Positions 1-64,000 of a stretch of DNA of 64,000 nucleotides are shown in pieces. The stretch's first letter is position 1, and each line of letters starts with the position of its first letter. Made by a program: the position numbers and the translations under genes. The notes under the pieces were generated by a model, which worked only from the letters and a program-made list of their open reading frames with translations, was not told where the DNA came from and did no database searches. This DNA comes from Undibacterium hunanense (lineage in GTDB: Bacteria; Pseudomonadota; Gammaproteobacteria; Burkholderiales; Burkholderiaceae_D): positions 62,001 through 126,000 of the forward strand of contig NZ_JACOGF010000009.1 of the NCBI RefSeq assembly GCF_014284335.1, in the 5' to 3' direction.

Positions 1-615
1 ATAATCTTCGCCTGCCAGCGAATCGGTAAGCGCCTGGAAGCTTGCCGAGCGACTCAACCGTCCTGACAGCAGCTTGGAAATACCTATCGCCAGCGGGATG
101 AACATCAGGCTGACCATCAGGCTGGGGATGATGAAGTTCTCGGTTTTTTGATACAGGTCCACGCCAAACACACCCTTGAAAAGCACCAGCAAAAACGGAA
201 TGAACCAGACAATTTGCCCCAGCAGGAACGCCCATTTGAACAGCTTGAGCCGCCCGGCTTTCAGTTCTGCCAGTTGTCTTTGCACGCTAGTGATGGGCTG
301 TGCAAAATCCAGGTCTTGCAAGGCATGCCGCTGTTGATGGTTAAGCAGGGGCATGGCGATGGTCCATGCCAGTATGGTCAGGGCAGGCAGGGCAAATTTC
401 AGGTCCGTGATGTAATGCGACAGAAACCAGATCAGGTAAATCAACACGGGGGTGCCGGCAATGATTTCATATTTGTCTGTCCAGCCCCATTTGCTGATTT
501 CGCGCCTGTGCTGTTCCAGCAGGGATAATCGCAACATCTGGGTATTCAGCCTGACAGCCTGTTCCAGGCCCTTATCCCTGGCTTGCCATTCGGTTTTTAA
601 AAGATCGAGATTCAT
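1..615 (-). CDS. Membrane protein downstream of an ECF sigma factor (partial at window edge)
   Basis: An open frame begins with ATG at 615 and runs off the left edge, giving at least 205 residues (starts MNLDLLKTEWQARDKG, last visible residues AGEDY). It has a charged N-terminus of about 50 residues, then hydrophobic segments near residues 53-69 and 73-90 and two more near residues 125-145 and 163-180. The start lies one base after the stop of the sigma-factor gene (TAA, one base, ATG), so the two are almost certainly translationally coupled. Small membrane proteins encoded directly after ECF sigma factors are often their anti-sigma partners, but I see no zinc-binding anti-sigma motif, so that role is inference. 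I do not recognise the family. The C-terminus is outside the window. Confidence 0.75.
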   Translation of the reverse strand, partial: MNLDLLKTEWQARDKGLEQAVRLNTQMLRLSLLEQHRREISKWGWTDKYEIIAGTPVLIYLIWFLSHYITDLKFALPALTILAWTIAMPLLNHQQRHALQDLDFAQPITSVQRQLAELKAGRLKLFKWAFLLGQIVWFIPFLLVLFKGVFGVDLYQKTENFIIPSLMVSLMFIPLAIGISKLLSGRLSRSASFQALTDSLAGEDY

Positions 616-616
616 C

Positions 617-1114
617 TTAATTTCCTTCTGCAAAACGACTTTGTAATTTCTGTTTGATACGACTCATGCGGGTGGCGACATTGCTGGTAGTCAGTCCCAT
701 GATGGCGGCAATTTCATCATTGCTGTAACCATCCATGAAGAGCAGGATCAGGGCGCGATTGAGTTCATCAAGTTCGCTGATGAGTTTGTCCAGGGTGCGT
801 ATATTGTCGCTTTGTGCATTGAAGAGCTGATCTGCTTCTGCAATGTCCAGGCCAAATTCTTCCAGTGGCAAGGTGTCACGCAATTGCCGTGTTTCGCTGC
901 GGTAGTGCGAAATGGCGACATTCATGGCGATGCGGTACATCCAGGTGGAAAACAGGACGCGCTGGTCAAAGCTGCGAAACGAACGCCACAACTGCATCAC
1001 CATGTCCTGCACCAGATCGCGCCGGTCTTCTGCATTACGGCAATAACTATAGGCAATCTTGTACAGCAGACGCTTGTGCGCTGCCAGTTGTTGCAGGAAG
1101 AGTGCTTCATCCAT
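617..1114 (-). CDS. ECF-type RNA polymerase sigma factor
   Basis: About 165 residues. Region 2 is visible as RDLVQDMVMQLWRSFRSFD followed by STWMYRIAMNVAISHYR, and region 4 as LILLFMDGYSNDEIAAIMGL, a helix-turn-helix for -35 recognition. This is the sigma-70 ECF layout and length. The frame is open to 1153, but the ATG at 1114 lies one base after the upstream acyltransferase stop (TAA, one base, ATG), the same spacing found at this gene's own end. Starting at 1153 would overlap the acyltransferase by 38 bases without a clear ribosome binding site, so I prefer 1114. It would direct polymerase to an unknown stress or envelope regulon, probably controlled by the membrane protein encoded next. 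Confidence 0.9.
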   Translation of the reverse strand: MDEALFLQQLAAHKRLLYKIAYSYCRNAEDRRDLVQDMVMQLWRSFRSFDQRVLFSTWMYRIAMNVAISHYRSETRQLRDTLPLEEFGLDIAEADQLFNAQSDNIRTLDKLISELDELNRALILLFMDGYSNDEIAAIMGLTTSNVATRMSRIKQKLQSRFAEGN

Positions 1115-1115
1115 G

Positions 1116-2369
1116 TTATCGGGCCCTGTCTGTTCGCTGGGCACGTTTGCCATTCAACACAGCACCCAGCCAGGTGTATCTTACCAGCCAGTGATAGCTG
1201 AGCAGTGTCAGCAATAAAGTGCTGCCCATAATTACCGTCAGTTTGAATAGCCAGTGCCAGTCGCTGCGTGACACACATGCCTGGGTTGCCATGACCAGCG
1301 GCAGATGCATCAGGTAAATCCAGTACGACGCATCAGCAATATAGCGCAGTACGGGCTTGTACTGGGTCAGGTAGCACAAGCCCAGACCCGTAAGCCCAAA
1401 GCAGAAATGCCATGCAGCAGCGGCATACAGGAAGGCGTATAGCAGCTTGTTCAAGTCGTGGGGTGCTGGCATCAGTCGTGGCACCATGCCAGCAAGCAGC
1501 AGGCAATAACTGGTGAGAGAAAATGCCATCAGCAGATGCCAGGTCCAGCGTTTTTTCCAGCCATTAAAAACACTTTGCTCAGACCATAGCAGCCAGCCAA
1601 GACCGAACGCCATACCGAAACTGACCCAGGCCGCTCGCCCCGGATAGAGTGACTGATCTGGTGTGGGTACACCAAACCAGTTGATCCAGTAAGGCGTATA
1701 AAACAAAGCCAGGGCAACCGGCAGGGCCAGCAGGAAAGGGGCCGCCCAGCCAGTCAGGCTGGCCATGATCAGTGTACCGGCCTTGTTCAGCCACCTGACC
1801 ATACCGCTGGTTTGCTGGCTTCTCCACAGTACCCACAGCGCTACAGATGGTATATACAACAGCAATAGCATGTACAGAAACCACAGATGAGCCAGCGGGA
1901 AACTGTCAGGTGTGAAGCGCGGGCCTGGTGGAGATTGCCTGGGCAAGTTGCCGCCCGACTTGATCCAGGCCGCCAGCACCACGGCTGCAATGATGGCGCT
2001 GAAGATCAGCGGCCAGCCTGTAAGCAAGGGCAGGGCGATGCGTCGGCCCCTGTCTTTGATGAAACCGGACACACCTTTTTTCTGTAAACCCATATGCGCA
2101 AAAAAACCGGCAAGCATGAAAAACAAAGGCATCCTGAAAACATGAATCATGAAAAATACAGGTCCCAGGACAGCACTTTTTTCATGATCACTGACTACCC
2201 AGAAAAACTGAGCACCCGGCAGGAAGGACATGCTTGCATGCAAGAGTACACCCAGCAACAGGGCAAATGCGCGCAGGGCATCCAGTCCATGCAGACGGTC
2301 CGTACTGCTGGTGGTTAAAGCGGTATGCTGCGTGCGTGTATGTGTGATGGAGTGCATGGCAGTGTGCAT
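1116..2369 (-). CDS. Acyltransferase 3 family membrane protein (OpgC/MdoC-like)
   Basis: 417 residues with about ten hydrophobic segments. The N-terminal part reads RLHGLDALRAFALLLGVLLH and continues with FFMIHVFRMPLFFMLAGFFA, the arginine- and histidine-containing opening of acyltransferase-3 proteins, which transfer acyl or succinyl groups to glycans or lipids at the inner membrane. The end, YIADASYWIYLMHLPLV, is also typical of the family. The substrate is unknown. It is the first gene of a tight unit with the sigma factor and the membrane protein. The first 18 residues are Thr/His-rich and probably cytoplasmic; an internal ATG at 2357 is an alternative start. Confidence 0.85.
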   Translation of the reverse strand: MHTAMHSITHTRTQHTALTTSSTDRLHGLDALRAFALLLGVLLHASMSFLPGAQFFWVVSDHEKSAVLGPVFFMIHVFRMPLFFMLAGFFAHMGLQKKGVSGFIKDRGRRIALPLLTGWPLIFSAIIAAVVLAAWIKSGGNLPRQSPPGPRFTPDSFPLAHLWFLYMLLLLYIPSVALWVLWRSQQTSGMVRWLNKAGTLIMASLTGWAAPFLLALPVALALFYTPYWINWFGVPTPDQSLYPGRAAWVSFGMAFGLGWLLWSEQSVFNGWKKRWTWHLLMAFSLTSYCLLLAGMVPRLMPAPHDLNKLLYAFLYAAAAWHFCFGLTGLGLCYLTQYKPVLRYIADASYWIYLMHLPLVMATQACVSRSDWHWLFKLTVIMGSTLLLTLLSYHWLVRYTWLGAVLNGKRAQRTDRAR

Positions 2370-2405
2370 GAAAGTTTCCAGATCAGAAGTAAGGTCTGTG
2401 GCAAT

Positions 2406-3155
2406 TCAATTGCCCGCAGGGCGCTGAAAACGGGAGGCTGCAATCACGGGATTGTTATCTACCTGGTCTATGATCATGCGCATGCGCTGACTTGCACCTT
2501 TGGTGCCGATTTCTATGCGAAAGGGTAGTTGTAGTCCATCCTGTTTACGGTAATCCATGCTGAAGATTTCCAGCTCTGTCATCTGTCCCATCACAGGTCG
2601 TTTTTGTACGCGTTTTACTTCGAGAAAATTGCTGGCATCCAGATAAATGCTGGATTCACCTGTGCCCGGCACGCTGACTTTAATGACATGGACAGACTTG
2701 CCATCAAGTTTTTCTTCACCCTGATAGCGTAGCTGGAATCCGGATTTTTGTGCCGCTACCAGGATGCCGTCAAAATAGGCTTCTTCAATCAGCGCAGGCA
2801 GTTCATCAGTGGGCATGTTGACGGTCTGTTTGCCGCTGGAAAGAAAAGGGTCTATTTTCCAGGCATCCTTACCATCGTGGGCGCTGCTTTGCACCTGCCC
2901 CTGTAGAAAGACATCACGCCGTAACAGATTAGGGCGTTTTGCTTCTACCGTGCTTGGTATTTCAAACGGCGCCATACCGATGATGCGCAATTTGACACGT
3001 CTGGATTGCAGCCTGGAAAAATCACCTGTCGCTGCATAGTGTTGTTGCAGGATAGAGTCCAGGTTTGGTAAAGCAGTGCCAGCAGCTTGTGCGTTTGCAT
3101 GGATAACATGCAGGCAAAGAAAGATGAAAAATACTATACGGTATACAGCAGACAT
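2406..3155 (-). CDS. Secreted LolA-like outer-membrane lipoprotein-sorting family protein
   Basis: 249 residues with an N-terminal signal peptide (hydrophobic core IVFFIFLCLHVIH, likely cleavage after ANAQA). The rest shows alternating beta-strand patterns such as YLDASNFLEVKRVQKRP and YRKQDGLQLPFRIEIG, which match LolA/LolB-like half-barrel proteins that carry lipids or lipoproteins in the periplasm. A good ribosome binding site (GGGGAG) lies five bases before ATG 3155. It ends 36 bases before the acyltransferase gene, so co-transcription is likely. True LolA is part of the lipoprotein-sorting machinery; this looks like a paralogue of unknown cargo. Confidence 0.75.
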   Translation of the reverse strand: MSAVYRIVFFIFLCLHVIHANAQAAGTALPNLDSILQQHYAATGDFSRLQSRRVKLRIIGMAPFEIPSTVEAKRPNLLRRDVFLQGQVQSSAHDGKDAWKIDPFLSSGKQTVNMPTDELPALIEEAYFDGILVAAQKSGFQLRYQGEEKLDGKSVHVIKVSVPGTGESSIYLDASNFLEVKRVQKRPVMGQMTELEIFSMDYRKQDGLQLPFRIEIGTKGASQRMRMIIDQVDNNPVIAASRFQRPAGN

Positions 3156-3360
3156 GACATCTCCCCGCCGTATTTGATGGAAATCAAATACGTGTCAAAT
3201 AAGAAAATAAATATTCAGCGACCTGTGCTATGGCTGCAATCGCTGAACGCATATACTTTTATTCGCCAGTCACCAGAAAAATTCACAACTTACTCAAAAT
3301 AATTTTTTCTATTCCCTGGACCGGCAGACCCTTATCAGCCATGTTGGTTATAATCCTGCC

Positions 3361-3780
3361 ATGCGTATCTCTTACCGACTCCGGCACTTCACCATATGGC
3401 TTGCATGTTTTGCATTGCTGTTCAGTGGCCTGTTGCCATCCCTGGCGACAGGCAGGGAGTCGGGATCAACTGCTATCAGTCAGGCACCTGGCCTGGTGGA
3501 ACTGTGCAGTGCCAGCGGCAAGACGCTGCTGGATACGGCTACCGGTAAAATTGTCAGGCTTGCTGAAGGCAAAACTGGCCAGCCAGGTGGGCACGCATTT
3601 AGTCACTGCGCGCTGTGTCTGCCGCTCAATGATCACTCCATTTTCCTGCCTCCTGTTTTTCCTGAACCTGCAGACAGCAGGCTCAGCGAATTCTTCCCAT
3701 CCCTGTTTTATCATGCCCCTGTCACGCAGATAGCGTGGGCACATGCGCAAGCCCGCGCCCCGCCTGTCTTTCATAGCTGA
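3361..3780 (+). CDS. DUF2946 family secreted protein (copper-cluster member)
   Basis: 139 residues with a signal peptide (IWLACFALLFSGLLPSLATG). The hallmark of DUF2946 proteins is present near residues 78-90 as GGHAFSHCALCLP, a His/Cys cluster able to bind copper. DUF2946 genes usually sit beside copper receptors or copper chaperones, and here the gene precedes SCO, PCu(A)C and YcnI-like genes on the same strand. The C-terminal tail is Ala/Pro-rich and poorly conserved. No clear Shine-Dalgarno is visible. The gap to the next gene is 165 bases, so it may have its own transcript. Confidence 0.75.
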   Translation: MRISYRLRHFTIWLACFALLFSGLLPSLATGRESGSTAISQAPGLVELCSASGKTLLDTATGKIVRLAEGKTGQPGGHAFSHCALCLPLNDHSIFLPPVFPEPADSRLSEFFPSLFYHAPVTQIAWAHAQARAPPVFHS

Positions 3781-3945
3781 TCTTCCTAAATACATGATGG
3801 CGGTATGGCAGCATTCCAGCCATAGCACCGTCATAGGCGAAGTTACGCAAGCAGACACGCACGCAGTCACACGATAGTGAAAGGATTCAATTCAAGCCTG
3901 GATTGAATCCTGATGACTGATATGAGCACAGAAAGGAACACAAAA

Positions 3946-4542
3946 ATGAAGCGACGTTACGCCCTGGAGCTACTTGGCCTGTTTGGGCTGGGCGGCATGG
4001 GTTTGCTGGCCTGCCAGCGTCCACCGGTGACATTTAATGGCATTGATATTACGGGTGCTGAATATGGGGCAGATTTTCATCTGCAAGGACATGACGGCAA
4101 GACCTATTCCCTGAAAGATTTCAGAAACAAATACCTGTTGATCTTTTTTGGCTTTACACAATGTCCGGATATTTGCCCTACTGCCTTAAGCAGGGCAGTA
4201 TTGATACGTAAATTGCTGGGCAAGGATGCCAGCCGTTTGCAGGTCATCTTTATTACCATTGACCCAGAACGCGATACCCCGGAATTGCTGGCGCAGTATA
4301 TGCGGGCATTTGATCCCGGATTTTTGGGTTTATGGGGTAATCTTCAGCAAATAACTGAAGTGGCCAAGGCTTTCCGTGTGTTTTTCAACAAGGTGCCAAG
4401 TGGAAGTTCTTACACCATGGACCACACTGCCATCAGTTATGTTTATGATGGCAATGGAAAAATCCGCCTTGCTCTGAAGCATGAACAAACGGCCGAACAA
4501 TGTGCAGAAGATTTGCGTAATCTGATGCAGTCTGCGGCTTAG
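3946..4542 (+). CDS. SCO1/SenC/PrrC family copper chaperone lipoprotein
   Basis: 198 residues. SCO proteins deliver copper to the CuA centre of cytochrome c oxidase or act as periplasmic thiol reductases. The thioredoxin-like fold carries the copper motif CPDICP (cysteines near 73 and 77) and the conserved histidine in YTMDHTAISY near residue 160. The N-terminus ends in LLACQ, a lipobox, so it is likely an inner-membrane lipoprotein. I start at 3946 because AAAGGA lies eight bases before it and it puts the signal sequence at the N-terminus; the frame is open to an earlier ATG at 3913. It forms a cluster with the two following copper proteins. Confidence 0.93.
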   Translation: MKRRYALELLGLFGLGGMGLLACQRPPVTFNGIDITGAEYGADFHLQGHDGKTYSLKDFRNKYLLIFFGFTQCPDICPTALSRAVLIRKLLGKDASRLQVIFITIDPERDTPELLAQYMRAFDPGFLGLWGNLQQITEVAKAFRVFFNKVPSGSSYTMDHTAISYVYDGNGKIRLALKHEQTAEQCAEDLRNLMQSAA

Positions 4543-4606
4543 AAATAAAATATTCATCATGCTGGAAATTGCATGAATTCTGGATTACTTGAAAAGGAAT
4601 AAATAA

Positions 4607-5059
4607 ATGAAAAACTTCAATAAACTGGCAGTACTTGCTGCGTTGTTTTCTGGCCTGATCACTTCAGTGCAGGCGCAGGTAACAGTGAAAGAAGCCTGGG
4701 CGCGTGCAACTGTGGTCCAGCAAAAAGCCAGTGGCGCTTTCATGCAGATCAGTTCTGTCAAAGATGCAAAACTGGTGGAAGTACGTTCACCGACAGCTGG
4801 CATTGCAGAAATGCATAAAATGGAAATGAGTGACAACATCATGAAAATGCGCCAGGTAGACAGCATTGATTTGCCCGCTGGTAAAACGGTGGAGCTGAAA
4901 CCAGGTGGATTTCATATCATGCTGATGGATTTAAAGAACCAGATCAAGGATGGTGACATCGTACCGCTGGTACTGGTCGTCGAAGGCAAGGACAAGAAAC
5001 GCGAAACGCTGGAAGTGAAGGCAATCGCAAAGCCCTTGAACCAGGCTGCACATCATTGA
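4607..5059 (+). CDS. PCu(A)C periplasmic copper chaperone
   Basis: 150 residues with a signal peptide ending at VQAQ. The family binds Cu(I) through an H(M)X10MX21HXM pattern; here this is seen as MHKMEM near 68-73, MKMR shortly after, and GGFHIML near 100. It works with SCO proteins in CuA assembly, and its gene follows the SCO gene by 64 bases, supporting a joint role. The protein ends in AAHH, a possible extra metal ligand. A Shine-Dalgarno AAAAGGAA precedes the start. Confidence 0.93.
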   Translation: MKNFNKLAVLAALFSGLITSVQAQVTVKEAWARATVVQQKASGAFMQISSVKDAKLVEVRSPTAGIAEMHKMEMSDNIMKMRQVDSIDLPAGKTVELKPGGFHIMLMDLKNQIKDGDIVPLVLVVEGKDKKRETLEVKAIAKPLNQAAHH

Positions 5060-5163
5060 TTGGCGGTTACCATGAACATGACAAAAAATAAGCCGGGTCA
5101 TTTATTGTCTGAATTGCCTGAATTGCCTGAACAGGCAAGGCCTTCAGATGTAAGGGGAGAAGT

Positions 5164-5685
5164 ATGAAAAAATCGGGTTTCATTTTACTTGCCGCCTTAT
5201 TCGCGCAGGCAGCATCTGCACACATTACCCTGGATCAGGCAAAAGCGCCTGCTGGCAGTTATCAGAAACTGACATTCAAGGTGGGACATGGTTGTGATGG
5301 CAGTGCCACGCATACCCTGACAGTCATCTTGCCGGAAACCGTGAGCGGTGCCAAACCCATGCCCAAGGCTGGCTGGAAAATTGATACGGTGATAGAAAAT
5401 CTCAGCACACCTTATACCTCACATGGCAAGACCATCAGCCGTGACGTACGTGAAGTCAGCTGGAGCGGAGGCCCTTTGCCGGATGCTTACTATGATGAAT
5501 TTTCCATACAGGTAAAGCTGCCTGATACTGCGGGCAAGCTGGCTTTCAAGGTGCTGCAATTATGTGAAAAGGGCAGGCTGGACTGGGTGGAAGTACCTGC
5601 TGAAGGGCAGAGCGGCAAGAGCCTGAAAACACCGGCCCCGGTACTGGAACTGGTGAACCACCCTGAGGCCGAGCATCATCATTGA
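5164..5685 (+). CDS. YcnI-like (DUF1775) copper-binding periplasmic protein
   Basis: 173 residues. The signal peptide is expected to be cut after ASA, leaving a histidine as first residue (HITLDQ), which is the known copper-ligand arrangement of YcnI/DUF1775 proteins. The domain continues with YQKLTFKVGHGCDGSATHT and a Trp-containing stretch (KAGWKID). The C-terminus ends in AEHHH, a further metal-binding tail. Start is supported by AAGGGGAG seven bases upstream. It is the last gene of the copper group and is followed by a strong terminator. Confidence 0.9.
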   Translation: MKKSGFILLAALFAQAASAHITLDQAKAPAGSYQKLTFKVGHGCDGSATHTLTVILPETVSGAKPMPKAGWKIDTVIENLSTPYTSHGKTISRDVREVSWSGGPLPDAYYDEFSIQVKLPDTAGKLAFKVLQLCEKGRLDWVEVPAEGQSGKSLKTPAPVLELVNHPEAEHHH

Positions 5686-5719
5686 TATTTTCATGATGTA
5701 GTGTATGTGCATGAAAAAC

Positions 5720-5765
5720 ATCCCCCGTCAGATCAATATTGATCATTGCTGACGGGGGATTTTTT
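5720..5765 (+). terminator. Rho-independent terminator of the copper cluster
   Basis: A perfect 12-bp stem ATCCCCCGTCAG (5720-5731) pairs with CTGACGGGGGAT (5749-5760) and runs into a T tract at 5760-5765. The loop itself contains the palindrome ATCAATATTGAT. It lies 35 bases after the YcnI-like stop and before the convergent ohr gene, whose transcripts could also end here. Confidence 0.9.
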
Positions 5766-5806
5766 ACAGCTTGTACCGTCATCAGACGGCATATTTTGCT
5801 GCGGTA

Positions 5807-6226
5807 TTACAGAATATTCAAAGTCACATCAATATTGCCGCGTGTGGCGTTGGAATATGGGCAAACTTCATGTGCCTTGTGTACCAGTGCTTCGGCTGCT
5901 GCACGGTCCAGGCCAGGCAGGCTGACATTCAGTGTCACGGCCAGACCAAAACCACCCTTGCCATTCGGGCCTATGCCTACCAGGCCATTGACGGATGTAT
6001 CTGCCGGCAGTGCTGTTTTCTGGGCCGCTGCGACAAATTTCATGGCACCGATGAAACAGGCGGAATAACCGGCAGCAAACATTTGTTCTGGATTGGTGCC
6101 TTCACCACCTGCGCCACCGAGTTCTTTTGGGGTCGTCAGTTTGACTTCCAGCTGATTGTCGCTGGAAACGGCACGGCCATCACGACCACCAGTGGCTGTT
6201 GCATTTGCTGTGTAAAGTACTTGCAT
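5807..6226 (-). CDS. ohr: Organic hydroperoxide resistance protein (OsmC/Ohr family)
   Basis: 139 residues. Ohr reduces organic hydroperoxides using two cysteines, both present here: Cys57 in [10 protein letters not shown] and Cys122 in [13 protein letters not shown]. The Ohr signature [14 protein letters not shown] is complete, distinguishing it from plain OsmC. The frame extends upstream to 6271, but AAGGAGC precedes the ATG at 6226 and the protein from there ([17 protein letters not shown]) matches the family N-terminus. The OhrR-type repressor gene lies upstream on the same strand, separated by a repeat element. Confidence 0.95.
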
Positions 6227-6420
6227 TATCTTGCTCCTTGTTCGGGTTGATTGAGTGGCTACGAATGCCATGGATGAACTATATCGCGCAATTAAATTGT
6301 GTGCAATCTAATTTCTCATTGTTTTTTTCTATAGGCATCATAGTAGGCATATGTGTTTATTCAAGGGCTTGTTACAAAATCAATAGAAAAAATCCTTGTT
6401 GAGTGCATCTCATGACCTGA

Positions 6421-6597
6421 GAACCTGCCTACGATCTGTAGCGAGCGTGCGTGCTTCAGCGGGGTGGGGGTAATATTCATGACAACTAAGCGCAGCGCAA
6501 AAGTGGAATGTACTCTGGTACGTGCGCATTTTGATCAGCACATGAACCCTGCGTGAACTCTGATTGCGCACATTCGCTACAGATCGCAAACAGGTTC
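6421..6597. repeat. Dispersed repeat with terminal inverted repeats, copy 1
   Basis: A 177-bp element whose ends are imperfect 24-bp inverted repeats (left GAACCTGCCTACGATCTGTA at 6421, right the complement at 6574-6597; 21 of 24 positions agree). It shares with copy 2 (8260-8418) internal blocks such as AAGCGCAGCGCAAAA, GGAATGTACT, TGGTAC, GCATTTTGA and CAGCACATGA in the same order. It has no coding capacity. It fills the 380-bp gap between ohr and ohrR and ends 10 bases from the ohrR stop. A MITE-like or REP/BIME-like element is the likely class. Confidence 0.85.
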
Positions 6598-6606
6598 CAA
6601 GATGCT

Positions 6607-7062
6607 TCAGGTATTGAGCAACTCTGTCCTCAAAGCGCCCAGGCTGGTGCGCAGGTCTATCAGGGTTTCCTTGCTTTGTCCGCTGGCACAGAGGATTTTT
6701 TGCGGGATGTCCATGGCCGCCTTCCTCAACTCCCTGCCAGCTGTTGTCAGTGTAATTCTGACCTGGCGCTCATCTGCGTCATCACGCTGGCGCTGCAACA
6801 AACCATTTGCTTCCAGGCGTTTCAGCAAGGGGGTCAGAGTGCCGGAATCCAGGAACAGGGCGTTGCCGATCTCCTTGACCAGTACCTTGTCCTGCTCCCA
6901 TAAAACCAGCATGACCAGATATTGCGGATAGGTAAGTCCGAGTTCCTCCAGCAGGGGCTTATACGCCTTCGTCAGGGCCAGGGATGAAGAATACAGGGCA
7001 AAGCAGAATTGGTTTTCCAGTGCCAGCATGTTGATGGGGGGATCAGCAGGTTTTTTCATCAT
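6607..7062 (-). CDS. ohrR: MarR-family peroxide-sensing repressor OhrR
   Basis: About 151 residues from the ATG at 7062. The sequence LENQFCFALYSSSLALTKAY contains the N-terminal reactive cysteine (Cys20) of OhrR. The winged helix follows (LTYPQYLVMLVLWEQDKVLV, then LFLDSGTLTPLLKRLEANGL and DERQVRITLT). OhrR represses ohr until its cysteine is oxidised by organic peroxides. An earlier ATG at 7098 would add 12 residues without family support; neither start has a strong ribosome binding site. Its neighbour downstream is ohr, with a repeat inserted between them. Confidence 0.92.
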   Translation of the reverse strand: MMKKPADPPINMLALENQFCFALYSSSLALTKAYKPLLEELGLTYPQYLVMLVLWEQDKVLVKEIGNALFLDSGTLTPLLKRLEANGLLQRQRDDADERQVRITLTTAGRELRKAAMDIPQKILCASGQSKETLIDLRTSLGALRTELLNT

Positions 7063-7263
7063 GGCACTCGTGGTGATAGGGTAGCCGTGGGGCGGCAAAA
7101 AAGTCTTTGTCAGTCATGATAAACAGTTTCTTCAAGCTGTAGCAAACTTGCTGCAAGATGTTTGTTCGCCGGGACGGGCCTGGTTTGAGATTGGTCAGGG
7201 GCGGCAAGGTATAATGTCGGTCGTCATGCGTGGCTTTGCCACCGTCTACCGTATGAGGATAAT

Positions 7264-8082
7264 GTGAGCTTTATCGAGAAACTTTCTGCCGCCTGGACGG
7301 CAAACAATTCCCTGCTGTGCGTGGGGCTGGACCCGGATGTCAGTCGCTTTCCGGTAGAGCTGGCAGGCAAACCGGATGCCATATTTACATTTTGCAAAAC
7401 CGTGATTGATGCGACGGCAGACCTGGCATGTTCATTCAAGCCACAGATTGCCTATTTTGCCGCCCTGCGTGCAGAAGATCAACTGGAAGCAATTTGCCGT
7501 TATATCAAGACGGCGTATCCGCATATCCCTGTGATTCTGGATGCCAAGCGTGGTGATATCGGTGCCACTGCCGGTCAGTATGCACGTGAAGCATTTGAAC
7601 GTTATGCAGCCGATGCCGTGACCGTCAACCCTTACATGGGTTTTGACTCCGTTGCGCCGTATCTCGAATGGCAAGACCGGGGCGTCATCATACTTTGCCG
7701 TACATCGAATGCCGGTGGCTCTGATCTGCAATTTCTGGATGTCGGCGGCAAGCCTTTGTACCAGCACGTGGCGCAACTGGTAGCCGATAAATGGAATACC
7801 AATGGTCAGTGTGCCCTGGTGGTCGGCGCGACTTTCCCGAATGAACTGGCGCAGGTGCGTGCCCTGACGGGGGATATGCCCTTGCTGGTGCCAGGCATTG
7901 GTGCACAGGGAGGAGATATTGCTGCGACGGTGCAGGCTGGCAAGACAGCAAACGGCACTGGCATGATGATCAATTCTTCACGCGCCATTTTGTATCCGGC
8001 ACTGCAGGCAGGTGAAAGCAATGTCGCTGCGATTCGCCGGGTCGCGCTGGAAACCCGCGACACGATCAATACTTACCGCTAA
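7264..8082 (+). CDS. pyrF: Orotidine 5'-phosphate decarboxylase
   Basis: 272 residues, the longer type-2 PyrF. It makes UMP from OMP, the last step of de novo pyrimidine synthesis. The catalytic block [11 protein letters not shown] lies near residues 93-103, and the phosphate-binding end includes [12 protein letters not shown] and [11 protein letters not shown]. The start codon is GTG at 7264, preceded by GAGGA at 7255-7259; an ATG overlapping it by two bases is out of frame and stops at once. It stands alone between two divergently oriented genes. Another pyrimidine enzyme (dihydroorotase) lies at the far end of the window. Confidence 0.96.
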
Positions 8083-8259
8083 GTTGCTTCGGTAATACAA
8101 CAAGCTTCTTGTATTTGCTGCCTGGACGCTTGTTGTAAAAGATTATACGTGTCACCGGTCCACTCACTTTTTATACGTGGATCGGTAACGTGAAGCGCAT
8201 CGCCACAAACGTCCTTGTGAAATTTTGCTGAACGCACTTCACTGCCTGACGTTCTTTTT

Positions 8260-8418
8260 AAAACTTGTTTACGATCTGTAGCGAGCGTCAGCGGGGTAAG
8301 GGTAACCAAGCGCAGCGCAAAAAGCGGAATGTACTTTGGTACATGAGCATTTTGAGCAGCACATGAGCCCCGCGCAGACTCCGATTGCGCCCGCGCAGTA
8401 AGATCGTAAACAGGTTTT
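8260..8418. repeat. Dispersed repeat with terminal inverted repeats, copy 2
   Basis: A 159-bp element bounded by AAAACTTGTTTACGATCT (8260-8277) and its near-perfect inverted copy (8401-8418; 17 of 18 match). It shares ordered internal blocks with copy 1 at 6421-6597, in the same orientation. Its right end reaches the last codon of the porin gene, so the porin stop codon (8418-8420) touches the element. The remaining 177 bases back to pyrF hold no gene, only a spaced direct repeat TTATACGTG (8143-8151 and 8171-8179). Confidence 0.85.
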
Positions 8419-9497
8419 TAGAAACTGTGGCGTATGCCCAGATGCAGGGCCTTATCACCAGAACCGGCTTCAATGGCACTACCTACGGTATAGCCGGCAC
8501 CATTCTTGTTATCTATTTTGGCGTAAGCCGCATACAGATCAGTGCGCTTGGACAGAGAGTACAGGTAGGCCACAGCCAACTGGCTGGCATCCTGGTTTTT
8601 TACTGTCTTGTCGTCTTTGCGGATATAGGAAGCCAGTATCTTGTTGCTGCCGAATGGCACTGTCACGCCCACCAAAAAGTCAGTGGAATCTGTTGATGCT
8701 GTTGGTGCCACCAGGCTGCCGAAGGGGTTGGCGGTATTGCGCAGTGGCGAGCTGTTCAGGCCCTTGTTAACACCGTAGGCCAGATGCGCTTTGGCCACAC
8801 CAAAATCATAGGTGGCAGCCAGCAGGGTGGTTTTGCCATCTTCCGTATTTTTAAGTGTTGCCGTGTCATTGTTGCGGTTGTGGTAGCCCAGACGTACCGC
8901 AAACGGGCCGGATGTATAGGCAATTGCCGCACCCAACTGACGACTGGCAGAGGTATCGCCCGCGGTTTCGCCAAAGCCGTAGGCCAGTTCACCAGTCAGA
9001 CCATCAAAAGAAGGCGTGACGTATTTCAAGGTGTTGTCCATACGGCTGGCACCGGTGCCGGAGTTAGGCATGATATTGGCAGCATCGCCAGCAAAGCCGG
9101 TACCGAAGGGATCAGCAAAAGCCAGTGTCAGGTATTCTGGCGTGTACTGACGACCTGCAGTCAAGGTACCAAAATCCCCCTTGATACCGAGGTAGGCCTG
9201 GCGACCAAACATCAAGCCACCCTGGCCTGATGAACCGGTATCGACGTTGATGCCGCTTTCCAGCAAGAAGAAAGCAGACAGACCACCACCCAGGTCTTCA
9301 GTGCCCTTGAAACCCAGACGCGAACCCGAACCAATACCGCTGGTCAGCTTGCTGACAGAACCGGCGCTGCCGCCGTTTTCTATGGCAATGCCGGTATCCA
9401 CGATACCGTAAATGGTAACGGAAGACTGGGCCGATGCAGAGCCGGCAAAAGTGCCAATAACGCCAAGTAAGGCAAGTGCAAGAAACGTCTTTTTCAT
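8418..9497 (-). CDS. Gram-negative trimeric porin (Burkholderiales type)
   Basis: 359 residues with a signal peptide (MKKTFLALALLGVIGTFAGS, cut after ASAQ). The mature protein begins SSVTIYGIVDTGIAIENGG, the standard first strand of general porins in Burkholderiales, and ends IRHSF with the C-terminal phenylalanine needed for outer-membrane assembly. Repeated Gly/aromatic strands fill the middle. A GAGAG ribosome site precedes the ATG. It is a single gene with a long AT-rich leader region upstream, which suggests regulated expression. Substrate is not predictable from sequence alone. Confidence 0.94.
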   Translation of the reverse strand: MKKTFLALALLGVIGTFAGSASAQSSVTIYGIVDTGIAIENGGSAGSVSKLTSGIGSGSRLGFKGTEDLGGGLSAFFLLESGINVDTGSSGQGGLMFGRQAYLGIKGDFGTLTAGRQYTPEYLTLAFADPFGTGFAGDAANIMPNSGTGASRMDNTLKYVTPSFDGLTGELAYGFGETAGDTSASRQLGAAIAYTSGPFAVRLGYHNRNNDTATLKNTEDGKTTLLAATYDFGVAKAHLAYGVNKGLNSSPLRNTANPFGSLVAPTASTDSTDFLVGVTVPFGSNKILASYIRKDDKTVKNQDASQLAVAYLYSLSKRTDLYAAYAKIDNKNGAGYTVGSAIEAGSGDKALHLGIRHSF

Positions 9498-9877
9498 TTG
9501 ATTCTCTCAAAAAATAGGTAAGGAAATAATTTCGCTGCCAAAAGAATCGCCTGTTGCCGGGATGCCCCATCGTATGAATGCGACATCTGTGCTGCGGTGT
9601 TCAAGCTATACCGGCAATGCCAACAACAAGGGCGATATGTGTACTGAGGGTACTAATGGTGATACACGTGCTTACCGACCGGATTTCCTGTCATCGCAGT
9701 CGGTAATTTATTATCGATGAAAAATAAGATGTTTACATATATATTATTTATAAAACGTTGATAAAAAATAGATGAAACGTTGTTAAAAAGTTGAAATTGA
9801 ACTTGGGGAAATATTTATGGAATATCCGTATGCTGGCGACGGAGGGTAATTATTTTGTCGCAGGTGATGAAAATAAA
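9498..9877. other. AT-rich non-coding region upstream of the porin
   Basis: No gene is visible in this stretch. The portion 9700-9800 is very AT-rich and carries TTATCGAT and two copies of AAACGTT (near 9754 and 9776). These resemble parts of the 20-bp palindrome found at 13948-13967 in front of the TRAP binding-protein gene. It probably contains the porin promoter and regulatory sites, but no convincing -35/-10 pair was assigned. Confidence 0.5.
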
Positions 9878-9909
9878 AATGGCCGGTGATGACTTCATCA
9901 CCGGCCATT
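9878..9909 (-). terminator. Terminator of the 5-oxoprolinase-type gene
   Basis: AATGGCCGGTGATGA (9878-9892) pairs perfectly with TCATCACCGGCCATT (9895-9909), giving a 13-15 bp stem. Reading leftward the stem is followed by a T-rich run (complement of AAATAAAAA at 9871-9879). It lies 68 bases after the stop of the hydrolase gene. Confidence 0.9.
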
Positions 9910-9977
9910 CTTCAGGCGCGTTCAGTTACTGCAAAGCTAGTTGATAGTGCTGCTTGCAATGCGTCGGGCCATGCACA

Positions 9978-12900
9978 TCATGCTTTACCGTAGCCACCTC
10001 CACCTGGTGTTTCAATCACGAAGATATCGCCTGCCTGCATGTCGGTACTGGCGACAAATCCCAGTTCCTCAGTCTTGCCATTATTTCTGATGACATAGTT
10101 TTTACCGCAGGCACCGTCGGCACCGCCAGCTGTGCCAAATGGTGCATACACGCGATTATTCGACAGGATGGAAGCAGTCATGTTTTCCAGGAAGCGTATC
10201 TTTCTGACGCCACCATTACCACCATGCCAGCGACCCGTGCCACCTGAATCAGGCTTGATTTCATAGCTTTCCAGCCTGACCGGATAACGCCATTCCAGAA
10301 TTTCCGGATCGGTAAGACGTGAATTCGTCATATGTGTCTGTACGACATCCGTACCGTTGAAACCTTCGCCTGCGCCTGAGCCGCCAGAGATGGTTTCATA
10401 GTATTGATAATCATCATTGCCGAAGGTGAAATTGTTCATGGTACCCGGGGATGATGCGACCACACCCAGCGCACCATACAGTGCATTGGTAATACAACTT
10501 GAAGTTTCCACATTGCCGGATACCACCGCAGCAGGGTAGCGCGGATTAAGCATCGAACCTTCCGGGATGATGACTTTCAGCGGTTTCAGGCAACCGGCAT
10601 TGAGTGGGATATCGTCATCGATCAATGTACGGAATACATACAACACTGCAGCCATGCAAATCGCGCTGGGTGCATTGAAGTTATTATTCAGTTGTGGCGA
10701 CGTACCGGTAAAATCCACTTCGGCAGAACGTGAAGCATGATCAACCCGGATGGCAACCTTGATGATGGCACCGTTGTCGAGCCTGTATTCATAATGGCTG
10801 TCTTGCAGGGCCGTGATGACACGCCTGACCGCTTCTTCTGCATTGTCCTGCACATGGCTCATATAGGCCTGCACCACATCCAGTCCATAGTGCTGCACCA
10901 TTTTCAGCAACTCATCGACGCCTTTCTGGTTGGCGGCAATCTGAGCCTGGAAGTCGGCCAGGTTTTGATGGATATTGCGGCATGGGTATTTACCTGAAGA
11001 GAGCAGGGCGATGGTTTCTTTCTCCAGGAACTTGCCAGCACTGACCAGTTTGAAATTATTGATCAGTACCCCTTCTTCTTCCACCACTGTGCTGTCTGCC
11101 GGCATTGAGCCTGGTGTGATGCCGCCTATGTCGGCATGGTGGCCGCGTGAGCCCACATAGAACAGAACTTCGGTGCCCGCGGCATTGAAGGCCGGGGTGA
11201 TAACCGTAACGTCAGGCAAGTGCGTGCCGCCGTTATACGGGTCGTTGAGCATATACACATCACCCGGCTTCATGCTGCCGGCATTGGCGCGGATGATGGT
11301 CTTGATGCTGTCGCCCATGGAACCCAGATGCACAGGAATATGCGGCGCATTCGCAATCAGGTTGCCTTCGGCATCAAATAGTGCGCAAGAAAAATCCAGG
11401 CGTTCCTTGATATTGACCGAGAAGGCAGTATTTTGCAGGCGCAGGCCCATTTGCTCGGCGATACTCATGAACAGGTTATTGAATACCTCCAGCATCACCG
11501 GATCTGCTTTGGTGCCTATGGCCTGGCGTTTCGGACGTGCTTCCAGACGCGTGAATACCAGGTGATCCAGGGCCGTGACTTCGGCCCCCCAGCCTGGTTC
11601 TATGATATTGGTGGCATTTTTCTCGGCAATGATGGCCGGACCCCTGATGTGATCACCCGGGCGCATGTCTTCCCGTGCATAAAGACCGGTGTCGTGCCAT
11701 TTTCCACCAGAAAAAAGCTGGACGATTTCTACCGGTTTCAGCGTCTGATTATTTTCCCGCGGGGGCAGATAGTCGACGCTTTCATTACCTTCACCCGAAT
11801 TGCCTATGGCTTCTACCGAAATTGCTTCTATCACCAACTGCTTGTTCGGCATCAGGAAGGAATAGCGTTTCTTGTAGGCAGATTCAAACTGGTAAATCAT
11901 GCCGGCAATATCCTGCATGCCAACCACGATGACAGAATCTGTACCTTCATAGCGCAAATGCACGCGCTGTTTGACACTGAGGTTTTCTATTAACACGCCT
12001 TGCTCAAGCAAATCATTTTTTGCCGAAGCAGACAGGCGGGCCAGGTGTTTTTCCAGTGCGGGGAGAGACGTTGGTGCCAGCGGCAATTCCATGGCCTGCT
12101 CGCGCATCGCAGTCTGGTCTGCCAGGCCCATGCCATATGCGGACAGCACGCCAGAGAATGGATGAGCAAATACTTTTGTCATGCCCAGCGCATCCGCCAC
12201 CAGGCAGGCATGCTGACCACCGGCACCACCGAAAGTGGTCAGAGTATAGTCAGTCACATCATGGCCGCGCTGTACCGAGATGAATTTGATGGCATTGGCC
12301 ATATTGCCTACGGCAATTTCAATAAAGCCTTCGGCTACTTCTTCTGGTGATTTGCGTATGCCGGTAGCTTTTTCTATTTCTGCAGCCATGGCAGTAAATT
12401 TTTCCACCACGGCGTCGCGGTCCAGCGACTGGTCGGCTTTCGGGCCAAACACCTTGGGGAAATAAGCTGGCTGGATTTTCCCCAGCATGACATTGCAATC
12501 GGTCACGGCCAGCTGGCCGCCACGCCGATAGCTGGTGGGGCCAGGATTGGCACCGGCACTGTCAGGGCCAACGCGATAGCGGGTACCATCAAAATGCAGG
12601 ATGGAACCACCACCGGCGGCGACCGTATGGATGCTCATCATTGGTGCCCGCATTCTGACACCGGCAACCTGGGTTTCAAATTCACGTTCAAATTCACCAG
12701 CGTAATGGGATACATCCGTCGATGTGCCGCCCATGTCAAAGCCAATGATTTTATCAAAGCCGGCAGTCTGCGCCGTGCGTACCATGCCAACGATGCCACC
12801 GGCCGGACCGGACAGAATGGAGTCCTTGCCCTGGAAACGATGGGCATCTGTCAGGCCACCATTGCTTTGCATGAAGAACAGACGCACGCCATCCATCTTG

Positions 12901-13619
12901 CTGGCAACCTGATCGACATAGCGTCGCAATATGGGCGACAGATAGGCATCCACCACCGTGGTATCGCCACGCGAGATCAGCTTCATCATCGGGCTGACTT
13001 TGTTGGAAATGGAAATCTGTGTGAAACCAGCTTCCGTTGCCAGCCTGCCTATGCGATCTTCATGCTGGGTATGGCGATAGCCATGCATGAGCACAATCGC
13101 CAGTGCGCGATAACCGTCCTTATATAAGACAGCCAGTTCTGTTTTGACGGCATCTTCATCCAATGCCTGCAACACATTGCCCTGGGCATCGATGCGCTCA
13201 TCGACTTCCACCACTTTTCCATACAACAGTTCTGGCAATACGATATGGCGGTCAAACAGGCGCGGCCGGTTCTGGTAGGCGATGCGCAAGGCGTCACGAA
13301 AACCTTTGGTTATTATCAGTGCAGTCGGGTCGCCCTTGCGTTCCAGCAAGGCATTGGTGGCAACCGTAGTTCCCATCTTTACGGCAGAGACCAGTGCGGG
13401 TGAAATATTCTGTTCTGAACTTAAACCGAGCAGACCCTGTATACCAGCGACGGCAGCGTCTTTATATTGCTCCGGGTTTTCTGACAGTAATTTATGTGTC
13501 AGTAGTTTTCCATCCGGACGGCGCGCCACGATATCGGTAAACGTACCACCGCGATCTATCCAGAATTGCCAGCGTTGATCTTCAGGCAGATCTTCGTGCG
13601 CTTGTTTCTGTTCGTTCAT
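9978..13619 (-). CDS. Hydantoinase A/B fusion, ATP-dependent 5-oxoprolinase type
   Basis: 1213 residues, the full length of 5-oxoprolinases in which HyuA-like and HyuB-like halves are fused. 5-oxoprolinase opens 5-oxoproline to glutamate with ATP. The N-terminal half has [18 protein letters not shown] and the nucleotide-binding [12 protein letters not shown] near residue 300. The C-terminal half, from about residue 690, shows [24 protein letters not shown] and [15 protein letters not shown]. The gene ends in a Gly-rich motif (ETPGGGGYG) as usual. I start at 13619 (AAGGTGG six bases upstream) rather than the ATG six codons earlier. A hydantoin or other cyclic-amide substrate is also possible. 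It is divergent from the TRAP and ABC transporter genes, which may supply its substrate. Confidence 0.92.
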
Positions 13620-13944
13620 TTTGCAACCACCTTTCATAAAGAGATGTTGCCGTCCACCGGCAAAGTCTAATCTCGGTTTGATCCGCCATCCACATCCAGG
13701 GCAACAGTCCTTGTGTCAAAAATCAGACAGTTCCCATATTTAACTGTTGCACGAAGGCAGCAAGTGGAATGGATTTCCAGTACTAAAAAAACAAAAAACA
13801 TCACTGTTCTTGTGCATCTCCGCCACAGCGTGGTGCAGTTTTTTAAAACAGATTCAGAGTAGGAAAAAAACTTTATAAACATCTTGTGGATTTTTCCTTT
13901 AATGATATTGTAGTGTTTATTGAGATTAAATGTAATATATTTTA

Positions 13945-13974
13945 TTGACGTTTTATCGATAAAACGTTTACGAT
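13945..13974 (+). promoter_or_regulatory. Promoter with a 20-bp perfect palindromic operator candidate
   Basis: ACGTTTTATCGATAAAACGT at 13948-13967 is a perfect 20-bp palindrome. It overlaps a -35-like TTGACG (13945-13950) and ends next to a -10-like TACGAT (13969-13974), spacing 18. A protein bound there would block polymerase, so this is probably a repressor site controlling the binding-protein gene that starts 24 bases further on. The rest of the gap from 13638 is AT-rich and non-coding. Confidence 0.6.
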
Positions 13975-13997
13975 ATAAAACATCGAAAGGGTAAATG

Positions 13998-15068
13998 ATG
14001 TCTGACTTAAAGCAATATAAGTTGATCTTGTCCTCGTCATATGCCCGCTTTCGATCAGGTATCAAAGGGTTTGCAGGGCTATCCGTCGTAGTATCAGTAA
14101 CCGTATCAGTAACCATATTGATGATGGCCTTGCCCTGTCAGGCAGAAGAGACAGAGGTACGTTTCGCCACTGCTTATGCTGCCGATAATTTTCAGACTTT
14201 GAATCTGCTGCAATTTGCCAAAGACGTCATGGCAAGCACCGGGGGAAGAGTGAAGATGAGTATCTTTGCTGCTGGCACCTTGTTGAAGCCAGCAGAAATT
14301 TTTGCCGGTGTCATCAGCGACAAAGCCGAGGCAGGGGAAGTCATCATGTCCAGCCTGGCAAAAGATATACCGGTATTTGGTGTGGATTCTCTACCTTTTA
14401 CCGTCAGGGGTTATGAAGATGCTTATAACCTGTGGATGGCGTCAAAACCTGAAGTGGAAAAGGCGCTCAACAAGCGTGGTTTGAAGTTGCTTTACACGGT
14501 GCCGTGGCCACCACAGAATCTATATTCAAAAAAGCCCTTGAGTTCACTGGCAGATTTCAAGGGTATGCGCATGCGCAGTTATAACCCTGCCAGCGAAAGA
14601 ATCGCCGAATTGGCCCTGGCGACAGCCGTGCCGGTGCAGGTGATTGATCTGGAAAAGGCGATTGCCAGTGACAAGCTGGACCTGATGATTACCTCAAGCT
14701 GGACCGGGGTGGAAACCAGGGCCTGGAGCAAGATGCAGTATTACTACCGGGCCAATGCATGGATACCAAAGAACATGGTCTTCATCAGTCAAAAGGTATT
14801 TGCCCGATTTGACGCGGATACGCAAAAGAAAATCATGGATGCGGCCCAGCATGCCGAAAAACGTGGCTGGGATATGAGCAGGGACAGTGATGCCGGTTTT
14901 GAAAACCAGTTGCGCAACAACAAGGTTAAGGTCGACCGTGTCGACGCGCTATTAAGAAATAACCTGGACAGACTGGGTGAGCAGTTTGTCAGGGAATGGC
15001 TGAAAACAGCAAGCAGTGAAGAAGTATCGATTTTATTGAAATACACGACCGAAAGGTCGATGAAGTAA
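13998..15068 (+). CDS. TRAP transporter substrate-binding protein (DctP family), orphan
   Basis: About 356 residues. A long N-terminal region precedes a hydrophobic signal core (VSVTVSVTILMMALP, cut near CQAEE). The mature part reads EVRFATAYAADNFQTLNLLQFAKDV and later RMRSYNPASERIAELALATAVPVQV, the strand containing the conserved carboxylate-binding arginine (MRMRSY) of DctP proteins. TRAP binding proteins normally work with DctQ and DctM membrane partners; none is encoded nearby. The signal core contains a tandem 12-base duplication (14091-14114, encoding VSVT twice). ATG at 13995 is also possible; 13998 has better spacing from AAAGGG. Confidence 0.88.
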   Translation: MSDLKQYKLILSSSYARFRSGIKGFAGLSVVVSVTVSVTILMMALPCQAEETEVRFATAYAADNFQTLNLLQFAKDVMASTGGRVKMSIFAAGTLLKPAEIFAGVISDKAEAGEVIMSSLAKDIPVFGVDSLPFTVRGYEDAYNLWMASKPEVEKALNKRGLKLLYTVPWPPQNLYSKKPLSSLADFKGMRMRSYNPASERIAELALATAVPVQVIDLEKAIASDKLDLMITSSWTGVETRAWSKMQYYYRANAWIPKNMVFISQKVFARFDADTQKKIMDAAQHAEKRGWDMSRDSDAGFENQLRNNKVKVDRVDALLRNNLDRLGEQFVREWLKTASSEEVSILLKYTTERSMK

Positions 15069-15192
15069 ATCTTTGGCTGGCAGGTCCGGTAAATGCGGAC
15101 CAATGCAGGCAAGGACAGGAGTTGCAGCATAGGAAACGGCTCTCATCAAGGTAGCAGAGGGCTTACATTTAATTAAATTGGAGCGTTTAATA

Positions 15193-16470
15193 ATGTTTAC
15201 AAATACCATCAAGAGAATTGCCCGCGCCGGTCTTCTGGCCAGTCTGGGATTGAGCTTTTGCTACTCCGCCTATGCGCAGCAAGAGATCAAGATAGGCGTC
15301 ATTTATCCATTGTCCGGTGCTGCGGCATCGTCAGGCAGTGAAATGAAAAACGCGCTGGAACTGGCCGCGGACATCGTCAACAATGGCGCAAAAAGCGTTC
15401 CCAATCTGCCATTTTCTGCCGGCGGTGGTTTGCCAAACCTGAAAGGTGCCAAGATCAAGCTGGTATTTGCTGATCATCAGGGCAACCCGCAAATTGGTGC
15501 GACTGAAACCGAACGATTGATCACCCAGGAAAAAGTGGTTGCCATTGTCGGTGCCTACTTCAGTAATGTGACGGCTACCTCCAGCCAGGTGGCTGAAAAA
15601 TACAAGATTCCTTATGTCAATCCGGAATCATCTTCTTCCACGTTGACACAGCGCGGCTTCAAATGGTTCTTTCGTACCACGGCCCATGATGATTTGTTCG
15701 TGCATAATTTCTTTGACTTCTTCAAGGAGCTGGAAGCCAAAAAAGGTATCAAGGTCAAGCAACTGGCAACCTTCAATGAAAATACCCTGTGGGGCAATGA
15801 AACCACCAAGCTGGAAACCAAGCTGGCAGCAGAAAAAGGCTATAACCTGGTGAAGACCATAGTCTATCCGGCGAAAAGCACACAGCTGACTTCCGAAGTG
15901 CAGCAATTGAAATCAGCCAGCCCGCAAGTGGTGATGCAGTCTTCCTATCTGGGTGACGCCATCATGGCGATGAAAACCTATAAGGAACTGGGTTTTTCAC
16001 CTGACATGATCCTGGCCAACAATGCCGGTTTTACCGATACAGAATTCCGTCGCACCCTGGGCAAGGATGCTGATTATGTCATCACCCGCGAAGTCTGGTC
16101 GCCAGATCTGGCGAAGAACAATCCGCTGATCAAGCAGGTCAATGATTTGTTCAACAGTAAATACAAGATCGACTTTACCGGCAATTCTTCCCGTACCTTT
16201 ACTGGTCTGATGACACTGGTGGATGCGATTAACCGTGCCGGTTCTACCGAGCCAGAAGCAATTCGCAAAGCCCTGACGGAAACCAATATTCCAGCCAACA
16301 AACTGATCATGCCATGGAAGGGTGTGAAGTTTGATGAAAACGGTCAGAACGTCCTGGGTTCCGGCATTCTGGTACAGATCATCGACGGCAAATACAACAC
16401 GGTCTGGCCTTTCGACCTGGCGACCAAAGATGTCGTTTGGCCTATGCCAAAGTGGGATCAACGCAAGTAA
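15193..16470 (+). CDS. Branched-chain-amino-acid-type ABC transporter substrate-binding protein
   Basis: About 425 residues with a signal peptide ending AYAQQ. The mature protein starts EIKIGVIYPLSGAAASSGSE, the LivJ/LivK-type (type I periplasmic fold) opening, and contains FADHQGNPQIGATETERLI and PYVNPESSSSTLT, the region around the ligand pocket. The pocket Ser/Thr residues are present, but the ligand cannot be assigned; relatives bind amino acids, amides, urea or aromatic acids. A TTG upstream at 15178 is in frame, but GGAG at 15180-15183 fits ATG 15193. First gene of a five-gene importer operon. Confidence 0.93.
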   Translation: MFTNTIKRIARAGLLASLGLSFCYSAYAQQEIKIGVIYPLSGAAASSGSEMKNALELAADIVNNGAKSVPNLPFSAGGGLPNLKGAKIKLVFADHQGNPQIGATETERLITQEKVVAIVGAYFSNVTATSSQVAEKYKIPYVNPESSSSTLTQRGFKWFFRTTAHDDLFVHNFFDFFKELEAKKGIKVKQLATFNENTLWGNETTKLETKLAAEKGYNLVKTIVYPAKSTQLTSEVQQLKSASPQVVMQSSYLGDAIMAMKTYKELGFSPDMILANNAGFTDTEFRRTLGKDADYVITREVWSPDLAKNNPLIKQVNDLFNSKYKIDFTGNSSRTFTGLMTLVDAINRAGSTEPEAIRKALTETNIPANKLIMPWKGVKFDENGQNVLGSGILVQIIDGKYNTVWPFDLATKDVVWPMPKWDQRK

Positions 16471-16498
16471 CAAGCACAGCAAAAAAGAAGCATGTTTT

Positions 16499-16516
16499 CC
16501 CGGCCTTCTGGCCGGG
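16499..16516 (+). other. Intercistronic hairpin after the binding-protein gene
   Basis: CCCGGCC (16499-16505), loop TTCT, GGCCGGG (16510-16516). It is 29 bases after the binding-protein stop and is not followed by a T tract. Such hairpins usually protect the upstream message from exonucleases, giving more binding protein than permease. Confidence 0.6.
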
Positions 16517-16605
16517 CAAGAGCAAAGATATTCAGTAAAAAATACCTGGCGATACCTGACGTCGGTTTTACATAGCTATACATAATAGGAAGTGCGAGGA
16601 GAAAT

Positions 16606-17472
16606 ATGTCCCTTGAAATTATTATTCAGACCCTGGCGTCAGGGATCTTGATCGGATTGATCTATGCGCTGGTCGCGATTGGTTTGACGTTGATCTTTGG
16701 CGTCATGGATATCGTCAATTTTTCGCATGGTGAGTTTCTGATGTTTGGCATGTACTCCAGTTTCTGGATGTACTCGCTGTTTGCACTGGACCCCATGTTT
16801 ACCCTGCCATTGACCGCATTGTTTCTGTTTGCGCTTGGCGTGATCCTGTACAAGCTGATCATCAGAAAAATAACCAATGCGCCGATGCTGTCGCAGATTT
16901 TTACAACCTTCGGCCTGATGATGCTGTTCCGTGGTCTGGCCCAGTTTTTCTGGAAGCCGGATTTCAGGACAGTAGACCATTCTGTCGTATCCGGTGCGGT
17001 GCAGGTATTCGGCATACAGGTCGGTATGCCGCAGGTGACTGCAGGTGTCGGGGCAATTCTGGTGACGATGGGTATTTACCTGTTCCTGACCAAGACCCGA
17101 GCCGGGGCAGCACTGGAAGCGACTGCTGCGGATAAAGAGGCAGCACAACTGATGGGCATCGATTCACAGAAAATGTTTGCCATGGCCTGGGGCATTGGTG
17201 CTGCATGTGCGGGCGTGGCCGGGGCATTGCTGTCGACCTTCTTTCCCATCTTCCCTGAAGTGGGGGCGAACTTCATCCTGATTGCTTTTGTGGTGGTGAA
17301 TCTGGGTGGCTTTGGCAGCGTCATCGGTGCATTGTTTGCCGGGATTATTGTCGGTGTCATTGAAGTCATGGGTGGCTTTTTGATTGGGCCGCAATACAAG
17401 CTGGCACTGGTACTTGGATTGTTCCTGGCGGTGTTGATGTTCCGTCCGCAAGGACTGATGGGTAAGCAGTAA
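16606..17472 (+). CDS. LivH-type ABC permease
   Basis: 288 residues, about eight membrane helices. The N-terminus IIIQTLASGILIGLIYALVA and the following GVMDIVNFSHGEFLMFGMY are diagnostic for LivH permeases. A strong GAGGAG ribosome site precedes ATG 16606. It pairs with the LivM-type permease encoded 21 bases downstream to form the inner-membrane channel of the importer. Confidence 0.95.
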   Translation: MSLEIIIQTLASGILIGLIYALVAIGLTLIFGVMDIVNFSHGEFLMFGMYSSFWMYSLFALDPMFTLPLTALFLFALGVILYKLIIRKITNAPMLSQIFTTFGLMMLFRGLAQFFWKPDFRTVDHSVVSGAVQVFGIQVGMPQVTAGVGAILVTMGIYLFLTKTRAGAALEATAADKEAAQLMGIDSQKMFAMAWGIGAACAGVAGALLSTFFPIFPEVGANFILIAFVVVNLGGFGSVIGALFAGIIVGVIEVMGGFLIGPQYKLALVLGLFLAVLMFRPQGLMGKQ

Positions 17473-17493
17473 GGTGAAAAATAAGGTGAAGCT

Positions 17494-18579
17494 ATGAACA
17501 TACAAGAAAAAACCGTGACATCGGCGCATGAATTGCTGGCGCCAGATTCTCATGGAAAATCCTCGGTTAAATACATACTGTTATCGCTATGTGTAATTTG
17601 TGCTTTGCTGGTGCCCGTCGTGGTCAAGGATCCGTCGCATCAGAATCTGGCGATATTGATTTTGATGGCGGCGCAACTGGGCGTGGCCTGGAATATCGTC
17701 GGTGGTTATGCCGGTCAGGTGTCGCTAGGGCACGTCGCCTTTTACGGACTGGGCGCCTACACCTCAACACTGCTGCTGACGCAATGGGGCATGAACGCGT
17801 GGCTGGCAATGTTATGTGGCGGCATACTGGCAGCACTGATTAGCCTGGTCATAGGCTGGTCATGCTTTCGTCTTAACGGTCATTACTTTGGCATGGCGAC
17901 TATCGCCGTGGCTGAAATCATCCAGATCATTTTCACCAACTGGGAATATGCAGGTGGTGCCGTCGGCCTGACCCTGCCCATGGATCAGCAAGGCTGGAGC
18001 AATATGATATTTACCGACAAGGCACCGTATTACTACATCGCCCTCGGTCTTTTGTTGCTGACGCTGGCAGTGAATTACTGGATAGAACACAGTTACCTTG
18101 GTTATTACTTCCGCGCCATCAAGGATGAGCCGGATGCTGCACGTAGCCTGGGTATCAACCTTAGCCGCTACAAGCAGATTGCCTTTGCCGTCAGCAGTTT
18201 TTTTACCGCCATCGGTGGCAGTCTGTATGCACAGAAGGAATTGTATATCGATCCGGGTTCGGTCCTGCATACCGGCCTGTCGATCAAGATGGCCCTGGTA
18301 TCCATATTGGGCGGAGTAGGCACTTTGCTGGGCCCCGTCATCGGTGCAGGTGTCTTGACTTTCATTGAAGAAGGTACGCGTGCCCTGTTTGGTGGTTCTG
18401 GCCGTGGTACGGATCTGGTGATTTATGCCGCTTTGATCGTGGTGATTGCGGTCTACTATCCGACCGGTGTGATGGGCTGGATCAAGCAATTTTTTGCGCG
18501 CAGAAAAGCGGTCAGGGCGCAGAAGGCGCAAGATGCACAAGACACCACAGGCACACAAGCCGGCAAGGAGGCAGCATGA
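17494..18579 (+). CDS. LivM-type ABC permease
   Basis: 361 residues. The LivM signature is seen in WNIVGGYAGQVSLGHVAFYG near residue 68 and in YYFRAIKDEPDAARSLGIN. It has about nine to ten helices and a charged, Ala/Gln-rich C-terminal tail (residues 330-361) that extends beyond the family core. The stop overlaps the following ATPase start by four bases (ATGA), showing translational coupling. Confidence 0.95.
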   Translation: MNIQEKTVTSAHELLAPDSHGKSSVKYILLSLCVICALLVPVVVKDPSHQNLAILILMAAQLGVAWNIVGGYAGQVSLGHVAFYGLGAYTSTLLLTQWGMNAWLAMLCGGILAALISLVIGWSCFRLNGHYFGMATIAVAEIIQIIFTNWEYAGGAVGLTLPMDQQGWSNMIFTDKAPYYYIALGLLLLTLAVNYWIEHSYLGYYFRAIKDEPDAARSLGINLSRYKQIAFAVSSFFTAIGGSLYAQKELYIDPGSVLHTGLSIKMALVSILGGVGTLLGPVIGAGVLTFIEEGTRALFGGSGRGTDLVIYAALIVVIAVYYPTGVMGWIKQFFARRKAVRAQKAQDAQDTTGTQAGKEAA

Positions 18580-19289
18580 GCTTATTGCGAGTAGAAAGCG
18601 TCAGCAAACGCTTCGGCGGTATTACCGCCAATCAGGATGTGTCATTTGAAGTCGGTGCCGGCAAGATCGTTGGTCTGATAGGCCCCAACGGTGCTGGCAA
18701 GACCACCATGTTTAACTGTATCGCCGGTTACGCACCACCGACTACCGGTGAAATCTGGATGAATGACATCAAGGTATCCGGCATGAGCCCGGAGCAATGT
18801 GCGCGTGCAGGCATAGGCCGCACCTTCCAGGTGGCAAGGACCTTCACCAGCATGACCGCTCTGGAGAACGTTATGGTTGGCGCATTCCTGATCAACAAGA
18901 ATGTGGCTGATGCCAGACAAAGCGCCGCGAAATTACTGAGCTTTGTGAATCTGGGGCAGTTTAAAGACAAACCGGCAGGCAGCATGACTATCAGTGAGCA
19001 GCGCCGCCTGGCGGTTGCCCGCGCACTGGCAGTCAGGCCACGCCTGTTGCTGATGGATGAAGTGATGGCTGGCCTGAACCCGACTGAAGTCAAAGAGACG
19101 GTGGATGTGGTCCTGAAAATCCGTGAAGAAGGTATTTCCTGCCTGATAGTTGAACACGTGCTGGAGGGCATCATGCCGATTGCCGATGCCATCGTCGTGC
19201 TCGATTACGGCAAGAAGATCGCGGAAGGCAGTCCTGAACAAGTATCGAACGATCCCAAAGTGATCGCCGCTTATCTGGGAGATGAATGA
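18576..19289 (+). CDS. LivG-type ABC ATPase
   Basis: 237 residues. Walker A is [12 protein letters not shown] near residues 36-47, and Walker B is [11 protein letters not shown]. The ABC signature is unusual: [14 protein letters not shown] in place of the common LSGGQ or LSYGQ. The switch histidine is present in IVEHVLEG. It energises the importer together with the LivF-type ATPase. It overlaps both neighbours by four bases. Confidence 0.94.
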
Positions 19290-19993
19290 TGCTGCAAGTA
19301 AGAAATCTGAGAGTCAGTTATGACGGTGTGCTGGCCTTGTCCAAGGTCGATATTGATGTCGAAAAGGGCAAGATCGTTGCCCTGGTCGGCGGTAACGGTA
19401 ATGGCAAGTCCACCACTTTGCGTGCCATCGCCGGGCTGAACACAGCCGATGCGGGCCAGATCATATTCGATGGCAAGCCACTGGAAAAAATACCGGCCAG
19501 CAAGCGCGTGGGCCTGGGCCTGTCACTGGTGCCGGAAGGCCGACGTATCTTCGCGCGCCTGACGGTAGAAAGAAATCTGCAACTGGGGGCCTATACCCGT
19601 CGTGACGCTGATGAAGTGGCCGAATCCATAGACACCATGTACAGCCTGTTCCCCATCCTCAAGGAGAGGCGCTACCAACTGGCTGGCACCATGAGTGGTG
19701 GTGAACAACAGATGCTGGCGATTGGCCGTGGCCTGATGGCAAAACCCAAATTGCTGTTGCTGGATGAACCTTCCTGGGGAATCGCTCCCAAGTTTGTCAC
19801 CAAGGTGCTCGACACCATACAACTGATCAATGAACAGGGTATGTCCATCCTGCTGGTGGAGCAAAACCTGCACAAGGCGCTGGCGATTGCCCATCATGGC
19901 TATGTGATACAGACGGGGTGCATCGTCATGCAGGGAACGGGGCAGGAACTGCTGAACAATGAGGATGTCAAGAAAGCCTATCTGGGCGTCTGA
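19286..19993 (+). CDS. LivF-type ABC ATPase
   Basis: 235 residues. Walker A GGNGNGKSTTLRAIAG, signature MSGGEQQMLAIGRGLM, Walker B LLLLDEPSWGIAPK and the switch region LLVEQNL are all present. The LivF-specific stretch VPEGRRIFARLTVERNL is clear. Last gene of the importer operon; it overlaps the LivG-type gene by four bases. Confidence 0.95.
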   Translation: MMLQVRNLRVSYDGVLALSKVDIDVEKGKIVALVGGNGNGKSTTLRAIAGLNTADAGQIIFDGKPLEKIPASKRVGLGLSLVPEGRRIFARLTVERNLQLGAYTRRDADEVAESIDTMYSLFPILKERRYQLAGTMSGGEQQMLAIGRGLMAKPKLLLLDEPSWGIAPKFVTKVLDTIQLINEQGMSILLVEQNLHKALAIAHHGYVIQTGCIVMQGTGQELLNNEDVKKAYLGV

Positions 19994-20020
19994 CATCGCT
20001 TAAACAATCGCGAGCAAACC

Positions 20021-20054
20021 AAGGGGCAAGTCTCTTACTTGCCAGGGCGCCCCT
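20021..20054 (+). terminator. Possible terminator of the importer operon
   Basis: An inner stem GGCAAGT (20025-20031) pairs with ACTTGCC (20037-20043). An alternative outer pairing AAGGGGC with GCCCCTT encloses it. It lies 32 bases after the LivF-type stop. The T tract is short (TTT), so termination strength is uncertain. Confidence 0.4.
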
Positions 20055-20116
20055 TTGCCTGCGATTCTGGTGACGACCTGCGTTTTTGTTTTTGATTACA
20101 TCTTTGAGGATTCGCC

Positions 20117-21727
20117 ATGCTGAACAAATACATCAAAAATTGGAAGATAGGTCATAGACTGGGCCTGGGTTTTGGTTTTGTAATTTTGTTGATGCTGACC
20201 CTGACGGTGACTGGTTTCACGCAGTTGGGACGTGTCAACCAGGGCGTGAATCTGGTGGTCAAGGAAGTTTATCCAAAAACGGCGGTTGCCAACCGCATCA
20301 AATCTGATCTTGATCACATCGCCCGCAGTCTGAGAAGTCTTTTGCTGCTGTCTACCCTGGACGAGAGAAAGCTGGAACAAGCCGCCATAGACAAGGCTGC
20401 GAGGCAGATTGATCTTGATCTGGCAAAGTTTGGCAAGCTGGCCAGTTCTGACGAAGAGAAAAAACGCTTGCAGGCAGTGCTGGCTGCCAAGCAGCGTTAT
20501 CAACCCGTGCTGGACAAATTCTTAAAGCTGGTTGCAGACAATGAAGTGGAGCAGGCCAAGGATCTGGTCTTGCCTGAAATTGCTCCCTTGCAGGATCAAT
20601 ATTTTGCCGCACTGGACCAACTGGTGGCCTGGCAAGCCGGATTGATGGAACGTAGTGGCAGTGATGCTGCAAGCATATCTGGCGCAGCACAGGTGCTGAT
20701 GATCATCTTGCTGGCGATCGCCGGGGTGGTGGCGATATTGATTGCCGTCATTACCACGCGGACGATTACCTCTTCACTGAATGCCGCGATCCTGGTGGCT
20801 GAATCGGTCGCCGGTGGTGATTTACGGGCAGAAATAGAAGTCAGAAACAATGACGAAACCGGCAAGCTGCTGGCGTCGCTGAATCAAATGAGTCAAAGCC
20901 TGATCAGTACCGTAGGACAGGTCAGACAAAGCTCGGAAAAAATTGGTACTGCTTCGCGTGAAATAGCGAATGGCAATCTGGATTTATCCAACCGTACTGA
21001 GCAACAGGCGTCGGGCTTGCAGGAAACCGCCGCCTCGATGGAACAGCTTACCGCTACTGTAGGGCAGAATGCAGAAAATGCTGCCCAGGCGCATCAACTG
21101 GCCGACAAGGCTTTCCAGCATGCAGGCAAGGGTGGCAAGGTGATACAGCAGGTTGAACAGACTATGGGGGCGATCAAATCCAGTTCCAACAAGATCGTTG
21201 ACATCATTGGTGTGATTGACGGCATTGCATTTCAAACCAATATCCTGGCACTGAATGCGGCGGTCGAAGCGGCGCGCGCAGGGGAAAATGGTCGTGGTTT
21301 TGCCGTCGTGGCAGCGGAAGTGCGCAATCTGTCACAAAGATCAGCCAGTGCTGCAAAAGAAATCAAGGCCCTGATCGCTGATTCCGTCGGTCAGGTCGAT
21401 GCCGGTGGTAAACTGGTGCTTGAGGCCAGCGCCACCATGCAGGATATCGTCGCCTCTGTGCAGCATGTGGCCAATATCATCAGCGAAATCAGCTCGGCCA
21501 GCCGGGAACAGAACACCGGCATTTTGCAGGTCAACCATGCCATCAGCATGATGGATGAGATGACGCAGCAAAATGCCGCACTGGTGGAAGAAGCCGCCGC
21601 CGCTGCCAAAAGCATGCAGGAAGAAGCAGAAATACTGGTGCATACCGTGGCGGTATTCAAACTGGAAAAATTCCGGCAAGCCGTGCCGGTGTTGGCGCGG
21701 CCTGTACCTGTGCTGGCGATATCCTGA
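20117..21727 (+). CDS. Methyl-accepting chemotaxis protein
   Basis: 536 residues. Order: membrane helix near 17-38, four-helix-bundle type periplasmic sensor to about 190, second helix ([20 protein letters not shown]) near 193-212, HAMP to about 265, then the signalling domain. The highly conserved hairpin tip reads [20 protein letters not shown] followed by [19 protein letters not shown]. The C-terminus is a short Pro/Val tail without the NWETF-like pentapeptide that tethers adaptation enzymes. It follows the importer operon by 124 bases, so it might sense the same nutrients, but that is inference. Confidence 0.96.
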
Positions 21728-21913
21728 TTTTGGCCAAACTTGATCAGGCTTGATCGGACTTGATAACTAACAGGTGTGTAAAAAGACGAATTACTGATTA
21801 TTTATTGATAAATTGATAGAAAATAGATGCTATTTTTCTCAAAAAAGCTAGAATTAAAGGATGAAATCTCGTCATCTGCTTACATATTTCAATTTATCTT
21901 TTAAAGAGTCACT

Positions 21914-22468
21914 ATGTCCACTACCAAGCCTGCAAAAAAGACCAGCCTGAGTTCACCTGCATCACCCAGGGTGCCGATTGTTTCTTCCTCGCATCTGGCG
22001 GAGGGGCGCAGTGCAGAACTGAGTGAATTTGAATTTGGCATGATCATTGCCGGTAATGCCTTTAATCGCTGGGCCGTCAGGTGCATGGCTGCCGTCGGCA
22101 TGAAAGACATGACGATTACCGATGTACTGGTATTGCATCATATCAACCACCGCGCACGCGAAAAGAAGCTGGCGGATATTGCCTTCATTCTCAATATTGA
22201 AGATACCCACATCGTCAATTATTCCCTGAAGAAATTGCAGGCCCTGTCGCTGGTACAGACAGAAAAACGTGGCAAGGAAATCCTGTATTCCACCAATGAA
22301 GCGGGCCGCGATGTCTGCCAGCGCTATTACGCCGTACGCGAACAGGTGCTGGTATCAGCGCTGACCGGTGATGGCACGGAAAGTTTTGAACTGAGCGAAC
22401 TGGCACGGTTTTTACGTGTCCTGTCCGGTTTGTATGAGCAGGCTGCAAGGGCAGCCACCTCTTTATAA
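21914..22468 (+). CDS. MarR-like winged-helix transcriptional regulator
   Basis: 184 residues. A 35-residue Ser/Pro-rich leader precedes a winged helix: ITDVLVLHHINHRAREKKLADIAF, LNIEDTHIVNYSLKKLQ (recognition helix), then TEKRGKEILYSTNEAGRDVC (wing). This arrangement is MarR-like, but the ligand pocket is not recognisable. The 186-base AT-rich region upstream has TTGATA and TAGAAT-like boxes without convincing spacing. It converges with a small membrane protein, ending two bases before that gene's stop. Target genes are unknown. Confidence 0.75.
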   Translation: MSTTKPAKKTSLSSPASPRVPIVSSSHLAEGRSAELSEFEFGMIIAGNAFNRWAVRCMAAVGMKDMTITDVLVLHHINHRAREKKLADIAFILNIEDTHIVNYSLKKLQALSLVQTEKRGKEILYSTNEAGRDVCQRYYAVREQVLVSALTGDGTESFELSELARFLRVLSGLYEQAARAATSL

Positions 22469-22469
22469 A

Positions 22470-22745
22470 TTAAGGTTCCTGCTGTAGCTGTTTTGACTGC
22501 TGGCGATTCTTTTTCAGGCTGACTGCCAGCAGGACGATAAGCACTTTGAAGATCAGGAAGGCAATAAAAAGACTCAGTGCCAGTGGCAGTATGGTCAGCG
22601 CAAGCGCGATCGCCACACAGATCAGCAGCAGGTGTGGCAACGGCAGCCCCATTAGGGCGGCAAATGCTTTGCGACAAAGATAATAAAACTCGTGTGCGCT
22701 TTGGCGCAGGAAAGTGATCAACTGATCGGTATCGGTAAATTTCAT
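22470..22745 (-). CDS. Small two-helix membrane protein
   Basis: 91 residues from ATG 22745. A cytoplasmic N-terminus (MKFTDTDQLITFLRQSAHEF) is followed by two hydrophobic segments near 36-52 and 55-76 and a Lys/Gln-rich tail. The frame continues far upstream, but that part is antisense to the HDOD gene and rich in repeat-derived sequence, so only this C-terminal portion is credible. A weak ACGAG ribosome site is nine bases upstream. Family and role are not recognised. It is divergent from the HDOD gene. Confidence 0.6.
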   Translation of the reverse strand: MKFTDTDQLITFLRQSAHEFYYLCRKAFAALMGLPLPHLLLICVAIALALTILPLALSLFIAFLIFKVLIVLLAVSLKKNRQQSKQLQQEP

Positions 22746-22839
22746 GGTGTTTGCTCGTCTCTGGTAAGCGTGTGGACAGACAGAGAATACGCTGCCATAA
22801 CGAGCAATGCAGCCCACATGCGACGAAATGCCGGAATCG

Positions 22840-22919
22840 GGGATTAAGCGGGGGAATAAGCGGAGGAATAAGCGGAGGAATAAGTGGGGAATAAGCGGGG
22901 GATTAAGCGAGGTAAGCGG
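22840..22919. repeat. Short tandem repeat, 12-bp unit
   Basis: About six and a half head-to-tail copies of GGGAATAAGCGG with single-base variants, one 11-bp unit (22888-22898) and a shortened last copy. It lies between the divergent small membrane protein and HDOD genes, about 100 bases before each start. Copy number could vary by slippage and alter either promoter. Confidence 0.9.
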
Positions 22920-23016
22920 TGACAATGGGTAATTCATGTCAACGGTGCCGGCCCTGTCTACATGAAAATGATTTCCCAAGGTACAATAAAAAATCGTCAG
23001 CATATTTATTGCCATC

Positions 23017-23874
23017 ATGACAGACCAAAAAAATACCGAATTCGCTTTCCTAGAAGCTTTTACCGCTGAGCTATCAGCGAAAAAGCTGGTATTTCCCACT
23101 TCGCTGGGTGCGACCATGAAAATCCGCAAGGCCCTGGGCCAGGCGGACATTTCCACCGATATGGTAGCCCGTATCATTGGTACCGAGCCGGTACTGTCGG
23201 CCAAGGTGCTGCATCTCAGCAATTCTGCCTCGTTCAATCCACAGGGTAAGAAGATTACGGATTTGCGCGGGGCGACAGTACTGCTGGGTTTTGCTGCCGT
23301 GCGCAATATCGCCATCTCTGTCGGCATGAAGCAATTGGCAGAAAACAAGTACAACGGTAGCCTGTCTGCCCAGATGGATGGCTTGTGGCGGCGCAGCCTG
23401 CGGGTGGCTGCCCTGGCCATGGTGATTGCCAAGACCCATACCCGTCTGAGCGCAGACAAGGCCATGCTGGCCGGTCTGCTGCACGATATAGGCAAATTTT
23501 ACATACTGAACCGTGCCAACCATTACCAGAATCTGTTCACGTCCGAACAGTCACTGTGGGATTTGATTGATCACTGGCATGCCAGCATAGGCTCGGCGAT
23601 ACTGGAAGACTGGGAAATCTCTGACGATATACGCATCGCCGTCATGGATCATCGCGATCATAATCCTGGCCCCATGCATAAGCTGGGTTTGATCGATGTG
23701 GTGGCCGTGGCAGATTTTCTGGATGCCCATTTCGTCAACGAGACGATTGCCGAACTGGATTGGAGCAAGGTGCCGGGCAGCTTTAAATTCCTCGAAATCA
23801 ATCCGGACAATATTGATGAACTGATGCAGGCTACCAGGACAGAACTGGCCCTGGTTCTGAAGGCGATCAACTGA
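23017..23874 (+). CDS. HDOD domain protein
   Basis: 285 residues. HDOD proteins are non-catalytic or weakly catalytic HD-fold proteins linked to signalling and cell-cycle or motility control. The domain starts near residue 28 (LVFPTSLGATMKIRKALGQAD), has the typical EPVLSAKVLHLSNSASFNP and LRGATVLLGFAAVRNIAIS, and an HD pair in AGLLHDIGKFYILN near 156-157. The residual HD suggests metal binding may be retained. No clear Shine-Dalgarno is seen. A tandem repeat occupies its upstream region. Confidence 0.92.
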   Translation: MTDQKNTEFAFLEAFTAELSAKKLVFPTSLGATMKIRKALGQADISTDMVARIIGTEPVLSAKVLHLSNSASFNPQGKKITDLRGATVLLGFAAVRNIAISVGMKQLAENKYNGSLSAQMDGLWRRSLRVAALAMVIAKTHTRLSADKAMLAGLLHDIGKFYILNRANHYQNLFTSEQSLWDLIDHWHASIGSAILEDWEISDDIRIAVMDHRDHNPGPMHKLGLIDVVAVADFLDAHFVNETIAELDWSKVPGSFKFLEINPDNIDELMQATRTELALVLKAIN

Positions 23875-23921
23875 AAATCTGTTGGTGGCGAAGTTATGAC
23901 TAAGTGACAGTTAAGCGATGG

Positions 23922-24713
23922 CTAAGCCTGATTATCCAGACAGGCCCTGATACGCTCATGGCCAGCGCGGCTGACGGGAATCTGCACGCCGGATTTGAGT
24001 ATTGCGATGTGGCTGTCTTTGCTGACCCGCTCTATGTTTTTGAGCGCGGTGATATGCAATAAAAACGAGCGATGTATACGCACGAATTTGCTGGCATCCA
24101 GTTGCGCTTCCAGTTCTGACAGGCTCTGGGTTTTCATATAGGACTTTTGCGCTGCGTGGATGGTGATGTAATCATCCTGCGCCTCAACATATTCTATGCT
24201 GTCCAGTGGTACATGATGTACCTGGCCACGGTCACGTATCAGCAGGCGCTGTAGTTGATTGCCTTGTTGTGCTACCAGTCGGTCTAATTTACCCGCGTTC
24301 CCGCCTCCGTCTTGCGTCGTATCGGCTGATTTTTCTGTGCTTTTTTCCTGTGCCAGCAACTTGCGCGCCTTCGCCAGTGCTTCGTCAAAGCGTTGCTGGG
24401 AAAATGGTTTCAGCAGGTAGTCGACCGCATGTAAATCAAAGGCTTTCAGCGCATACTGGTCATAGGCCGTGGTGAAGATGACACCGCTGCGCCGGCCTGT
24501 CACTTCCAGTACTTCCAGACCGGATAATTGCGGCATCTGTATGTCCAGCAAGACCAGTTCCGGGTCCAGCCTGCTGATGGCGTCTACTGCCTCCAGCCCG
24601 GTTTCGCATTCGCCAACGATCTCTATGTCGGTATGTGGACGCAGGTATTCGATTGACAGCCGGCGTGCCAGTTCTTCGTCATCAACGATCAATGCCCGTA
24701 AGCGCTTGTTCAT
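23922..24713 (-). CDS. LytTR-family response regulator
   Basis: 263 residues. Receiver domain: acidic pair DDEE at 11-14, phospho-acceptor Asp57 in LVLLDIQMP, and the conserved Lys in DYLLKPFSQQR. The LytTR DNA-binding domain follows from about 155 (RDRGQVHHVPLDSIEYVEAQDDY and FVRIHRSFLLH). A spacer with low-complexity residues joins them. It overlaps the histidine kinase gene by four bases and ends a four-gene operon with two LiaF-like membrane proteins, so it probably answers an envelope signal. Confidence 0.95.
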   Translation of the reverse strand: MNKRLRALIVDDEELARRLSIEYLRPHTDIEIVGECETGLEAVDAISRLDPELVLLDIQMPQLSGLEVLEVTGRRSGVIFTTAYDQYALKAFDLHAVDYLLKPFSQQRFDEALAKARKLLAQEKSTEKSADTTQDGGGNAGKLDRLVAQQGNQLQRLLIRDRGQVHHVPLDSIEYVEAQDDYITIHAAQKSYMKTQSLSELEAQLDASKFVRIHRSFLLHITALKNIERVSKDSHIAILKSGVQIPVSRAGHERIRACLDNQA

Positions 24714-25777
24714 GTCTGTCTGTCCTGTTCATATGGTAAAGCCATTTCAAGTAAGAATTCATTTTCTGTTTTCTGCCAGGTGACACGTGCTTGTTCTGCA
24801 TAGATGGCTGCAAAACGCTGGCGCAAATTGTGCAGGCCCAGACCATTGCCAGTACTGTTGCTGCCTGCGCTGCCAACCGGATTTTGTACCGAGATATGCA
24901 GCCACTGGTCACGTCTGAAGACGGTAACGGTGATGACGCCGCCTTGTGGCAGATTGCGTATGCCATGCTTGATGGCGTTTTCCAGCAACGGTTGCAAAAT
25001 CATGGGCGGTATCAGGGCCTGTCCTGCATCCGGGCTGACATTGAATGTGCTCCCCAGTTTTTTACCGAAGCGGATTTTTTCCACTGCCAAAAAATTTTCA
25101 CACAGCCGCAGTTCATCATTCAGGCTGATTTTTTCTTTTTCGGCAACCGACAGGGTCTGGCGAAAAAAATCAGCCAGCGCTATCGTCATGCCGCGCGCGC
25201 CAGCGGGGTCTATCGCTGTCAGGGCGCTGATGGAATTGAGACTGTTGAACAGAAAATGCGGATCAATCTGCGAGCGCAGGACCTGTAGTTCGGCATCCCT
25301 TGCCAGCAGGCGTGATGCAGCTTCTCGCCGTTCGGCTTCGCGCATATTGTCAAAGGCGATATACAGATCAAAGGCCAGCAAGGCCAGCAGATACAAGGCA
25401 AAACCCGCCAGGAAAAACAGTACCGACAGGTGTGATGTGATCTGTAGCGCAATTCCGTCTTCCATCAGGAACATCAATACCTTATTCCAGCCGTGGCAGA
25501 TGCCCAGCCAGATCAGGCCGGAGATGAGTGAGGCACTGCCAAAGACCAGCACGGCTGTGGCCATTCTTCTGTGTGCGATGGGCAGCGAACGGCAGACAAA
25601 ATAGGCGGATGAAGCAAGAAAACCACCGAGCAGGACCAGGGGCAGGGACAGCAGCAGTGCGTAAGACATTGTCGTCAGTCCCGCCACCACCAGCAATCTG
25701 GCGATACCGGCACCCATCAGCAGACAGGCGACGATATACAGCAGGAAGCGACGGAAATCTGACAATATGGGATGCAT
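24710..25777 (-). CDS. LytS-type sensor histidine kinase
   Basis: 355 residues. Four to five membrane helices (residues 10-155) are followed by a short coiled coil and the His_kinase domain: LRSQIDPHFLFNSLNSISAL with the phospho-histidine near 172, then PPMILQPLLENAIKHGI and the ATPase G-box GNGLGLHNLRQR. There is no large periplasmic sensor, so sensing is likely intramembrane, as in LytS/LiaS-like systems. It begins 15 bases after the LiaF-like stop and overlaps the regulator gene. Confidence 0.95.
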   Translation of the reverse strand: MHPILSDFRRFLLYIVACLLMGAGIARLLVVAGLTTMSYALLLSLPLVLLGGFLASSAYFVCRSLPIAHRRMATAVLVFGSASLISGLIWLGICHGWNKVLMFLMEDGIALQITSHLSVLFFLAGFALYLLALLAFDLYIAFDNMREAERREAASRLLARDAELQVLRSQIDPHFLFNSLNSISALTAIDPAGARGMTIALADFFRQTLSVAEKEKISLNDELRLCENFLAVEKIRFGKKLGSTFNVSPDAGQALIPPMILQPLLENAIKHGIRNLPQGGVITVTVFRRDQWLHISVQNPVGSAGSNSTGNGLGLHNLRQRFAAIYAEQARVTWQKTENEFLLEMALPYEQDRQT

Positions 25778-25792
25778 GCAAGTCCAGGCGCT

Positions 25793-26479
25793 TCAGTTTT
25801 TGATTTCTACGCCACCCATGACGGCGTAGCCCTTGATATACAATTTTTTTGTATTCAGCATAGGTGGCACGGTTTTATCGTCAAAGCCACCCAGTATCGG
25901 AGAGCCATGGCTGATTACTGTCCAGTCATTCGGTATTTTCAACTCTATCCCGCCCCACATGGCGAAAACATTCAGCGTTGCTTCTGACTGTATGGATGCC
26001 TGGCGCAAATCGAGCTCCACACCGCCCATGACGGCATTGATTTCGCCTCCCTTGAAATCTTGCGAGCTGTTTTGCAACTTGTTGCCGCTCATGACGGCAA
26101 CGATATTGCATACTGAATCCTGATTTGTCTGTCCATTCAGATAGTTATTCTTATCACCCAGTTTGCCTTTGAAGATCACCATCAGGCCAGCGAAAATCAG
26201 GAAAACCGGCCACAGGTCGCGCATGCGGAAGTGGATGATGCCCATATATTGCAAGGTCAGCATGGTACCCAGAACGATGAAGCCGCCGCCGATAATATAC
26301 CCGGTAGTACTATCGCTTTTTGAAATTTTCAGCACACCGACGATGATGAACACCATGGGCCAGAAGTGGAAAATGTCGCGGGTGCTGAAAATATCCAGAT
26401 TATCCAGTAAGGCCAGCGTGCCAAATAGCAGCAGCATGGCACCTACCAGGATGCGGCCTTGCCCGTTATTGTTGTTCAT
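25793..26479 (-). CDS. LiaF-like envelope-stress membrane protein
   Basis: 228 residues from ATG 26479 (AAGGA eight bases upstream). The N-terminal half has four helices of the LiaI/LiaF type. The soluble C-terminal half repeats the pattern INAVMGGVELDLRQA ... VFAMWGGIELKIP ... YAVMGGVEIKN, the beta-helix-like repeat of LiaF C-terminal domains. LiaF proteins inhibit their cognate kinase until the envelope is stressed. Its position just upstream of the kinase gene fits that role. Confidence 0.85.
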   Translation of the reverse strand: MNNNNGQGRILVGAMLLLFGTLALLDNLDIFSTRDIFHFWPMVFIIVGVLKISKSDSTTGYIIGGGFIVLGTMLTLQYMGIIHFRMRDLWPVFLIFAGLMVIFKGKLGDKNNYLNGQTNQDSVCNIVAVMSGNKLQNSSQDFKGGEINAVMGGVELDLRQASIQSEATLNVFAMWGGIELKIPNDWTVISHGSPILGGFDDKTVPPMLNTKKLYIKGYAVMGGVEIKN

Positions 26480-26507
26480 GATGATAGTCCTTAGTTGAAA
26501 TGTCTTT

Positions 26508-26858
26508 TTATTTACGTGCAGCCAGCAAGCCGCCAACGAAATGCTGTAACCCAAAAGCTATCAGCAACAATGGCCAACTGGTACGAAAACTCCAGCCCCA
26601 CATGTGTTCTATCGATACATACAGCCAGAATGCAAATACCAGGTTGAAGCAACCTTTGGCGATGTGCTGGGGTTTGCCGGGGCTGATGATATCGACCAGG
26701 CCGCTGACGGCGATCATGGCGGGTAACAGGAACCAGTAGTCCATGGCATTGAGCATGTCCATATGATCCATCAGGAACACGCAACCGGCAACGATCAGTG
26801 TCAGCCCAAAGAAGAAATTACCCTTGCTGAGGCTTTGATTATCTCTTTCACTTGTCAT
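26508..26858 (-). CDS. LiaI/LiaF-like transmembrane protein
   Basis: 116 residues from ATG 26858, with AAAGGA upstream. Four hydrophobic segments (FFFGLTLIVAGCVFLMDH, YWFLLPAMIAVSGLVDII and two more) match the LiaI/LiaF transmembrane module without the soluble domain. First gene of the operon leading to LiaF-like, kinase and regulator genes. The frame is open further upstream to 27137, but that part is not hydrophobic and lacks support. The 298 bases between this start and the next gene hold no other gene and probably carry the operon promoter. Confidence 0.8.
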   Translation of the reverse strand: MTSERDNQSLSKGNFFFGLTLIVAGCVFLMDHMDMLNAMDYWFLLPAMIAVSGLVDIISPGKPQHIAKGCFNLVFAFWLYVSIEHMWGWSFRTSWPLLLIAFGLQHFVGGLLAARK

Positions 26859-27156
26859 ACGATTTCCTTTCTTTAACTGTTGCGGACCTGCCGAATCTTG
26901 CTGGTCGCTCAAGGGCGCAAGCATGCTGGCATTGAAGACAGATGTTCTGGTGGATGCTGGAGCAAATGTCCTTGAAATCTGCCGGTTTTTGTCCGGTGAA
27001 GTCAAGATACCCAAGCCCAGCGCGTTTGTCGCGCCTGTGTCGGCGAATGACGCAAATCGTCGGTAATTGGCGCTGGAGGGTCGTTTTGCCGGGCAGAACT
27101 GGCTGGCTGTCGGCTTTACCATTGCCGCTTCCGGCAATGGTGTTGTGGCTGTCGTT

Positions 27157-27528
27157 TTAGCTTAGCAATTGAATGAAATGTTCGGCGGTGCGTACGATAC
27201 GCTTGGATTCGGTGCCGAACAGGTCGTGGGTTTCCTGCACGATGTATTCGTTGGAACCTTTGGTGCAGTACAGCAAACCACGAAAATTTGTACCCAGGTA
27301 GACAAACGGGGCGGCCTTGGTCCTGACCGGTACATCACTGCCTATCAAGCTGCGTAATTTACGCTCGACGTCATACAGGCTTTTTTCATCGAGAGTAACG
27401 GTGGTGCCCTTGGGCGTTGGAAAACTGCTTTGAAACGAAGGGTTTTGACCCATGGGGTTTTTAAACGTGATTTTGATGCCCAGTTTCAAGAACTTGGATA
27501 CGGCAGAGAAGTCATTTTCATCGTACAT
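27157..27528 (-). CDS. Hypothetical protein
   Basis: 123 residues, soluble, with no signal peptide or membrane segment. AGGAA precedes the ATG. The sequence has a PTPKGTTVTLDEKSLYDVERKL stretch and a C-terminal helix (ESKRIVRTAEHFIQLL). I do not recognise a family. Base composition resembles its neighbours. It stands alone between the LiaF-like operon and the DUF2214 gene; the 153 bases upstream hold nothing recognisable. Confidence 0.65.
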   Translation of the reverse strand: MYDENDFSAVSKFLKLGIKITFKNPMGQNPSFQSSFPTPKGTTVTLDEKSLYDVERKLRSLIGSDVPVRTKAAPFVYLGTNFRGLLYCTKGSNEYIVQETHDLFGTESKRIVRTAEHFIQLLS

Positions 27529-27681
27529 GGCGAATTCCTGAAAAGCTGCGATGCCAGCCAGGGTGGCATCATCCTGTTTTTGACGACATGCAATTGTTGG
27601 AGGCCATGTCTCTTTTGGGAAAGCTTGCCAGAAGTCAGTCGTTTATACAACTTTTCTTCCATAAATGTGGTTTGGGGTCTG

Positions 27682-28134
27682 TTAGCCAGTAAAACCGGCA
27701 CCTTTCGCCATCAGCACCGCACCCAGAATAATGATGACGACACCGGCCAGTTCCAGATGCAAAACCCTCCGTATATTTCTGGCCTGGGCGAGACTCAGCA
27801 GCGGTAACTGATTTTGTTTCAGTGCCTGGCCCCAGCGCAGGAAGATCACGGTTGGATAGACAGACAGCAGGCCAACGATGATAAAAGCAGTCATCTTCAG
27901 CATGAAGGCGTGATTGTGCAAATAATAGACAGCACCTTTTTCAAAGTAGATAACGCGCAATATGCCCATGACCACGATGAGCATGGCGCTTACACCATAG
28001 ATGCTATCGAGGGTACGCAGGCTTTTGGCGGTTGACAGGCTTAAAGGCTGGCGTATCAGCACCATTTCCGCAACCAGTGAACTGACCAGGGTGAATGCAG
28101 CAAGGTGGTGTAAAAAAGCGACTAGCAGATTCAT
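27682..28134 (-). CDS. DUF2214 family membrane protein
   Basis: 150 residues from ATG 28134 (AGGAG nine bases upstream; an earlier ATG adds six residues). Four helices are apparent. LLVAFLHHLAAFTLVSSLVAEM and the Arg-rich loop RRVLHLELAGVVII are typical of DUF2214 proteins. The His-rich first helix and a second HNHAFMLK motif could bind haem or metal, but no function is established. Confidence 0.85.
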   Translation of the reverse strand: MNLLVAFLHHLAAFTLVSSLVAEMVLIRQPLSLSTAKSLRTLDSIYGVSAMLIVVMGILRVIYFEKGAVYYLHNHAFMLKMTAFIIVGLLSVYPTVIFLRWGQALKQNQLPLLSLAQARNIRRVLHLELAGVVIIILGAVLMAKGAGFTG

Positions 28135-28279
28135 TTGGCTGGCTCCTGGCAAGATGGTTGGTTACAACAGTGCATGCAGAAAGTCTAAACTATCTGTCTT
28201 GTACTTGCGTTAAAACTAAGACCAAGGCCGTCAAATTTGTCGCCAAGCCCTCATAAAACGGTGTGAAGCAGTTTTAAAA

Positions 28280-29050
28280 CTATTGCAGGCTTTCACACAG
28301 TGGCAGACTGACTGCCTGCAGGATATTGCCTTGCCTGTCTTGCGCAAATGCCAGTAGCGACAGGTTCTTGCGTTTGGCGCTGGCAGGTATGCCCAGTTGG
28401 GCTGAATAGCTTGCGGCCTTGCCTGCGCTTAGCCTGTAGGCTTCTCCCCATTCCCGGGCGACATAGTCATGCTGTAAGGTGGCACCACGGTTTTCACCTG
28501 CCTGTATTTTGCTGACCAGGCCCTGTTCTACCAGGCTGAAGTACAGGCGGGCGTCCTGCATACTATTGCCTTGCAGATTGACATATAGCTTATTGTCGGC
28601 CAGTTTTTCTATAGCAAGGCGCAGGCTGGCCGTCGCCGGTTTTTGATTGATACGCTTGATGTCGTCAGTCAGGCCATTGCGCCAGTTGAGCATTTCCTTG
28701 CCTGCCAAAAAGATTTCAGGTGTGTACACCGAACGACTGCCTGCCAGGTCTGCCAGACTATGTTGCCTCTCGGTGAAAAGCTGTTTGGCAAAGATATCTT
28801 TCCAGCCCAGATAATCCCAATAATCCACATGCAGGGACACAGGTATCACCTGATCACTGTTGAGGCCTGTGCTTTGATACAGGCGGCTGATGGTTTTGTC
28901 GGCTGGCGGGCAACTGTCGCAGCCTTCGGAGGTATACAGTTCCAGCAAAGCCGTCGTGTGACCGGGGCTGGTTTTGCTGCAGATATCGGCTGCCTGTAGT
29001 GGGCTGCTGGCAGCACAGGCAAGCAGGATGATGAGGAATAGAGGTTTCAT
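28280..29050 (-). CDS. DUF1223 family secreted thioredoxin-like protein
   Basis: 256 residues with a signal peptide ending SPLQA. The DUF1223 core is clear: LLELYTSEGCDSCPPADKTI contains a CxxC-like pair, and later HVDYWDYLGWKDIFA and GSRSVYTPEIFLAG follow. The fold is thioredoxin-like and probably redox-active in the periplasm; substrates are unknown. AAGGAAC lies before the start. Confidence 0.9.
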   Translation of the reverse strand: MKPLFLIILLACAASSPLQAADICSKTSPGHTTALLELYTSEGCDSCPPADKTISRLYQSTGLNSDQVIPVSLHVDYWDYLGWKDIFAKQLFTERQHSLADLAGSRSVYTPEIFLAGKEMLNWRNGLTDDIKRINQKPATASLRLAIEKLADNKLYVNLQGNSMQDARLYFSLVEQGLVSKIQAGENRGATLQHDYVAREWGEAYRLSAGKAASYSAQLGIPASAKRKNLSLLAFAQDRQGNILQAVSLPLCESLQ

Positions 29051-29100
29051 GGTTGTTCCTTATGACTAACTGTAATGTAGTCGGATCAGCCACGATTAAC

Positions 29101-30027
29101 TTACAACTGCTGGTGTGTGACCAGTTTTTTCCAGTCGGCATAGGTCTGGGGAACTTTGTCATCCGCTACCATGATGCTGGCCAGGCTGTGCTTGAGAGCC
29201 TGTAATTCTTCTTCTGGCTGTTCAAATGAGACATCGGGATCAATGCTGAGCAGGCGGGTTGTCAGTTGTTCCAGTTGCAACGTGGGGTGCTGGCCTGTGT
29301 TTGCTGGCCTGGATGGATTCTTGTCCTTTGTTGCAAAGACAATGAGGTTGTAGCTATCTTCAGAACGGCTCCACCAGACCTGACGATCAAATACATGGCG
29401 CAGGCGACTCAGCATACCAGCCAGTGCGCTGGGCTTGCCCCAGACATTGGCGACCAGCACGCCGCTGACAGTCAACTGATGCTGGCAGGTGGCATAAAAT
29501 TCTGCTGTGTTGAGTGCCGCTACCAGACCGTCTTCGTCGTAGGCATCCAGCAGGATGACATCGGCGGTACAGGCATGTTCCTGCAAATGGCTGATGGCAT
29601 CACAATGGATGATGCGCAGGCGTTCATCATCTGCTGGTAGCATGAATTGCTCACGCATGGCGATTACGTCAGCATTGATTTCCAGCACGGTGATGCGGCA
29701 ATCAGGCAGATGGCGATAACAGTATTTGACGAGGGAACCGCCGCCCAAGCCTATCAGCAGGATATGCGAAGGCCTGGGGTGAAACAGCAAAAAGCCCATG
29801 ACGGCACGCGAATAGGCACAGACCAGTTCATCCGGCGCATCCAGCTTCATGACGCTTTGCATGCATTTGGGGTTCAGGTACATCATGCGCAGATTGTCGT
29901 CATCGACATAAAAAGCCCGGCCCTGATGCGCTTGTTGCAAGGCTTCCAGGCGACGCATATGCTCCAGCTCGGCACCGGATGGCTTGTTCAAAAACAGGCT
30001 GGACAAACTTGCACGCTTTTTTGCCAT
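29101..30027 (-). CDS. Spermidine-synthase-like methyltransferase-fold protein
   Basis: 308 residues. The Rossmann core reads ILLIGLGGGSLVKYCYRHLP, then VLEINADVIAMRE, HCDAISHLQEH and VILLDAYDED, which matches polyamine aminopropyltransferase homologues. The N-terminal 80 residues are shorter than in classical SpeE, and the C-terminal 60 residues are unique. Aminopropyl transfer is not certain; many such homologues have no known reaction. ATG 30027 has AGGAAA close upstream; a GTG four codons earlier is in frame. Confidence 0.82.
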   Translation of the reverse strand: MAKKRASLSSLFLNKPSGAELEHMRRLEALQQAHQGRAFYVDDDNLRMMYLNPKCMQSVMKLDAPDELVCAYSRAVMGFLLFHPRPSHILLIGLGGGSLVKYCYRHLPDCRITVLEINADVIAMREQFMLPADDERLRIIHCDAISHLQEHACTADVILLDAYDEDGLVAALNTAEFYATCQHQLTVSGVLVANVWGKPSALAGMLSRLRHVFDRQVWWSRSEDSYNLIVFATKDKNPSRPANTGQHPTLQLEQLTTRLLSIDPDVSFEQPEEELQALKHSLASIMVADDKVPQTYADWKKLVTHQQL

Positions 30028-30077
30028 TTTCCTATCCACGGATTTGTGCGGTTGCTACTTGTTGGCAATACGGATAA

Positions 30078-30896
30078 TCAGGCCGCCAGTTGCTCTTTCA
30101 GGGCAGCGATCTGGCGTTGCAATTCACTGTTTTCCATTTGCAGGTTTTGTACTTGCTGGCGCAGGGTGTTGACTTCATCCTGGGTCTGCACCCTTGTAGT
30201 CTGATGCTCTGCCGTGACTTCGGCAGCCGCTTCGCTGACTTTGGGTGGTGCTTTGTGCTCGCGTGCTTTTTCGCGAATCTGACGAGCTGCCTGCTGCAAT
30301 TCCTTGCGGCCACCCGCTACCGCTGCGACTTGCTCGTCACTGGGCAGGGAAGCGATGGCCGCAGCAGCGCTGATGGAAATGGTGCCATCGCGTACCGCCT
30401 GTACCAGTTCTGGTGCTGCTGCCTTTTGTATTTTTTCTATCTGTACCACGGCATTGCTGCTGATGCCGGCAAGCCTGGCGATTTCCTGGCGGCTTTGGGT
30501 GGGTTTGATGACGGGAACGGCAACTTCGCTTTCCGGCGTATCTGGTGCGGGTTGTTCTTCCTGGGCCTTCATGCGGCTGGTGACGATTTCTTTCTTGCGT
30601 AACGCCAGCATGCCGCGCTGGAAGTCAGACACACTGCGACGTCCAAGGTGATTGTCTATCATCCACAGTTGCACGTCTTCAATGTTGCTAAAATTGTCAT
30701 TCTGTACTGTTTTGTAGGGCAGATCATGGCGCTGGCAGATGGCGTAGCGATTATGCCCATCGATCAGGATGTCACCCCAGCATACCAGTGCATCGCGGCA
30801 ACCTTCTGTGAGGATGCTGCGCTCCAGCGCGGCGAATTCGTGTTCGGTCAGGGGATCGATATAGGCGCGCAGCGCCTCATGGATGACTATGCTCAT
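30078..30896 (-). CDS. Orphan ParB/Spo0J-like DNA-binding protein with coiled-coil tail
   Basis: 272 residues. The N-terminal ParB-like domain has LTEHEFAALERSILTEGCRD and ILIDGHNRYAICQRH, the latter resembling the DGxxR-type nucleotide site. A helix-turn-helix follows near 140-165 (SRQEIARLAGISSNAVVQIEKI). The end (from about 220) is a leucine-zipper-like coiled coil (VNTLRQQVQNLQMENSELQR). No parA gene is adjacent, so it is not a chromosome-segregation pair in this context; it may be a transcription factor of the ParB-like class. Confidence 0.88.
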   Translation of the reverse strand: MSIVIHEALRAYIDPLTEHEFAALERSILTEGCRDALVCWGDILIDGHNRYAICQRHDLPYKTVQNDNFSNIEDVQLWMIDNHLGRRSVSDFQRGMLALRKKEIVTSRMKAQEEQPAPDTPESEVAVPVIKPTQSRQEIARLAGISSNAVVQIEKIQKAAAPELVQAVRDGTISISAAAAIASLPSDEQVAAVAGGRKELQQAARQIREKAREHKAPPKVSEAAAEVTAEHQTTRVQTQDEVNTLRQQVQNLQMENSELQRQIAALKEQLAA

Positions 30897-31159
30897 GCAA
30901 TAACTCTTGTGGGATATTTCCTGGAAGGCGGCATTGTAGCCGAGATTTCACAGCTTACCGTTGTGAGCAGACAGCACGTGTACAATACTTCACCTTTGTG
31001 CAGACTTTATTGATAAAGCAGTAGTCGGCACAGCCCAAATACACTTGTGCCAAAAGCAATGATTGTGTAGTTGGCACAGCTTATGTATCTTTATGGCTAT
31101 TTTTATATCCATTTGATGCATCAGCGCCAAGCACTTCATAACAGACAGGAAAAAATACA

Positions 31160-31420
31160 ATGATGACCTATGAAGAATATCTGGATGAAGTCACCACTTT
31201 AATGACAGAACGATTTGATCTCAGCGACGATGAAGCCATCAAACACGTGATGCGCGCCCAGGCTGCCGACTTTTTTACCCTGCATGACGATATTCCCGCC
31301 ATGCGTACGCAAGAAAGAGCAGAACTGGATGCCAAGGCTATTTACGAACTGCGTAACAAATCACGCGGCCATGCACCGGTCAAACTAGTGAAAACCGGCG
31401 GCAAGCCGCGCAAGGCCTGA
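31160..31420 (+). CDS. Small acidic protein encoded with the RIO kinase
   Basis: 86 residues. It begins MMTYEEYLDEVTTLMTERFD, an acidic helical segment, and ends in a basic tail (KTGGKPRKA). AGGA lies ten bases upstream. The gene stops 13 bases before the RIO kinase start, so the two share a message. I recall no named domain. It could be a substrate or partner of the kinase, by position only. Confidence 0.75.
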   Translation: MMTYEEYLDEVTTLMTERFDLSDDEAIKHVMRAQAADFFTLHDDIPAMRTQERAELDAKAIYELRNKSRGHAPVKLVKTGGKPRKA

Positions 31421-31433
31421 GCAGCAGCCACGA

Positions 31434-32279
31434 ATGAAAACACCAAAACGACTGCTGCCCTTGCAGGAAGAGGGTTTGCTGGATGAAGTCATGCGCCAGC
31501 TCATGAGCGGCAAAGAAGCGACCGTGTATGTAGTGCGCTGTGGCGAAGAAATCCGTTGTGCCAAGGTCTATAAAGAAGCCAGCCAGCGCAGTTTCAAGAA
31601 CGCTGCTTCGTATCAGGAAGGACGTAAGGTCAAAAACAGCCGGCAGGCGCGCGCCATGGAAAAAGGTACACGCTATGGCCGCAAGATGCAGGAAGAAGTC
31701 TGGCAGAACGCCGAAGTGGATGCTCTGTACAAACTGGCTGCAGCTGGTGTCAAAGTGCCACGGCCTTACATCTGTTTTGAAGGCGTACTGCTGATGGACC
31801 TGGTCACCGATGCTGATGGCAATGCCGCACCGCGCCTGAATGACATAGAACTGTCACCAGTGATGGCGCTGGATTATCACGCCCAGTTATTGCATCAGGT
31901 AGTTCTGATGCTGTGCGCCGGCGTGATACACGGTGATCTGTCTGAATTCAATATTCTGGTCGATGCCGAAGGCCCGGTGATTATCGACCTGCCGCAGGCG
32001 ATTGACGCAGCCAGCAATACCGAAGCGGCCGTTTTGCTGGAACGCGATGTACGCAATCTGGCGACTTATTTTGGTCAGTTTGCCCCTGAATTGCTGGATA
32101 CCCAGTACGGCAAGGAAATCTGGAAGTTGTATGTCGCAGGCTTGCTGACACCGGAAACCGTATTGACCGGCAAGATTGCCATCGACAAGCGCCCGGTCGA
32201 TGTCGGTGCTGTGCTGGAAGAAATCGAATCTGCCATCCTGGAAGAAAAAGAACGGCAACGGCGCCTGCTGGAAATGTAA
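31434..32279 (+). CDS. RIO1-like serine protein kinase
   Basis: 281 residues. RIO kinases are atypical protein kinases; the role of bacterial ones is poorly known. The nucleotide loop is LMSGKEATVYVVRCG with the ATP lysine in RCAKVYKE near 43. The catalytic loop is HGDLSEFNIL near 166-175, and the metal aspartate lies in VIIDLPQAID near 184. All catalytic residues are intact, and the length fits RIO1 family members. Follows the small acidic protein gene in one transcript. Confidence 0.94.
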   Translation: MKTPKRLLPLQEEGLLDEVMRQLMSGKEATVYVVRCGEEIRCAKVYKEASQRSFKNAASYQEGRKVKNSRQARAMEKGTRYGRKMQEEVWQNAEVDALYKLAAAGVKVPRPYICFEGVLLMDLVTDADGNAAPRLNDIELSPVMALDYHAQLLHQVVLMLCAGVIHGDLSEFNILVDAEGPVIIDLPQAIDAASNTEAAVLLERDVRNLATYFGQFAPELLDTQYGKEIWKLYVAGLLTPETVLTGKIAIDKRPVDVGAVLEEIESAILEEKERQRRLLEM

Positions 32280-32420
32280 GCCCCTGACAATTCAGGTGAT
32301 CAGCGCAGCGCGGGAACTCTTGCCTTATTTTGCATGTCCATACCTGTTCATTCGCTACCCCATGCAGCGGATTCGCATGGATGGCATCAATCTTATGGAT
32401 ACTTGTAGAGGAGCATATGC

Positions 32421-32948
32421 ATGATTAAAGGAAGCTGTTTTTACCTGCGCCATGTCCGGAAAGAAGATGTGGCGACCCTGCTTGATCTGATGAACCATCC
32501 GGATGGCAAGGGCGATTATCTGCCGCTGGATATCATGTTGCCGGGCACTGCTGAAAAGAAATTTGATGATGAATCGCGCTCCAAGGATGTGTCAGAGACA
32601 TTTCTGATCATTGACGAGAATGAAAAGATCATAGGGCGCGTCTTTCATTTCAAGACCGTGCCGTATTTCAATGCCAGGGAAATCGGCTATGGCCTGTTCG
32701 TCAAAAACCTGCACGGCAAAGGTATCATGACCGAGGCAGTCAAACTGCTCACCGATTACCTGTTCAAAACCCTGCTGATCAACCGCCTCGAAATTCATAT
32801 GAGTGTGGGTAACCTTGCATCAGAAAAAGTCGCTATCAATTGTGGATACATCAAAGAAGGCATTGCACGTGGAGCTATTTTCTGCCGTGGCAAGCATGGT
32901 GATATTGCGATGTATGCCTTGTTGAGACATGAATGGGAAGCACTTTGA
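32421..32948 (+). CDS. GNAT acetyltransferase (RimJ/RimL-like)
   Basis: 175 residues. The acetyl-CoA region reads EIGYGLFVKNLHGKGIMTEA, with the pyrophosphate-binding HGKGI turn, followed by INRLEIHMSVGNLASEKVAI, as in RimJ/RimL N-acetyltransferases. GAGGAG is seven bases before the ATG. The acceptor is unknown: ribosomal proteins, small molecules or antibiotics are all possible. Confidence 0.9.
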   Translation: MIKGSCFYLRHVRKEDVATLLDLMNHPDGKGDYLPLDIMLPGTAEKKFDDESRSKDVSETFLIIDENEKIIGRVFHFKTVPYFNAREIGYGLFVKNLHGKGIMTEAVKLLTDYLFKTLLINRLEIHMSVGNLASEKVAINCGYIKEGIARGAIFCRGKHGDIAMYALLRHEWEAL

Positions 32949-33001
32949 TATCGGGCCATCACTAAACAGCTTGATCAGGCTGTTCAAGCTGATGGCCGGT
33001 A

Positions 33002-33751
33002 TTATTTCTTGCCCCGGAATACTTTCTGTATTGCCGCGTTGATCTTTTGCATCTGTTCGGGGGGCATGTCTTTGCTGCAGACAATGTAGCGGTTTAGTCC
33101 TGCCGGCATGCCTGCCAGATCCATCTGCGTGGTCTGACGCAGACTGTCTTCTTTGTCTTTCAGGTATTCCCAGTCTTCACGATCAATCAGCATATAGGAT
33201 GCACGGTTGGCACCGACCATGCGCGCCATGATCATCGGCAGGGTAGTGCTGCGTTCTATTCTGTTTTTGCTGGATTTGATCAGGGCATCCAGTTCCGGCC
33301 CATAGGACACGGCATCGACGACACCCAGTGTCAGGCTGCGGTCAGCCATCAGGCTGGCAAGGCTGCGATGGGCTGCCACCTGCCTGATAGCGACGGGGCT
33401 TACCAGCAGTGTATGCGGTGGATCAGTGTGGAAGATATCGGAAAACTGTACCAGCGACTCCCGTTCGGGAATTCTGTACCAGCCAAATGAGCAATAATTT
33501 TTTGTGCCACTGGAAAAATTGCTCCAGATGCGTTTCGCCGGTTCTTCCACAAAATTGGCTGGTACTTGTGCCTGAGCGAAAACCTGTTTGGCACGTTCGA
33601 GCAAGATTCCTTTTTCGACTCCGTTTTCTATGTACTGATGTGGTGGCTTGATGCGCCAGGCGACGGTAACGGTGTCTTCTGCCGCCACCGTATGCACAGC
33701 GTGGATGAGCATCCAGATTGCTGCCAGACTTGTGAATGGAAAGAGTTTCAT
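33002..33751 (-). CDS. Periplasmic solute-binding family 3-like protein
   Basis: 249 residues with a signal peptide ending TVAAE. The mature part starts DTVTVAWRIKPPHQYIENG, similar to PBPb-type binding proteins, and ends with PPEQMQKINAAIQKVF, their usual C-terminal helix. No transporter genes are adjacent, so it could be a stand-alone sensor or scavenging protein. No Shine-Dalgarno is evident. Confidence 0.8.
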   Translation of the reverse strand: MKLFPFTSLAAIWMLIHAVHTVAAEDTVTVAWRIKPPHQYIENGVEKGILLERAKQVFAQAQVPANFVEEPAKRIWSNFSSGTKNYCSFGWYRIPERESLVQFSDIFHTDPPHTLLVSPVAIRQVAAHRSLASLMADRSLTLGVVDAVSYGPELDALIKSSKNRIERSTTLPMIMARMVGANRASYMLIDREDWEYLKDKEDSLRQTTQMDLAGMPAGLNRYIVCSKDMPPEQMQKINAAIQKVFRGKK

Positions 33752-33860
33752 TTTGTGAATGCAAAGATCAATGATGCATTTTACTGTGCTGACGCTGGGT
33801 ATTAAGGTATTTTATTTTTAATACTGTGACAACGTGGTTTTACTACGGCATATGTAAAAA

Positions 33861-33893
33861 AACCGCTGTCGTGCATCAGCACTGACAGCGGTT
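33861..33893 (-). terminator. Terminator of the phasin gene
   Basis: AACCGCTGTC (33861-33870) and GACAGCGGTT (33884-33893) form a perfect 10-bp stem with a 13-base loop. Reading leftward a run of seven T follows (complement of the A run at 33856-33862). It lies 22 bases after the phasin stop. Confidence 0.88.
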
Positions 33894-33914
33894 CTTTTAT
33901 GAATCAGTGTTGAT

Positions 33915-35021
33915 TTATTGACGTACGCGTTTCTTGGCGCCCGTGGCAGAGCTGGATTTTGCCTTGTACGCTGGGGCGGCAGCACCAGGGAAGGCTGGCG
34001 CGCCGGCTTTCAGTTTTGGCGCGATAGGGAAAGGAAATTTCACTGCGGATTTTTTCTCTGGCGCTGTTGCCGTTGTTGCTGCCGTTGTGTCCGCAGGTGC
34101 GGGTGTCTGGACGGGGGCGGCATCAACCGGGGCTACCGGCTTGGCGGCGGTTTTTTTGGGGACTGTCTTGGCGGGCGCGCTAGTCGTTGTGGCAGTGATA
34201 CTGTCAGCGCTGCTGGCTTTGCTTGGTGTTGTAGCTTTTTTCAAGGGTTTCTTTGCGGTAGTTTTTACGGTAATTTTTTCTGCTATTGCCGGTGGCGCCT
34301 TGGGGGCTGTTGCTGACGCCGGCTTGCCAGTCCTGGCAGGACTTGCTTTCTTTGCCACCTCAGCAGGCTTGGCAGCGACTGGTTTTGCGATTGGGTTTTT
34401 GCTGGCCTTGCCAGTATCTGCATTAGTTTTGACTTCGGTTTTGACTTCGGCCTTGACATCAGTTTTCGCGCCAGCTTTAGTGGTAGCTTTGTCGTTCGCT
34501 TTTGTTGCCGGTTTTGTTTCTGGCTTGCTGTTGGCTTTTACCTTGGCCTTGGGTGCAGATTTGGATTCTGGTTCTGCCAGCAAAGGCAGTTGCCTGGTCG
34601 CTGCGATAGGTTTTGCCGCAGCCGGTTTTTTTGTTGCGACTTTTACTGTTGGTGCGGTAACTGCTGTCGCTATTTTGGCTATTGTTGCGGCTTGTGTCGG
34701 AGCGCTGACGGCTTGCCACAACTCTGCCCGCGTATTGCTGGTAATGCTGGCCAGCTCGCGACCATAAGACAGGATTTTTTCCAGTTGAGGCTGGCTGTGG
34801 GCGCGGCTCAATGCCAGGATATCTTGCGGCTCTTTGATGGTGAAGAGCTCATGCGTGACGGTATTTGCATTGTCGAATGACTGTTTTGCCAGATTGAAAT
34901 TCAGGGCAATCAGTTTTTCCAGTCCACCAAATGCAGATTGCGAGAAAGCCCGGAAAACCGCGATTTGTGTCGCAAACTGGTTCTGGGCAGCAGATGATAA
35001 TTGTTCCGTAAGCAAAGACAT
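33915..35021 (-). CDS. Phasin-family protein with a long Ala/Lys/Pro-rich tail
   Basis: 368 residues. Residues 1-110 are a phasin domain (FATQIAVFRAFSQSAFGGLEKLIALN, then NTVTHELFTIKEPQDILALS), which coats polyhydroxyalkanoate granules. Residues 115-368 are a low-complexity Ala/Lys/Pro/Thr tail with repeated AAKP- and KAEVKTEV-like units ending KKRVRQ, strongly basic overall like a histone-H1 tail. Typical phasins are 180-200 residues. GGAGAG precedes the start. The tail could bind DNA, as PhaM-type proteins do to tie granules to the nucleoid; this is inference. Confidence 0.88.
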   Translation of the reverse strand: MSLLTEQLSSAAQNQFATQIAVFRAFSQSAFGGLEKLIALNFNLAKQSFDNANTVTHELFTIKEPQDILALSRAHSQPQLEKILSYGRELASITSNTRAELWQAVSAPTQAATIAKIATAVTAPTVKVATKKPAAAKPIAATRQLPLLAEPESKSAPKAKVKANSKPETKPATKANDKATTKAGAKTDVKAEVKTEVKTNADTGKASKNPIAKPVAAKPAEVAKKASPARTGKPASATAPKAPPAIAEKITVKTTAKKPLKKATTPSKASSADSITATTTSAPAKTVPKKTAAKPVAPVDAAPVQTPAPADTTAATTATAPEKKSAVKFPFPIAPKLKAGAPAFPGAAAPAYKAKSSSATGAKKRVRQ

Positions 35022-35190
35022 GAAACTCTCCAGAGTGGATAAAGGTGGACCGACTATGCTTTACTGCCGCGCCCATAGGGTTCATTGGCGCAATGCAGCA
35101 TTTGCATATGGTCTTGCATTTTATCGCTTAAATGCTTAATTTGTAAGCACTATTTTTGCATTGCAATATCTGGATCTTGCCACTGCCATG

Positions 35191-35215
35191 GACACAGGCT
35201 GCCACAGCCTGTGTC
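35191..35215 (-). other. Hairpin downstream of the TrpF-like gene
   Basis: GACACAGGCT (35191-35200), loop GCCAC, AGCCTGTGTC (35206-35215): a perfect 10-bp stem, 37 bases after the TrpF-like stop. There is no T tract on the leftward side, so it may stabilise the message end or act with Rho. Confidence 0.5.
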
Positions 35216-35252
35216 AAGTCGGGATTTAAAAAGGGGCTTCTGAAAACTGTTT

Positions 35253-35903
35253 CTAAAAAGCTGCTTCACAGACCAGGCGACATTTTGCAAGGTCAAATTG
35301 ATTATTGCTGCGCACGCTGGATTCCATGTCCAGCCAGTATGGTGTGCCAGGTGTGATGACCAGTGTCTGCAAAACATCCCGGATGGATGTCGGGCCAATG
35401 CCGCCAGAGAAGCCGCAGAAAGGGTGGGCGCCTTGCAACGGTGGCCATACGGACGGTTTGATGCCATTTCCAAAAGACACATCATAGAGCCAGTCTACCC
35501 TGCCATCGTCAGGGAAAACGCCCTGGGATTGCAATGCAGGGCGCACACCATGGCGCACGCCAAACAAATAGCAGTTTTGAATTTCCTGCTCGCTGCTGCC
35601 AGCACGGCCATGATTAATCTGTACACGGGAATATCCCGAGAAATCAAACCCGGAATCTCTGCCTTCGGCAATCGCCTGTGCCAGCTCACCGCAGACATGG
35701 GCGGAGAGACGCAGGCCGCTGCGTTGCATCGCCTGGCGGGTTTTGTGATCTGGAAATAGAGGAATTCCTTGTCGTGCGGGATCAATGAGTATGCCCCATT
35801 CAACTGAATATTGACTGGACAGTGCTTGCATCCCGGGTATCAGATCCATGCTGTCTGCGCCGGTAAATGTAATAAAGACGGGGGAGGAGGGGGAGGTAGG
35901 CAT
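35253..35903 (-). CDS. TrpF-like TIM-barrel protein in the nucleoside locus
   Basis: About 216 residues from ATG 35903. FITFTGADSMDLIPGMQALS and VEWGILIDPARQGIP, then RVQINHG, and near the end CGFSGGIGPTSIRDVLQTL and WLDMESSVR, recall phosphoribosylanthranilate isomerase (TrpF), including the phosphate-binding glycine turn and the final D-x-S-S region. The catalytic Cys of TrpF is not present at the N-terminus, so the reaction probably differs. A longer frame from 35993 would include the operator at 35934, so 35903 is preferred. It is divergent from the first TonB receptor across two operator copies, which places it in the GntR regulon. Confidence 0.65.
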   Translation of the reverse strand: MPTSPSSPVFITFTGADSMDLIPGMQALSSQYSVEWGILIDPARQGIPLFPDHKTRQAMQRSGLRLSAHVCGELAQAIAEGRDSGFDFSGYSRVQINHGRAGSSEQEIQNCYLFGVRHGVRPALQSQGVFPDDGRVDWLYDVSFGNGIKPSVWPPLQGAHPFCGFSGGIGPTSIRDVLQTLVITPGTPYWLDMESSVRSNNQFDLAKCRLVCEAAF

Positions 35904-35933
35904 GGCATAAAGTATTGATTGATGATTTTTATA

Positions 35934-35945
35934 TGGTACGTACCA
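35934..35945. promoter_or_regulatory. GntR operator candidate, copy 1 (TrpF-like gene)
   Basis: TGGTACGTACCA, a perfect 12-bp palindrome. On the minus strand it is followed directly by TATAAA (35933-35928), a -10 box, and the TrpF-like ATG is 31 bases from the site. Repressor bound here would cover the -10/-35 spacer. Confidence 0.75.
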
Positions 35946-36070
35946 ACAATGATTTTTGTCAAGAAAAATAGATGTGCTGATAATGGTAGTCAATACGAAT
36001 GTAATTTCATTCTATGTAAATTCTAAATTTCGTAGAAAAAACAACAGAATATGCATTGTTAACTATTAAT

Positions 36071-36082
36071 TGGTACATACCA
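36071..36082. promoter_or_regulatory. GntR operator candidate, copy 2 (first TonB receptor)
   Basis: TGGTACATACCA, one change from the perfect palindrome, 61 bases before the receptor start. A TATTAT-like -10 follows a few bases downstream (near 36086). The stretch between this site and copy 1 is AT-rich and non-coding. Confidence 0.75.
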
Positions 36083-36142
36083 GTGTATTATTAATTGGCG
36101 TGATCGAATGTGGGATTTCAACAATTGCTCAAGGGGAATGTT

Positions 36143-38416
36143 ATGCAAAATCATATTGATAAAAAAAGCATGCTTGCGTATGGCTTCGTGCTTGTACTGT
36201 CCGGGAAGTTGGTCGAAGCAAGCGCGCAAGATGCAGTTGCGACTGGTTCGGCAGTCGCTGCACCAGCGGTGAAGTTGCAGTCGGTTACTGTGACGGCAGA
36301 GCGCAGGGAAGAAAATATCAAGAATGTCCCGGTATCTGCATCCATAGTGGCCGATGAGCAACTGGCTGTTCTCAACTCTGGTGGCCAGGATATGCAAATG
36401 CTCGCCGGCAGGGTACCCAGCTTAAATGTGGAATCTTCATTTGGACGTTCTTTTCCACGCTTCTACATTCGTGGTTATGGCAACGTGGATTTTCATCAAA
36501 ACGCTTCTCAGCCGGTGTCACTGATCTATGATGATGTGGTACAGGAAAGTCCGGTGTTGAAAGGTTTTCCCGCATTTGATCTGGAACGTGTTGAAGTGCT
36601 GAGGGGACCTCAAGGCTCATTGTTTGGACGAAATACGCCTGCCGGCGTAGTCAAATTCGATTCGGTTCAACCTGCACCTAATCGTAATGCTTACGTTTCC
36701 ATTTCTGATGCTACGCACAATACGGCTAATTTGGAGGCGGCCATGAACCTGCCCGTAGGGACTGACCTGGCGGCCAGGCTTTCCATATTGCACCAGCATC
36801 GCGATAACTGGATTGACAATTCATATACAGGGGAGCAAAACCGATACGGAGGATATGATGACAGTGCCATGCGCTTTCAGTTGCTATACAAGCCAAATGC
36901 CGATTTCAGTGCGCTTGCCAACATCCACGCACGGACGCTGAACGGTAGCGCGTCTTTGTTTCGTGCCAATATCATTCAGCCGCGCAGCAATGCGCTTGTC
37001 CCCAACTTTGATATCGGCAGCCTGGCCACTGATGGGGGGAATGGACAGCATCTGGAAAATTACGGTGGCAGCCTGAAACTAAAGTGGCGGTTCGGGGATA
37101 TGAGTCTTCATTCGATAACAGGCTACGAAACGGTGCGCGTATTCAGTCGCGGGGATATTGATGGCGGCTATGGTGCTGCGTTTACGCCGGTTTCGGGTCC
37201 GGGGTTGATTCCATTCCCGGTTGAATCTGCGGATGGAACATCTGGTCACCATCAATTTACCCAGGAATTTCGCCTTGAATCCAGTCCAAATGCAGGGCTC
37301 AAATGGCAAACCGGTCTGTTCTATTTTGACGAAAAATACCAGATAGATAGTTATAGCTATGATTCCTTGTCCGCTGGTGTGCTGACCAGCGACGTACGCT
37401 CACATCAAAAAAATGATGCCTGGGGAGTATTCGGTTCGCTTAATTATGATGTCAGCGATTGTTTCAATCTGCGTGCCGGTTTACGTTACACGCGAGACCG
37501 GAAGTATTTGATGACAGAGGCATCGAATAAACCGGATGGCAGCTCGGATATTGACCGGTCTGCCGGGCTGGCAGCGAGTAATACTGTTTCCAAGTTTAAC
37601 TGGGATGTCAGTGGAGTTTATAAATTGTCTGACACAGCCAATCTGTATTCGCGTGTTGCAACTGGTTTTCGTGGGGCAACGATTCAACCTGCGGGATCTT
37701 TTAACCCGATGTCCGTGGCGCAACCTGAAACCATTACTTCTGTTGAAGCCGGATTCAAGGCCGACTTGTTCCAGCGCCGGGCGCGTTTAAATGCGGACAT
37801 CTATGCTTACAATGTGAAGGGATTGCAATTAACGGCAGTAGGGGGCACATCAAATTCTGCAATCTTGCTGAATTCAAAAAAGAGTGTTGGCCGTGGTGTT
37901 GAAATGGATTTTGAAGCGTATTTGACAGATGACCTGCTCATGACCCTGGGCGGTAGTTATAACTTCACACGAATAGACGATGCTGCCCTGGCAGTAGGTG
38001 TATGTCGCTCTTGTACTGTGCTCAATCCTACCTATGTAAGCGCAGGTGGCAGCACGCTGGCGCTTATCGATGGCAATCCTTTGCCGCAGGCACCGAAATG
38101 GGCTGCCAACTTTACACTGCGCTATAGCGTGCCGTATCGGAACGGGGAGTTTTTTGCCTATACTGACTGGGTCTATCGCAGCCAGGTCAATTTCACACTA
38201 TACAAATCGACGGAGTTCTCTGGCAAGCCGCTCCTGACTGGTGGCCTGCGTCTTGGTTACAAATGGAATGGCGACCGATACGAGCTGGCCATGTTTGGAC
38301 GTAATATCACGAATCGGGTCCAAATTGTTGGCGGTATTGACTTTAACAACCTGACCGGTTTCGTCAATGATTACAATCCGCGCATAATTGGCTTGCAATT
38401 CACTTCGCGGTTTTGA
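36143..38416 (+). CDS. TonB-dependent outer-membrane receptor 1 of the nucleoside locus
   Basis: 757 residues. Signal peptide ending VEASAQ; TonB-box region LQSVTVTAERREENIKNVPV; plug with LERVEVLRGPQGSLFGRNTPAG; then a barrel ending in FTSRF with terminal Phe. This belongs to the Fec/Cir-like TonB receptors that import bulky substrates. AAGGGGAA supports ATG 36143 over the upstream GTG at 36110. It precedes a PfkB kinase gene and is controlled by a palindrome shared with the second receptor, so I expect an organic ligand such as a nucleotide or glycoside instead of iron. Confidence 0.93.
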   Translation: MQNHIDKKSMLAYGFVLVLSGKLVEASAQDAVATGSAVAAPAVKLQSVTVTAERREENIKNVPVSASIVADEQLAVLNSGGQDMQMLAGRVPSLNVESSFGRSFPRFYIRGYGNVDFHQNASQPVSLIYDDVVQESPVLKGFPAFDLERVEVLRGPQGSLFGRNTPAGVVKFDSVQPAPNRNAYVSISDATHNTANLEAAMNLPVGTDLAARLSILHQHRDNWIDNSYTGEQNRYGGYDDSAMRFQLLYKPNADFSALANIHARTLNGSASLFRANIIQPRSNALVPNFDIGSLATDGGNGQHLENYGGSLKLKWRFGDMSLHSITGYETVRVFSRGDIDGGYGAAFTPVSGPGLIPFPVESADGTSGHHQFTQEFRLESSPNAGLKWQTGLFYFDEKYQIDSYSYDSLSAGVLTSDVRSHQKNDAWGVFGSLNYDVSDCFNLRAGLRYTRDRKYLMTEASNKPDGSSDIDRSAGLAASNTVSKFNWDVSGVYKLSDTANLYSRVATGFRGATIQPAGSFNPMSVAQPETITSVEAGFKADLFQRRARLNADIYAYNVKGLQLTAVGGTSNSAILLNSKKSVGRGVEMDFEAYLTDDLLMTLGGSYNFTRIDDAALAVGVCRSCTVLNPTYVSAGGSTLALIDGNPLPQAPKWAANFTLRYSVPYRNGEFFAYTDWVYRSQVNFTLYKSTEFSGKPLLTGGLRLGYKWNGDRYELAMFGRNITNRVQIVGGIDFNNLTGFVNDYNPRIIGLQFTSRF

Positions 38417-38496
38417 CCGCATATGAAATTTTATGAGGGACAGTGGGCCCTTTTGCCAATAGACGTAGCGAACGCGGTTTAAGCAAGGAGAGTCAA

Positions 38497-39435
38497 ATGC
38501 TGGAAAAAATGGGATTAGCGTCGCCTCGTCGGTGGGATATGTTGGCTTTTGGCGATCCCAATGTCGACCTGGTTTTTGCCGTTGATTATGCGCCTGGTGC
38601 GGATCAGAAGGTATTGGGCCGTCGGCTCGGACAATTTGCCGGTGGTACGGTGGCGAATGTGGCCTGCGCAGCAAGCAATCTGGGTTTGCCGACGCAGGTT
38701 TATGGTCGTGTTGGTGATGACAGTGAAGGGGTATTGCTGACGCGAGAATTTTCCCGTTTCGGTGTCGGGTTTGAGCAACTGAAGAAGATTCCGGATACCG
38801 CCTCTTCAATGGCGATTATCATGGTGGAGAGCAGTGGTGAAAAAGCTCTTATCTATTCACCGATGCAGGGCACTGTACCGCTGGGATCGTCTTTTCTTCA
38901 GGCCCTGACGCAAAGCCGCTTACTGTATGCCATGCCTTACGACATGGAAGAATTTAGCCTTGTCCACGGTCTGGCGCGCGAGGCCGGGGTCATCGTTGCC
39001 ATTGATGTCGAAGCGGTCATGATTACTGACCTGGCACATATGCGCAGGCTCATGGCGATGTGCGATATCGTATTCATGAATGAAGCGACCTATCTGAGCA
39101 TTTTCAATGAAGCGCCGCAGTTGAAGGCGATGCAGGAGAGGCTCCATTCCAGACAACAGATACTGGTGGTCACGCGCGGTTCTCATGGCGCAATGGCGGT
39201 TAGTGGTGATGTCGGGGTTGATGTGCCCGCATTTCATACAACGGTGATTGACACTACTGGCGCGGGGGACTGTTTTAATGGGGCTTTTCTGGTGGCCTTG
39301 TTTGATGGTCTGTCACTGGCAGCATCCTTGCGATTTGCTTGTGCTGCAGGCAGCTTTGCGCTGGAAGCGACAGGGGCGCGTTCTGCTTTGCCTACCAGGG
39401 CACAGGTAGACGCCAGGCTCGCCTTATACGCGTAA
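38497..39435 (+). CDS. PfkB-family carbohydrate or nucleoside kinase
   Basis: 312 residues from ATG 38497 (AAGGAG seven bases upstream; the frame is open to 38443). PfkB signature 1 appears as FAGGTVANVACAASNLGL and signature 2 as DTTGAGDCFNGAFLVALF, with the catalytic aspartate in GAGD. Ribokinase, nucleoside kinases and pseudouridine kinase all belong here; the substrate cannot be assigned. Encoded 80 bases after the TonB receptor and ahead of the convergent GntR gene. It could trap ribose or an imported riboside by phosphorylation. Confidence 0.92.
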   Translation: MLEKMGLASPRRWDMLAFGDPNVDLVFAVDYAPGADQKVLGRRLGQFAGGTVANVACAASNLGLPTQVYGRVGDDSEGVLLTREFSRFGVGFEQLKKIPDTASSMAIIMVESSGEKALIYSPMQGTVPLGSSFLQALTQSRLLYAMPYDMEEFSLVHGLAREAGVIVAIDVEAVMITDLAHMRRLMAMCDIVFMNEATYLSIFNEAPQLKAMQERLHSRQQILVVTRGSHGAMAVSGDVGVDVPAFHTTVIDTTGAGDCFNGAFLVALFDGLSLAASLRFACAAGSFALEATGARSALPTRAQVDARLALYA

Positions 39436-39487
39436 TAATCCGGCGCGGTTTTTCAGTACCCCTGCATGTCACGTTGCAGGGCTATCA

Positions 39488-39529
39488 CATTCCTCATTGC
39501 GCATTCCTCATTGCCCATTCCTCAATGTC
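39488..39529. repeat. Three tandem copies of a 14-bp unit
   Basis: CATTCCTCATTGCG, CATTCCTCATTGCC and CATTCCTCAATGTC follow each other without gap between the converging kinase and GntR genes, ending three bases before the GntR stop. Likely a slippage product; no function seen. Confidence 0.85.
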
Positions 39530-39531
39530 TC

Positions 39532-40314
39532 TTAGCCATTACTCCATTTGTTGATGCGCGTCTTGTAGCGATACGATGGGACATACTTCATTTCGCAATA
39601 TTCTATCGGTTCACGCCTGTCTGACAGCATGACACGTTCACACACCAGCAGAGGGGTGCCAGGTCCGACGCCCAGCAAGAGCGCATCATCCGCAGAGGCG
39701 GCAATGGCGCCGACGCTCTCAAGGCTTTCTGACGGCTCGATAGAAAACTTGTCGATCAGCAGACGATACAGCGAACCGGCCCGCTCAAGCTCTTTACGCT
39801 CCAGCCGCGCACCCTGGGGAAGATGCAGATAAGAATCCTGCAAGCCTACCACCGCGTCATCCATCAGGCGCAAACGTCTGATGCGCATTAAGGGCACATG
39901 CGCCTCTACATGCAGCAGGCTGGCAATCGCCATATTGGCTGCGACGTTTTCCATGGAGAGGATTTTCTGGCCAGGCGTGCCGCCGCGTTTGAGTGTGTCT
40001 TCTGAAAAACTGTCCAGGAAGCGGGACATCTGGCGCACGGCAGCAGGGGCTGCGAAAGTGCCTCGTCCGTGATCGCTGTACAGGACGCCGCGTTCTTCCA
40101 GCAGACGGATAGCTTTTCTGACGGTATCCCGGCTTACTTTAAAGCTGATGGCAAGATCTCTTTCGGCGGGCAGGGGTTCATTCGGCGCAATTTTCCCGGA
40201 CTCCATATGTAGCTGCAAAGTTTCGGCCAGTTGTCGGTACAGAGGGGCGGACGATTTTTCGACCGGATTCTGGTTGGTCGGGATGGTCTCGCTACTTTGT
40301 CTCTTGGTACGCAT
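39532..40314 (-). CDS. GntR-family transcriptional regulator with UTRA domain (HutC type)
   Basis: 260 residues from ATG 40314; an ATG at 40395 (287 residues) is also in frame but lacks a ribosome site, whereas AAGGAA precedes 40314. The winged helix reads PLYRQLAETLQLHMESGKI, PLPAERDLAISFKVSRDTVR and LYSDHGRGTFAAP. The UTRA effector domain follows (VPLMRIRRLRLMDDAVVGLQ; LLVCERVMLSDRREPIEYCE). HutC-type repressors release DNA on binding a small metabolite. Six TGGTACGTACCA-like palindromes in the surrounding promoters, one in front of this gene, are its probable operators. Confidence 0.93.
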   Translation of the reverse strand: MRTKRQSSETIPTNQNPVEKSSAPLYRQLAETLQLHMESGKIAPNEPLPAERDLAISFKVSRDTVRKAIRLLEERGVLYSDHGRGTFAAPAAVRQMSRFLDSFSEDTLKRGGTPGQKILSMENVAANMAIASLLHVEAHVPLMRIRRLRLMDDAVVGLQDSYLHLPQGARLERKELERAGSLYRLLIDKFSIEPSESLESVGAIAASADDALLLGVGPGTPLLVCERVMLSDRREPIEYCEMKYVPSYRYKTRINKWSNG

Positions 40315-40447
40315 GGTTTCGTCTATTCCTTTAAAAAGCACATTTCCTGATTTGGACGCTTTCGCCTTCGTATCGATGTCCGCTGCATCTTGCATGTCAA
40401 TGAATGGGCTTGAGCTTACAGATATCTGGTCGCATCAGTTGTATGTA

Positions 40448-40459
40448 AGGTGCATACCA
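40448..40459. promoter_or_regulatory. GntR operator candidate, copy 3 (autoregulation)
   Basis: AGGTGCATACCA, two changes from the palindrome. It lies before the GntR gene and, read leftward, is followed by TACATA, a -10-like box, so it may mediate autoregulation. Confidence 0.5.
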
Positions 40460-40522
40460 ATTTTTACACATTTCAGAAGTAATTGACATATTTTCTATGG
40501 AATAAGCACGATTTTCGTGCAT

Positions 40523-40534
40523 TGGATCGTACCA
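40523..40534. promoter_or_regulatory. GntR operator candidate, copy 4
   Basis: TGGATCGTACCA, with one arm degenerate. It lies between copies 3 and 5 and is not next to a clear -10 box; it may be an auxiliary site for looping. Confidence 0.45.
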
Positions 40535-40627
40535 ACCAAGAAATTTTTCTGCAGGCCTGCAAATTCCATGGAGCCTTTCTTTAAAAATCGATCATTTTGG
40601 TGCAAAAATGACTCATTATTATTTATA

Positions 40628-40639
40628 AGGTACGTACCA
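40628..40639. promoter_or_regulatory. GntR operator candidate, copy 5
   Basis: AGGTACGTACCA, one change from the palindrome. TATAAA (40641-40646) follows after one base on the plus strand, the same geometry as copies 1 and 6. Confidence 0.7.
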
Positions 40640-40776
40640 GTATAAAATATTTATACTAATTAAGGTGTGGTATTTTTAAATTATTCTTTCAAGGAAAACG
40701 TTATAAACCATTAAATATAAGGGTTAATGGGCGAATTGAGGAAATTGGAAAGAAATTTTAAATTTCTATTGATTAG

Positions 40777-40788
40777 TGGTACATACCA
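40777..40788. promoter_or_regulatory. GntR operator candidate, copy 6 (second TonB receptor)
   Basis: TGGTACATACCA, identical to copy 2, followed after one base by TATAAA (40790-40795). The receptor start is 110 bases downstream, giving a leader of about 95 bases. Confidence 0.75.
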
Positions 40789-40897
40789 ATATAAAATTAA
40801 TTCAACGGTTATCCATTGTTTTTCTTTCCGTCGAAATTCAGATGCAAATCAAGTCAGCTTAAGAATCGAAAACTTCACATGTCAATCGGGGGGTATC

Positions 40898-43378
40898 ATG
40901 TATCGTAGGATAGGAATGTTTGCAGCAGGAACGGTGGTGGCGTTTCAGTGGGGTGGTGCAGCCAGTGCGCAAGAGGCTGCCACTGCGGCTGCTGCTGTGT
41001 CGGCGGAAAATCCGGTTACCGTTGTCGAGGTCACCGGTAAAGTGCTGGGTAAAGGCGAGGCCCGGGCGAATAGCGTTATCGATAAAGAGACGATACAGCA
41101 ACAACCTGCGGGTCTTGATCCGCTCAAGTTACTGACCCGGGTGCCGGGTTTGCAAGTAGGGTCAAGTGATGCGTTGACAGGCAGCTTTTCAATGCGGCTG
41201 TCCATGCGTGGACTGAACAAAGAACAGATCGGTATATCAATCGATGGCATTCCTAACGGTTCGACCTTGTCGAATGGTGGAACCATGCCAAACCGTCTGA
41301 TGGATACGGCAAATATTTCCAGAGTCGATGTTTCTCAGACTGCCGGTGATCTTGGTACACCTTCCAATCAGGCCCTGGGTGGCTATATCGATTTCAGAAC
41401 ACGTGATCCCAGCAAGGAGCGTGGTGGTGATGCCGAGATATCGATCGGTGATTATGGCTATCAAAGGGCGTTTGTCCGTTACGACACTGGCCGGTTTGAT
41501 AATGGGATCAGCGCCTATGGCGACTTTTCGCATGAATATGTAAGAACCTGGCCAGGGGATCAGTCAGGCCGCAGCAAGCGCGATCATGCCGATATTCGTG
41601 TCCTGAAAGATCTGGGCAATGGTTCCAGTGTGCGCGCCACAGTCAGCTACAACAAAATGGCTGACAATGATTATGATGCCGTGGCATTGCGTGCTGTCAG
41701 TGCACCATTCTATAAATCAAATTTTGAAACCAATTCTGGCACGGATGGTTTGACTGATTACTGGACCGGCAATCCGGCTATCGATCAAAATTACCGTGGA
41801 ACACGCGGTATCGCGAGTACCGAAGTATTTTCCCACATTGACTGGATTCAAAAACTGGGTGATGCAAGCAAGCTCACAATCAAACCCTATTTCCATCATC
41901 AGGAAGGCGATGGATGGTTCTATGTTCCTTATAAACAGAGGCCGACCAATGGTAGCGTCTACAGTGCCGTGGCACCTGGCGGTTCGCCTGTGTCTACCGT
42001 GCAGGAATGTTATGCGAATCAATACCAGACATCTGCATCGGGCGGCTTGATCCCGACAGCTAGTGTGGTACTGACTGCGGATGCCAGCGCCAGGCTTCTG
42101 GCTGGTGCTTGTCCGGCGGCGGCTAAATATGCCATGAACCCAGTCAGTCAATGGGGCGCACGCGAGGCGACCACCCGGCGCGGTGGCTATGAAATGGATA
42201 GAAAAGGTACGCTTGCAGAATTGGCTACCAACCTCGATAGCGGTCACTCGCTCAGGGTAGGTGGCTGGTACGAACATATCAGCCGTGCAAAAACACGTAA
42301 CTGGTATCAGACCACAGACCCAACCGTCAGTTCGGCATACTCTGACAGTAATTTATATTCGATTACGCAAGATCGTCACTACAATTCCAATGCAGGAATG
42401 ATGTATGCGCAAGACAAGATGAATTTGCTGGATGATCGTTTCGAGCTGGATGTCGGTGCGACTTACCAGCGTTTCAGTGAAACTTACAGCTCGCCTGTCG
42501 AGTTTAATGGTGAACGCCAGTTGTCGGTTTCTTCAGGTATTTTGCCGAAAATTGCCGCGCTGTACAGGATCAATGACGATTGGGAATTCTTTGTCAGTGG
42601 TTCAAAAAACTTCAGTGCAATTCCCGATAGTGTTTTTGAAGGCACGGCAGCAGTCGATGCGAAGAATGGTATCAAACCAGAAACCTCGATTAATAAGGAT
42701 GCCGGTATTCGCTGGCTGAAAGGCCCCTACGGGCTGGGTATGACAGTCTATGCGATTGATTATCGTGACCGCATTTCCATCCAGAATGGCAATCCTAACG
42801 GGGACATTTTTTCTCGCGATGCAAAAACAACATTCCAGAATCTGGGTGGCATTAGTTCACGCGGCGTTGAACTGACTGCGCGTGCCAGTTTTGAACATCT
42901 GGAACTGTATGCCAATTATGCGTTCAATGACGCGCACTATGTAGAAGATACAGTGGCGGAAGGGATCAAGGCTGGTGACCCCGTACTGGGCGCAGCGCGG
43001 CATAATGCCTTTGCCGAAGTGACATGGAAATCATCTGCCGGCTGGCGTTTGACTGCCAATGCCAAGTATGTTGGCAAAGCAGCCGGTACCTACAATGTCG
43101 TCGCAAATACGGTAGTTAAAGGCGGCCCTGATTTCTATCCCAGAGAGTACATGCCCAATTACACCCTGATTGGTCTTTCTGGCAGCTATCGCCTGAATGG
43201 AAGTTTCCTGGGGGCCTTCACCAAAACAGAGCTCGCTTTCAATATCGACAATCTGTTTAACAAACAATATCTTGCCGGTGTGGGGTCTGAGCTGACAACG
43301 TCCAATCCTTTGACATCAGGACGATATTTTCTGGGTAGCCCGAGAACGCTGTTCGTAACGATGCGTACTCATTTTTGA
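40898..43378 (+). CDS. TonB-dependent outer-membrane receptor 2 of the nucleoside locus
   Basis: 826 residues. Signal peptide ending GAASAQ, a TonB-box-like VTVVEVTGK, plug domain with IDGIPNGSTLSNGGTMPNRL and VDVSQTAGDLGTPSNQALGG, and a barrel ending VTMRTHF. It differs clearly from receptor 1 in sequence and is longer. It heads the genes for the nucleoside binding protein and ABC importer (gap of 238 bases, so possibly a second promoter), making it the likely outer-membrane gate for their substrate. Start chosen from the GGGGGG ribosome site. Confidence 0.93.
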   Translation: MYRRIGMFAAGTVVAFQWGGAASAQEAATAAAAVSAENPVTVVEVTGKVLGKGEARANSVIDKETIQQQPAGLDPLKLLTRVPGLQVGSSDALTGSFSMRLSMRGLNKEQIGISIDGIPNGSTLSNGGTMPNRLMDTANISRVDVSQTAGDLGTPSNQALGGYIDFRTRDPSKERGGDAEISIGDYGYQRAFVRYDTGRFDNGISAYGDFSHEYVRTWPGDQSGRSKRDHADIRVLKDLGNGSSVRATVSYNKMADNDYDAVALRAVSAPFYKSNFETNSGTDGLTDYWTGNPAIDQNYRGTRGIASTEVFSHIDWIQKLGDASKLTIKPYFHHQEGDGWFYVPYKQRPTNGSVYSAVAPGGSPVSTVQECYANQYQTSASGGLIPTASVVLTADASARLLAGACPAAAKYAMNPVSQWGAREATTRRGGYEMDRKGTLAELATNLDSGHSLRVGGWYEHISRAKTRNWYQTTDPTVSSAYSDSNLYSITQDRHYNSNAGMMYAQDKMNLLDDRFELDVGATYQRFSETYSSPVEFNGERQLSVSSGILPKIAALYRINDDWEFFVSGSKNFSAIPDSVFEGTAAVDAKNGIKPETSINKDAGIRWLKGPYGLGMTVYAIDYRDRISIQNGNPNGDIFSRDAKTTFQNLGGISSRGVELTARASFEHLELYANYAFNDAHYVEDTVAEGIKAGDPVLGAARHNAFAEVTWKSSAGWRLTANAKYVGKAAGTYNVVANTVVKGGPDFYPREYMPNYTLIGLSGSYRLNGSFLGAFTKTELAFNIDNLFNKQYLAGVGSELTTSNPLTSGRYFLGSPRTLFVTMRTHF

Positions 43379-43616
43379 GTTTCTGGACTGAACTTTTAGT
43401 CTGAATTGTTAGCTTGGACTGTTGCGTAGAAATTCTCTGGCAGAGGATGAGGGAAATGTCAGGGCGTGGTACTCAATCGCTAGTGTTTTCCCAAAAGATT
43501 GGGGTACCACGCACTGTGCCGCCGGGGGCAACCGGCAGCACATCGCCAAAAAGCAACATGAAATGTTGTATGAATGTACGATACAAAAATCACAGGCATA
43601 TTGAAGGATTCCGGCA

Positions 43617-44744
43617 ATGCGGATAGTCAAAGAATTCTTTTTTCAGGTGGCATGCTTTGCTGCAATTATGGCATTGCTCTACCTGTTACTTGCTGTGACA
43701 GCGCGTACTGATATCCGCAAGCCAGGCAATGCGCAACTGCGGGTTGCCTTGTTCATCAACGGAACACTGGGGGATAAATCCTTCTTTGATTCGGCGGCAC
43801 ATGGCATGGACCAGGCCAGGAAAACATTGCCCGTATTTGCCAAGATCATTGAAGGTGGTGTTGACCCTACACGTTGGGAAGCCGCGTTGACGGATCTGGC
43901 CGACAGCGGAGAATATGACCTGATTATTACCGGCACATTTGCCATGGTGCCTTATGTACAAAAGCTTGCCGAAGAATTTCCAGAAAATCATTTCATGGTA
44001 TTTGATGCCGCAGTGGATTACCAGAAGTGCCGCTGCAAAAATGTCCATTCCATGCTTTTCAGACAGAACGAAGGCGCTTATCTTGCCGGCTTTCTTGCTC
44101 AAAAGCTGATGCAGAATGGCTTGCCGGATGTTGTTCCTGGCAGTGGTCTGGGAGTGATAGGCGGCATGCAGATTTCTGTCATAGAAGATTTTTTCACCGG
44201 ATTTCGTGCGGGTGCAAAAGCCGCATCGTCAGATGCGCAGATTTTGAGTCAGTTCGCCAATTCTTTTTCTGACCCCGCCGCAGGCAAGGATATCGCCAAA
44301 GCGCAATATGCGCGCGGTGTGGGGCTTATTTTTCATGCAGCGGGTGCAACCGGGCAGGGCGTCAATGAGGCTGCGGCAGAGGCGCGTCGCTATGCAATCG
44401 GTGTGGACATAGATCAATATGCCTTATACCGGGTATCTAATCCGCAACGCGCAGCGCGGATAGTGACATCCGTCATCAAGAACGTGGATGTCGGTATTTT
44501 ACGTGCGGTACAGCAGCAACTGGCAGGCAGCCTGGCATATGGACAGATTGAATCGCTCGGTCTGGCTGAAGGCGGTGTGCGTCTGGTGCGCGATTCAGAC
44601 GTCATGGCGAAGGTGCCTGCGGAAGTGCTGAAAAGTCTTAATGAAACAGAACGTGCCGTGATTGAAAAACGTGTCCAGGTTCCTGGTGTTTTTACACAAA
44701 TGCCCATTGCGAGCGGCGACGCATCCGTAAAGAGCAAGCCCTGA
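43617..44744 (+). CDS. BMP/PnrA-family nucleoside-binding protein with N-terminal membrane anchor
   Basis: 375 residues. Residues 8-28 form one hydrophobic helix (FQVACFAAIMALLYLLLAVT) with no lipobox and no clear cleavage site, so the protein is probably anchored to the inner membrane. The BMP domain follows: LRVALFINGTLGDKSFFDSA, DLIITGTFAMVPYVQKLAEE, MLFRQNEGAYLAGFLAQKLM and GVIGGMQISVIEDFFTGFRA. BMP proteins are purine-nucleoside receptors of ABC importers. The next genes encode exactly such an importer. AAGGA precedes ATG 43617. Confidence 0.93.
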   Translation: MRIVKEFFFQVACFAAIMALLYLLLAVTARTDIRKPGNAQLRVALFINGTLGDKSFFDSAAHGMDQARKTLPVFAKIIEGGVDPTRWEAALTDLADSGEYDLIITGTFAMVPYVQKLAEEFPENHFMVFDAAVDYQKCRCKNVHSMLFRQNEGAYLAGFLAQKLMQNGLPDVVPGSGLGVIGGMQISVIEDFFTGFRAGAKAASSDAQILSQFANSFSDPAAGKDIAKAQYARGVGLIFHAAGATGQGVNEAAAEARRYAIGVDIDQYALYRVSNPQRAARIVTSVIKNVDVGILRAVQQQLAGSLAYGQIESLGLAEGGVRLVRDSDVMAKVPAEVLKSLNETERAVIEKRVQVPGVFTQMPIASGDASVKSKP

Positions 44745-44760
44745 TGCCATAGAGCAGACC

Positions 44761-46365
44761 ATGCAAACTGATTACCCTGACAACAAGCTGCCTTACATCC
44801 TGGAACTGACCTGCGTATCGAAGCAATACGCTAACGGTATTCTGGCTAATGACAGAGTCAGTTTTGGTATCCGGCGCGGCGATATCCATGCGATTGTCGG
44901 CGAAAACGGTGCCGGAAAATCTACGTTGATGAAGTTGATTTATGGTCTTGAGCAGCCGGATGCAGGGAATATCCTGTTCGAAAGCAGGCAATTGCAATTC
45001 CGTACACCACGCGATGCGATCGCTGCTGGGATCGGTTTGGTTCCACAGCATCTTAAATTGGTGCCATCGTTTTCAGTTGCGAGAAATATCGTGTTGGGTC
45101 GTGAACCCATGCGTGGCCTGCTGGTTGACGATGACAGAGCGATTGCCGATGTGCGTGCAGTTTCGGCCAGGTTTGGGCTGGAGGTAGATCCTTTGGCGAC
45201 AGTCGCAGATCTGTCGCTGGGTGAGCAACAAAAGGTTGAAATACTGAAAGCTTTGTATCGTGGTGCCCGTCTGTTGCTGCTGGATGAGCCGTCCGCAGTG
45301 CTGACACCGCAAGAGGCAGGTGCGCTGTTCACCGCACTGCGCAAGCTGGTTGAGCTGGGTCTGACGGTCGTGATCATCACCCACAAGCTCTCAGAGGTGC
45401 GCGAGGTGTCTGACCGTTATACCGTACTGCGTGGCGGAAAAGTCGTGGGCCTGGGCGATGCCAAAACCGTCAGTGAAGTTGAACTGACTGAACTGATCGT
45501 AGGCAAGACATTGACACCGTTGCAGATTCAAAGAAGCAGCAGAGATGCGCTTGATCCATTGGTAAGCGTAAGCAATCTCAGCGTGGTTCGTGATGACGGG
45601 CGACATGTCTTGCAGAATATATCGTTCGATATCGCACCGGGAGAAATACTGGGTATTGCCGGCATCGAAGGCAATGGCCAATCCTTCCTGGCCGAAGTTT
45701 TGTGTGGATCGCGCCAGCCTTCCGGAGGGCATGCCAGCATAGGCGGGCAGGTTTATACAGGACAGGGTGTGCGTTCAGCACGTTCTCACAGGGTCGCCAA
45801 CATACCAGAAGACCGGCTGCATGATGGTGTTGCCGCAGACATGAGTATTGCAGAAAATGTCATGGCGGTTGATTACCATAAACGGCCTTTTTCCAGATTT
45901 GGAAGCCTGAACAGAGCGAGCATCCGGAATTTCGCCAGCCAGCTCATTCATTACTACGGTGTCGCCGCCGGGTCGGCAGATACCATCATTGGTGCCCTGT
46001 CAGGCGGCAATATGCAGAAACTGGTTTTTGCACGGGAAGTCGCCACGAAACCGCTGTTTTTGATCGCCTGCCAGCCCACGCGTGGAGTCGACATTGGTGC
46101 CAGTGACATGCTCCGGAAGTACCTGATCGAATTGCGCGATCAGGGAGCATCCATATTATTGATCTCTGCTGAACTGGATGAAATCCTTGCGCTCTCCGAC
46201 CGTATTGCGGTGCTGGCGCAGGGGCAGATCGTCGGTCAATTTACCGGTGGACAGGTAAGCGCAAATGAATTGGGACTGTATATGACAGGAGCAAAACGCC
46301 AGTCAGGAGCCGACGCCGGTTTGGATGTGAACTCGGGTGTAGAAAGTGTTGAGGTGTTGGCATGA
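44761..46365 (+). CDS. Nucleoside-type ABC importer, double ATPase subunit
   Basis: 534 residues with two ABC domains. The first has Walker A GENGAGKSTLMKLIYG near 44, signature LSLGEQQKVEILKAL and Walker B LLLLDEPSAVL. The second has a degenerate Walker A (GIEGNGQSFLAE, lysine replaced by glutamine) but an intact signature LSGGNMQKLVFAREV, the usual asymmetry of sugar and nucleoside ATPases. Encoded 16 bases after the binding protein and overlapping the first permease by four bases. Confidence 0.95.
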   Translation: MQTDYPDNKLPYILELTCVSKQYANGILANDRVSFGIRRGDIHAIVGENGAGKSTLMKLIYGLEQPDAGNILFESRQLQFRTPRDAIAAGIGLVPQHLKLVPSFSVARNIVLGREPMRGLLVDDDRAIADVRAVSARFGLEVDPLATVADLSLGEQQKVEILKALYRGARLLLLDEPSAVLTPQEAGALFTALRKLVELGLTVVIITHKLSEVREVSDRYTVLRGGKVVGLGDAKTVSEVELTELIVGKTLTPLQIQRSSRDALDPLVSVSNLSVVRDDGRHVLQNISFDIAPGEILGIAGIEGNGQSFLAEVLCGSRQPSGGHASIGGQVYTGQGVRSARSHRVANIPEDRLHDGVAADMSIAENVMAVDYHKRPFSRFGSLNRASIRNFASQLIHYYGVAAGSADTIIGALSGGNMQKLVFAREVATKPLFLIACQPTRGVDIGASDMLRKYLIELRDQGASILLISAELDEILALSDRIAVLAQGQIVGQFTGGQVSANELGLYMTGAKRQSGADAGLDVNSGVESVEVLA

Positions 46366-47534
46366 CGGACATCATCACAAGTAATGTCTCACCCTCGATG
46401 GCAAGGCATGTCGATCTGGTCTGGCAACAGCGTCTGCGTTTGTTTTTCGCCGTGTTTTGTGCTTTGCTGATTGGCTTCCTGGTGACTGCCACGGTCAGCA
46501 AAGAACCTGTTCGCGCCTACCTGACCATGCTTACAGGGCCACTGCCTGAAATCCGCTGGAGCGATCTGCATGGATGGCAATTGCGACGCATGGTGCGTTT
46601 TGGTTCTGTCATTGAAGATACCATTACGCTGAGCTTTCTCGGTCTTGCCGTTGCCATTCCATTCCGGGCGCGTCAGTTTTCACTGGGTGCAGATGGACAA
46701 TTGTTTTTGTCGGCACTGGCTGCGGCGGCGGTCAGTCTTTATCTGGGCGATGGATTCCCTTTTCTTTTGCCCATCGTTTTTGTAGCGGCCATTCTGACCG
46801 GCTTCACCTGGGGCCTGCTACCCGGGGTATTGAAAGCGCGTTACCAGGTCAACGAGATTGTGAGCACGCTCATGCTCAATCTGATCGCCGTGCAATTGTA
46901 TCGCCTGATCATCTCTGAATACATGCGTGACCCCGGGGCCGGTTTTCTGGTAACGCCAGTGTTGCCTTCTTCTGCCATCTTTTCGGGTCTGATAGCGCAT
47001 ACCAATGTCAGCACCATGTTGTACCTGCTGCCCTTTGTCGTATTCGCAGCCTGGTATTTGTTGATGCGTACAACGACAGGTTATGAAATACGTACCGTTG
47101 GTTCTGCCCCTGCTTTTGCCCGCCGGGTGGGTATGCCGGTAACGCGCTCCATCATTCTTTCGATGGCGTTCGGTGGTGCGTTTGCTGCATTCGCGGGCCT
47201 GCACATCAGCAACGGACTTTTGAAGCGGCTACCGGTTGAATTGTCGCCGGGGCTGGGCTTTGATGGATTGGTCGTGTCCTTGCTGGCGCGTAATGACCCG
47301 AAGGCAATTCCAATGGCAGCATTTTTCTATGCCTATCTTCGTACCGGTGCCCAAGCGATGGAACGCACGACCGATGTGTCACGCGAAGTAGTGCAGATCG
47401 TCCAGGCCCTGATCATTCTGTTCGTTGTTGCCGAACACCTGATACCGGCAGGCTTTTCTGCCAGGCTGAGACAATCCTGGAATTCCTTTCTGCAAAAATT
47501 CAATTACATCCATCGTTTGAAGGGCCAGAAATGA
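46362..47534 (+). CDS. Nucleoside-type ABC permease 1
   Basis: 390 residues, about nine helices, with the family stretch DTITLSFLGLAVAIPFRARQFSLGADGQLF and later GFDGLVVSLLARNDPKAIPM, as in YufP/NupB-type permeases. A hydrophilic insert near 65-85 (PLPEIRWSDLHGWQLRRMV) is larger than I expect for the family. Overlaps genes on both sides by four bases. Confidence 0.94.
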   Translation: MTDIITSNVSPSMARHVDLVWQQRLRLFFAVFCALLIGFLVTATVSKEPVRAYLTMLTGPLPEIRWSDLHGWQLRRMVRFGSVIEDTITLSFLGLAVAIPFRARQFSLGADGQLFLSALAAAAVSLYLGDGFPFLLPIVFVAAILTGFTWGLLPGVLKARYQVNEIVSTLMLNLIAVQLYRLIISEYMRDPGAGFLVTPVLPSSAIFSGLIAHTNVSTMLYLLPFVVFAAWYLLMRTTTGYEIRTVGSAPAFARRVGMPVTRSIILSMAFGGAFAAFAGLHISNGLLKRLPVELSPGLGFDGLVVSLLARNDPKAIPMAAFFYAYLRTGAQAMERTTDVSREVVQIVQALIILFVVAEHLIPAGFSARLRQSWNSFLQKFNYIHRLKGQK

Positions 47535-48499
47535 TGAGTTTTGATGCAATTGCACTGGCAACATTTGCCGCCACCATGTTAGTGGCTGTCATGCGGGCGT
47601 CGACCCCCATCGTGTTTGCTGCGCTGGGTGGATTGATTTCCGACCTGGCTGGCAGCATCAACGTGGCACTGGAAGGCATCATGCTGGTCGCTGCATTTTT
47701 TGGCGTCATCGTATCGGTTTATTGCCAGACATGGTTGCCAGGATTGTCACCCTGGATATATCCCTGGACAGGCGCCTTTGCAGGCATCCTGGCTGCACTG
47801 CTCCTTACTGGCGTGCTGGCGGTGTTCCATCTTGAATTGAAAGCAGACCTGATCGTTGCAGGTATTGCCATCAATATTCTCGCGGCGGGGTTGACCGTGT
47901 TTTTGCTGGTATCGATAGTCGGCGACAAAGGCTCGACCGCCAGCCTGAACAGCCCGGGCTTGCCTCTTATTCATATCCCCGGTCTGGCTGGCGTTCCACC
48001 ACTGGACGTATTGCTCAACGGAGACGGTGGGCAGGGCCACCATGTTTTGCTGTATCTGGCGCTTGCCAGTGTTGTCCTGGTCCGCCTGTTTTTAGGGCGT
48101 ACCCAATATGGCACCTGGTTACGCGCGGTAGGGGAAAACCGTGACGCGGCCCTCATTGCAGGCATACCGGTGAAGCGTGTCCAATACCTGGGGTTTTTCC
48201 TCAGTGGTTTTTTGGCCAGCCTGGGCGGTATTTACTTGAGTATGGGTTATCTGTCCCTGTTCCAGTCAGACATGGTGGCAGGTCGTGGCTTTCTGGCCTT
48301 GGCGGCGATTTTTCTGGGCCGCAGGTCTGCACCTGGAACCTTCATCGCCGCCTGTGTATTTGGTGCATCGTCGGTACTGGCGACGCAATTGGGAATGTTC
48401 AAAATTCCTACGCAACTGGTGTACATGATACCGCCTGTCATTACGGTTATCGTGCTCGTTTTTGCTGGCATGCGCCAGAGAAAACTGTCTGTCTCTTAA
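47531..48499 (+). CDS. Nucleoside-type ABC permease 2
   Basis: 322 residues. STPIVFAALGGLISDLAGSINVALEGIMLV near residue 24 is the hallmark of the YufQ/NupC-type partner permease. RAVGENRDAALIAGIPVKRVQY and a GRGFLALAAIFLGRR stretch near the C-terminus agree. Completes the importer; followed after 15 bases by the ADP-ribosylglycohydrolase-family gene. Confidence 0.95.
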   Translation: MMSFDAIALATFAATMLVAVMRASTPIVFAALGGLISDLAGSINVALEGIMLVAAFFGVIVSVYCQTWLPGLSPWIYPWTGAFAGILAALLLTGVLAVFHLELKADLIVAGIAINILAAGLTVFLLVSIVGDKGSTASLNSPGLPLIHIPGLAGVPPLDVLLNGDGGQGHHVLLYLALASVVLVRLFLGRTQYGTWLRAVGENRDAALIAGIPVKRVQYLGFFLSGFLASLGGIYLSMGYLSLFQSDMVAGRGFLALAAIFLGRRSAPGTFIAACVFGASSVLATQLGMFKIPTQLVYMIPPVITVIVLVFAGMRQRKLSVS

Positions 48500-48514
48500 G
48501 AGGATAAAAATAAA

Positions 48515-49588
48515 ATGAAGGAGCAATTTTTGAACAAACTGATATTCCAGGACCGGATTCTGGCTTCGCTGCTATTGGCAGGTATGGGTGATGCACTGGG
48601 TGCGCCGACTGAACAGTGGACCATAGAAGAGATTTTTAAAAAATATGGCGGACTTGTGCTTGATTTCGACATTCCGCCTGAAGATACTTTTGCGGGCGCA
48701 AATGCCGGTAAGCGCGGAGAAGTCACTGACGATGCCAGCCAGATGTATTACCTGGCGCGTGCAATGATAGCGGCTGATGGCGCGCTGGATCAGGCCGACT
48801 GGGTTGCATGCCTGCTGGACTGGGCAAGCAATAGTCCCAAGGCCAGTTTCATGGGACCAAGTACTGCCGGTATAGTCAAAGCGCTGCAAGAGGGAAGCGA
48901 TACCGCATTGGTCGGGGTGATTGGCACTTCCCGCCGCAAGATGACATCTGTCGGTACCACCAATGGGGCGGCAATGCGGGTTGCGCCAGCTGGTTTGATA
49001 TACCCTGGAAATATCGATGCGGCATGTCGTCAGGCTTTGATTACCTGTCTTCCATCCCATGACACGAATGTCGCCATTTCTGCTGCCTGTTCTGTCGCAG
49101 CAGCAGTGTCGCAGGCGCTGGTATCAAACAATCTCCATGATGTGATCAACGGCGCGATAGAGGGGGCACATATTGGTGAACAGCTTGCCAGTGAACATGC
49201 GCGCATAGTCGCTGGTCCACAATATATAGCGCGACTTGAGATGGCTTTGAGCATCGCAGCAGAGGCGACAAACGATTATTCCTTCCTGACCCGAATGGAG
49301 CGCATGGTTGGCAATTCAGTGCTGGCGGCAGAGTCAGTTCCAGCCGCCCTTGGTGTCGTCGCTTATTCCAAAGGCGATGCGTTGCGCACGATAGCCCTGA
49401 GTGCATCGATAGGTAACGATACCGATTCCATCGCTACCATGGCCGGGTCTATTGTCGGTGCGCTGGTTGGTACTGAAAAGCTGCCTCAGAATCTGATCCA
49501 GGAATTCAAGCAGGCGAATAAGGCCGATTTTGATCTTGACAAGTTGGCGCTGGCTTTGGCTGCGATTGCTGGTCGCAATCATGGATAG
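48515..49588 (+). CDS. ADP-ribosylglycohydrolase (DraG/ARH) family hydrolase
   Basis: 357 residues. The family's metal-binding motifs are intact: GDALGAPTE at 25-33, EVTDDAS at 69-75 and GNDTDSIATMAG at 300-311. These enzymes cut N-glycosidic bonds to ADP-ribose or, in metabolic relatives, to other ribosides. Inside an importer operon and ahead of a nucleoside hydrolase, a catabolic role on an imported riboside is more likely than removal of protein ADP-ribose. GAGGA lies ten bases before ATG 48515. Confidence 0.93.
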   Translation: MKEQFLNKLIFQDRILASLLLAGMGDALGAPTEQWTIEEIFKKYGGLVLDFDIPPEDTFAGANAGKRGEVTDDASQMYYLARAMIAADGALDQADWVACLLDWASNSPKASFMGPSTAGIVKALQEGSDTALVGVIGTSRRKMTSVGTTNGAAMRVAPAGLIYPGNIDAACRQALITCLPSHDTNVAISAACSVAAAVSQALVSNNLHDVINGAIEGAHIGEQLASEHARIVAGPQYIARLEMALSIAAEATNDYSFLTRMERMVGNSVLAAESVPAALGVVAYSKGDALRTIALSASIGNDTDSIATMAGSIVGALVGTEKLPQNLIQEFKQANKADFDLDKLALALAAIAGRNHG

Positions 49589-49624
49589 AAGTATTGTTGC
49601 CAGTAACTCTGGGCAGTGAACATC

Positions 49625-50536
49625 ATGAAAAAAATCATTATTGACTGCGACCCAGGCATTGACGACGCGCTGGCTTTGCTTTTGGCGGCTTCCAGCGATC
49701 AGCTGGATCTGCTTGCAGTGACCACGGTTGCAGGTAATCGCCCGGTAGCAATTACTGCAAGGAATGCACGCCGGATACTGGATGCCGCTGGAAAAATGCA
49801 TGTACCTGTGTATGCAGGTGCAGCCTTGCCACTGGGCTATGCAGAAGCCCGCTGCAATCTGGTGCATGGTGAAGATGGCCTGGGTGGAGTTGTATTTGGG
49901 GCGGACAGGTCAGTCCAGACTGGTCATGCAGCAAATCGCCTGATTGAACTGCTGCTGGAACATGAAGAGGGAAGCATAACGCTGGTAGCGATAGGTCCGC
50001 TGACCAACCTGGCACTGGCAGAACGCCTGTCGCCTGGCATTTTAAAGCGGGCAAGGCAGTTACTCATCATGGGTGGCGCACTGCGATGTCCTGGCAACGT
50101 AACGCCTGCAGCGGAATTCAATTTTTATGCAGATCCGGTTGCTGCAGAAATTGTCATCACGGCGGAAGCCAGTCTTGTACTGTTTCCTCTGGATGTGACA
50201 CATCAGGTGGTCATGTCACCAGAGTGGATACAGTCGTTTTCAACTATTGACACGCATTGTGGCCAGCTGGCTGCCGACATGCTGGAAGCTTATGCAAAAC
50301 TGGACCCGCTGCTCCACGATGCCTGTCCGGTCGCGTATTTATTGGACAGCAGCTTGTTTGGCGGTGAATCATGTGCTGTAACGATAGATTGCCGCCCTGG
50401 TCCTACCGAAGGTTATGCCATGTCCTGGTTTGGTTCCCAGATTGATGGGCGCAAGGAAAATGTATGGGCAATTACAAAGGTCCATGATGAAGCCTTGCTG
50501 ACGCTGGTGCGTTCTTCCATCAACATGCTTTCCTGA
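49625..50536 (+). CDS. Nucleoside hydrolase (IunH family)
   Basis: 303 residues from ATG 49625. The calcium and ribose site is seen in IIIDCDPGIDDALALLLA at the N-terminus, NVTPAAEFNFYADPVAA in the middle and the late HDACPVAYLL with its conserved Asp. These enzymes hydrolyse nucleosides to base plus ribose. An upstream in-frame GTG (49616) is possible. Together with the preceding DraG-family enzyme it gives the locus two different N-glycosidases. Confidence 0.95.
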   Translation: MKKIIIDCDPGIDDALALLLAASSDQLDLLAVTTVAGNRPVAITARNARRILDAAGKMHVPVYAGAALPLGYAEARCNLVHGEDGLGGVVFGADRSVQTGHAANRLIELLLEHEEGSITLVAIGPLTNLALAERLSPGILKRARQLLIMGGALRCPGNVTPAAEFNFYADPVAAEIVITAEASLVLFPLDVTHQVVMSPEWIQSFSTIDTHCGQLAADMLEAYAKLDPLLHDACPVAYLLDSSLFGGESCAVTIDCRPGPTEGYAMSWFGSQIDGRKENVWAITKVHDEALLTLVRSSINMLS

Positions 50537-50595
50537 TGTCATTGAGAGAAGTTTAAATGTTTTCAATTAGATGTAATCAGTGCTGAGGAAATAAT

Positions 50596-51831
50596 ATGAC
50601 TGCATTGGCAAAATTATCTGGACGGACTATATCCATGGCATCTGCAATTCAAAGCATCAAGTCACTGGTGACGCTGTGCATGCTTGTGTTGATCTCTGCT
50701 TGCGTTAGCGACAGTACTGTAGGCAAAGTAGCGAACACAGAGGTGAATAAGACAAGGGAAAACACAGTGCAACATACTGTGGGCAGTCTTCGTTTCATTG
50801 GTGAACAGCGCATTCCTTTAAAAGCAATCTATGCTGATACCGTGGTCGGTGGGCTTTCTGGAATTGACTACGATGCACGTACAGAAACATGGATTCTGGA
50901 AAGTGATGACAGGTCAGAATATAGCCCCGCACGTTTTTATACTGCCACACTGAATTATGACCAGCATGCCTTTACCTCAGTGACACTGACTGGCGTGCAT
51001 TTTTTTAAACAGTCCAACGGAAAAAACTATCCGGATGCGAAGCTGTTTGAAAAAGAAGGTGGTGAGGTAGCAGACATAGAATCGATACGCTTCGATCCCC
51101 TGGATGACAGTATCTGGTATGCCAGCGAAGGCAGCCGGAAATTGGGACTTAATCCATTCATCAGACAGGCGAAGCGGGATGGCAGTTACCTGTCCACCTT
51201 ACCCACGCCTGCGATGTTGAATGTTTCACCCAATGAAGAAACCGGATCACGGAATAATTTGAGTTTCGAAGGACTGAGTTTTTCTCCGGATGGTAAATAT
51301 CTCTGGCTGGGCATGGAAACAGCCATATATCAGGATGGACCGGTTGCCACAGTCGATAAAGGGGCGGTCAGTCGCATTACACGTTTTGACCGCAAGGGTA
51401 AGGTGTTTGAACAATATGCCTATCCACTTGATCCAATTCAGGTGGCAGCTGCACCTGGCCGGTTCAGTGATAACGGTTTGTCAGAAGTGCTTGCTGTCAA
51501 TGAGCATCAACTGCTGGTACTGGAACGTTCCGGCGTTCAGGACGCAACAGGTGTTTTCAAATTTTATATTCGTCTGTATGAAATGGATATTCATGGGGCA
51601 ACAGACATCAAGGATATTGCCTCGTTGAAGAAAGCAAAGTATGTACCTGTTCAAAAAAGATTGGTCTTGAATTTGAATGAAGCTGGTTTGCCAAAAATCG
51701 ACAATATAGAAGGAATTGCGTGGGGACATAAATTGCCCAACGGCCATGACACCATTGTGCTTGTATCGGATGATAATTTCGATCAGACCCAGGTGACACA
51801 ACTGCTGGTTTTTGAGGTACTACCAAAATAA
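50596..51831 (+). CDS. Phytase/esterase-like lipoprotein (PF13449 type)
   Basis: 411 residues. An N-terminal signal ends in LISACVS, a lipobox, though the signal is preceded by about 24 unusual residues. The domain shows GGLSGIDYDARTETWILESDDRS, DIESIRFDPLDDSIWYASEG and NLSFEGLSFSPDGKYLWLGME, matching the esterase-like/phytase beta-propeller family. It follows the nucleoside hydrolase by 59 bases and may act on phosphorylated or esterified nucleosides before uptake; this is inference from position. AGGAAAT precedes the start. Confidence 0.85.
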   Translation: MTALAKLSGRTISMASAIQSIKSLVTLCMLVLISACVSDSTVGKVANTEVNKTRENTVQHTVGSLRFIGEQRIPLKAIYADTVVGGLSGIDYDARTETWILESDDRSEYSPARFYTATLNYDQHAFTSVTLTGVHFFKQSNGKNYPDAKLFEKEGGEVADIESIRFDPLDDSIWYASEGSRKLGLNPFIRQAKRDGSYLSTLPTPAMLNVSPNEETGSRNNLSFEGLSFSPDGKYLWLGMETAIYQDGPVATVDKGAVSRITRFDRKGKVFEQYAYPLDPIQVAAAPGRFSDNGLSEVLAVNEHQLLVLERSGVQDATGVFKFYIRLYEMDIHGATDIKDIASLKKAKYVPVQKRLVLNLNEAGLPKIDNIEGIAWGHKLPNGHDTIVLVSDDNFDQTQVTQLLVFEVLPK

Positions 51832-51838
51832 CAGGACA

Positions 51839-51879
51839 CCTCAATCAGTCTCTTCTAAAACGTCAAAGACTGATTGAGG
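51839..51879. terminator. Possible bidirectional terminator
   Basis: CCTCAATCAGTCT (51839-51851) pairs with AGACTGATTGAGG (51867-51879), a perfect 13-bp stem with a 15-base loop, placed between converging genes. Neither side has a long T tract, so it may work only partly. Confidence 0.55.
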
Positions 51880-51934
51880 ACACAGTTTATTGGAAACAGC
51901 TTGCCAATAAAAAGGTGATACCCATCTGGTGTTT

Positions 51935-53617
51935 TTAACTCACCTGGTGTTCGGCGAAACTCAGTGCGCCAGTCAGATCACCTGGCGGCAAGGCACCCCG
52001 TTCAATAAATGCAGCGTTACGTACTTTGATCCCCTCCAACAGAGGCAAGCCATGCAGGCGGGTAATGAAACGCATGATGGATGTCGTGTCGTAGAAGCTA
52101 TGATCGACATTTCCCTTCTTTGCATACGGGGAAACAATAATCGCAGGAATGCGTGATCCTGGCCCCCAGCGGTCGCCTTTGGGTGGTGCCACATGATCCC
52201 ACCAGCCACCATTTTCATCGAAGGTAATCACGACCAGCATGTTTTTCCACTGGGGGCTTTTCTTCAAATGTTCCAATACATTGGCGACGTGCTGATCACC
52301 GGATTCAACATCAGAATAACCCGCATGCATGTTGAGATTGCCCTGCGGTTTATAAAACGTCACAGCAGGCAATTTTCCCGCAATAACATCTGCCAGAAAC
52401 TTGTTGGAAATGGGGCTGTCACCCAGGCCGCCATCACGTAAATGTTCTTTGCGTGCCGCAGTGCCTGGCGCGAATTGCCTGAAATAATTGAACGGTTGAT
52501 GGTGATACTGGAAATTCGGTTTTTCACCGCCCCCCTTATATTCCAGGGCGACTTGCCAGGCACCGCCATACCAGGCCCAACTGACACCTTTACGTGATAG
52601 TAAATCCCCTATCGTGTCATAGCTTTGTGGCGGCAAGGTGCTAGGATCTTGCGGGTCTGCCAATGTGGTATCACCACCAGGCGCTGGCTTGATATAGCTT
52701 GGCTGGTAGGGTGGGGCCATGGTGTTGACTGCGTAGCCGTCCGGAGTCATTGCGCCATCGCTGACGAATTTCGGTTTGCCGTCCATTGCTGATGGCGGAC
52801 AGCCTTTGTCTATCGCCAGTCTCACCCCGGTTGGGCCATCCTCAGTGACGGCTATTTTCTTTTTTGCCGGGGTATTTGGCGCATCAAAGTATTCGGGTGT
52901 TCTGCCTGAGATCAGGAACTGGTGGTTCAAGTAGGAGCCACCAAATGCCGCCATGAAAAAGTTATCGCACAGCGTATATTGCCGGGCAATTTTCCATAAA
53001 TCGAGATTCTTTTGCGTTTCGCCATAGTGGCCCATGGTCAGTCCACCTGAATCTGCCCAGGCGACGAAGTGGTCATTCTTCCCACCATTGATCTGCATCT
53101 GATTCTGGTAGAAAAGATGCCACAAATCGCGGGTGATCACCGATTCAGGAAGCGGCAGGCCTTCTGCATCCTTCAAGGCAAATGGCGCATTTGGCAGACC
53201 CGTGATCTTGTCTTCCGCAATCACGTAATTTTTACCGCTCAGGTTCTGCGCACGTGGCACCATTCCACCCCATATTTTGGGCAAGGTACTCAAGACAGAA
53301 CCATCCCTGTCTTTTTGTGTAAAAACAGAAGCGGGAACATCAGACAAAGGCTGGCTGACACCAGGGAAGTTGCCAAACAGATTATTGAAGCTGCGGTTTT
53401 CCAGATAAATCACAACCACATTTTTGATGTGCGCTTTAAGCTTGGTATCCAGAGAGCCTGCCACGACTTTATCCGTTTTGTGCGTAGCAGCTTCTCCCAC
53501 GAGAGGCAGGCTTCCCACAACGCCTGCAACTGCTGCACCTTGCAGCAGGCGCCGGCGGGATGGGTCTGTTGGAAGATCGGAATCTTCAGTATGAATCGGA
53601 TGCTGCTTGTCTGACAT
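51935..53617 (-). CDS. Tat-exported acid phosphatase / phospholipase C-type phosphoesterase
   Basis: 560 residues. A twin-arginine signal (SRRRLLQGAAVAG at 20-32) precedes the phosphoesterase domain. VVVIYLENRSFNNLFGNFPG near 67 contains the Glu-Asn metal and catalytic motif of AcpA/PLC enzymes, and FDENGGWWDHVAPP near 445 is the second metal site. Such enzymes release phosphate from nucleotides, sugar phosphates or lipids in the periplasm. GGAG precedes the start. It converges on the nucleoside locus; removal of phosphate from nucleotides would feed that importer, but no operator motif was found in front of it. Confidence 0.9.
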   Translation of the reverse strand: MSDKQHPIHTEDSDLPTDPSRRRLLQGAAVAGVVGSLPLVGEAATHKTDKVVAGSLDTKLKAHIKNVVVIYLENRSFNNLFGNFPGVSQPLSDVPASVFTQKDRDGSVLSTLPKIWGGMVPRAQNLSGKNYVIAEDKITGLPNAPFALKDAEGLPLPESVITRDLWHLFYQNQMQINGGKNDHFVAWADSGGLTMGHYGETQKNLDLWKIARQYTLCDNFFMAAFGGSYLNHQFLISGRTPEYFDAPNTPAKKKIAVTEDGPTGVRLAIDKGCPPSAMDGKPKFVSDGAMTPDGYAVNTMAPPYQPSYIKPAPGGDTTLADPQDPSTLPPQSYDTIGDLLSRKGVSWAWYGGAWQVALEYKGGGEKPNFQYHHQPFNYFRQFAPGTAARKEHLRDGGLGDSPISNKFLADVIAGKLPAVTFYKPQGNLNMHAGYSDVESGDQHVANVLEHLKKSPQWKNMLVVITFDENGGWWDHVAPPKGDRWGPGSRIPAIIVSPYAKKGNVDHSFYDTTSIMRFITRLHGLPLLEGIKVRNAAFIERGALPPGDLTGALSFAEHQVS

Positions 53618-54585
53618 ATTGGCTCCAGAATAGTAATAAATTCAAGACAGAAATTACGAAAAATCGCCCCCGGTGTTACAACTCCTGCATGTGGCACAAG
53701 CTTGTACGGACTTCGCTTGCCGGACAATTTTTCGTCAATCCTGCGAGTAATAAAATCTTCAATGCATGGTGCTTATTTTCGCTCTCGATTATATGATAAG
53801 TTGCGTCCTTGTCTGGCATCTTTGCTCGATTTTTAATCAGAACAGCAGCTGAAAAATAGACCTGTCTTGCACATATTTTTTAAACGGCACAGCGAGCGAA
53901 TATTTATGTGCACAGATGCTTGCAATCAGTGCTGGCAGGTGGACATGGCCTTAGGGATGCAAGTACTGGTGTCCGTAAATGAAAAATGAATAGAAATGAA
54001 TGAGGACAGATAAAAAGGTGGGCACTTTATGTGGAATGGTCATGTAACTTTTGGGTACTTTTGGGCTGCTTATACGGATTGTATAGACCAGTACAGCCCG
54101 CATGCCCACATCGCCTCAACTTGCCAAAATAGCGGCCTGTATCTATGGTTTGCCCGACGCAAGGCGACAGAAAGCAGAATCACAGAAATTGAACGTCAAC
54201 ATGCAGCATCCATGGATGCTGACGCATGAGTGGCAAGATCAAATCAAAGAACAAGTTTCGCCATATTCGCCAGATATGGGGTATGCCCGTCGTCATTGGG
54301 CTATGCACGGTTTTCGGCTTGGTTGGTTCCAGATAGCGGCGACTCAACTGGAGCGGCTTGGCTTCTGTATTGGGGGGGGGCTTAAGGGGCAGCGTCACGG
54401 AAATAATGATATTTCTTTCCATTACCACAATAATGTAAATAGTTGCTTGCGAATAGTAATGAGAACCATTATCATTTAAGTGTTGCGGATGTGGCCTGTG
54501 CATAGCTTGAGCTGGCAAGACTTGTTCTTCCCGGTAAAAAGATCAGCGAGTACCTTTTTCAAAGATATGCCTGAATGATAATAAT
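53618..54585. other. Long gene-poor region between the phosphoesterase and the Fur-family gene
   Basis: 968 bases with no credible gene. Short open frames at 54029-54229 and 54102-54479 lack ribosome sites and family resemblance. A run of nine G occurs at 54372-54380. The right part contains the Fur-box match at 54455-54473. It could hold decayed coding sequence, a small RNA or two promoters; nothing firmer can be said. Confidence 0.5.
54455..54473. promoter_or_regulatory. Fur-box-like site
   Basis: AGTAATGAGAACCATTATC agrees with the classical GATAATGATAATCATTATC palindrome at 15 of 19 positions. It lies 112 bases before the Fur-family gene. A second partial match (ATGATAATAAT, 54575-54585) touches that gene's start codon. 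Confidence 0.65.
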
Positions 54586-55068
54586 ATGGAAAAAAAGACT
54601 AGACTCAATTCGATGAACTCTGAAGAAATACCGCGCTTGACAGAGCAGTTGCAACGCGCGGGGCTCAGGCCAACGGTCGGTCGTGTGGGCATGCTGTCTG
54701 CCATTATCCAGATGGGTGATGGCTATCATTATCCGGAAGATATTTTAAGAGAGTTGCTGCGGCAAGACAGGATGGGCAGCATCACGACGATTTACAGAGT
54801 ACTTGCCGATTTGAGTGCCATCAATTTTCTGCAACGGTCTTTCGATGCAGATGGCAAAGCAAAATATCGACTGACATATGAAATCAAGGACGCTGAAGAG
54901 ATATGTCTGGTGTGTGAACAATCTGGCCGTCGCATCACCGTCCATGACAGGGAACTCAGGGCGCAACTTGATCATCTGGCCCGCTTGCATGGGATGGAAA
55001 CTTCTACCGTGCCTTTGCTGATACAGGTGAATGCTGTAACTGCATTTGAAAATTCAGACTTTAAATAA
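54586..55068 (+). CDS. Fur-family regulator with reduced metal-binding residues
   Basis: 160 residues. The DNA-binding half is normal for Fur: LRPTVGRVGMLSAIIQMGDGYHYPEDILREL then SITTIYRVLADLSAINFLQR. The second half departs from Fur and Zur: the usual HHHDHLIC stretch is EIKDAEEIC, only one CxxC (CLVC) remains, and the later His and second Cys pair are missing. It may sense metal through other residues or not at all. No Shine-Dalgarno is visible. Fur-box-like sites upstream suggest control by Fur or itself. The zinc-type operon lies downstream on the opposite strand. Confidence 0.85.
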   Translation: MEKKTRLNSMNSEEIPRLTEQLQRAGLRPTVGRVGMLSAIIQMGDGYHYPEDILRELLRQDRMGSITTIYRVLADLSAINFLQRSFDADGKAKYRLTYEIKDAEEICLVCEQSGRRITVHDRELRAQLDHLARLHGMETSTVPLLIQVNAVTAFENSDFK

Positions 55069-55190
55069 ATATCTGGCTCCACCGGTCTGTTGATTTTCTT
55101 AATGAGGCTGCTGCATTTGCCATTCTATTCCAGACAGCAAGCAGCCTGCCGAAAGCAGGCGCTTGCATGGCAACATGGTAAAAAGCAACT

Positions 55191-56381
55191 TCAAAAATAC
55201 CTGACCCATACCTGCCCGGATTGCCGTTTGAAGCGGGCAAAACTGCGGCAGGGATAATACAGCGCCGGTATCAGCGCCGCTGAGATCAGCCATAGCTGCC
55301 AGACATGATCGACACCAAAACGCTGGCCGTGGTTGGCGCCAAACAGTTTGACGAACAGGATTTGCATGAGCAGCAATACATACAAATGCAGCAGGTAGTA
55401 AAACATGGGGGCAGCACCAAAGATGCTGCATACGCGGCCTAGCCAGCCATGCCGGGTTTCCAGCCAGGCCAGACATAACATGCCCGCTCCCAGTGTCAGC
55501 AAGGCAAAATCCAGTGAGGGCGGGTATTTGGTCAGGTTCAGGAAGGACATGGTACTGTGCAGGCTGTCTTCACCTGTTTGCCACGGCAGGTTTTCTCCAT
55601 AGCCGTTCAGGCTGCGCAATACCACAAACAATAGCAATGCCGTTGCACCCAGTAGCGTCAGCATGCGCTGGCGTCGCACTGGCGTGATGTCATTTGCATA
55701 CAGCCTGCCAGCCACATAACCCAAAAGGATAATGCCTATCCAGGGTAACAGGGGATAGCTGACCTTGATCTTGACTGCACCTTCCGTCACCAGAAAACCA
55801 CGATGCAAAAACACTGTCCACAAGGCATGGGCAATGCCACCGGGCGCTACTGTGAGCGAGGCCAGGGCATTGTGACCTGCGACGATGATGATACCCGTCA
55901 ACCCCAATACCATGGCCGGCAGACGATGCAGTAAACCCAGTACGATCATGCACAGACCGATGACCCAGATCACCTGCAGATACAGGACAGGTGGTGGAAA
56001 TTGTCCTGACCATGCAAAGTTCACCACCAGCAATTCCAGCAGCACCAACAGCAGACCACGTTTGATCAGGAAGCCGCTGGCATCGCGCGGTTCAGATGCG
56101 GAATGTGTAGCCGAAGGTGCAGCCGAATGCGCATACAGCCAGGCAGACAAGCCGGTCAGGAACACAAAGACTGGGGCACAGATGTGGGCCGCCAGCCGGC
56201 TAAAAAACAGGGCGGGTTCGGTCTGGCTGACATCCATGGGATCACTGACCTGATGGTGCAGGTAAAAACTTTCCCGCACATGATCAAGCAGCATGATCAG
56301 CATGACCAGGCCGCGCATGGCATCAATCGCAGTGATGCGCATGCGTCCCTCGGTTATACTGGTAGTGGCAAGACTGCTCAT
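55191..56381 (-). CDS. DUF1624 / heparan-alpha-glucosaminide N-acetyltransferase-like membrane protein
   Basis: 396 residues, about ten helices. The opening RITAIDAMRGLVMLIMLLDHVRESFYLH with the catalytic-type histidine and SRLAAHICAPVFVFLTGLSAW are diagnostic of the DUF1624/HGSNAT-like family. These proteins transfer acyl groups across the membrane; the bacterial substrate is unknown. Start is four bases after the TonB-receptor stop, so it ends that operon. An internal ATG at 56342 is an alternative start. Confidence 0.87.
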   Translation of the reverse strand: MSSLATTSITEGRMRITAIDAMRGLVMLIMLLDHVRESFYLHHQVSDPMDVSQTEPALFFSRLAAHICAPVFVFLTGLSAWLYAHSAAPSATHSASEPRDASGFLIKRGLLLVLLELLVVNFAWSGQFPPPVLYLQVIWVIGLCMIVLGLLHRLPAMVLGLTGIIIVAGHNALASLTVAPGGIAHALWTVFLHRGFLVTEGAVKIKVSYPLLPWIGIILLGYVAGRLYANDITPVRRQRMLTLLGATALLLFVVLRSLNGYGENLPWQTGEDSLHSTMSFLNLTKYPPSLDFALLTLGAGMLCLAWLETRHGWLGRVCSIFGAAPMFYYLLHLYVLLLMQILFVKLFGANHGQRFGVDHVWQLWLISAALIPALYYPCRSFARFKRQSGQVWVRYF

Positions 56382-56385
56382 CGTT

Positions 56386-58497
56386 TTAGAACTGCTGGTG
56401 CAGGTTCAGGCTGACACTGCGTTCTGTGCCGGGTGTCACCCATAGCTGGCTATACGAACTGGCGTAATAGCGCTTGTTGAACAGGTTATCCACATTCAAT
56501 GACAGCCGCGTGGTTTTGCTGGGACTATAGGACGACATCAGCTTCACCGTGGTGTAGGCGGGCAGCGTGAAGTTGGAAGATACCGCCACGTCACCCAGGC
56601 GTTCGCCCACATAGTTGATACCCGCACCCAGGCTGGCCCTGGCTGTGCCTATGGAAAATAACTGACTGAGTATCAGATTGGCGCTATGTTTGGCGACATT
56701 CGGAAAACGGCTGCCGGTGACAATGGTATTGTCGCCCTTGGTGACGGTCGCATCGGTATAGGCATACGCGGCTGACAGGCGCAGATTGGGCATGATATCG
56801 CCCGCCACATCCATTTCCAGCCCCTTGCTGCCGACTTCACCCGCAGCGATGGAAAAATCGGTATTGGCCGGGTTGGTTGTCAGTACATTGGTTTTCTTGA
56901 TACGGTAGAGGGCGATGGTGGCGCTGGTCTTGTTGTCTGGCGTATCGAATTTGACGCCGACTTCATACGAGCGGCTTTCTTCTGCCGGGAAGGCGGTGTT
57001 GCTGATACTGATGCCGCTATTCGGACGGAAACCTTTTGCTGCGCTGGCATACAGTGATACACCAGCCATGGGCTGATACACCAGGCCCGCACGCGGGCTG
57101 GTGGCACTGAGCGACTGACTGGTGGCAACGGCAGCGCGATAATTAGTCAGAGTCTGGTCATAATGGTCGCTACGCAGGCCGAACAGCGCTTTCCATTGCG
57201 GGCCCAGATCAAGCTGGTCTTGCAGGTAGAGGCCACGGGCTTTCTGGTTTTCCAGCGTATTGACTGACAGCGCCAACGGATCGGCTGTTTTGCCATATAC
57301 GGGGTTGTAGATATCGATGGCATACGCATTCGTCGCCGAAGGATTGCGGCGCAATTGCACGCGGCTGTCGTCAAACTGATAGCTGTCAATACCCAACAGC
57401 ACATTATGCCTGATGGCTGCCGTATCAAACTTGCCGACCAGTTCAACACGGGCCGATCGGTCGGTTGCTGAAAAATCACGGTAGCGACGCTGGCGTCGTA
57501 AAGTACGTTCATCAGCCAGCAGATTATTCGCTTCGGTAGAAAAGCCGCGTAGCTCACTGTCACGGTATGACAGACCACTTTGCAGCGACCACTGCTGGTT
57601 GAAATCATGCTGTATAAAGACCTGGTGACCCAGAGATTTGACGGTTACCGGGCCATCGCCAGGTTCGCCAAGGAAGCGCGAATTCGGTATCAGGCCCAGT
57701 TTGCCGTTGATGGCCAGCACACCCCGGTCAAACGGCGTCTTTTGTTCGCTGGCTTCCAGTTCATACGACAGCGTGGTGCGCTCACCGATCAACCAGACCA
57801 GCGAAGGCGAAACGAAACTGCGCTTGCTGCTGATGGTGTCACGATAGCTGTCGCCCTGTTCTGCCGCTGCATTGATACGGTAAGCAATATTCTCACTGAC
57901 TGGCCCGGTCAGGTCGGCGGCCACACGATAAGTCTGGTGGCTGGCGAGGCTGAGGTCGATATCATACCCGGGCTTGAAGCGTGGTTTCTTGGTCATAATG
58001 TTGACCGTGCCGCCGGGTTCGCCACGGCCATATAGTGCAGATGATGGCCCTTTCAGGACTTCGATGGACTGGGTGTTGGCCGTATCGCGCAAACCGTTAT
58101 AGCCTCGGCTGGAATTGAAACCGTTGACCATATAATCGGAACCAAAATTCGGGTCACCAGTAAAGCCGCGCATGGCATAACTGTCCCACAAGCCCCCCAG
58201 ATTACTTTGCCGGGCAATGCCGCTGGTGAGGTCAAGTGCATTATTCAGACTGGTGACACCGTTGTCCTTGAGCAGGTCTGCTGTCAGTACCCGCACGCTT
58301 TGCGGCAAGTCTGCCAGCAAGGCATCGGTCTTGGTTGCACCGGTGGCAGAGATGCCGCGGTAATTCTGTCTTTGCGACTGAATCAGCACTTCGCTACCAG
58401 CCTGGTCGTTTGCTGTGTTGCTGTCAGCGGCGGCTGCCAGCAATGGACAGGTGGCAGCCACCAGGATGCTCAGACGGGGGTAAAACTTGTGGGACAT
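56386..58497 (-). CDS. TonB-dependent receptor, siderophore-receptor family
   Basis: 703 residues. Signal peptide ending LAAAAD; plug domain with DLPQSVRVLTADLLKDNGVTS and TQSIEVLKGPSSALYGRGEPGGTVNIMTKKP; barrel ending VSLNLHQQF. By family it resembles ferrichrome-type siderophore receptors. Its location downstream of a zinc-type ABC set suggests its ligand may be zinc or a zinc-chelate. AGGAAA precedes ATG 58497. Separated from the phospholipase-D-like gene by 71 bases. Confidence 0.93.
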   Translation of the reverse strand: MSHKFYPRLSILVAATCPLLAAAADSNTANDQAGSEVLIQSQRQNYRGISATGATKTDALLADLPQSVRVLTADLLKDNGVTSLNNALDLTSGIARQSNLGGLWDSYAMRGFTGDPNFGSDYMVNGFNSSRGYNGLRDTANTQSIEVLKGPSSALYGRGEPGGTVNIMTKKPRFKPGYDIDLSLASHQTYRVAADLTGPVSENIAYRINAAAEQGDSYRDTISSKRSFVSPSLVWLIGERTTLSYELEASEQKTPFDRGVLAINGKLGLIPNSRFLGEPGDGPVTVKSLGHQVFIQHDFNQQWSLQSGLSYRDSELRGFSTEANNLLADERTLRRQRRYRDFSATDRSARVELVGKFDTAAIRHNVLLGIDSYQFDDSRVQLRRNPSATNAYAIDIYNPVYGKTADPLALSVNTLENQKARGLYLQDQLDLGPQWKALFGLRSDHYDQTLTNYRAAVATSQSLSATSPRAGLVYQPMAGVSLYASAAKGFRPNSGISISNTAFPAEESRSYEVGVKFDTPDNKTSATIALYRIKKTNVLTTNPANTDFSIAAGEVGSKGLEMDVAGDIMPNLRLSAAYAYTDATVTKGDNTIVTGSRFPNVAKHSANLILSQLFSIGTARASLGAGINYVGERLGDVAVSSNFTLPAYTTVKLMSSYSPSKTTRLSLNVDNLFNKRYYASSYSQLWVTPGTERSVSLNLHQQF

Positions 58498-58568
58498 GAA
58501 ATTTCCTGTAAATATAAAATTAAAAATGGGGGAGAGCAGACGTGGCAGCTTGTTGCCTGTTCAGGCAC

Positions 58569-59780
58569 TTAGCCTTTGACAGGTTTGGGATAATTTTTCT
58601 GTATCTCCAGTGGCTGCGCATAGGGCGATTGCCAGGTTTGTTCATGCAGATCTGCCAGGCGCTTTGCCATGGCTTCGTTACGCAGAACGATTTCCAGATT
58701 GCGTGAATTGTCCAGATAACCGCCACTCCAGTTGCTGGTGCCTATCCACGCCAATTTGCCGTCTATCGACATGGTTTTACTGTGGATGACACGAGCAAAA
58801 GGGATGAAGCCGCTACTGGCCTGGGGCAGGTTGACGATCCTGATTTCCATGCCCGGCAGCAGGGCGAGACTTTTCAGGTGATGAATGGCAGGTTCTTCGG
58901 TATTCCAGTTCGATACCATGAGCCTGACCCTGACACCCCGCGCCAGCGCTGCGCGAATCGCGTTATCGATCACGGCGTAATACGGGCGCTTGCGACCGGG
59001 GGCGTAGCTCAGCGGCACATAGTCAAGTAAAGTGATCCTGACTTCAGATGTGGCCGCTGCCAGCAGCCTGACCAGTTCTGATTCCGAATCACCGATACCA
59101 GGCGGGTTAAACGCATTCGGGCTGGCCACCAGATAGGCGGACTGGGACTGGTCAGCCAATACCACCGACTGGTTCAGCGCGGGCACCGCTTTACCTTCAG
59201 TCAGCAAGGCCTGCGCTTGCCAGTCGATGTCGAAAATACTGTGTAACTGCCTGACCATGGCCACATCATTGATACGCAAGCCGGTTTCATGGATATGGCT
59301 TAATGAACGCCAGTCAAAATTCTGACTGCCGACATAGGCGATGGCTTTATCCACAACCATATACTTGGCGTGGATAATGCCTTGTCCACGCAGCTTGCCG
59401 AATTCCATGAAGCGGAAATCAAGATGGGGAATGTTTTTCAGGCGTTCTATGCTCTTCATCTCGGACGCAGACTTACCTTTTTCTTCCATCAGAAAACGTA
59501 TCTTCACACCGCGTTCACCAGCCGCTGCCAGATGGGCAATCACCTTGTCCAGCGCTTCTCCCGTTTTGCCCGCAACGTAAAACTGCGCGATATCAATATC
59601 TGTTTTTGCTGCATCCAGCATTTCGCACCAAACGGTGACTGGGTCGCGCAAATCGGGGTTGCTCAATGTGGTTTCTGCTGGTGTGGTGTAGACCAGTTCA
59701 AAGCCGGGGATAGCGAAATCTGCTTTTGCCGGACCTGACAGAGCAAATGCTATCGCCAGCAATATACTGAGTTTGCGCAT
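58569..59780 (-). CDS. Secreted phospholipase D-like protein
   Basis: 403 residues with a signal peptide ending GPAKA. Two HxKxxxxD motifs define the PLD active site: HAKYMVVDKAIAYVGSQNFD near 137 and HSKTMSIDGKLAWIGTSNWS near 333. Both are intact, so hydrolase or transferase activity on phosphodiesters is likely. Why it belongs to a metal-uptake operon is unclear; modification of membrane lipids is one option. AAGGT precedes the start. Confidence 0.92.
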   Translation of the reverse strand: MRKLSILLAIAFALSGPAKADFAIPGFELVYTTPAETTLSNPDLRDPVTVWCEMLDAAKTDIDIAQFYVAGKTGEALDKVIAHLAAAGERGVKIRFLMEEKGKSASEMKSIERLKNIPHLDFRFMEFGKLRGQGIIHAKYMVVDKAIAYVGSQNFDWRSLSHIHETGLRINDVAMVRQLHSIFDIDWQAQALLTEGKAVPALNQSVVLADQSQSAYLVASPNAFNPPGIGDSESELVRLLAAATSEVRITLLDYVPLSYAPGRKRPYYAVIDNAIRAALARGVRVRLMVSNWNTEEPAIHHLKSLALLPGMEIRIVNLPQASSGFIPFARVIHSKTMSIDGKLAWIGTSNWSGGYLDNSRNLEIVLRNEAMAKRLADLHEQTWQSPYAQPLEIQKNYPKPVKG

Positions 59781-59832
59781 GGTTTTACCTTGTGAAATTA
59801 TTGTTGCTTGTTTTTACTTGCCTGCAGCCGGT

Positions 59833-60516
59833 TCATTTTTGTTGTTCGTTTTTTCGTACATAGGGTGTGACACTCATCCCCGTCAGGCGATAACCCGCAC
59901 TGCCCATGGAGGTGTCGCTGCGTGTGGTTTCCAGCACGCCCGTCACCCAGACTGCATCCATCATTTGTATCTTGGCCGGTTTTTCTAGCGTGACATCAAT
60001 GATCTGGTTGGCCGGTGGTGGTGGCGTGTGGATGCAACCGCCAAAGTAGGGCACCAGCAGGAATTGCCTGAGTTTTCCACGCTCACCATCCAGCGGCACG
60101 ATGAAGCCGGGGATTTTTATGTGTGTACCATTGAGACTGGGTTCAACCGGTGCCTTGTCCCATGCTTCACGCATGGCTTGCAAGGCTGCCATGGCGCGTG
60201 GGTCACCATCATTCAAAAAGTTCATGTCCAGGTTTTTGAAGTCTTTGCTCGGATCCCAGTTTTTGGGGATCAAGGCTTCCCAGGTAATTTCCTTGAAGCT
60301 ATCGCTGGCTGCAGCAGCCGGCGGGGCTGCTGATTTTTCTGGCGCTGGTGCTGAAGCTTTTTTCTGCGGCAATCTTTCGCCCAGCTTGTATTGGGCACTT
60401 GCTTCTGCTGCTTTGGCGGATGTACTGCCAGACATCAGCAACCAGGCAGTCAGCATGAATAACAACAGGCAGGTGCTGCCCAGCCAGAATTTGTAACTAG
60501 ATGGAGATGGTTTCAT
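59833..60516 (-). CDS. DUF3299 family periplasmic protein
   Basis: 227 residues. An N-terminal hydrophobic segment (residues 10-30) anchors or exports the protein, followed by a Lys/Ala/Pro-rich linker (50-70). The DUF3299 core is clear: IKIPGFIVPLDGERGKLRQF and YFGGCIHTPPPPANQIIDV. The conserved Cys/His pair could bind metal. DUF3299 genes are frequent neighbours of DUF2796 and MacB-like ABC genes, as here. Confidence 0.9.
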   Translation of the reverse strand: MKPSPSSYKFWLGSTCLLLFMLTAWLLMSGSTSAKAAEASAQYKLGERLPQKKASAPAPEKSAAPPAAAASDSFKEITWEALIPKNWDPSKDFKNLDMNFLNDGDPRAMAALQAMREAWDKAPVEPSLNGTHIKIPGFIVPLDGERGKLRQFLLVPYFGGCIHTPPPPANQIIDVTLEKPAKIQMMDAVWVTGVLETTRSDTSMGSAGYRLTGMSVTPYVRKNEQQK

Positions 60517-60551
60517 GATTTTTCTATCGCTTCCTATAGTTCCTATAGTTC

Positions 60552-61826
60552 TTACAATCGGGGTGTCAGGCCATCGGCCAGAGAGTTGCGGTAAGCGAGC
60601 CAGGCCGGGACCAGGCTGGCCAGCATGCCAGTCAGCACCACCAGACCCAAAAGAGGAATTTCTGTCATGTTGATCAGGCTGGCTTTGATCAGGATGCCGT
60701 AATGCATCTGTATCCAGTTTTTGCCTGCCAGTGTCAGCACATCCAGCAACAGCAGGCCACTGATTGCACCGGCGATAGTCAGGCCCAGGCTTTCTGCCAT
60801 CAGCATGAAGAAAAGATGACCCGGACCTGCACCGGCAGAACGCAGAATCGCCAGTTCGCGACGGCGTTCATTCAGGCTGGCCAGCATGACTGCCAGCAAG
60901 CCCGCACTACCCAGCACCACCAGCAGTGAAGACATCGCCAGCAAAACCCGCTCCATGATGCTGATGACTTGCCACAACTGGTCCAGTGCTACGCCAGGCA
61001 AGACCGCCAGCAAGCTGTCTGAGCTGCCGGTATTGATTTGTCTTTGCAGGCGAAACACCGTGCTGCGGTTATGCAGGCCCACCAGGACGGCGGTAATTTC
61101 CTTGGGTTGCAGGTCAAACTTGCGTGCATATTCTGCGGCGATGGAAAACCCCGGAACCGGCGCGCCGCCCTGCCAGTCCAGATGAATAGCCTGCATCGAT
61201 TGCAGGCTGATATGCACGCTGCGATCTACCGGCGTGCCAGTGCGCGCCAGGATGCCGACTACCCTGAACGGTTTGTCGGCATGCTCAGTCAGTGCCGCGT
61301 CGCCGGTGCCATGGCTGAGTGTGAGTTTGGTGTCTATCTGGTAACCCAGGCTGTCGGCCACGTCAGCACCGATGACTGCGGCAAACAGATGGTCTGCTCC
61401 ATCGCCAAAAGCCTGGCCCTGTGCCAGTTGCAGGGCTTGTCCATCGCCATAATGGAAGTGCCTGAAATAATCAGCCGTAGTCCCCACCACGGCAAAACCG
61501 CGATGCGAATCACCCAGTGACAAGGGGACGGCCCAGGCCACGACAGGATTCTTTTGCAGGTCCTGATAGCTTTGCCAGGAAATATTATTGGTCGCTTCGC
61601 CTATGCGAAAGACGGCATACAGCATCAGTTGTACCGGACTGGTGCGGGCACCTACCACCAGGTCAGTGCCAGAGACGGCATGCGAAAATCCCTCGCGTGC
61701 GTCATTGCGCAGTCTTTCCACTGCCAGTAGTAAACAGACGGACAGGCTGATGACGAATAGCATCAGCCCCAGTGTCAGGCGGCGGTTCAAGGCACTTTTC
61801 CAGGCAAGTTGCAAAAAATAAGGCAT
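60552..61826 (-). CDS. ABC transporter permease, FtsX/MacB type
   Basis: 424 residues. One N-terminal helix (residues 16-34), a large periplasmic domain (35-285), and three C-terminal helices of the FtsX fold (SLLVVLGSAGLLAVMLASLNERRRELAILRSAG). This topology belongs to LolCE/MacB-type systems, which act on periplasmic proteins or lipids through mechanotransmission. It shares one base with the ATPase gene (TGATG), so the two form one complex. Confidence 0.93.
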   Translation of the reverse strand: MPYFLQLAWKSALNRRLTLGLMLFVISLSVCLLLAVERLRNDAREGFSHAVSGTDLVVGARTSPVQLMLYAVFRIGEATNNISWQSYQDLQKNPVVAWAVPLSLGDSHRGFAVVGTTADYFRHFHYGDGQALQLAQGQAFGDGADHLFAAVIGADVADSLGYQIDTKLTLSHGTGDAALTEHADKPFRVVGILARTGTPVDRSVHISLQSMQAIHLDWQGGAPVPGFSIAAEYARKFDLQPKEITAVLVGLHNRSTVFRLQRQINTGSSDSLLAVLPGVALDQLWQVISIMERVLLAMSSLLVVLGSAGLLAVMLASLNERRRELAILRSAGAGPGHLFFMLMAESLGLTIAGAISGLLLLDVLTLAGKNWIQMHYGILIKASLINMTEIPLLGLVVLTGMLASLVPAWLAYRNSLADGLTPRL

Positions 61827-62545
61827 CAGTGTTGCTCCTTGATACTTTGCAAATCCAGCTCACGCGTGAAGTGGCTTGCCAGACGGTGATCATGGCTGAC
61901 AAACAGCAGGCTGCTGCCATGGCTGGCGCATTGCTGCAAGATGAGTGCGATGAAATCTTTTTGCCTGTCGGCATCCAGTGCCGAAGTGGGTTCATCGGCG
62001 ATGATGATTTCTGGTTGACCTATCAGCGCGCGGGCCGCAGCGACACGTTGTTGTTGGCCTATGCTGAGGCCGGTAACGGTGCGCTGATGCAGGCCGGCAT
62101 CCAACCCCAGAGTGTGCAGCAAGGCGGCAGCGGCAGCATGTGGGTTGCCGTGCGCCTCGCTGGCACGTTGACGGCGTCTGGGGGACAGCCGGCAAGGTAA
62201 CAAGACATTGTCCAGCATAGACAGGTAGGGGATGAGGTTGAACTGCTGGAAAATAAAACCTGCATGATCGACGCGGAAACGATCCCGCGCTGCGCCGGAC
62301 AGCGCACCCAGGTCTGTACCCAATACGGTGATCTGGCCACGTTGTGGCGTGATGATGCCGCCCGCCAGTGACAGCAGCGTGCTTTTACCGCTGCCACTGG
62401 GGCCATATAAAAATACGCTTTCGCCGCGATTGATACGCAGGTCTGCTATGTGCAGACAGGGCGGTTGTCTGGCCTGCCAGTGAAACAGCACATCGCTGAA
62501 ACACAGGGCCGGGCCAGTGTCTGCATCCTGCATTGACGTCACCAT
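61826..62545 (-). CDS. ABC transporter ATPase, LolD/MacB type
   Basis: 239 residues. Walker A GPSGSGKSTLLSLAGG, signature LSIGQQQRVAAARAL, Walker B IIIADEPTSALD and switch LLFVSHDHRLAS are intact. It overlaps the DUF2796 gene by seven bases (ATGGTGA) and the permease by one. A Q-loop insertion HAGFIFQQFNLIPYLSMLDNV is typical of LolD-like ATPases. Confidence 0.95.
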   Translation of the reverse strand: MVTSMQDADTGPALCFSDVLFHWQARQPPCLHIADLRINRGESVFLYGPSGSGKSTLLSLAGGIITPQRGQITVLGTDLGALSGAARDRFRVDHAGFIFQQFNLIPYLSMLDNVLLPCRLSPRRRQRASEAHGNPHAAAAALLHTLGLDAGLHQRTVTGLSIGQQQRVAAARALIGQPEIIIADEPTSALDADRQKDFIALILQQCASHGSSLLFVSHDHRLASHFTRELDLQSIKEQH

Positions 62546-63081
62546 GTCAGCAGGCGCTGTTTGGTCGTCAGTGTGGCTGCCGCCTGTCCGCGTGGGCCAG
62601 CCATTTGCGCTTCCACCTGCCGGATGGCGGGAAAGGCATCAAACAGGCTGAGTTGCAATGACTTTAATGCAGCTACCCTGGCGCAGGTGTATTCATACTC
62701 GGCATGCAGGTTGGCGTGTTCATCCTTGTTGGTGCTGGCCTTCTCGGTTGCCTGCAGAATGGGGGCCAGCAATTTTACGGTACTCAGTTGGCAATCGGCT
62801 TCGGCTGTGAGTTTGATCAGCGTGGCTGGCTTGTGCATCAGATCAAGCAAATCCCTGGCAGTCTGTTTTTGCTTGTCGGTACGTGGTGCATGTTCAAAGC
62901 CCAGCAGATTGTCCAGCGGGCTGTCAAATTCCAAAAACAGCTTGCTGCCATCCTGCGCCAGCGACAGGGTGGCAACGCCATGTACATGGGCTTCATGGGC
63001 TTCGTGCGCTTCATGGGCGCTGGCCCATGCTGTCAGTGACTGCAAAAAAGTGAAGAGGGCGATGGGTATCAGTTTTTTCAT
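62539..63081 (-). CDS. DUF2796 / ZrgA-like His-rich periplasmic protein
   Basis: 180 residues from ATG 63081 (AGGAG six bases upstream; the frame is open further). Signal peptide ending AWASA, then the metal-binding stretch HEAHEAHEAHVHGVATLSL and the body of DUF2796 (LFLEFDSPLDNLLGFEHAPRTDKQ). This is the family of ZrgA, part of a zinc-uptake system described in Vibrio cholerae; the match to that system is from memory. It leads a zinc-type operon with the ATPase, permease and DUF3299 genes, and follows the dihydroorotase stop by 31 bases. Confidence 0.9.
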   Translation of the reverse strand: MKKLIPIALFTFLQSLTAWASAHEAHEAHEAHVHGVATLSLAQDGSKLFLEFDSPLDNLLGFEHAPRTDKQKQTARDLLDLMHKPATLIKLTAEADCQLSTVKLLAPILQATEKASTNKDEHANLHAEYEYTCARVAALKSLQLSLFDAFPAIRQVEAQMAGPRGQAAATLTTKQRLLTW

Positions 63082-63112
63082 GTGAACTCCTGAGGGTATG
63101 GCTATCATGTTT

Positions 63113-64000
63113 TTACCGGGAAAAAGCCAGAGCCTGTCCATGGCAAGGCTCCTGCAACTGGCCCTGATGCCAGGCAAGCTGACCAGAAACAATGGTGGTA
63201 TTGACGCGGTAATGGAAACTTTCCTGCTGCAAGGCAGACCAGCCACAGCGATACAGCACGGGGCTGGAGTGCACGCTCTGGGCAAGTTGCTGGCGTTCCA
63301 GCAAGACCAGATCTGCCCAATAACCTTCGCGCAGATAACCACGGTCCTTGATGGAAAACAGGTCGGCGACGCGATGACTGGTTTTTTCAACGATGGTGCA
63401 TAAATCCATTTTTCCGGTTTCGTACAACTGCATCAACAAGGGCAGGGCATGCTGCACCAGTGGCAAGCCGGAAGGGGCTTCAAAATAGTTGCGTGATTTT
63501 TCCCGCCGGGTATGTGGCGCATGGTCGCTGCCGATGACATCTATGCGGCCATCTGCGACTGCTTCCTGCAAGGCCTGGCGGTCTGCCGCTGTCTTGATGG
63601 CAGGATTGCATTTGATCAGGTTGCCCAGGCGGGCATAGTCTTCATCGCAAAAATACAGATGTGCCAGGCAGGCTTCGGCAGTGATGCGTTTGTCGGTTGC
63701 AGAACCCGCATCAAACAAGGACAGCTCGCGCGCAGTACTGATGTGCAGTACATGCAGGCGGGTGTTGTGACGGCGCGCCAGTTCCACTGCAAATGAAGAT
63801 GACAGGTAGCAGGCATCTGCATTGCGTATCAGCGGGTGACAATCGGGTGGCACTTCGCTGTGCTGGCGTTCATAATGCTCGCGGAAGCGGGCTTGCTGGT
63901 GTTCTATCGTTGGCGTGTGCTCGCAGTGCGCGAGTAAAGGCGCAGGGGCAATGCGGAACAGGCGTTCCAGCACGACCGGATCATCCACCAGCATTTGCCC
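63113..64000 (-). CDS. Dihydroorotase (N-terminus beyond the window)
   Basis: At least 295 residues; the first visible ATG at 63994 is internal, since the frame continues off the window. Dihydroorotase closes carbamoyl-aspartate to dihydroorotate. Visible active-site parts include LLAHCEHTPTIE, HVLHISTARELSLF and GSDHAPHTRREKSRN, with the late catalytic Asp. APSGLPLVQHALPLLM resembles the class of backup dihydroorotases found in Zur-controlled clusters. The usual HxH motif lies outside. Only 31 bases separate it from the zinc-type ABC genes, so co-transcription is likely. Confidence 0.9.
   Translation of the reverse strand, partial: GQMLVDDPVVLERLFRIAPAPLLAHCEHTPTIEHQQARFREHYERQHSEVPPDCHPLIRNADACYLSSSFAVELARRHNTRLHVLHISTARELSLFDAGSATDKRITAEACLAHLYFCDEDYARLGNLIKCNPAIKTAADRQALQEAVADGRIDVIGSDHAPHTRREKSRNYFEAPSGLPLVQHALPLLMQLYETGKMDLCTIVEKTSHRVADLFSIKDRGYLREGYWADLVLLERQQLAQSVHSSPVLYRCGWSALQQESFHYRVNTTIVSGQLAWHQGQLQEPCHGQALAFSR

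What the first reader, a model, noticed from the sequence alone, without database searches (positions are those of the whole stretch)
35253..51831. GntR-controlled locus for uptake and cleavage of an unknown ribosylated compound
Seen: two distinct TonB receptors, a BMP nucleoside-binding protein, a complete nucleoside-type ABC importer, two different N-glycosidase families (DraG/ARH and IunH), a PfkB kinase, a TrpF-like TIM barrel, a phytase/esterase-like lipoprotein and a GntR/UTRA repressor, with shared operators. Known: BMP/ABC systems import purine nucleosides, IunH splits nucleosides, and DraG-family enzymes split ADP-ribosyl bonds. Inference: the cell takes a large ribosylated molecule through the outer membrane and degrades it. 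A TrpF-like enzyme, whose family rearranges N-phosphoribosyl amines, hints that the substrate may be an unusual N-riboside or NAD/ADP-ribose breakdown product, not plain adenosine. I know of no described pathway combining all these parts.
Basis: partly seen in the sequence, partly recalled or inferred. Interest (0 to 1): 0.8.

Follow-up and report, generated by a model that had tools for sequence, protein, structure and literature searches.

The report
Rare regulated purine-riboside scavenging locus
A bacterium carries a rare, repressor-controlled gene set that most likely pulls a purine-and-ribose-containing molecule through its outer membrane and takes it apart, using one enzyme of a little-known family that resembles a tryptophan-synthesis enzyme and is otherwise seen mainly in phages.

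Summary
The named genes are intact, and the locus looks like one regulon: four GGTACRTACC palindromes in 64 kb against 0.04 expected; 4 of 6 strict genome-wide sites are here; the same operator recurs in 7 of 9 sister loci (Collimonas, Pseudomonas gingeri, others). The gene set does not travel as a block. Among 11 other loci pfkB is present in 10, gntR in 9, a phytase-like gene in 7; DraG and TrpF-like occur together only in the window. Collimonas-type loci lack DraG and the ABC importer; most carry an exported nucleoside-hydrolase-like protein and an adenine/guanine-type permease, which points to a purine nucleoside or conjugate. Yersinia and E. coli versions have DraG, PfkB, GntR and phytase-like genes plus a SIS-domain protein. 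The TrpF-like protein folds like TrpF (pLDDT 93.7), groups amid phage proteins, and adjoins pfkB in 7 of 8 close relatives; the genome has a true TrpF elsewhere. Best reading: TonB-dependent scavenging of a purine ribonucleoside (conjugate), cleavage, phosphorylation of the pentose, then isomerisation by the TrpF-like enzyme. Substrate and isomerase reaction are inferred; an unusual N-riboside is unproven. New variant of a known kind.

The parts
35253..35903 (-). TrpF-like (PRAI-superfamily) beta/alpha-barrel protein, 216 aa; predicted phospho-sugar isomerase
   Evidence: AF2 with 74 rows pLDDT 93.7; Foldseek top PDB hit TrpF 4aaj E 2e-6; 57 of 74 family members match PF00697; the window protein itself does not
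35934..35945 (.). operator TGGTACGTACCA between trpF-like and TonB receptor 1
36071..36082 (.). operator TGGTACATACCA upstream of TonB receptor 1
36143..38416 (+). TonB-dependent receptor 1
   Evidence: PF00593, PF07715; 74% relative behind the same operator in a Collimonas genome (L161)
38497..39435 (+). PfkB-family kinase (ribokinase/sugar kinase type)
   Evidence: PF00294 E 2e-44; best solved relatives sulfofructose kinase and ribokinases
39532..40395 (-). GntR/UTRA (HutC-type) repressor
   Evidence: PF00392, PF07702
40448..40459 (.). operator variant AGGTGCATACCA upstream of gntR
40628..40639 (.). operator AGGTACGTACCA
40777..40788 (.). operator TGGTACATACCA upstream of TonB receptor 2
40898..43378 (+). 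TonB-dependent receptor 2 (ORF opens at 40727; ATG 40898 precedes what reads as a signal peptide)
   Evidence: PF00593, PF07715; start by reading
43617..44744 (+). BMP/PnrA-like substrate-binding protein
   Evidence: PF02608 E 1e-55; PDB relatives include Lbp, TmpC and BmpA/BmpD
44761..46365 (+). ABC ATPase, sugar/nucleoside type with two ATPase domains
   Evidence: PF00005, two stretches
46362..47534 (+). ABC permease 1
   Evidence: PF02653
47531..48499 (+). ABC permease 2
   Evidence: PF02653
48515..49588 (+). ADP-ribosylglycohydrolase-family (DraG/ARH) hydrolase; TDD and DTD motifs intact
   Evidence: PF03747 E 2e-50; T71 D72 D73, D302 T303 D304 invariant in the four aligned proteins
49616..50536 (+). 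inosine-uridine type nucleoside hydrolase with DCDPGIDD motif, no exported N-terminus seen
   Evidence: PF01156 E 4e-85; nearest solved relative an inosine-uridine nucleoside hydrolase, E 2e-55
50596..51831 (+). phytase-like (PF13449) exported lipoprotein
   Evidence: PF13449 E 1e-82; lipobox LISAC read by eye
51839..51879 (.). 13-bp perfect inverted repeat after the last gene, possible terminator hairpin

Best explanation
The locus is a single GntR-repressed, patchily distributed and probably laterally mobile catabolic regulon for TonB-dependent scavenging of a purine ribonucleoside or a larger purine-riboside conjugate. Shown by computation: the gene content, the operator and its conservation across genera, the recurring GntR-PfkB core, and the TrpF fold of the TrpF-like protein. 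Inferred: the substrate crosses the outer membrane through the two TonB receptors; the phytase-like lipoprotein trims it in the periplasm; the BMP/ABC system imports the nucleoside part; DraG and IunH cut glycosidic bonds in the cytosol; the base enters purine salvage; PfkB phosphorylates the released pentose; and the TrpF-like enzyme interconverts the aldose- and ketose-type phosphate (in the enterobacterial loci a SIS-domain protein may stand in its place). Sister loci in Collimonas and P. gingeri would reach the same end by cutting outside the cytosol with an exported IunH-like protein and importing the base through an adenine/guanine-type permease.
For: Operator: four strict sites versus 0.037 expected in 64 kb; 4 of 6 genome-wide strict sites here; the same site or a close variant in 7 of 9 sister loci (L006, L009, L011-L015; not in L010, cut off before trpF-like, nor in L016); also before a distant TonB receptor 1 relative (74% identity) in a Collimonas genome. 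Rarity with linkage: GntR relatives at E 1e-60 or better in 3 of 399 genomes of the order, own included, all three with pfkB and phytase-like genes in the same locus. pfkB adjoins trpF-like in 7 of 8 close relatives. Purine moiety: PF00860 permease by Pfam in L009, L011, L012 and L014; the L012 one has only adenine/guanine permeases AZG1/AZG2 as solved relatives, E 5e-50. Cytosolic IunH + ABC in two loci versus exported IunH-like + permease in others. The genome holds a separate trpF and a second IunH with ABC permeases at C54. TrpF fold.
Against: No substrate is demonstrated. In the window pfkB and trpF-like are not neighbours: trpF-like runs divergently, with TonB receptor 1 between. G068 has the DraG/ABC/IunH version with no TrpF-like relative, so that step is dispensable. 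The sister loci with the permease show no obvious ribose importer although they carry PfkB. Plain ribose 5-phosphate should need no extra isomerase, so either the sugar is not plain ribose or the TrpF-like enzyme does something else. The enterobacterial versions have a KdgM porin and an MFS transporter (GPH type in Yersinia) and no IunH, so their substrate may differ. G068 has 18 strict operator matches genome-wide, only 3 in or near the locus; 13 of the other 15 lie inside listed ORFs, two do not, one of these near another GntR-type gene. The looser pattern is not in clear excess in the own genome (17+6 versus 11+7 for the control). NCBIfam names none of its models for the L009 permease.
Confidence: 0.58

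Rival explanations
1. An ordinary second nucleoside (inosine/adenosine/uridine) uptake operon; the TonB receptors, DraG and TrpF-like genes are accessory or do unrelated jobs.
For: BMP, ABC and canonical IunH suffice for ribonucleosides; G068 lacks TrpF-like.
Against: The genome already has an IunH beside BMP-type permeases at C54; small nucleosides pass porins (established knowledge) and should not need dedicated TonB receptors; TrpF-like, PfkB and TonB receptor 1 recur with the operator in other genera.
Confidence: 0.22
2. The substrate is ADP-ribose-like: NAD, ADP-ribose, or poly(ADP-ribose) / 2'-O-ribosyladenosine fragments. Periplasmic phosphoesterases release a ribosyl-nucleoside and DraG (ARH-like) cuts the extra ribosyl bond before IunH frees the base.
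For: DraG-family enzymes cleave ADP-ribosyl bonds (established for DraG, ARH1, ARH3); TDD/DTD motifs intact; ARH3 among its PDB relatives; the Yersinia version carries a UshA-type 5'-nucleotidase; TonB uptake suits a large molecule.
Against: DraG is absent from every other TrpF-like locus (0 of 8 close relatives); no pyrophosphatase or NAD-processing family among the 12 genes; the nearest PDB relative is MJ1187, filed as hypothetical.
Confidence: 0.18
3. The substrate is an unusual N-riboside (for example of the aminoimidazole riboside type). PfkB phosphorylates the intact riboside and the TrpF-like enzyme performs an Amadori-type rearrangement.
For: A Salmonella operon MFS-kinase-DraG-GntR (kinase annotated as aminoimidazole riboside kinase) matches in gene order STM4065-4067, whose STM4066 has that activity according to PMC3161100 (passage; that the two are the same operon is my inference); pfkB adjoins trpF-like in 7 of 8 close relatives; TrpF fold; the Yersinia SIS protein weakly resembles GlmS, NagB-II and fructoselysine-6-phosphate deglycase, families that handle amino-sugar phosphates.
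Against: The catalytic Cys of TrpF (recalled) is not conserved; two glycosidases would be pointless if the riboside were kept intact; the window PfkB is only 25% identical to the Salmonella kinase.
Confidence: 0.15

Closest known systems
E. coli K-12 yegTUVW (GgaR regulon)
   Same: GntR repressor next to a DraG-family gene, a PfkB kinase and a nucleoside-type transporter (PMC10819704 passages)
   Different: 30% DraG identity, MFS transporter instead of ABC, none of TonB receptor, IunH, phytase-like or TrpF-like in the 16 kb viewed; proposed role in ADP-glucose/glycogen
E. coli accessory island between ygiN and parE, and Yersinia frederiksenii plasmid operon
   Same: GntR, DraG (50% and 52% identity), PfkB and phytase-like protein
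   Different: SIS-domain protein instead of TrpF-like, KdgM porin and MFS symporter instead of TonB receptor and ABC, no IunH; UshA in Yersinia
Salmonella MFS-aminoimidazole riboside kinase-DraG-GntR operon (STM4065-4067 type)
   Same: transporter, PfkB kinase, DraG-family gene and GntR in a row
   Different: 33% DraG identity, MFS transporter, no outer-membrane receptor, IunH or TrpF-like gene in the stretch viewed
Bacteroides thetaiotaomicron ribose utilisation (rus) locus (recalled; one table line seen in PMC10434189)
   Same: outer-membrane TonB receptor, nucleoside hydrolase and ribokinase in one locus
   Different: SusC/SusD pair; no GntR, BMP/ABC or TrpF-like gene known to me
TrpF, phosphoribosylanthranilate isomerase
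   Same: fold and C-terminal region
   Different: window protein fails the Pfam model, lacks the catalytic Cys, and the genome has a true TrpF elsewhere

Membership tests
TrpF / PRAI superfamily (PF00697) | beta/alpha-barrel fold closest to TrpF | tested here: met
   pLDDT 93.7; top PDB match 4aaj TrpF, E 2e-6, TM 0.60
TrpF / PRAI superfamily (PF00697) | match to the curated Pfam model | tested here: inconclusive
   57 of 74 family members match at E 0.01 or better, best 6e-8; the window member does not
TrpF (the enzyme) | catalytic Cys and Asp (recalled residues) | tested here: not met
   KICGLT of true TrpFs reads FITFTGAD here, T14 at the Cys by eye; D141 is invariant in 74 rows but hhalign pairs D137 with the invariant TrpF Asp, so the Asp is unsettled
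TrpF (the enzyme) | serves tryptophan synthesis | tested here: not met
   separate strong TrpF at G000:C21, E 3e-40, with a trpB-like gene beside it (read by eye)
ADP-ribosylglycohydrolase family (PF03747) | Pfam model over its whole length | tested here: met
   E 2e-50, profile 2-286 of 287
ADP-ribosylglycohydrolase family (PF03747) | metal-binding TDD and DTD motifs (recalled) | tested here: met
   T71 D72 D73 and D302 T303 D304 invariant in four proteins
DraG proper / Tri1 | NCBIfam equivalog cut-off | tested here: not met
   53 bits versus 337 and 39 versus 490
Inosine-uridine nucleoside hydrolase | Pfam model and DxDPGxDD motif (recalled) | tested here: met
   E 4e-85; DCDPGIDD
BMP/PnrA nucleoside-binding protein | Pfam model | tested here: met
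   E 1e-55
BMP/PnrA nucleoside-binding protein | nucleoside-contacting residues | not tested
   no structure of this protein was modelled
yegTUVW-type operon | GntR + DraG + PfkB + transporter adjacent | tested here: inconclusive
   all four kinds are in the locus, but pfkB and gntR are separated from draG by TonB receptor 2 and the ABC genes
yegTUVW-type operon | MFS nucleoside symporter | tested here: not met
   BMP/ABC instead
Bacteroides rus-type locus | SusD partner of the TonB receptor (recalled; RagB/SusD in the PMC10434189 line) | tested here: not met
   no SusD match among the 12 genes

The most novel reading that the evidence does not exclude
The TrpF-like protein founds a new enzyme family of the PRAI superfamily, widespread in phages, that has been captured into a bacterial catabolic regulon. 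There, paired with a PfkB kinase, it catalyses a previously undescribed isomerisation of a phosphorylated pentose or N-ribosyl compound, completing a new TonB-dependent pathway for a purine-ribosyl conjugate.
Probability: 0.3. Interest if true: 0.75.

Novelty: new variant of a known kind. Interest (0 to 1): 0.5.

Why it matters
DraG-PfkB-GntR operons sit in E. coli, Salmonella and Yersinia without a substrate that I could find agreed in print (searches listed in the report). The sister loci found here, with an exported hydrolase and an adenine/guanine-type permease, narrow the field to purine-riboside-type compounds and give a clean operator for testing. The TrpF-like family, found in 132 viral-contig stretches in one scan, gains its first metabolic context.

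Tried and rejected
Rejected: that TrpF-like is the genome's trpF. Rejected: that all five named enzymes co-occur as a block. Single-sequence AF2 of TrpF-like failed (pLDDT 37.8); the 74-row alignment succeeded. PDB sequence search with the single TrpF-like protein gave only repeat-protein and phycoerythrin chance hits; profile searches gave TrpF only weakly (best E 0.6 and 0.1). PHROGs gave no convincing match for four members. BFVD gave no convincing relative. A DraG scan of viral contigs found no relative; of 398 genomes sampled from the phylum only the own genome matched at 1e-70. Candidate substrates thought of and not tested: cytokinin glycosides, cobalamin-derived ribazole, mushroom nucleosides. 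The Bacteroides rus paper and the aminoimidazole riboside kinase paper are not held; both are recalled or seen through other papers. No tool names the window organism; that it shares the family of Collimonas (Oxalobacteraceae) is my inference from G070 ('same family'), whose TrpF-like protein is nearly that of Collimonas.
Full report
OBSERVATION. The window lies at C108:62001-126000 of a 6.28-Mb assembly. The TrpF-like gene is 35253-35903, 216 aa. TonB receptor 2 probably starts at 40898, so that the operator at 40778 is upstream of it.

OPERATORS. GGTACRTACC stands at 35935, 36072, 40629 and 40778, with a variant at 40449. Shuffles give 0.037 per 64 kb. With flanking A/T bases the strict site occurs six times in the whole genome, four of them here; the other two lie inside listed ORFs. 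The same site, or one with a change in the centre, lies in seven of nine sister loci (L006, L009, L011-L015); it is absent from L010, which is cut off 964 bases before trpF-like, and from L016. In one Collimonas genome it also precedes a distant relative of TonB receptor 1 (74% identity). Against specificity: G068 has 18 strict matches, 3 of them in or near the locus; of the other 15, 13 lie inside listed ORFs and 2 do not. The looser pattern is not in clear excess in the own genome (17+6 versus 11+7 control). The enterobacterial loci L117 and L120 lack this consensus but have palindromes of the form TGGT....ACCA before gntR.

CO-OCCURRENCE. At the thresholds used (1e-40 and 1e-5), the DraG and TrpF-like proteins each have a match in only 2 of 147 related genomes, own included; GntR relatives at 1e-60 occur in 3 of 399 genomes of the order, DraG at 1e-70 in 2 of 399, own included in both. 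A pattern scan of one genome for each of some 85,000 species with TrpF-like gave 42 stretches and 14 relatives. The seven at 50% identity or more are four Collimonas, an Oxalobacteraceae MAG, Pseudomonas gingeri and a Gammaproteobacteria MAG; with G070 (L009) that makes eight close relatives. Of these eight: pfkB adjacent in 7, gntR in 6, phytase-like in 4, an IunH-like gene in 5, DraG in 0, BMP/ABC in 0 (L010 and L012 are short stretches, and L016, 6.3 kb, has none of them). A PF00860 permease was confirmed by Pfam in L009, L011, L012 and L014 and read by eye in L010 and L015; L013 was not checked for it. The only solved relatives of the L012 permease are the adenine/guanine permeases AZG1 and AZG2. 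The seven distant relatives (L017-L023, 36-43%) have none of the other genes; several of their surroundings read by eye as phage-like. On the DraG side, three loci at 50% identity or more were compared (L006, L117, L120): gntR, pfkB and phytase-like in 3 of 3, TrpF-like in 0, BMP/ABC and IunH in 1 (L006), a SIS-domain protein in 2. A fourth record, E. coli H240 (51.8%), was fetched but its genes were not compared. Over all 11 loci: pfkB 10, gntR 9, phytase-like 7. A blastn with the Yersinia draG hits 404 of 5,426 E. coli genomes, covering under 80% of the query in all; two were inspected and carry the same island. So the block is modular, and DraG and TrpF-like occur together only in this window. 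In the window itself pfkB and trpF-like are not adjacent.

TWO LAYOUTS. The window and G068 have BMP/ABC import and a canonical IunH (DCDPGIDD). Collimonas and P. gingeri carry an IunH-family protein with an export-like N-terminus (by eye) in which that motif reads QDAYGPGGTN or similar, beside the permease. Both layouts point to a purine nucleoside or conjugate. The own genome has another IunH beside ABC permeases at C54, so this locus is a second, dedicated system.

TRPF-LIKE PROTEIN. With 74 rows AlphaFold2 gives pLDDT 93.7 and pTM 0.90; the best solved structure is P. furiosus TrpF (E 2e-6, TM 0.60), followed by other barrels such as ribulose-5-phosphate epimerase and TrpA. PF00697 matches 57 of 74 members, not the window protein. 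Profile comparison with true TrpFs of these genomes aligns only the last third (probability 83, E 9e-6), where TrpF binds phosphate (recalled). The TrpF Cys is replaced (by eye). A scan of viral contigs found 132 stretches encoding a relative, 80 kept. In the tree the window protein, the seven other regulon copies and L016 form a set with 100/100 support on a long branch, with phage proteins around it (midpoint root, so direction of transfer is not proven). In L016 the neighbour is a PLP enzyme (PF00291). A role as phospho-sugar isomerase acting after PfkB is inference from adjacency, fold and the SIS protein found with PfkB in enterobacteria.

MECHANISM AND LIMITS. Uptake by TonB receptors, periplasmic trimming, ABC import, cytosolic cleavage, phosphorylation and isomerisation form the best-supported chain; only gene content, operator, linkage and fold are shown. 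The ADP-ribose and N-riboside readings are kept as rivals. That no paper describes this set rests, in a library that lacks most subscription journals. Papers: PMC10819704, PMC3161100, PMC3810377 and PMC10434189 were seen as passages only; the others as search listings; the rus and aminoimidazole riboside kinase originals are recalled.

Noticed in passing
L024-L103 (viral contigs), L017-L023: The TrpF-like family is common in phages (132 relatives in one viral scan); four members gave no useful PHROGs match. Neighbours read by eye as replication and nucleotide-metabolism genes.
   Followed up: partly
L120, L121 (E. coli, between ygiN and parE): An accessory operon MFS-GntR-DraG-SIS-PfkB-phytase-like-KdgM-DUF2608; a draG match occurs in 404 of 5,426 E. 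coli genomes, two inspected.
   Followed up: partly
G000:C54:89500-95000 (L164): A second nucleoside hydrolase next to BMP-type ABC permeases, probably the housekeeping nucleoside system.
   Followed up: partly
L009 11386-12513, L011 7860-8987, L014 15475-16578, L015 7850-8989: IunH-family proteins with an export-like N-terminus whose usual DxDPGxDD motif is replaced by QDAxGPxGxN-like letters; activity uncertain.
   Followed up: no
L016 1734-3905: A TrpF-like gene of the regulon set sits after a PALP-family gene (PF00291) that reads like TrpB, in a Gammaproteobacteria MAG, without pfkB or gntR on the 6.3-kb contig.
   Followed up: no
window 43460-43516: Near-perfect 13-bp inverted arms spaced by 31 bases between TonB receptor 2 and bmp, each holding an operator half-site (GTGGTAC / GTACCAC).
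   Followed up: no
window 51935-53617; L015 3787-5889: A phosphoesterase-family (PF04185) gene flanks the cluster here, and one lies between TonB receptor 1 and gntR in a Collimonas locus; possible exported phosphate-removing step.
   Followed up: partly
G068 genome: Eighteen strict operator-like palindromes, 13 of the 15 outside the locus inside listed ORFs; one of the two others lies shortly before a second GntR-type gene (L152).
   Followed up: partly
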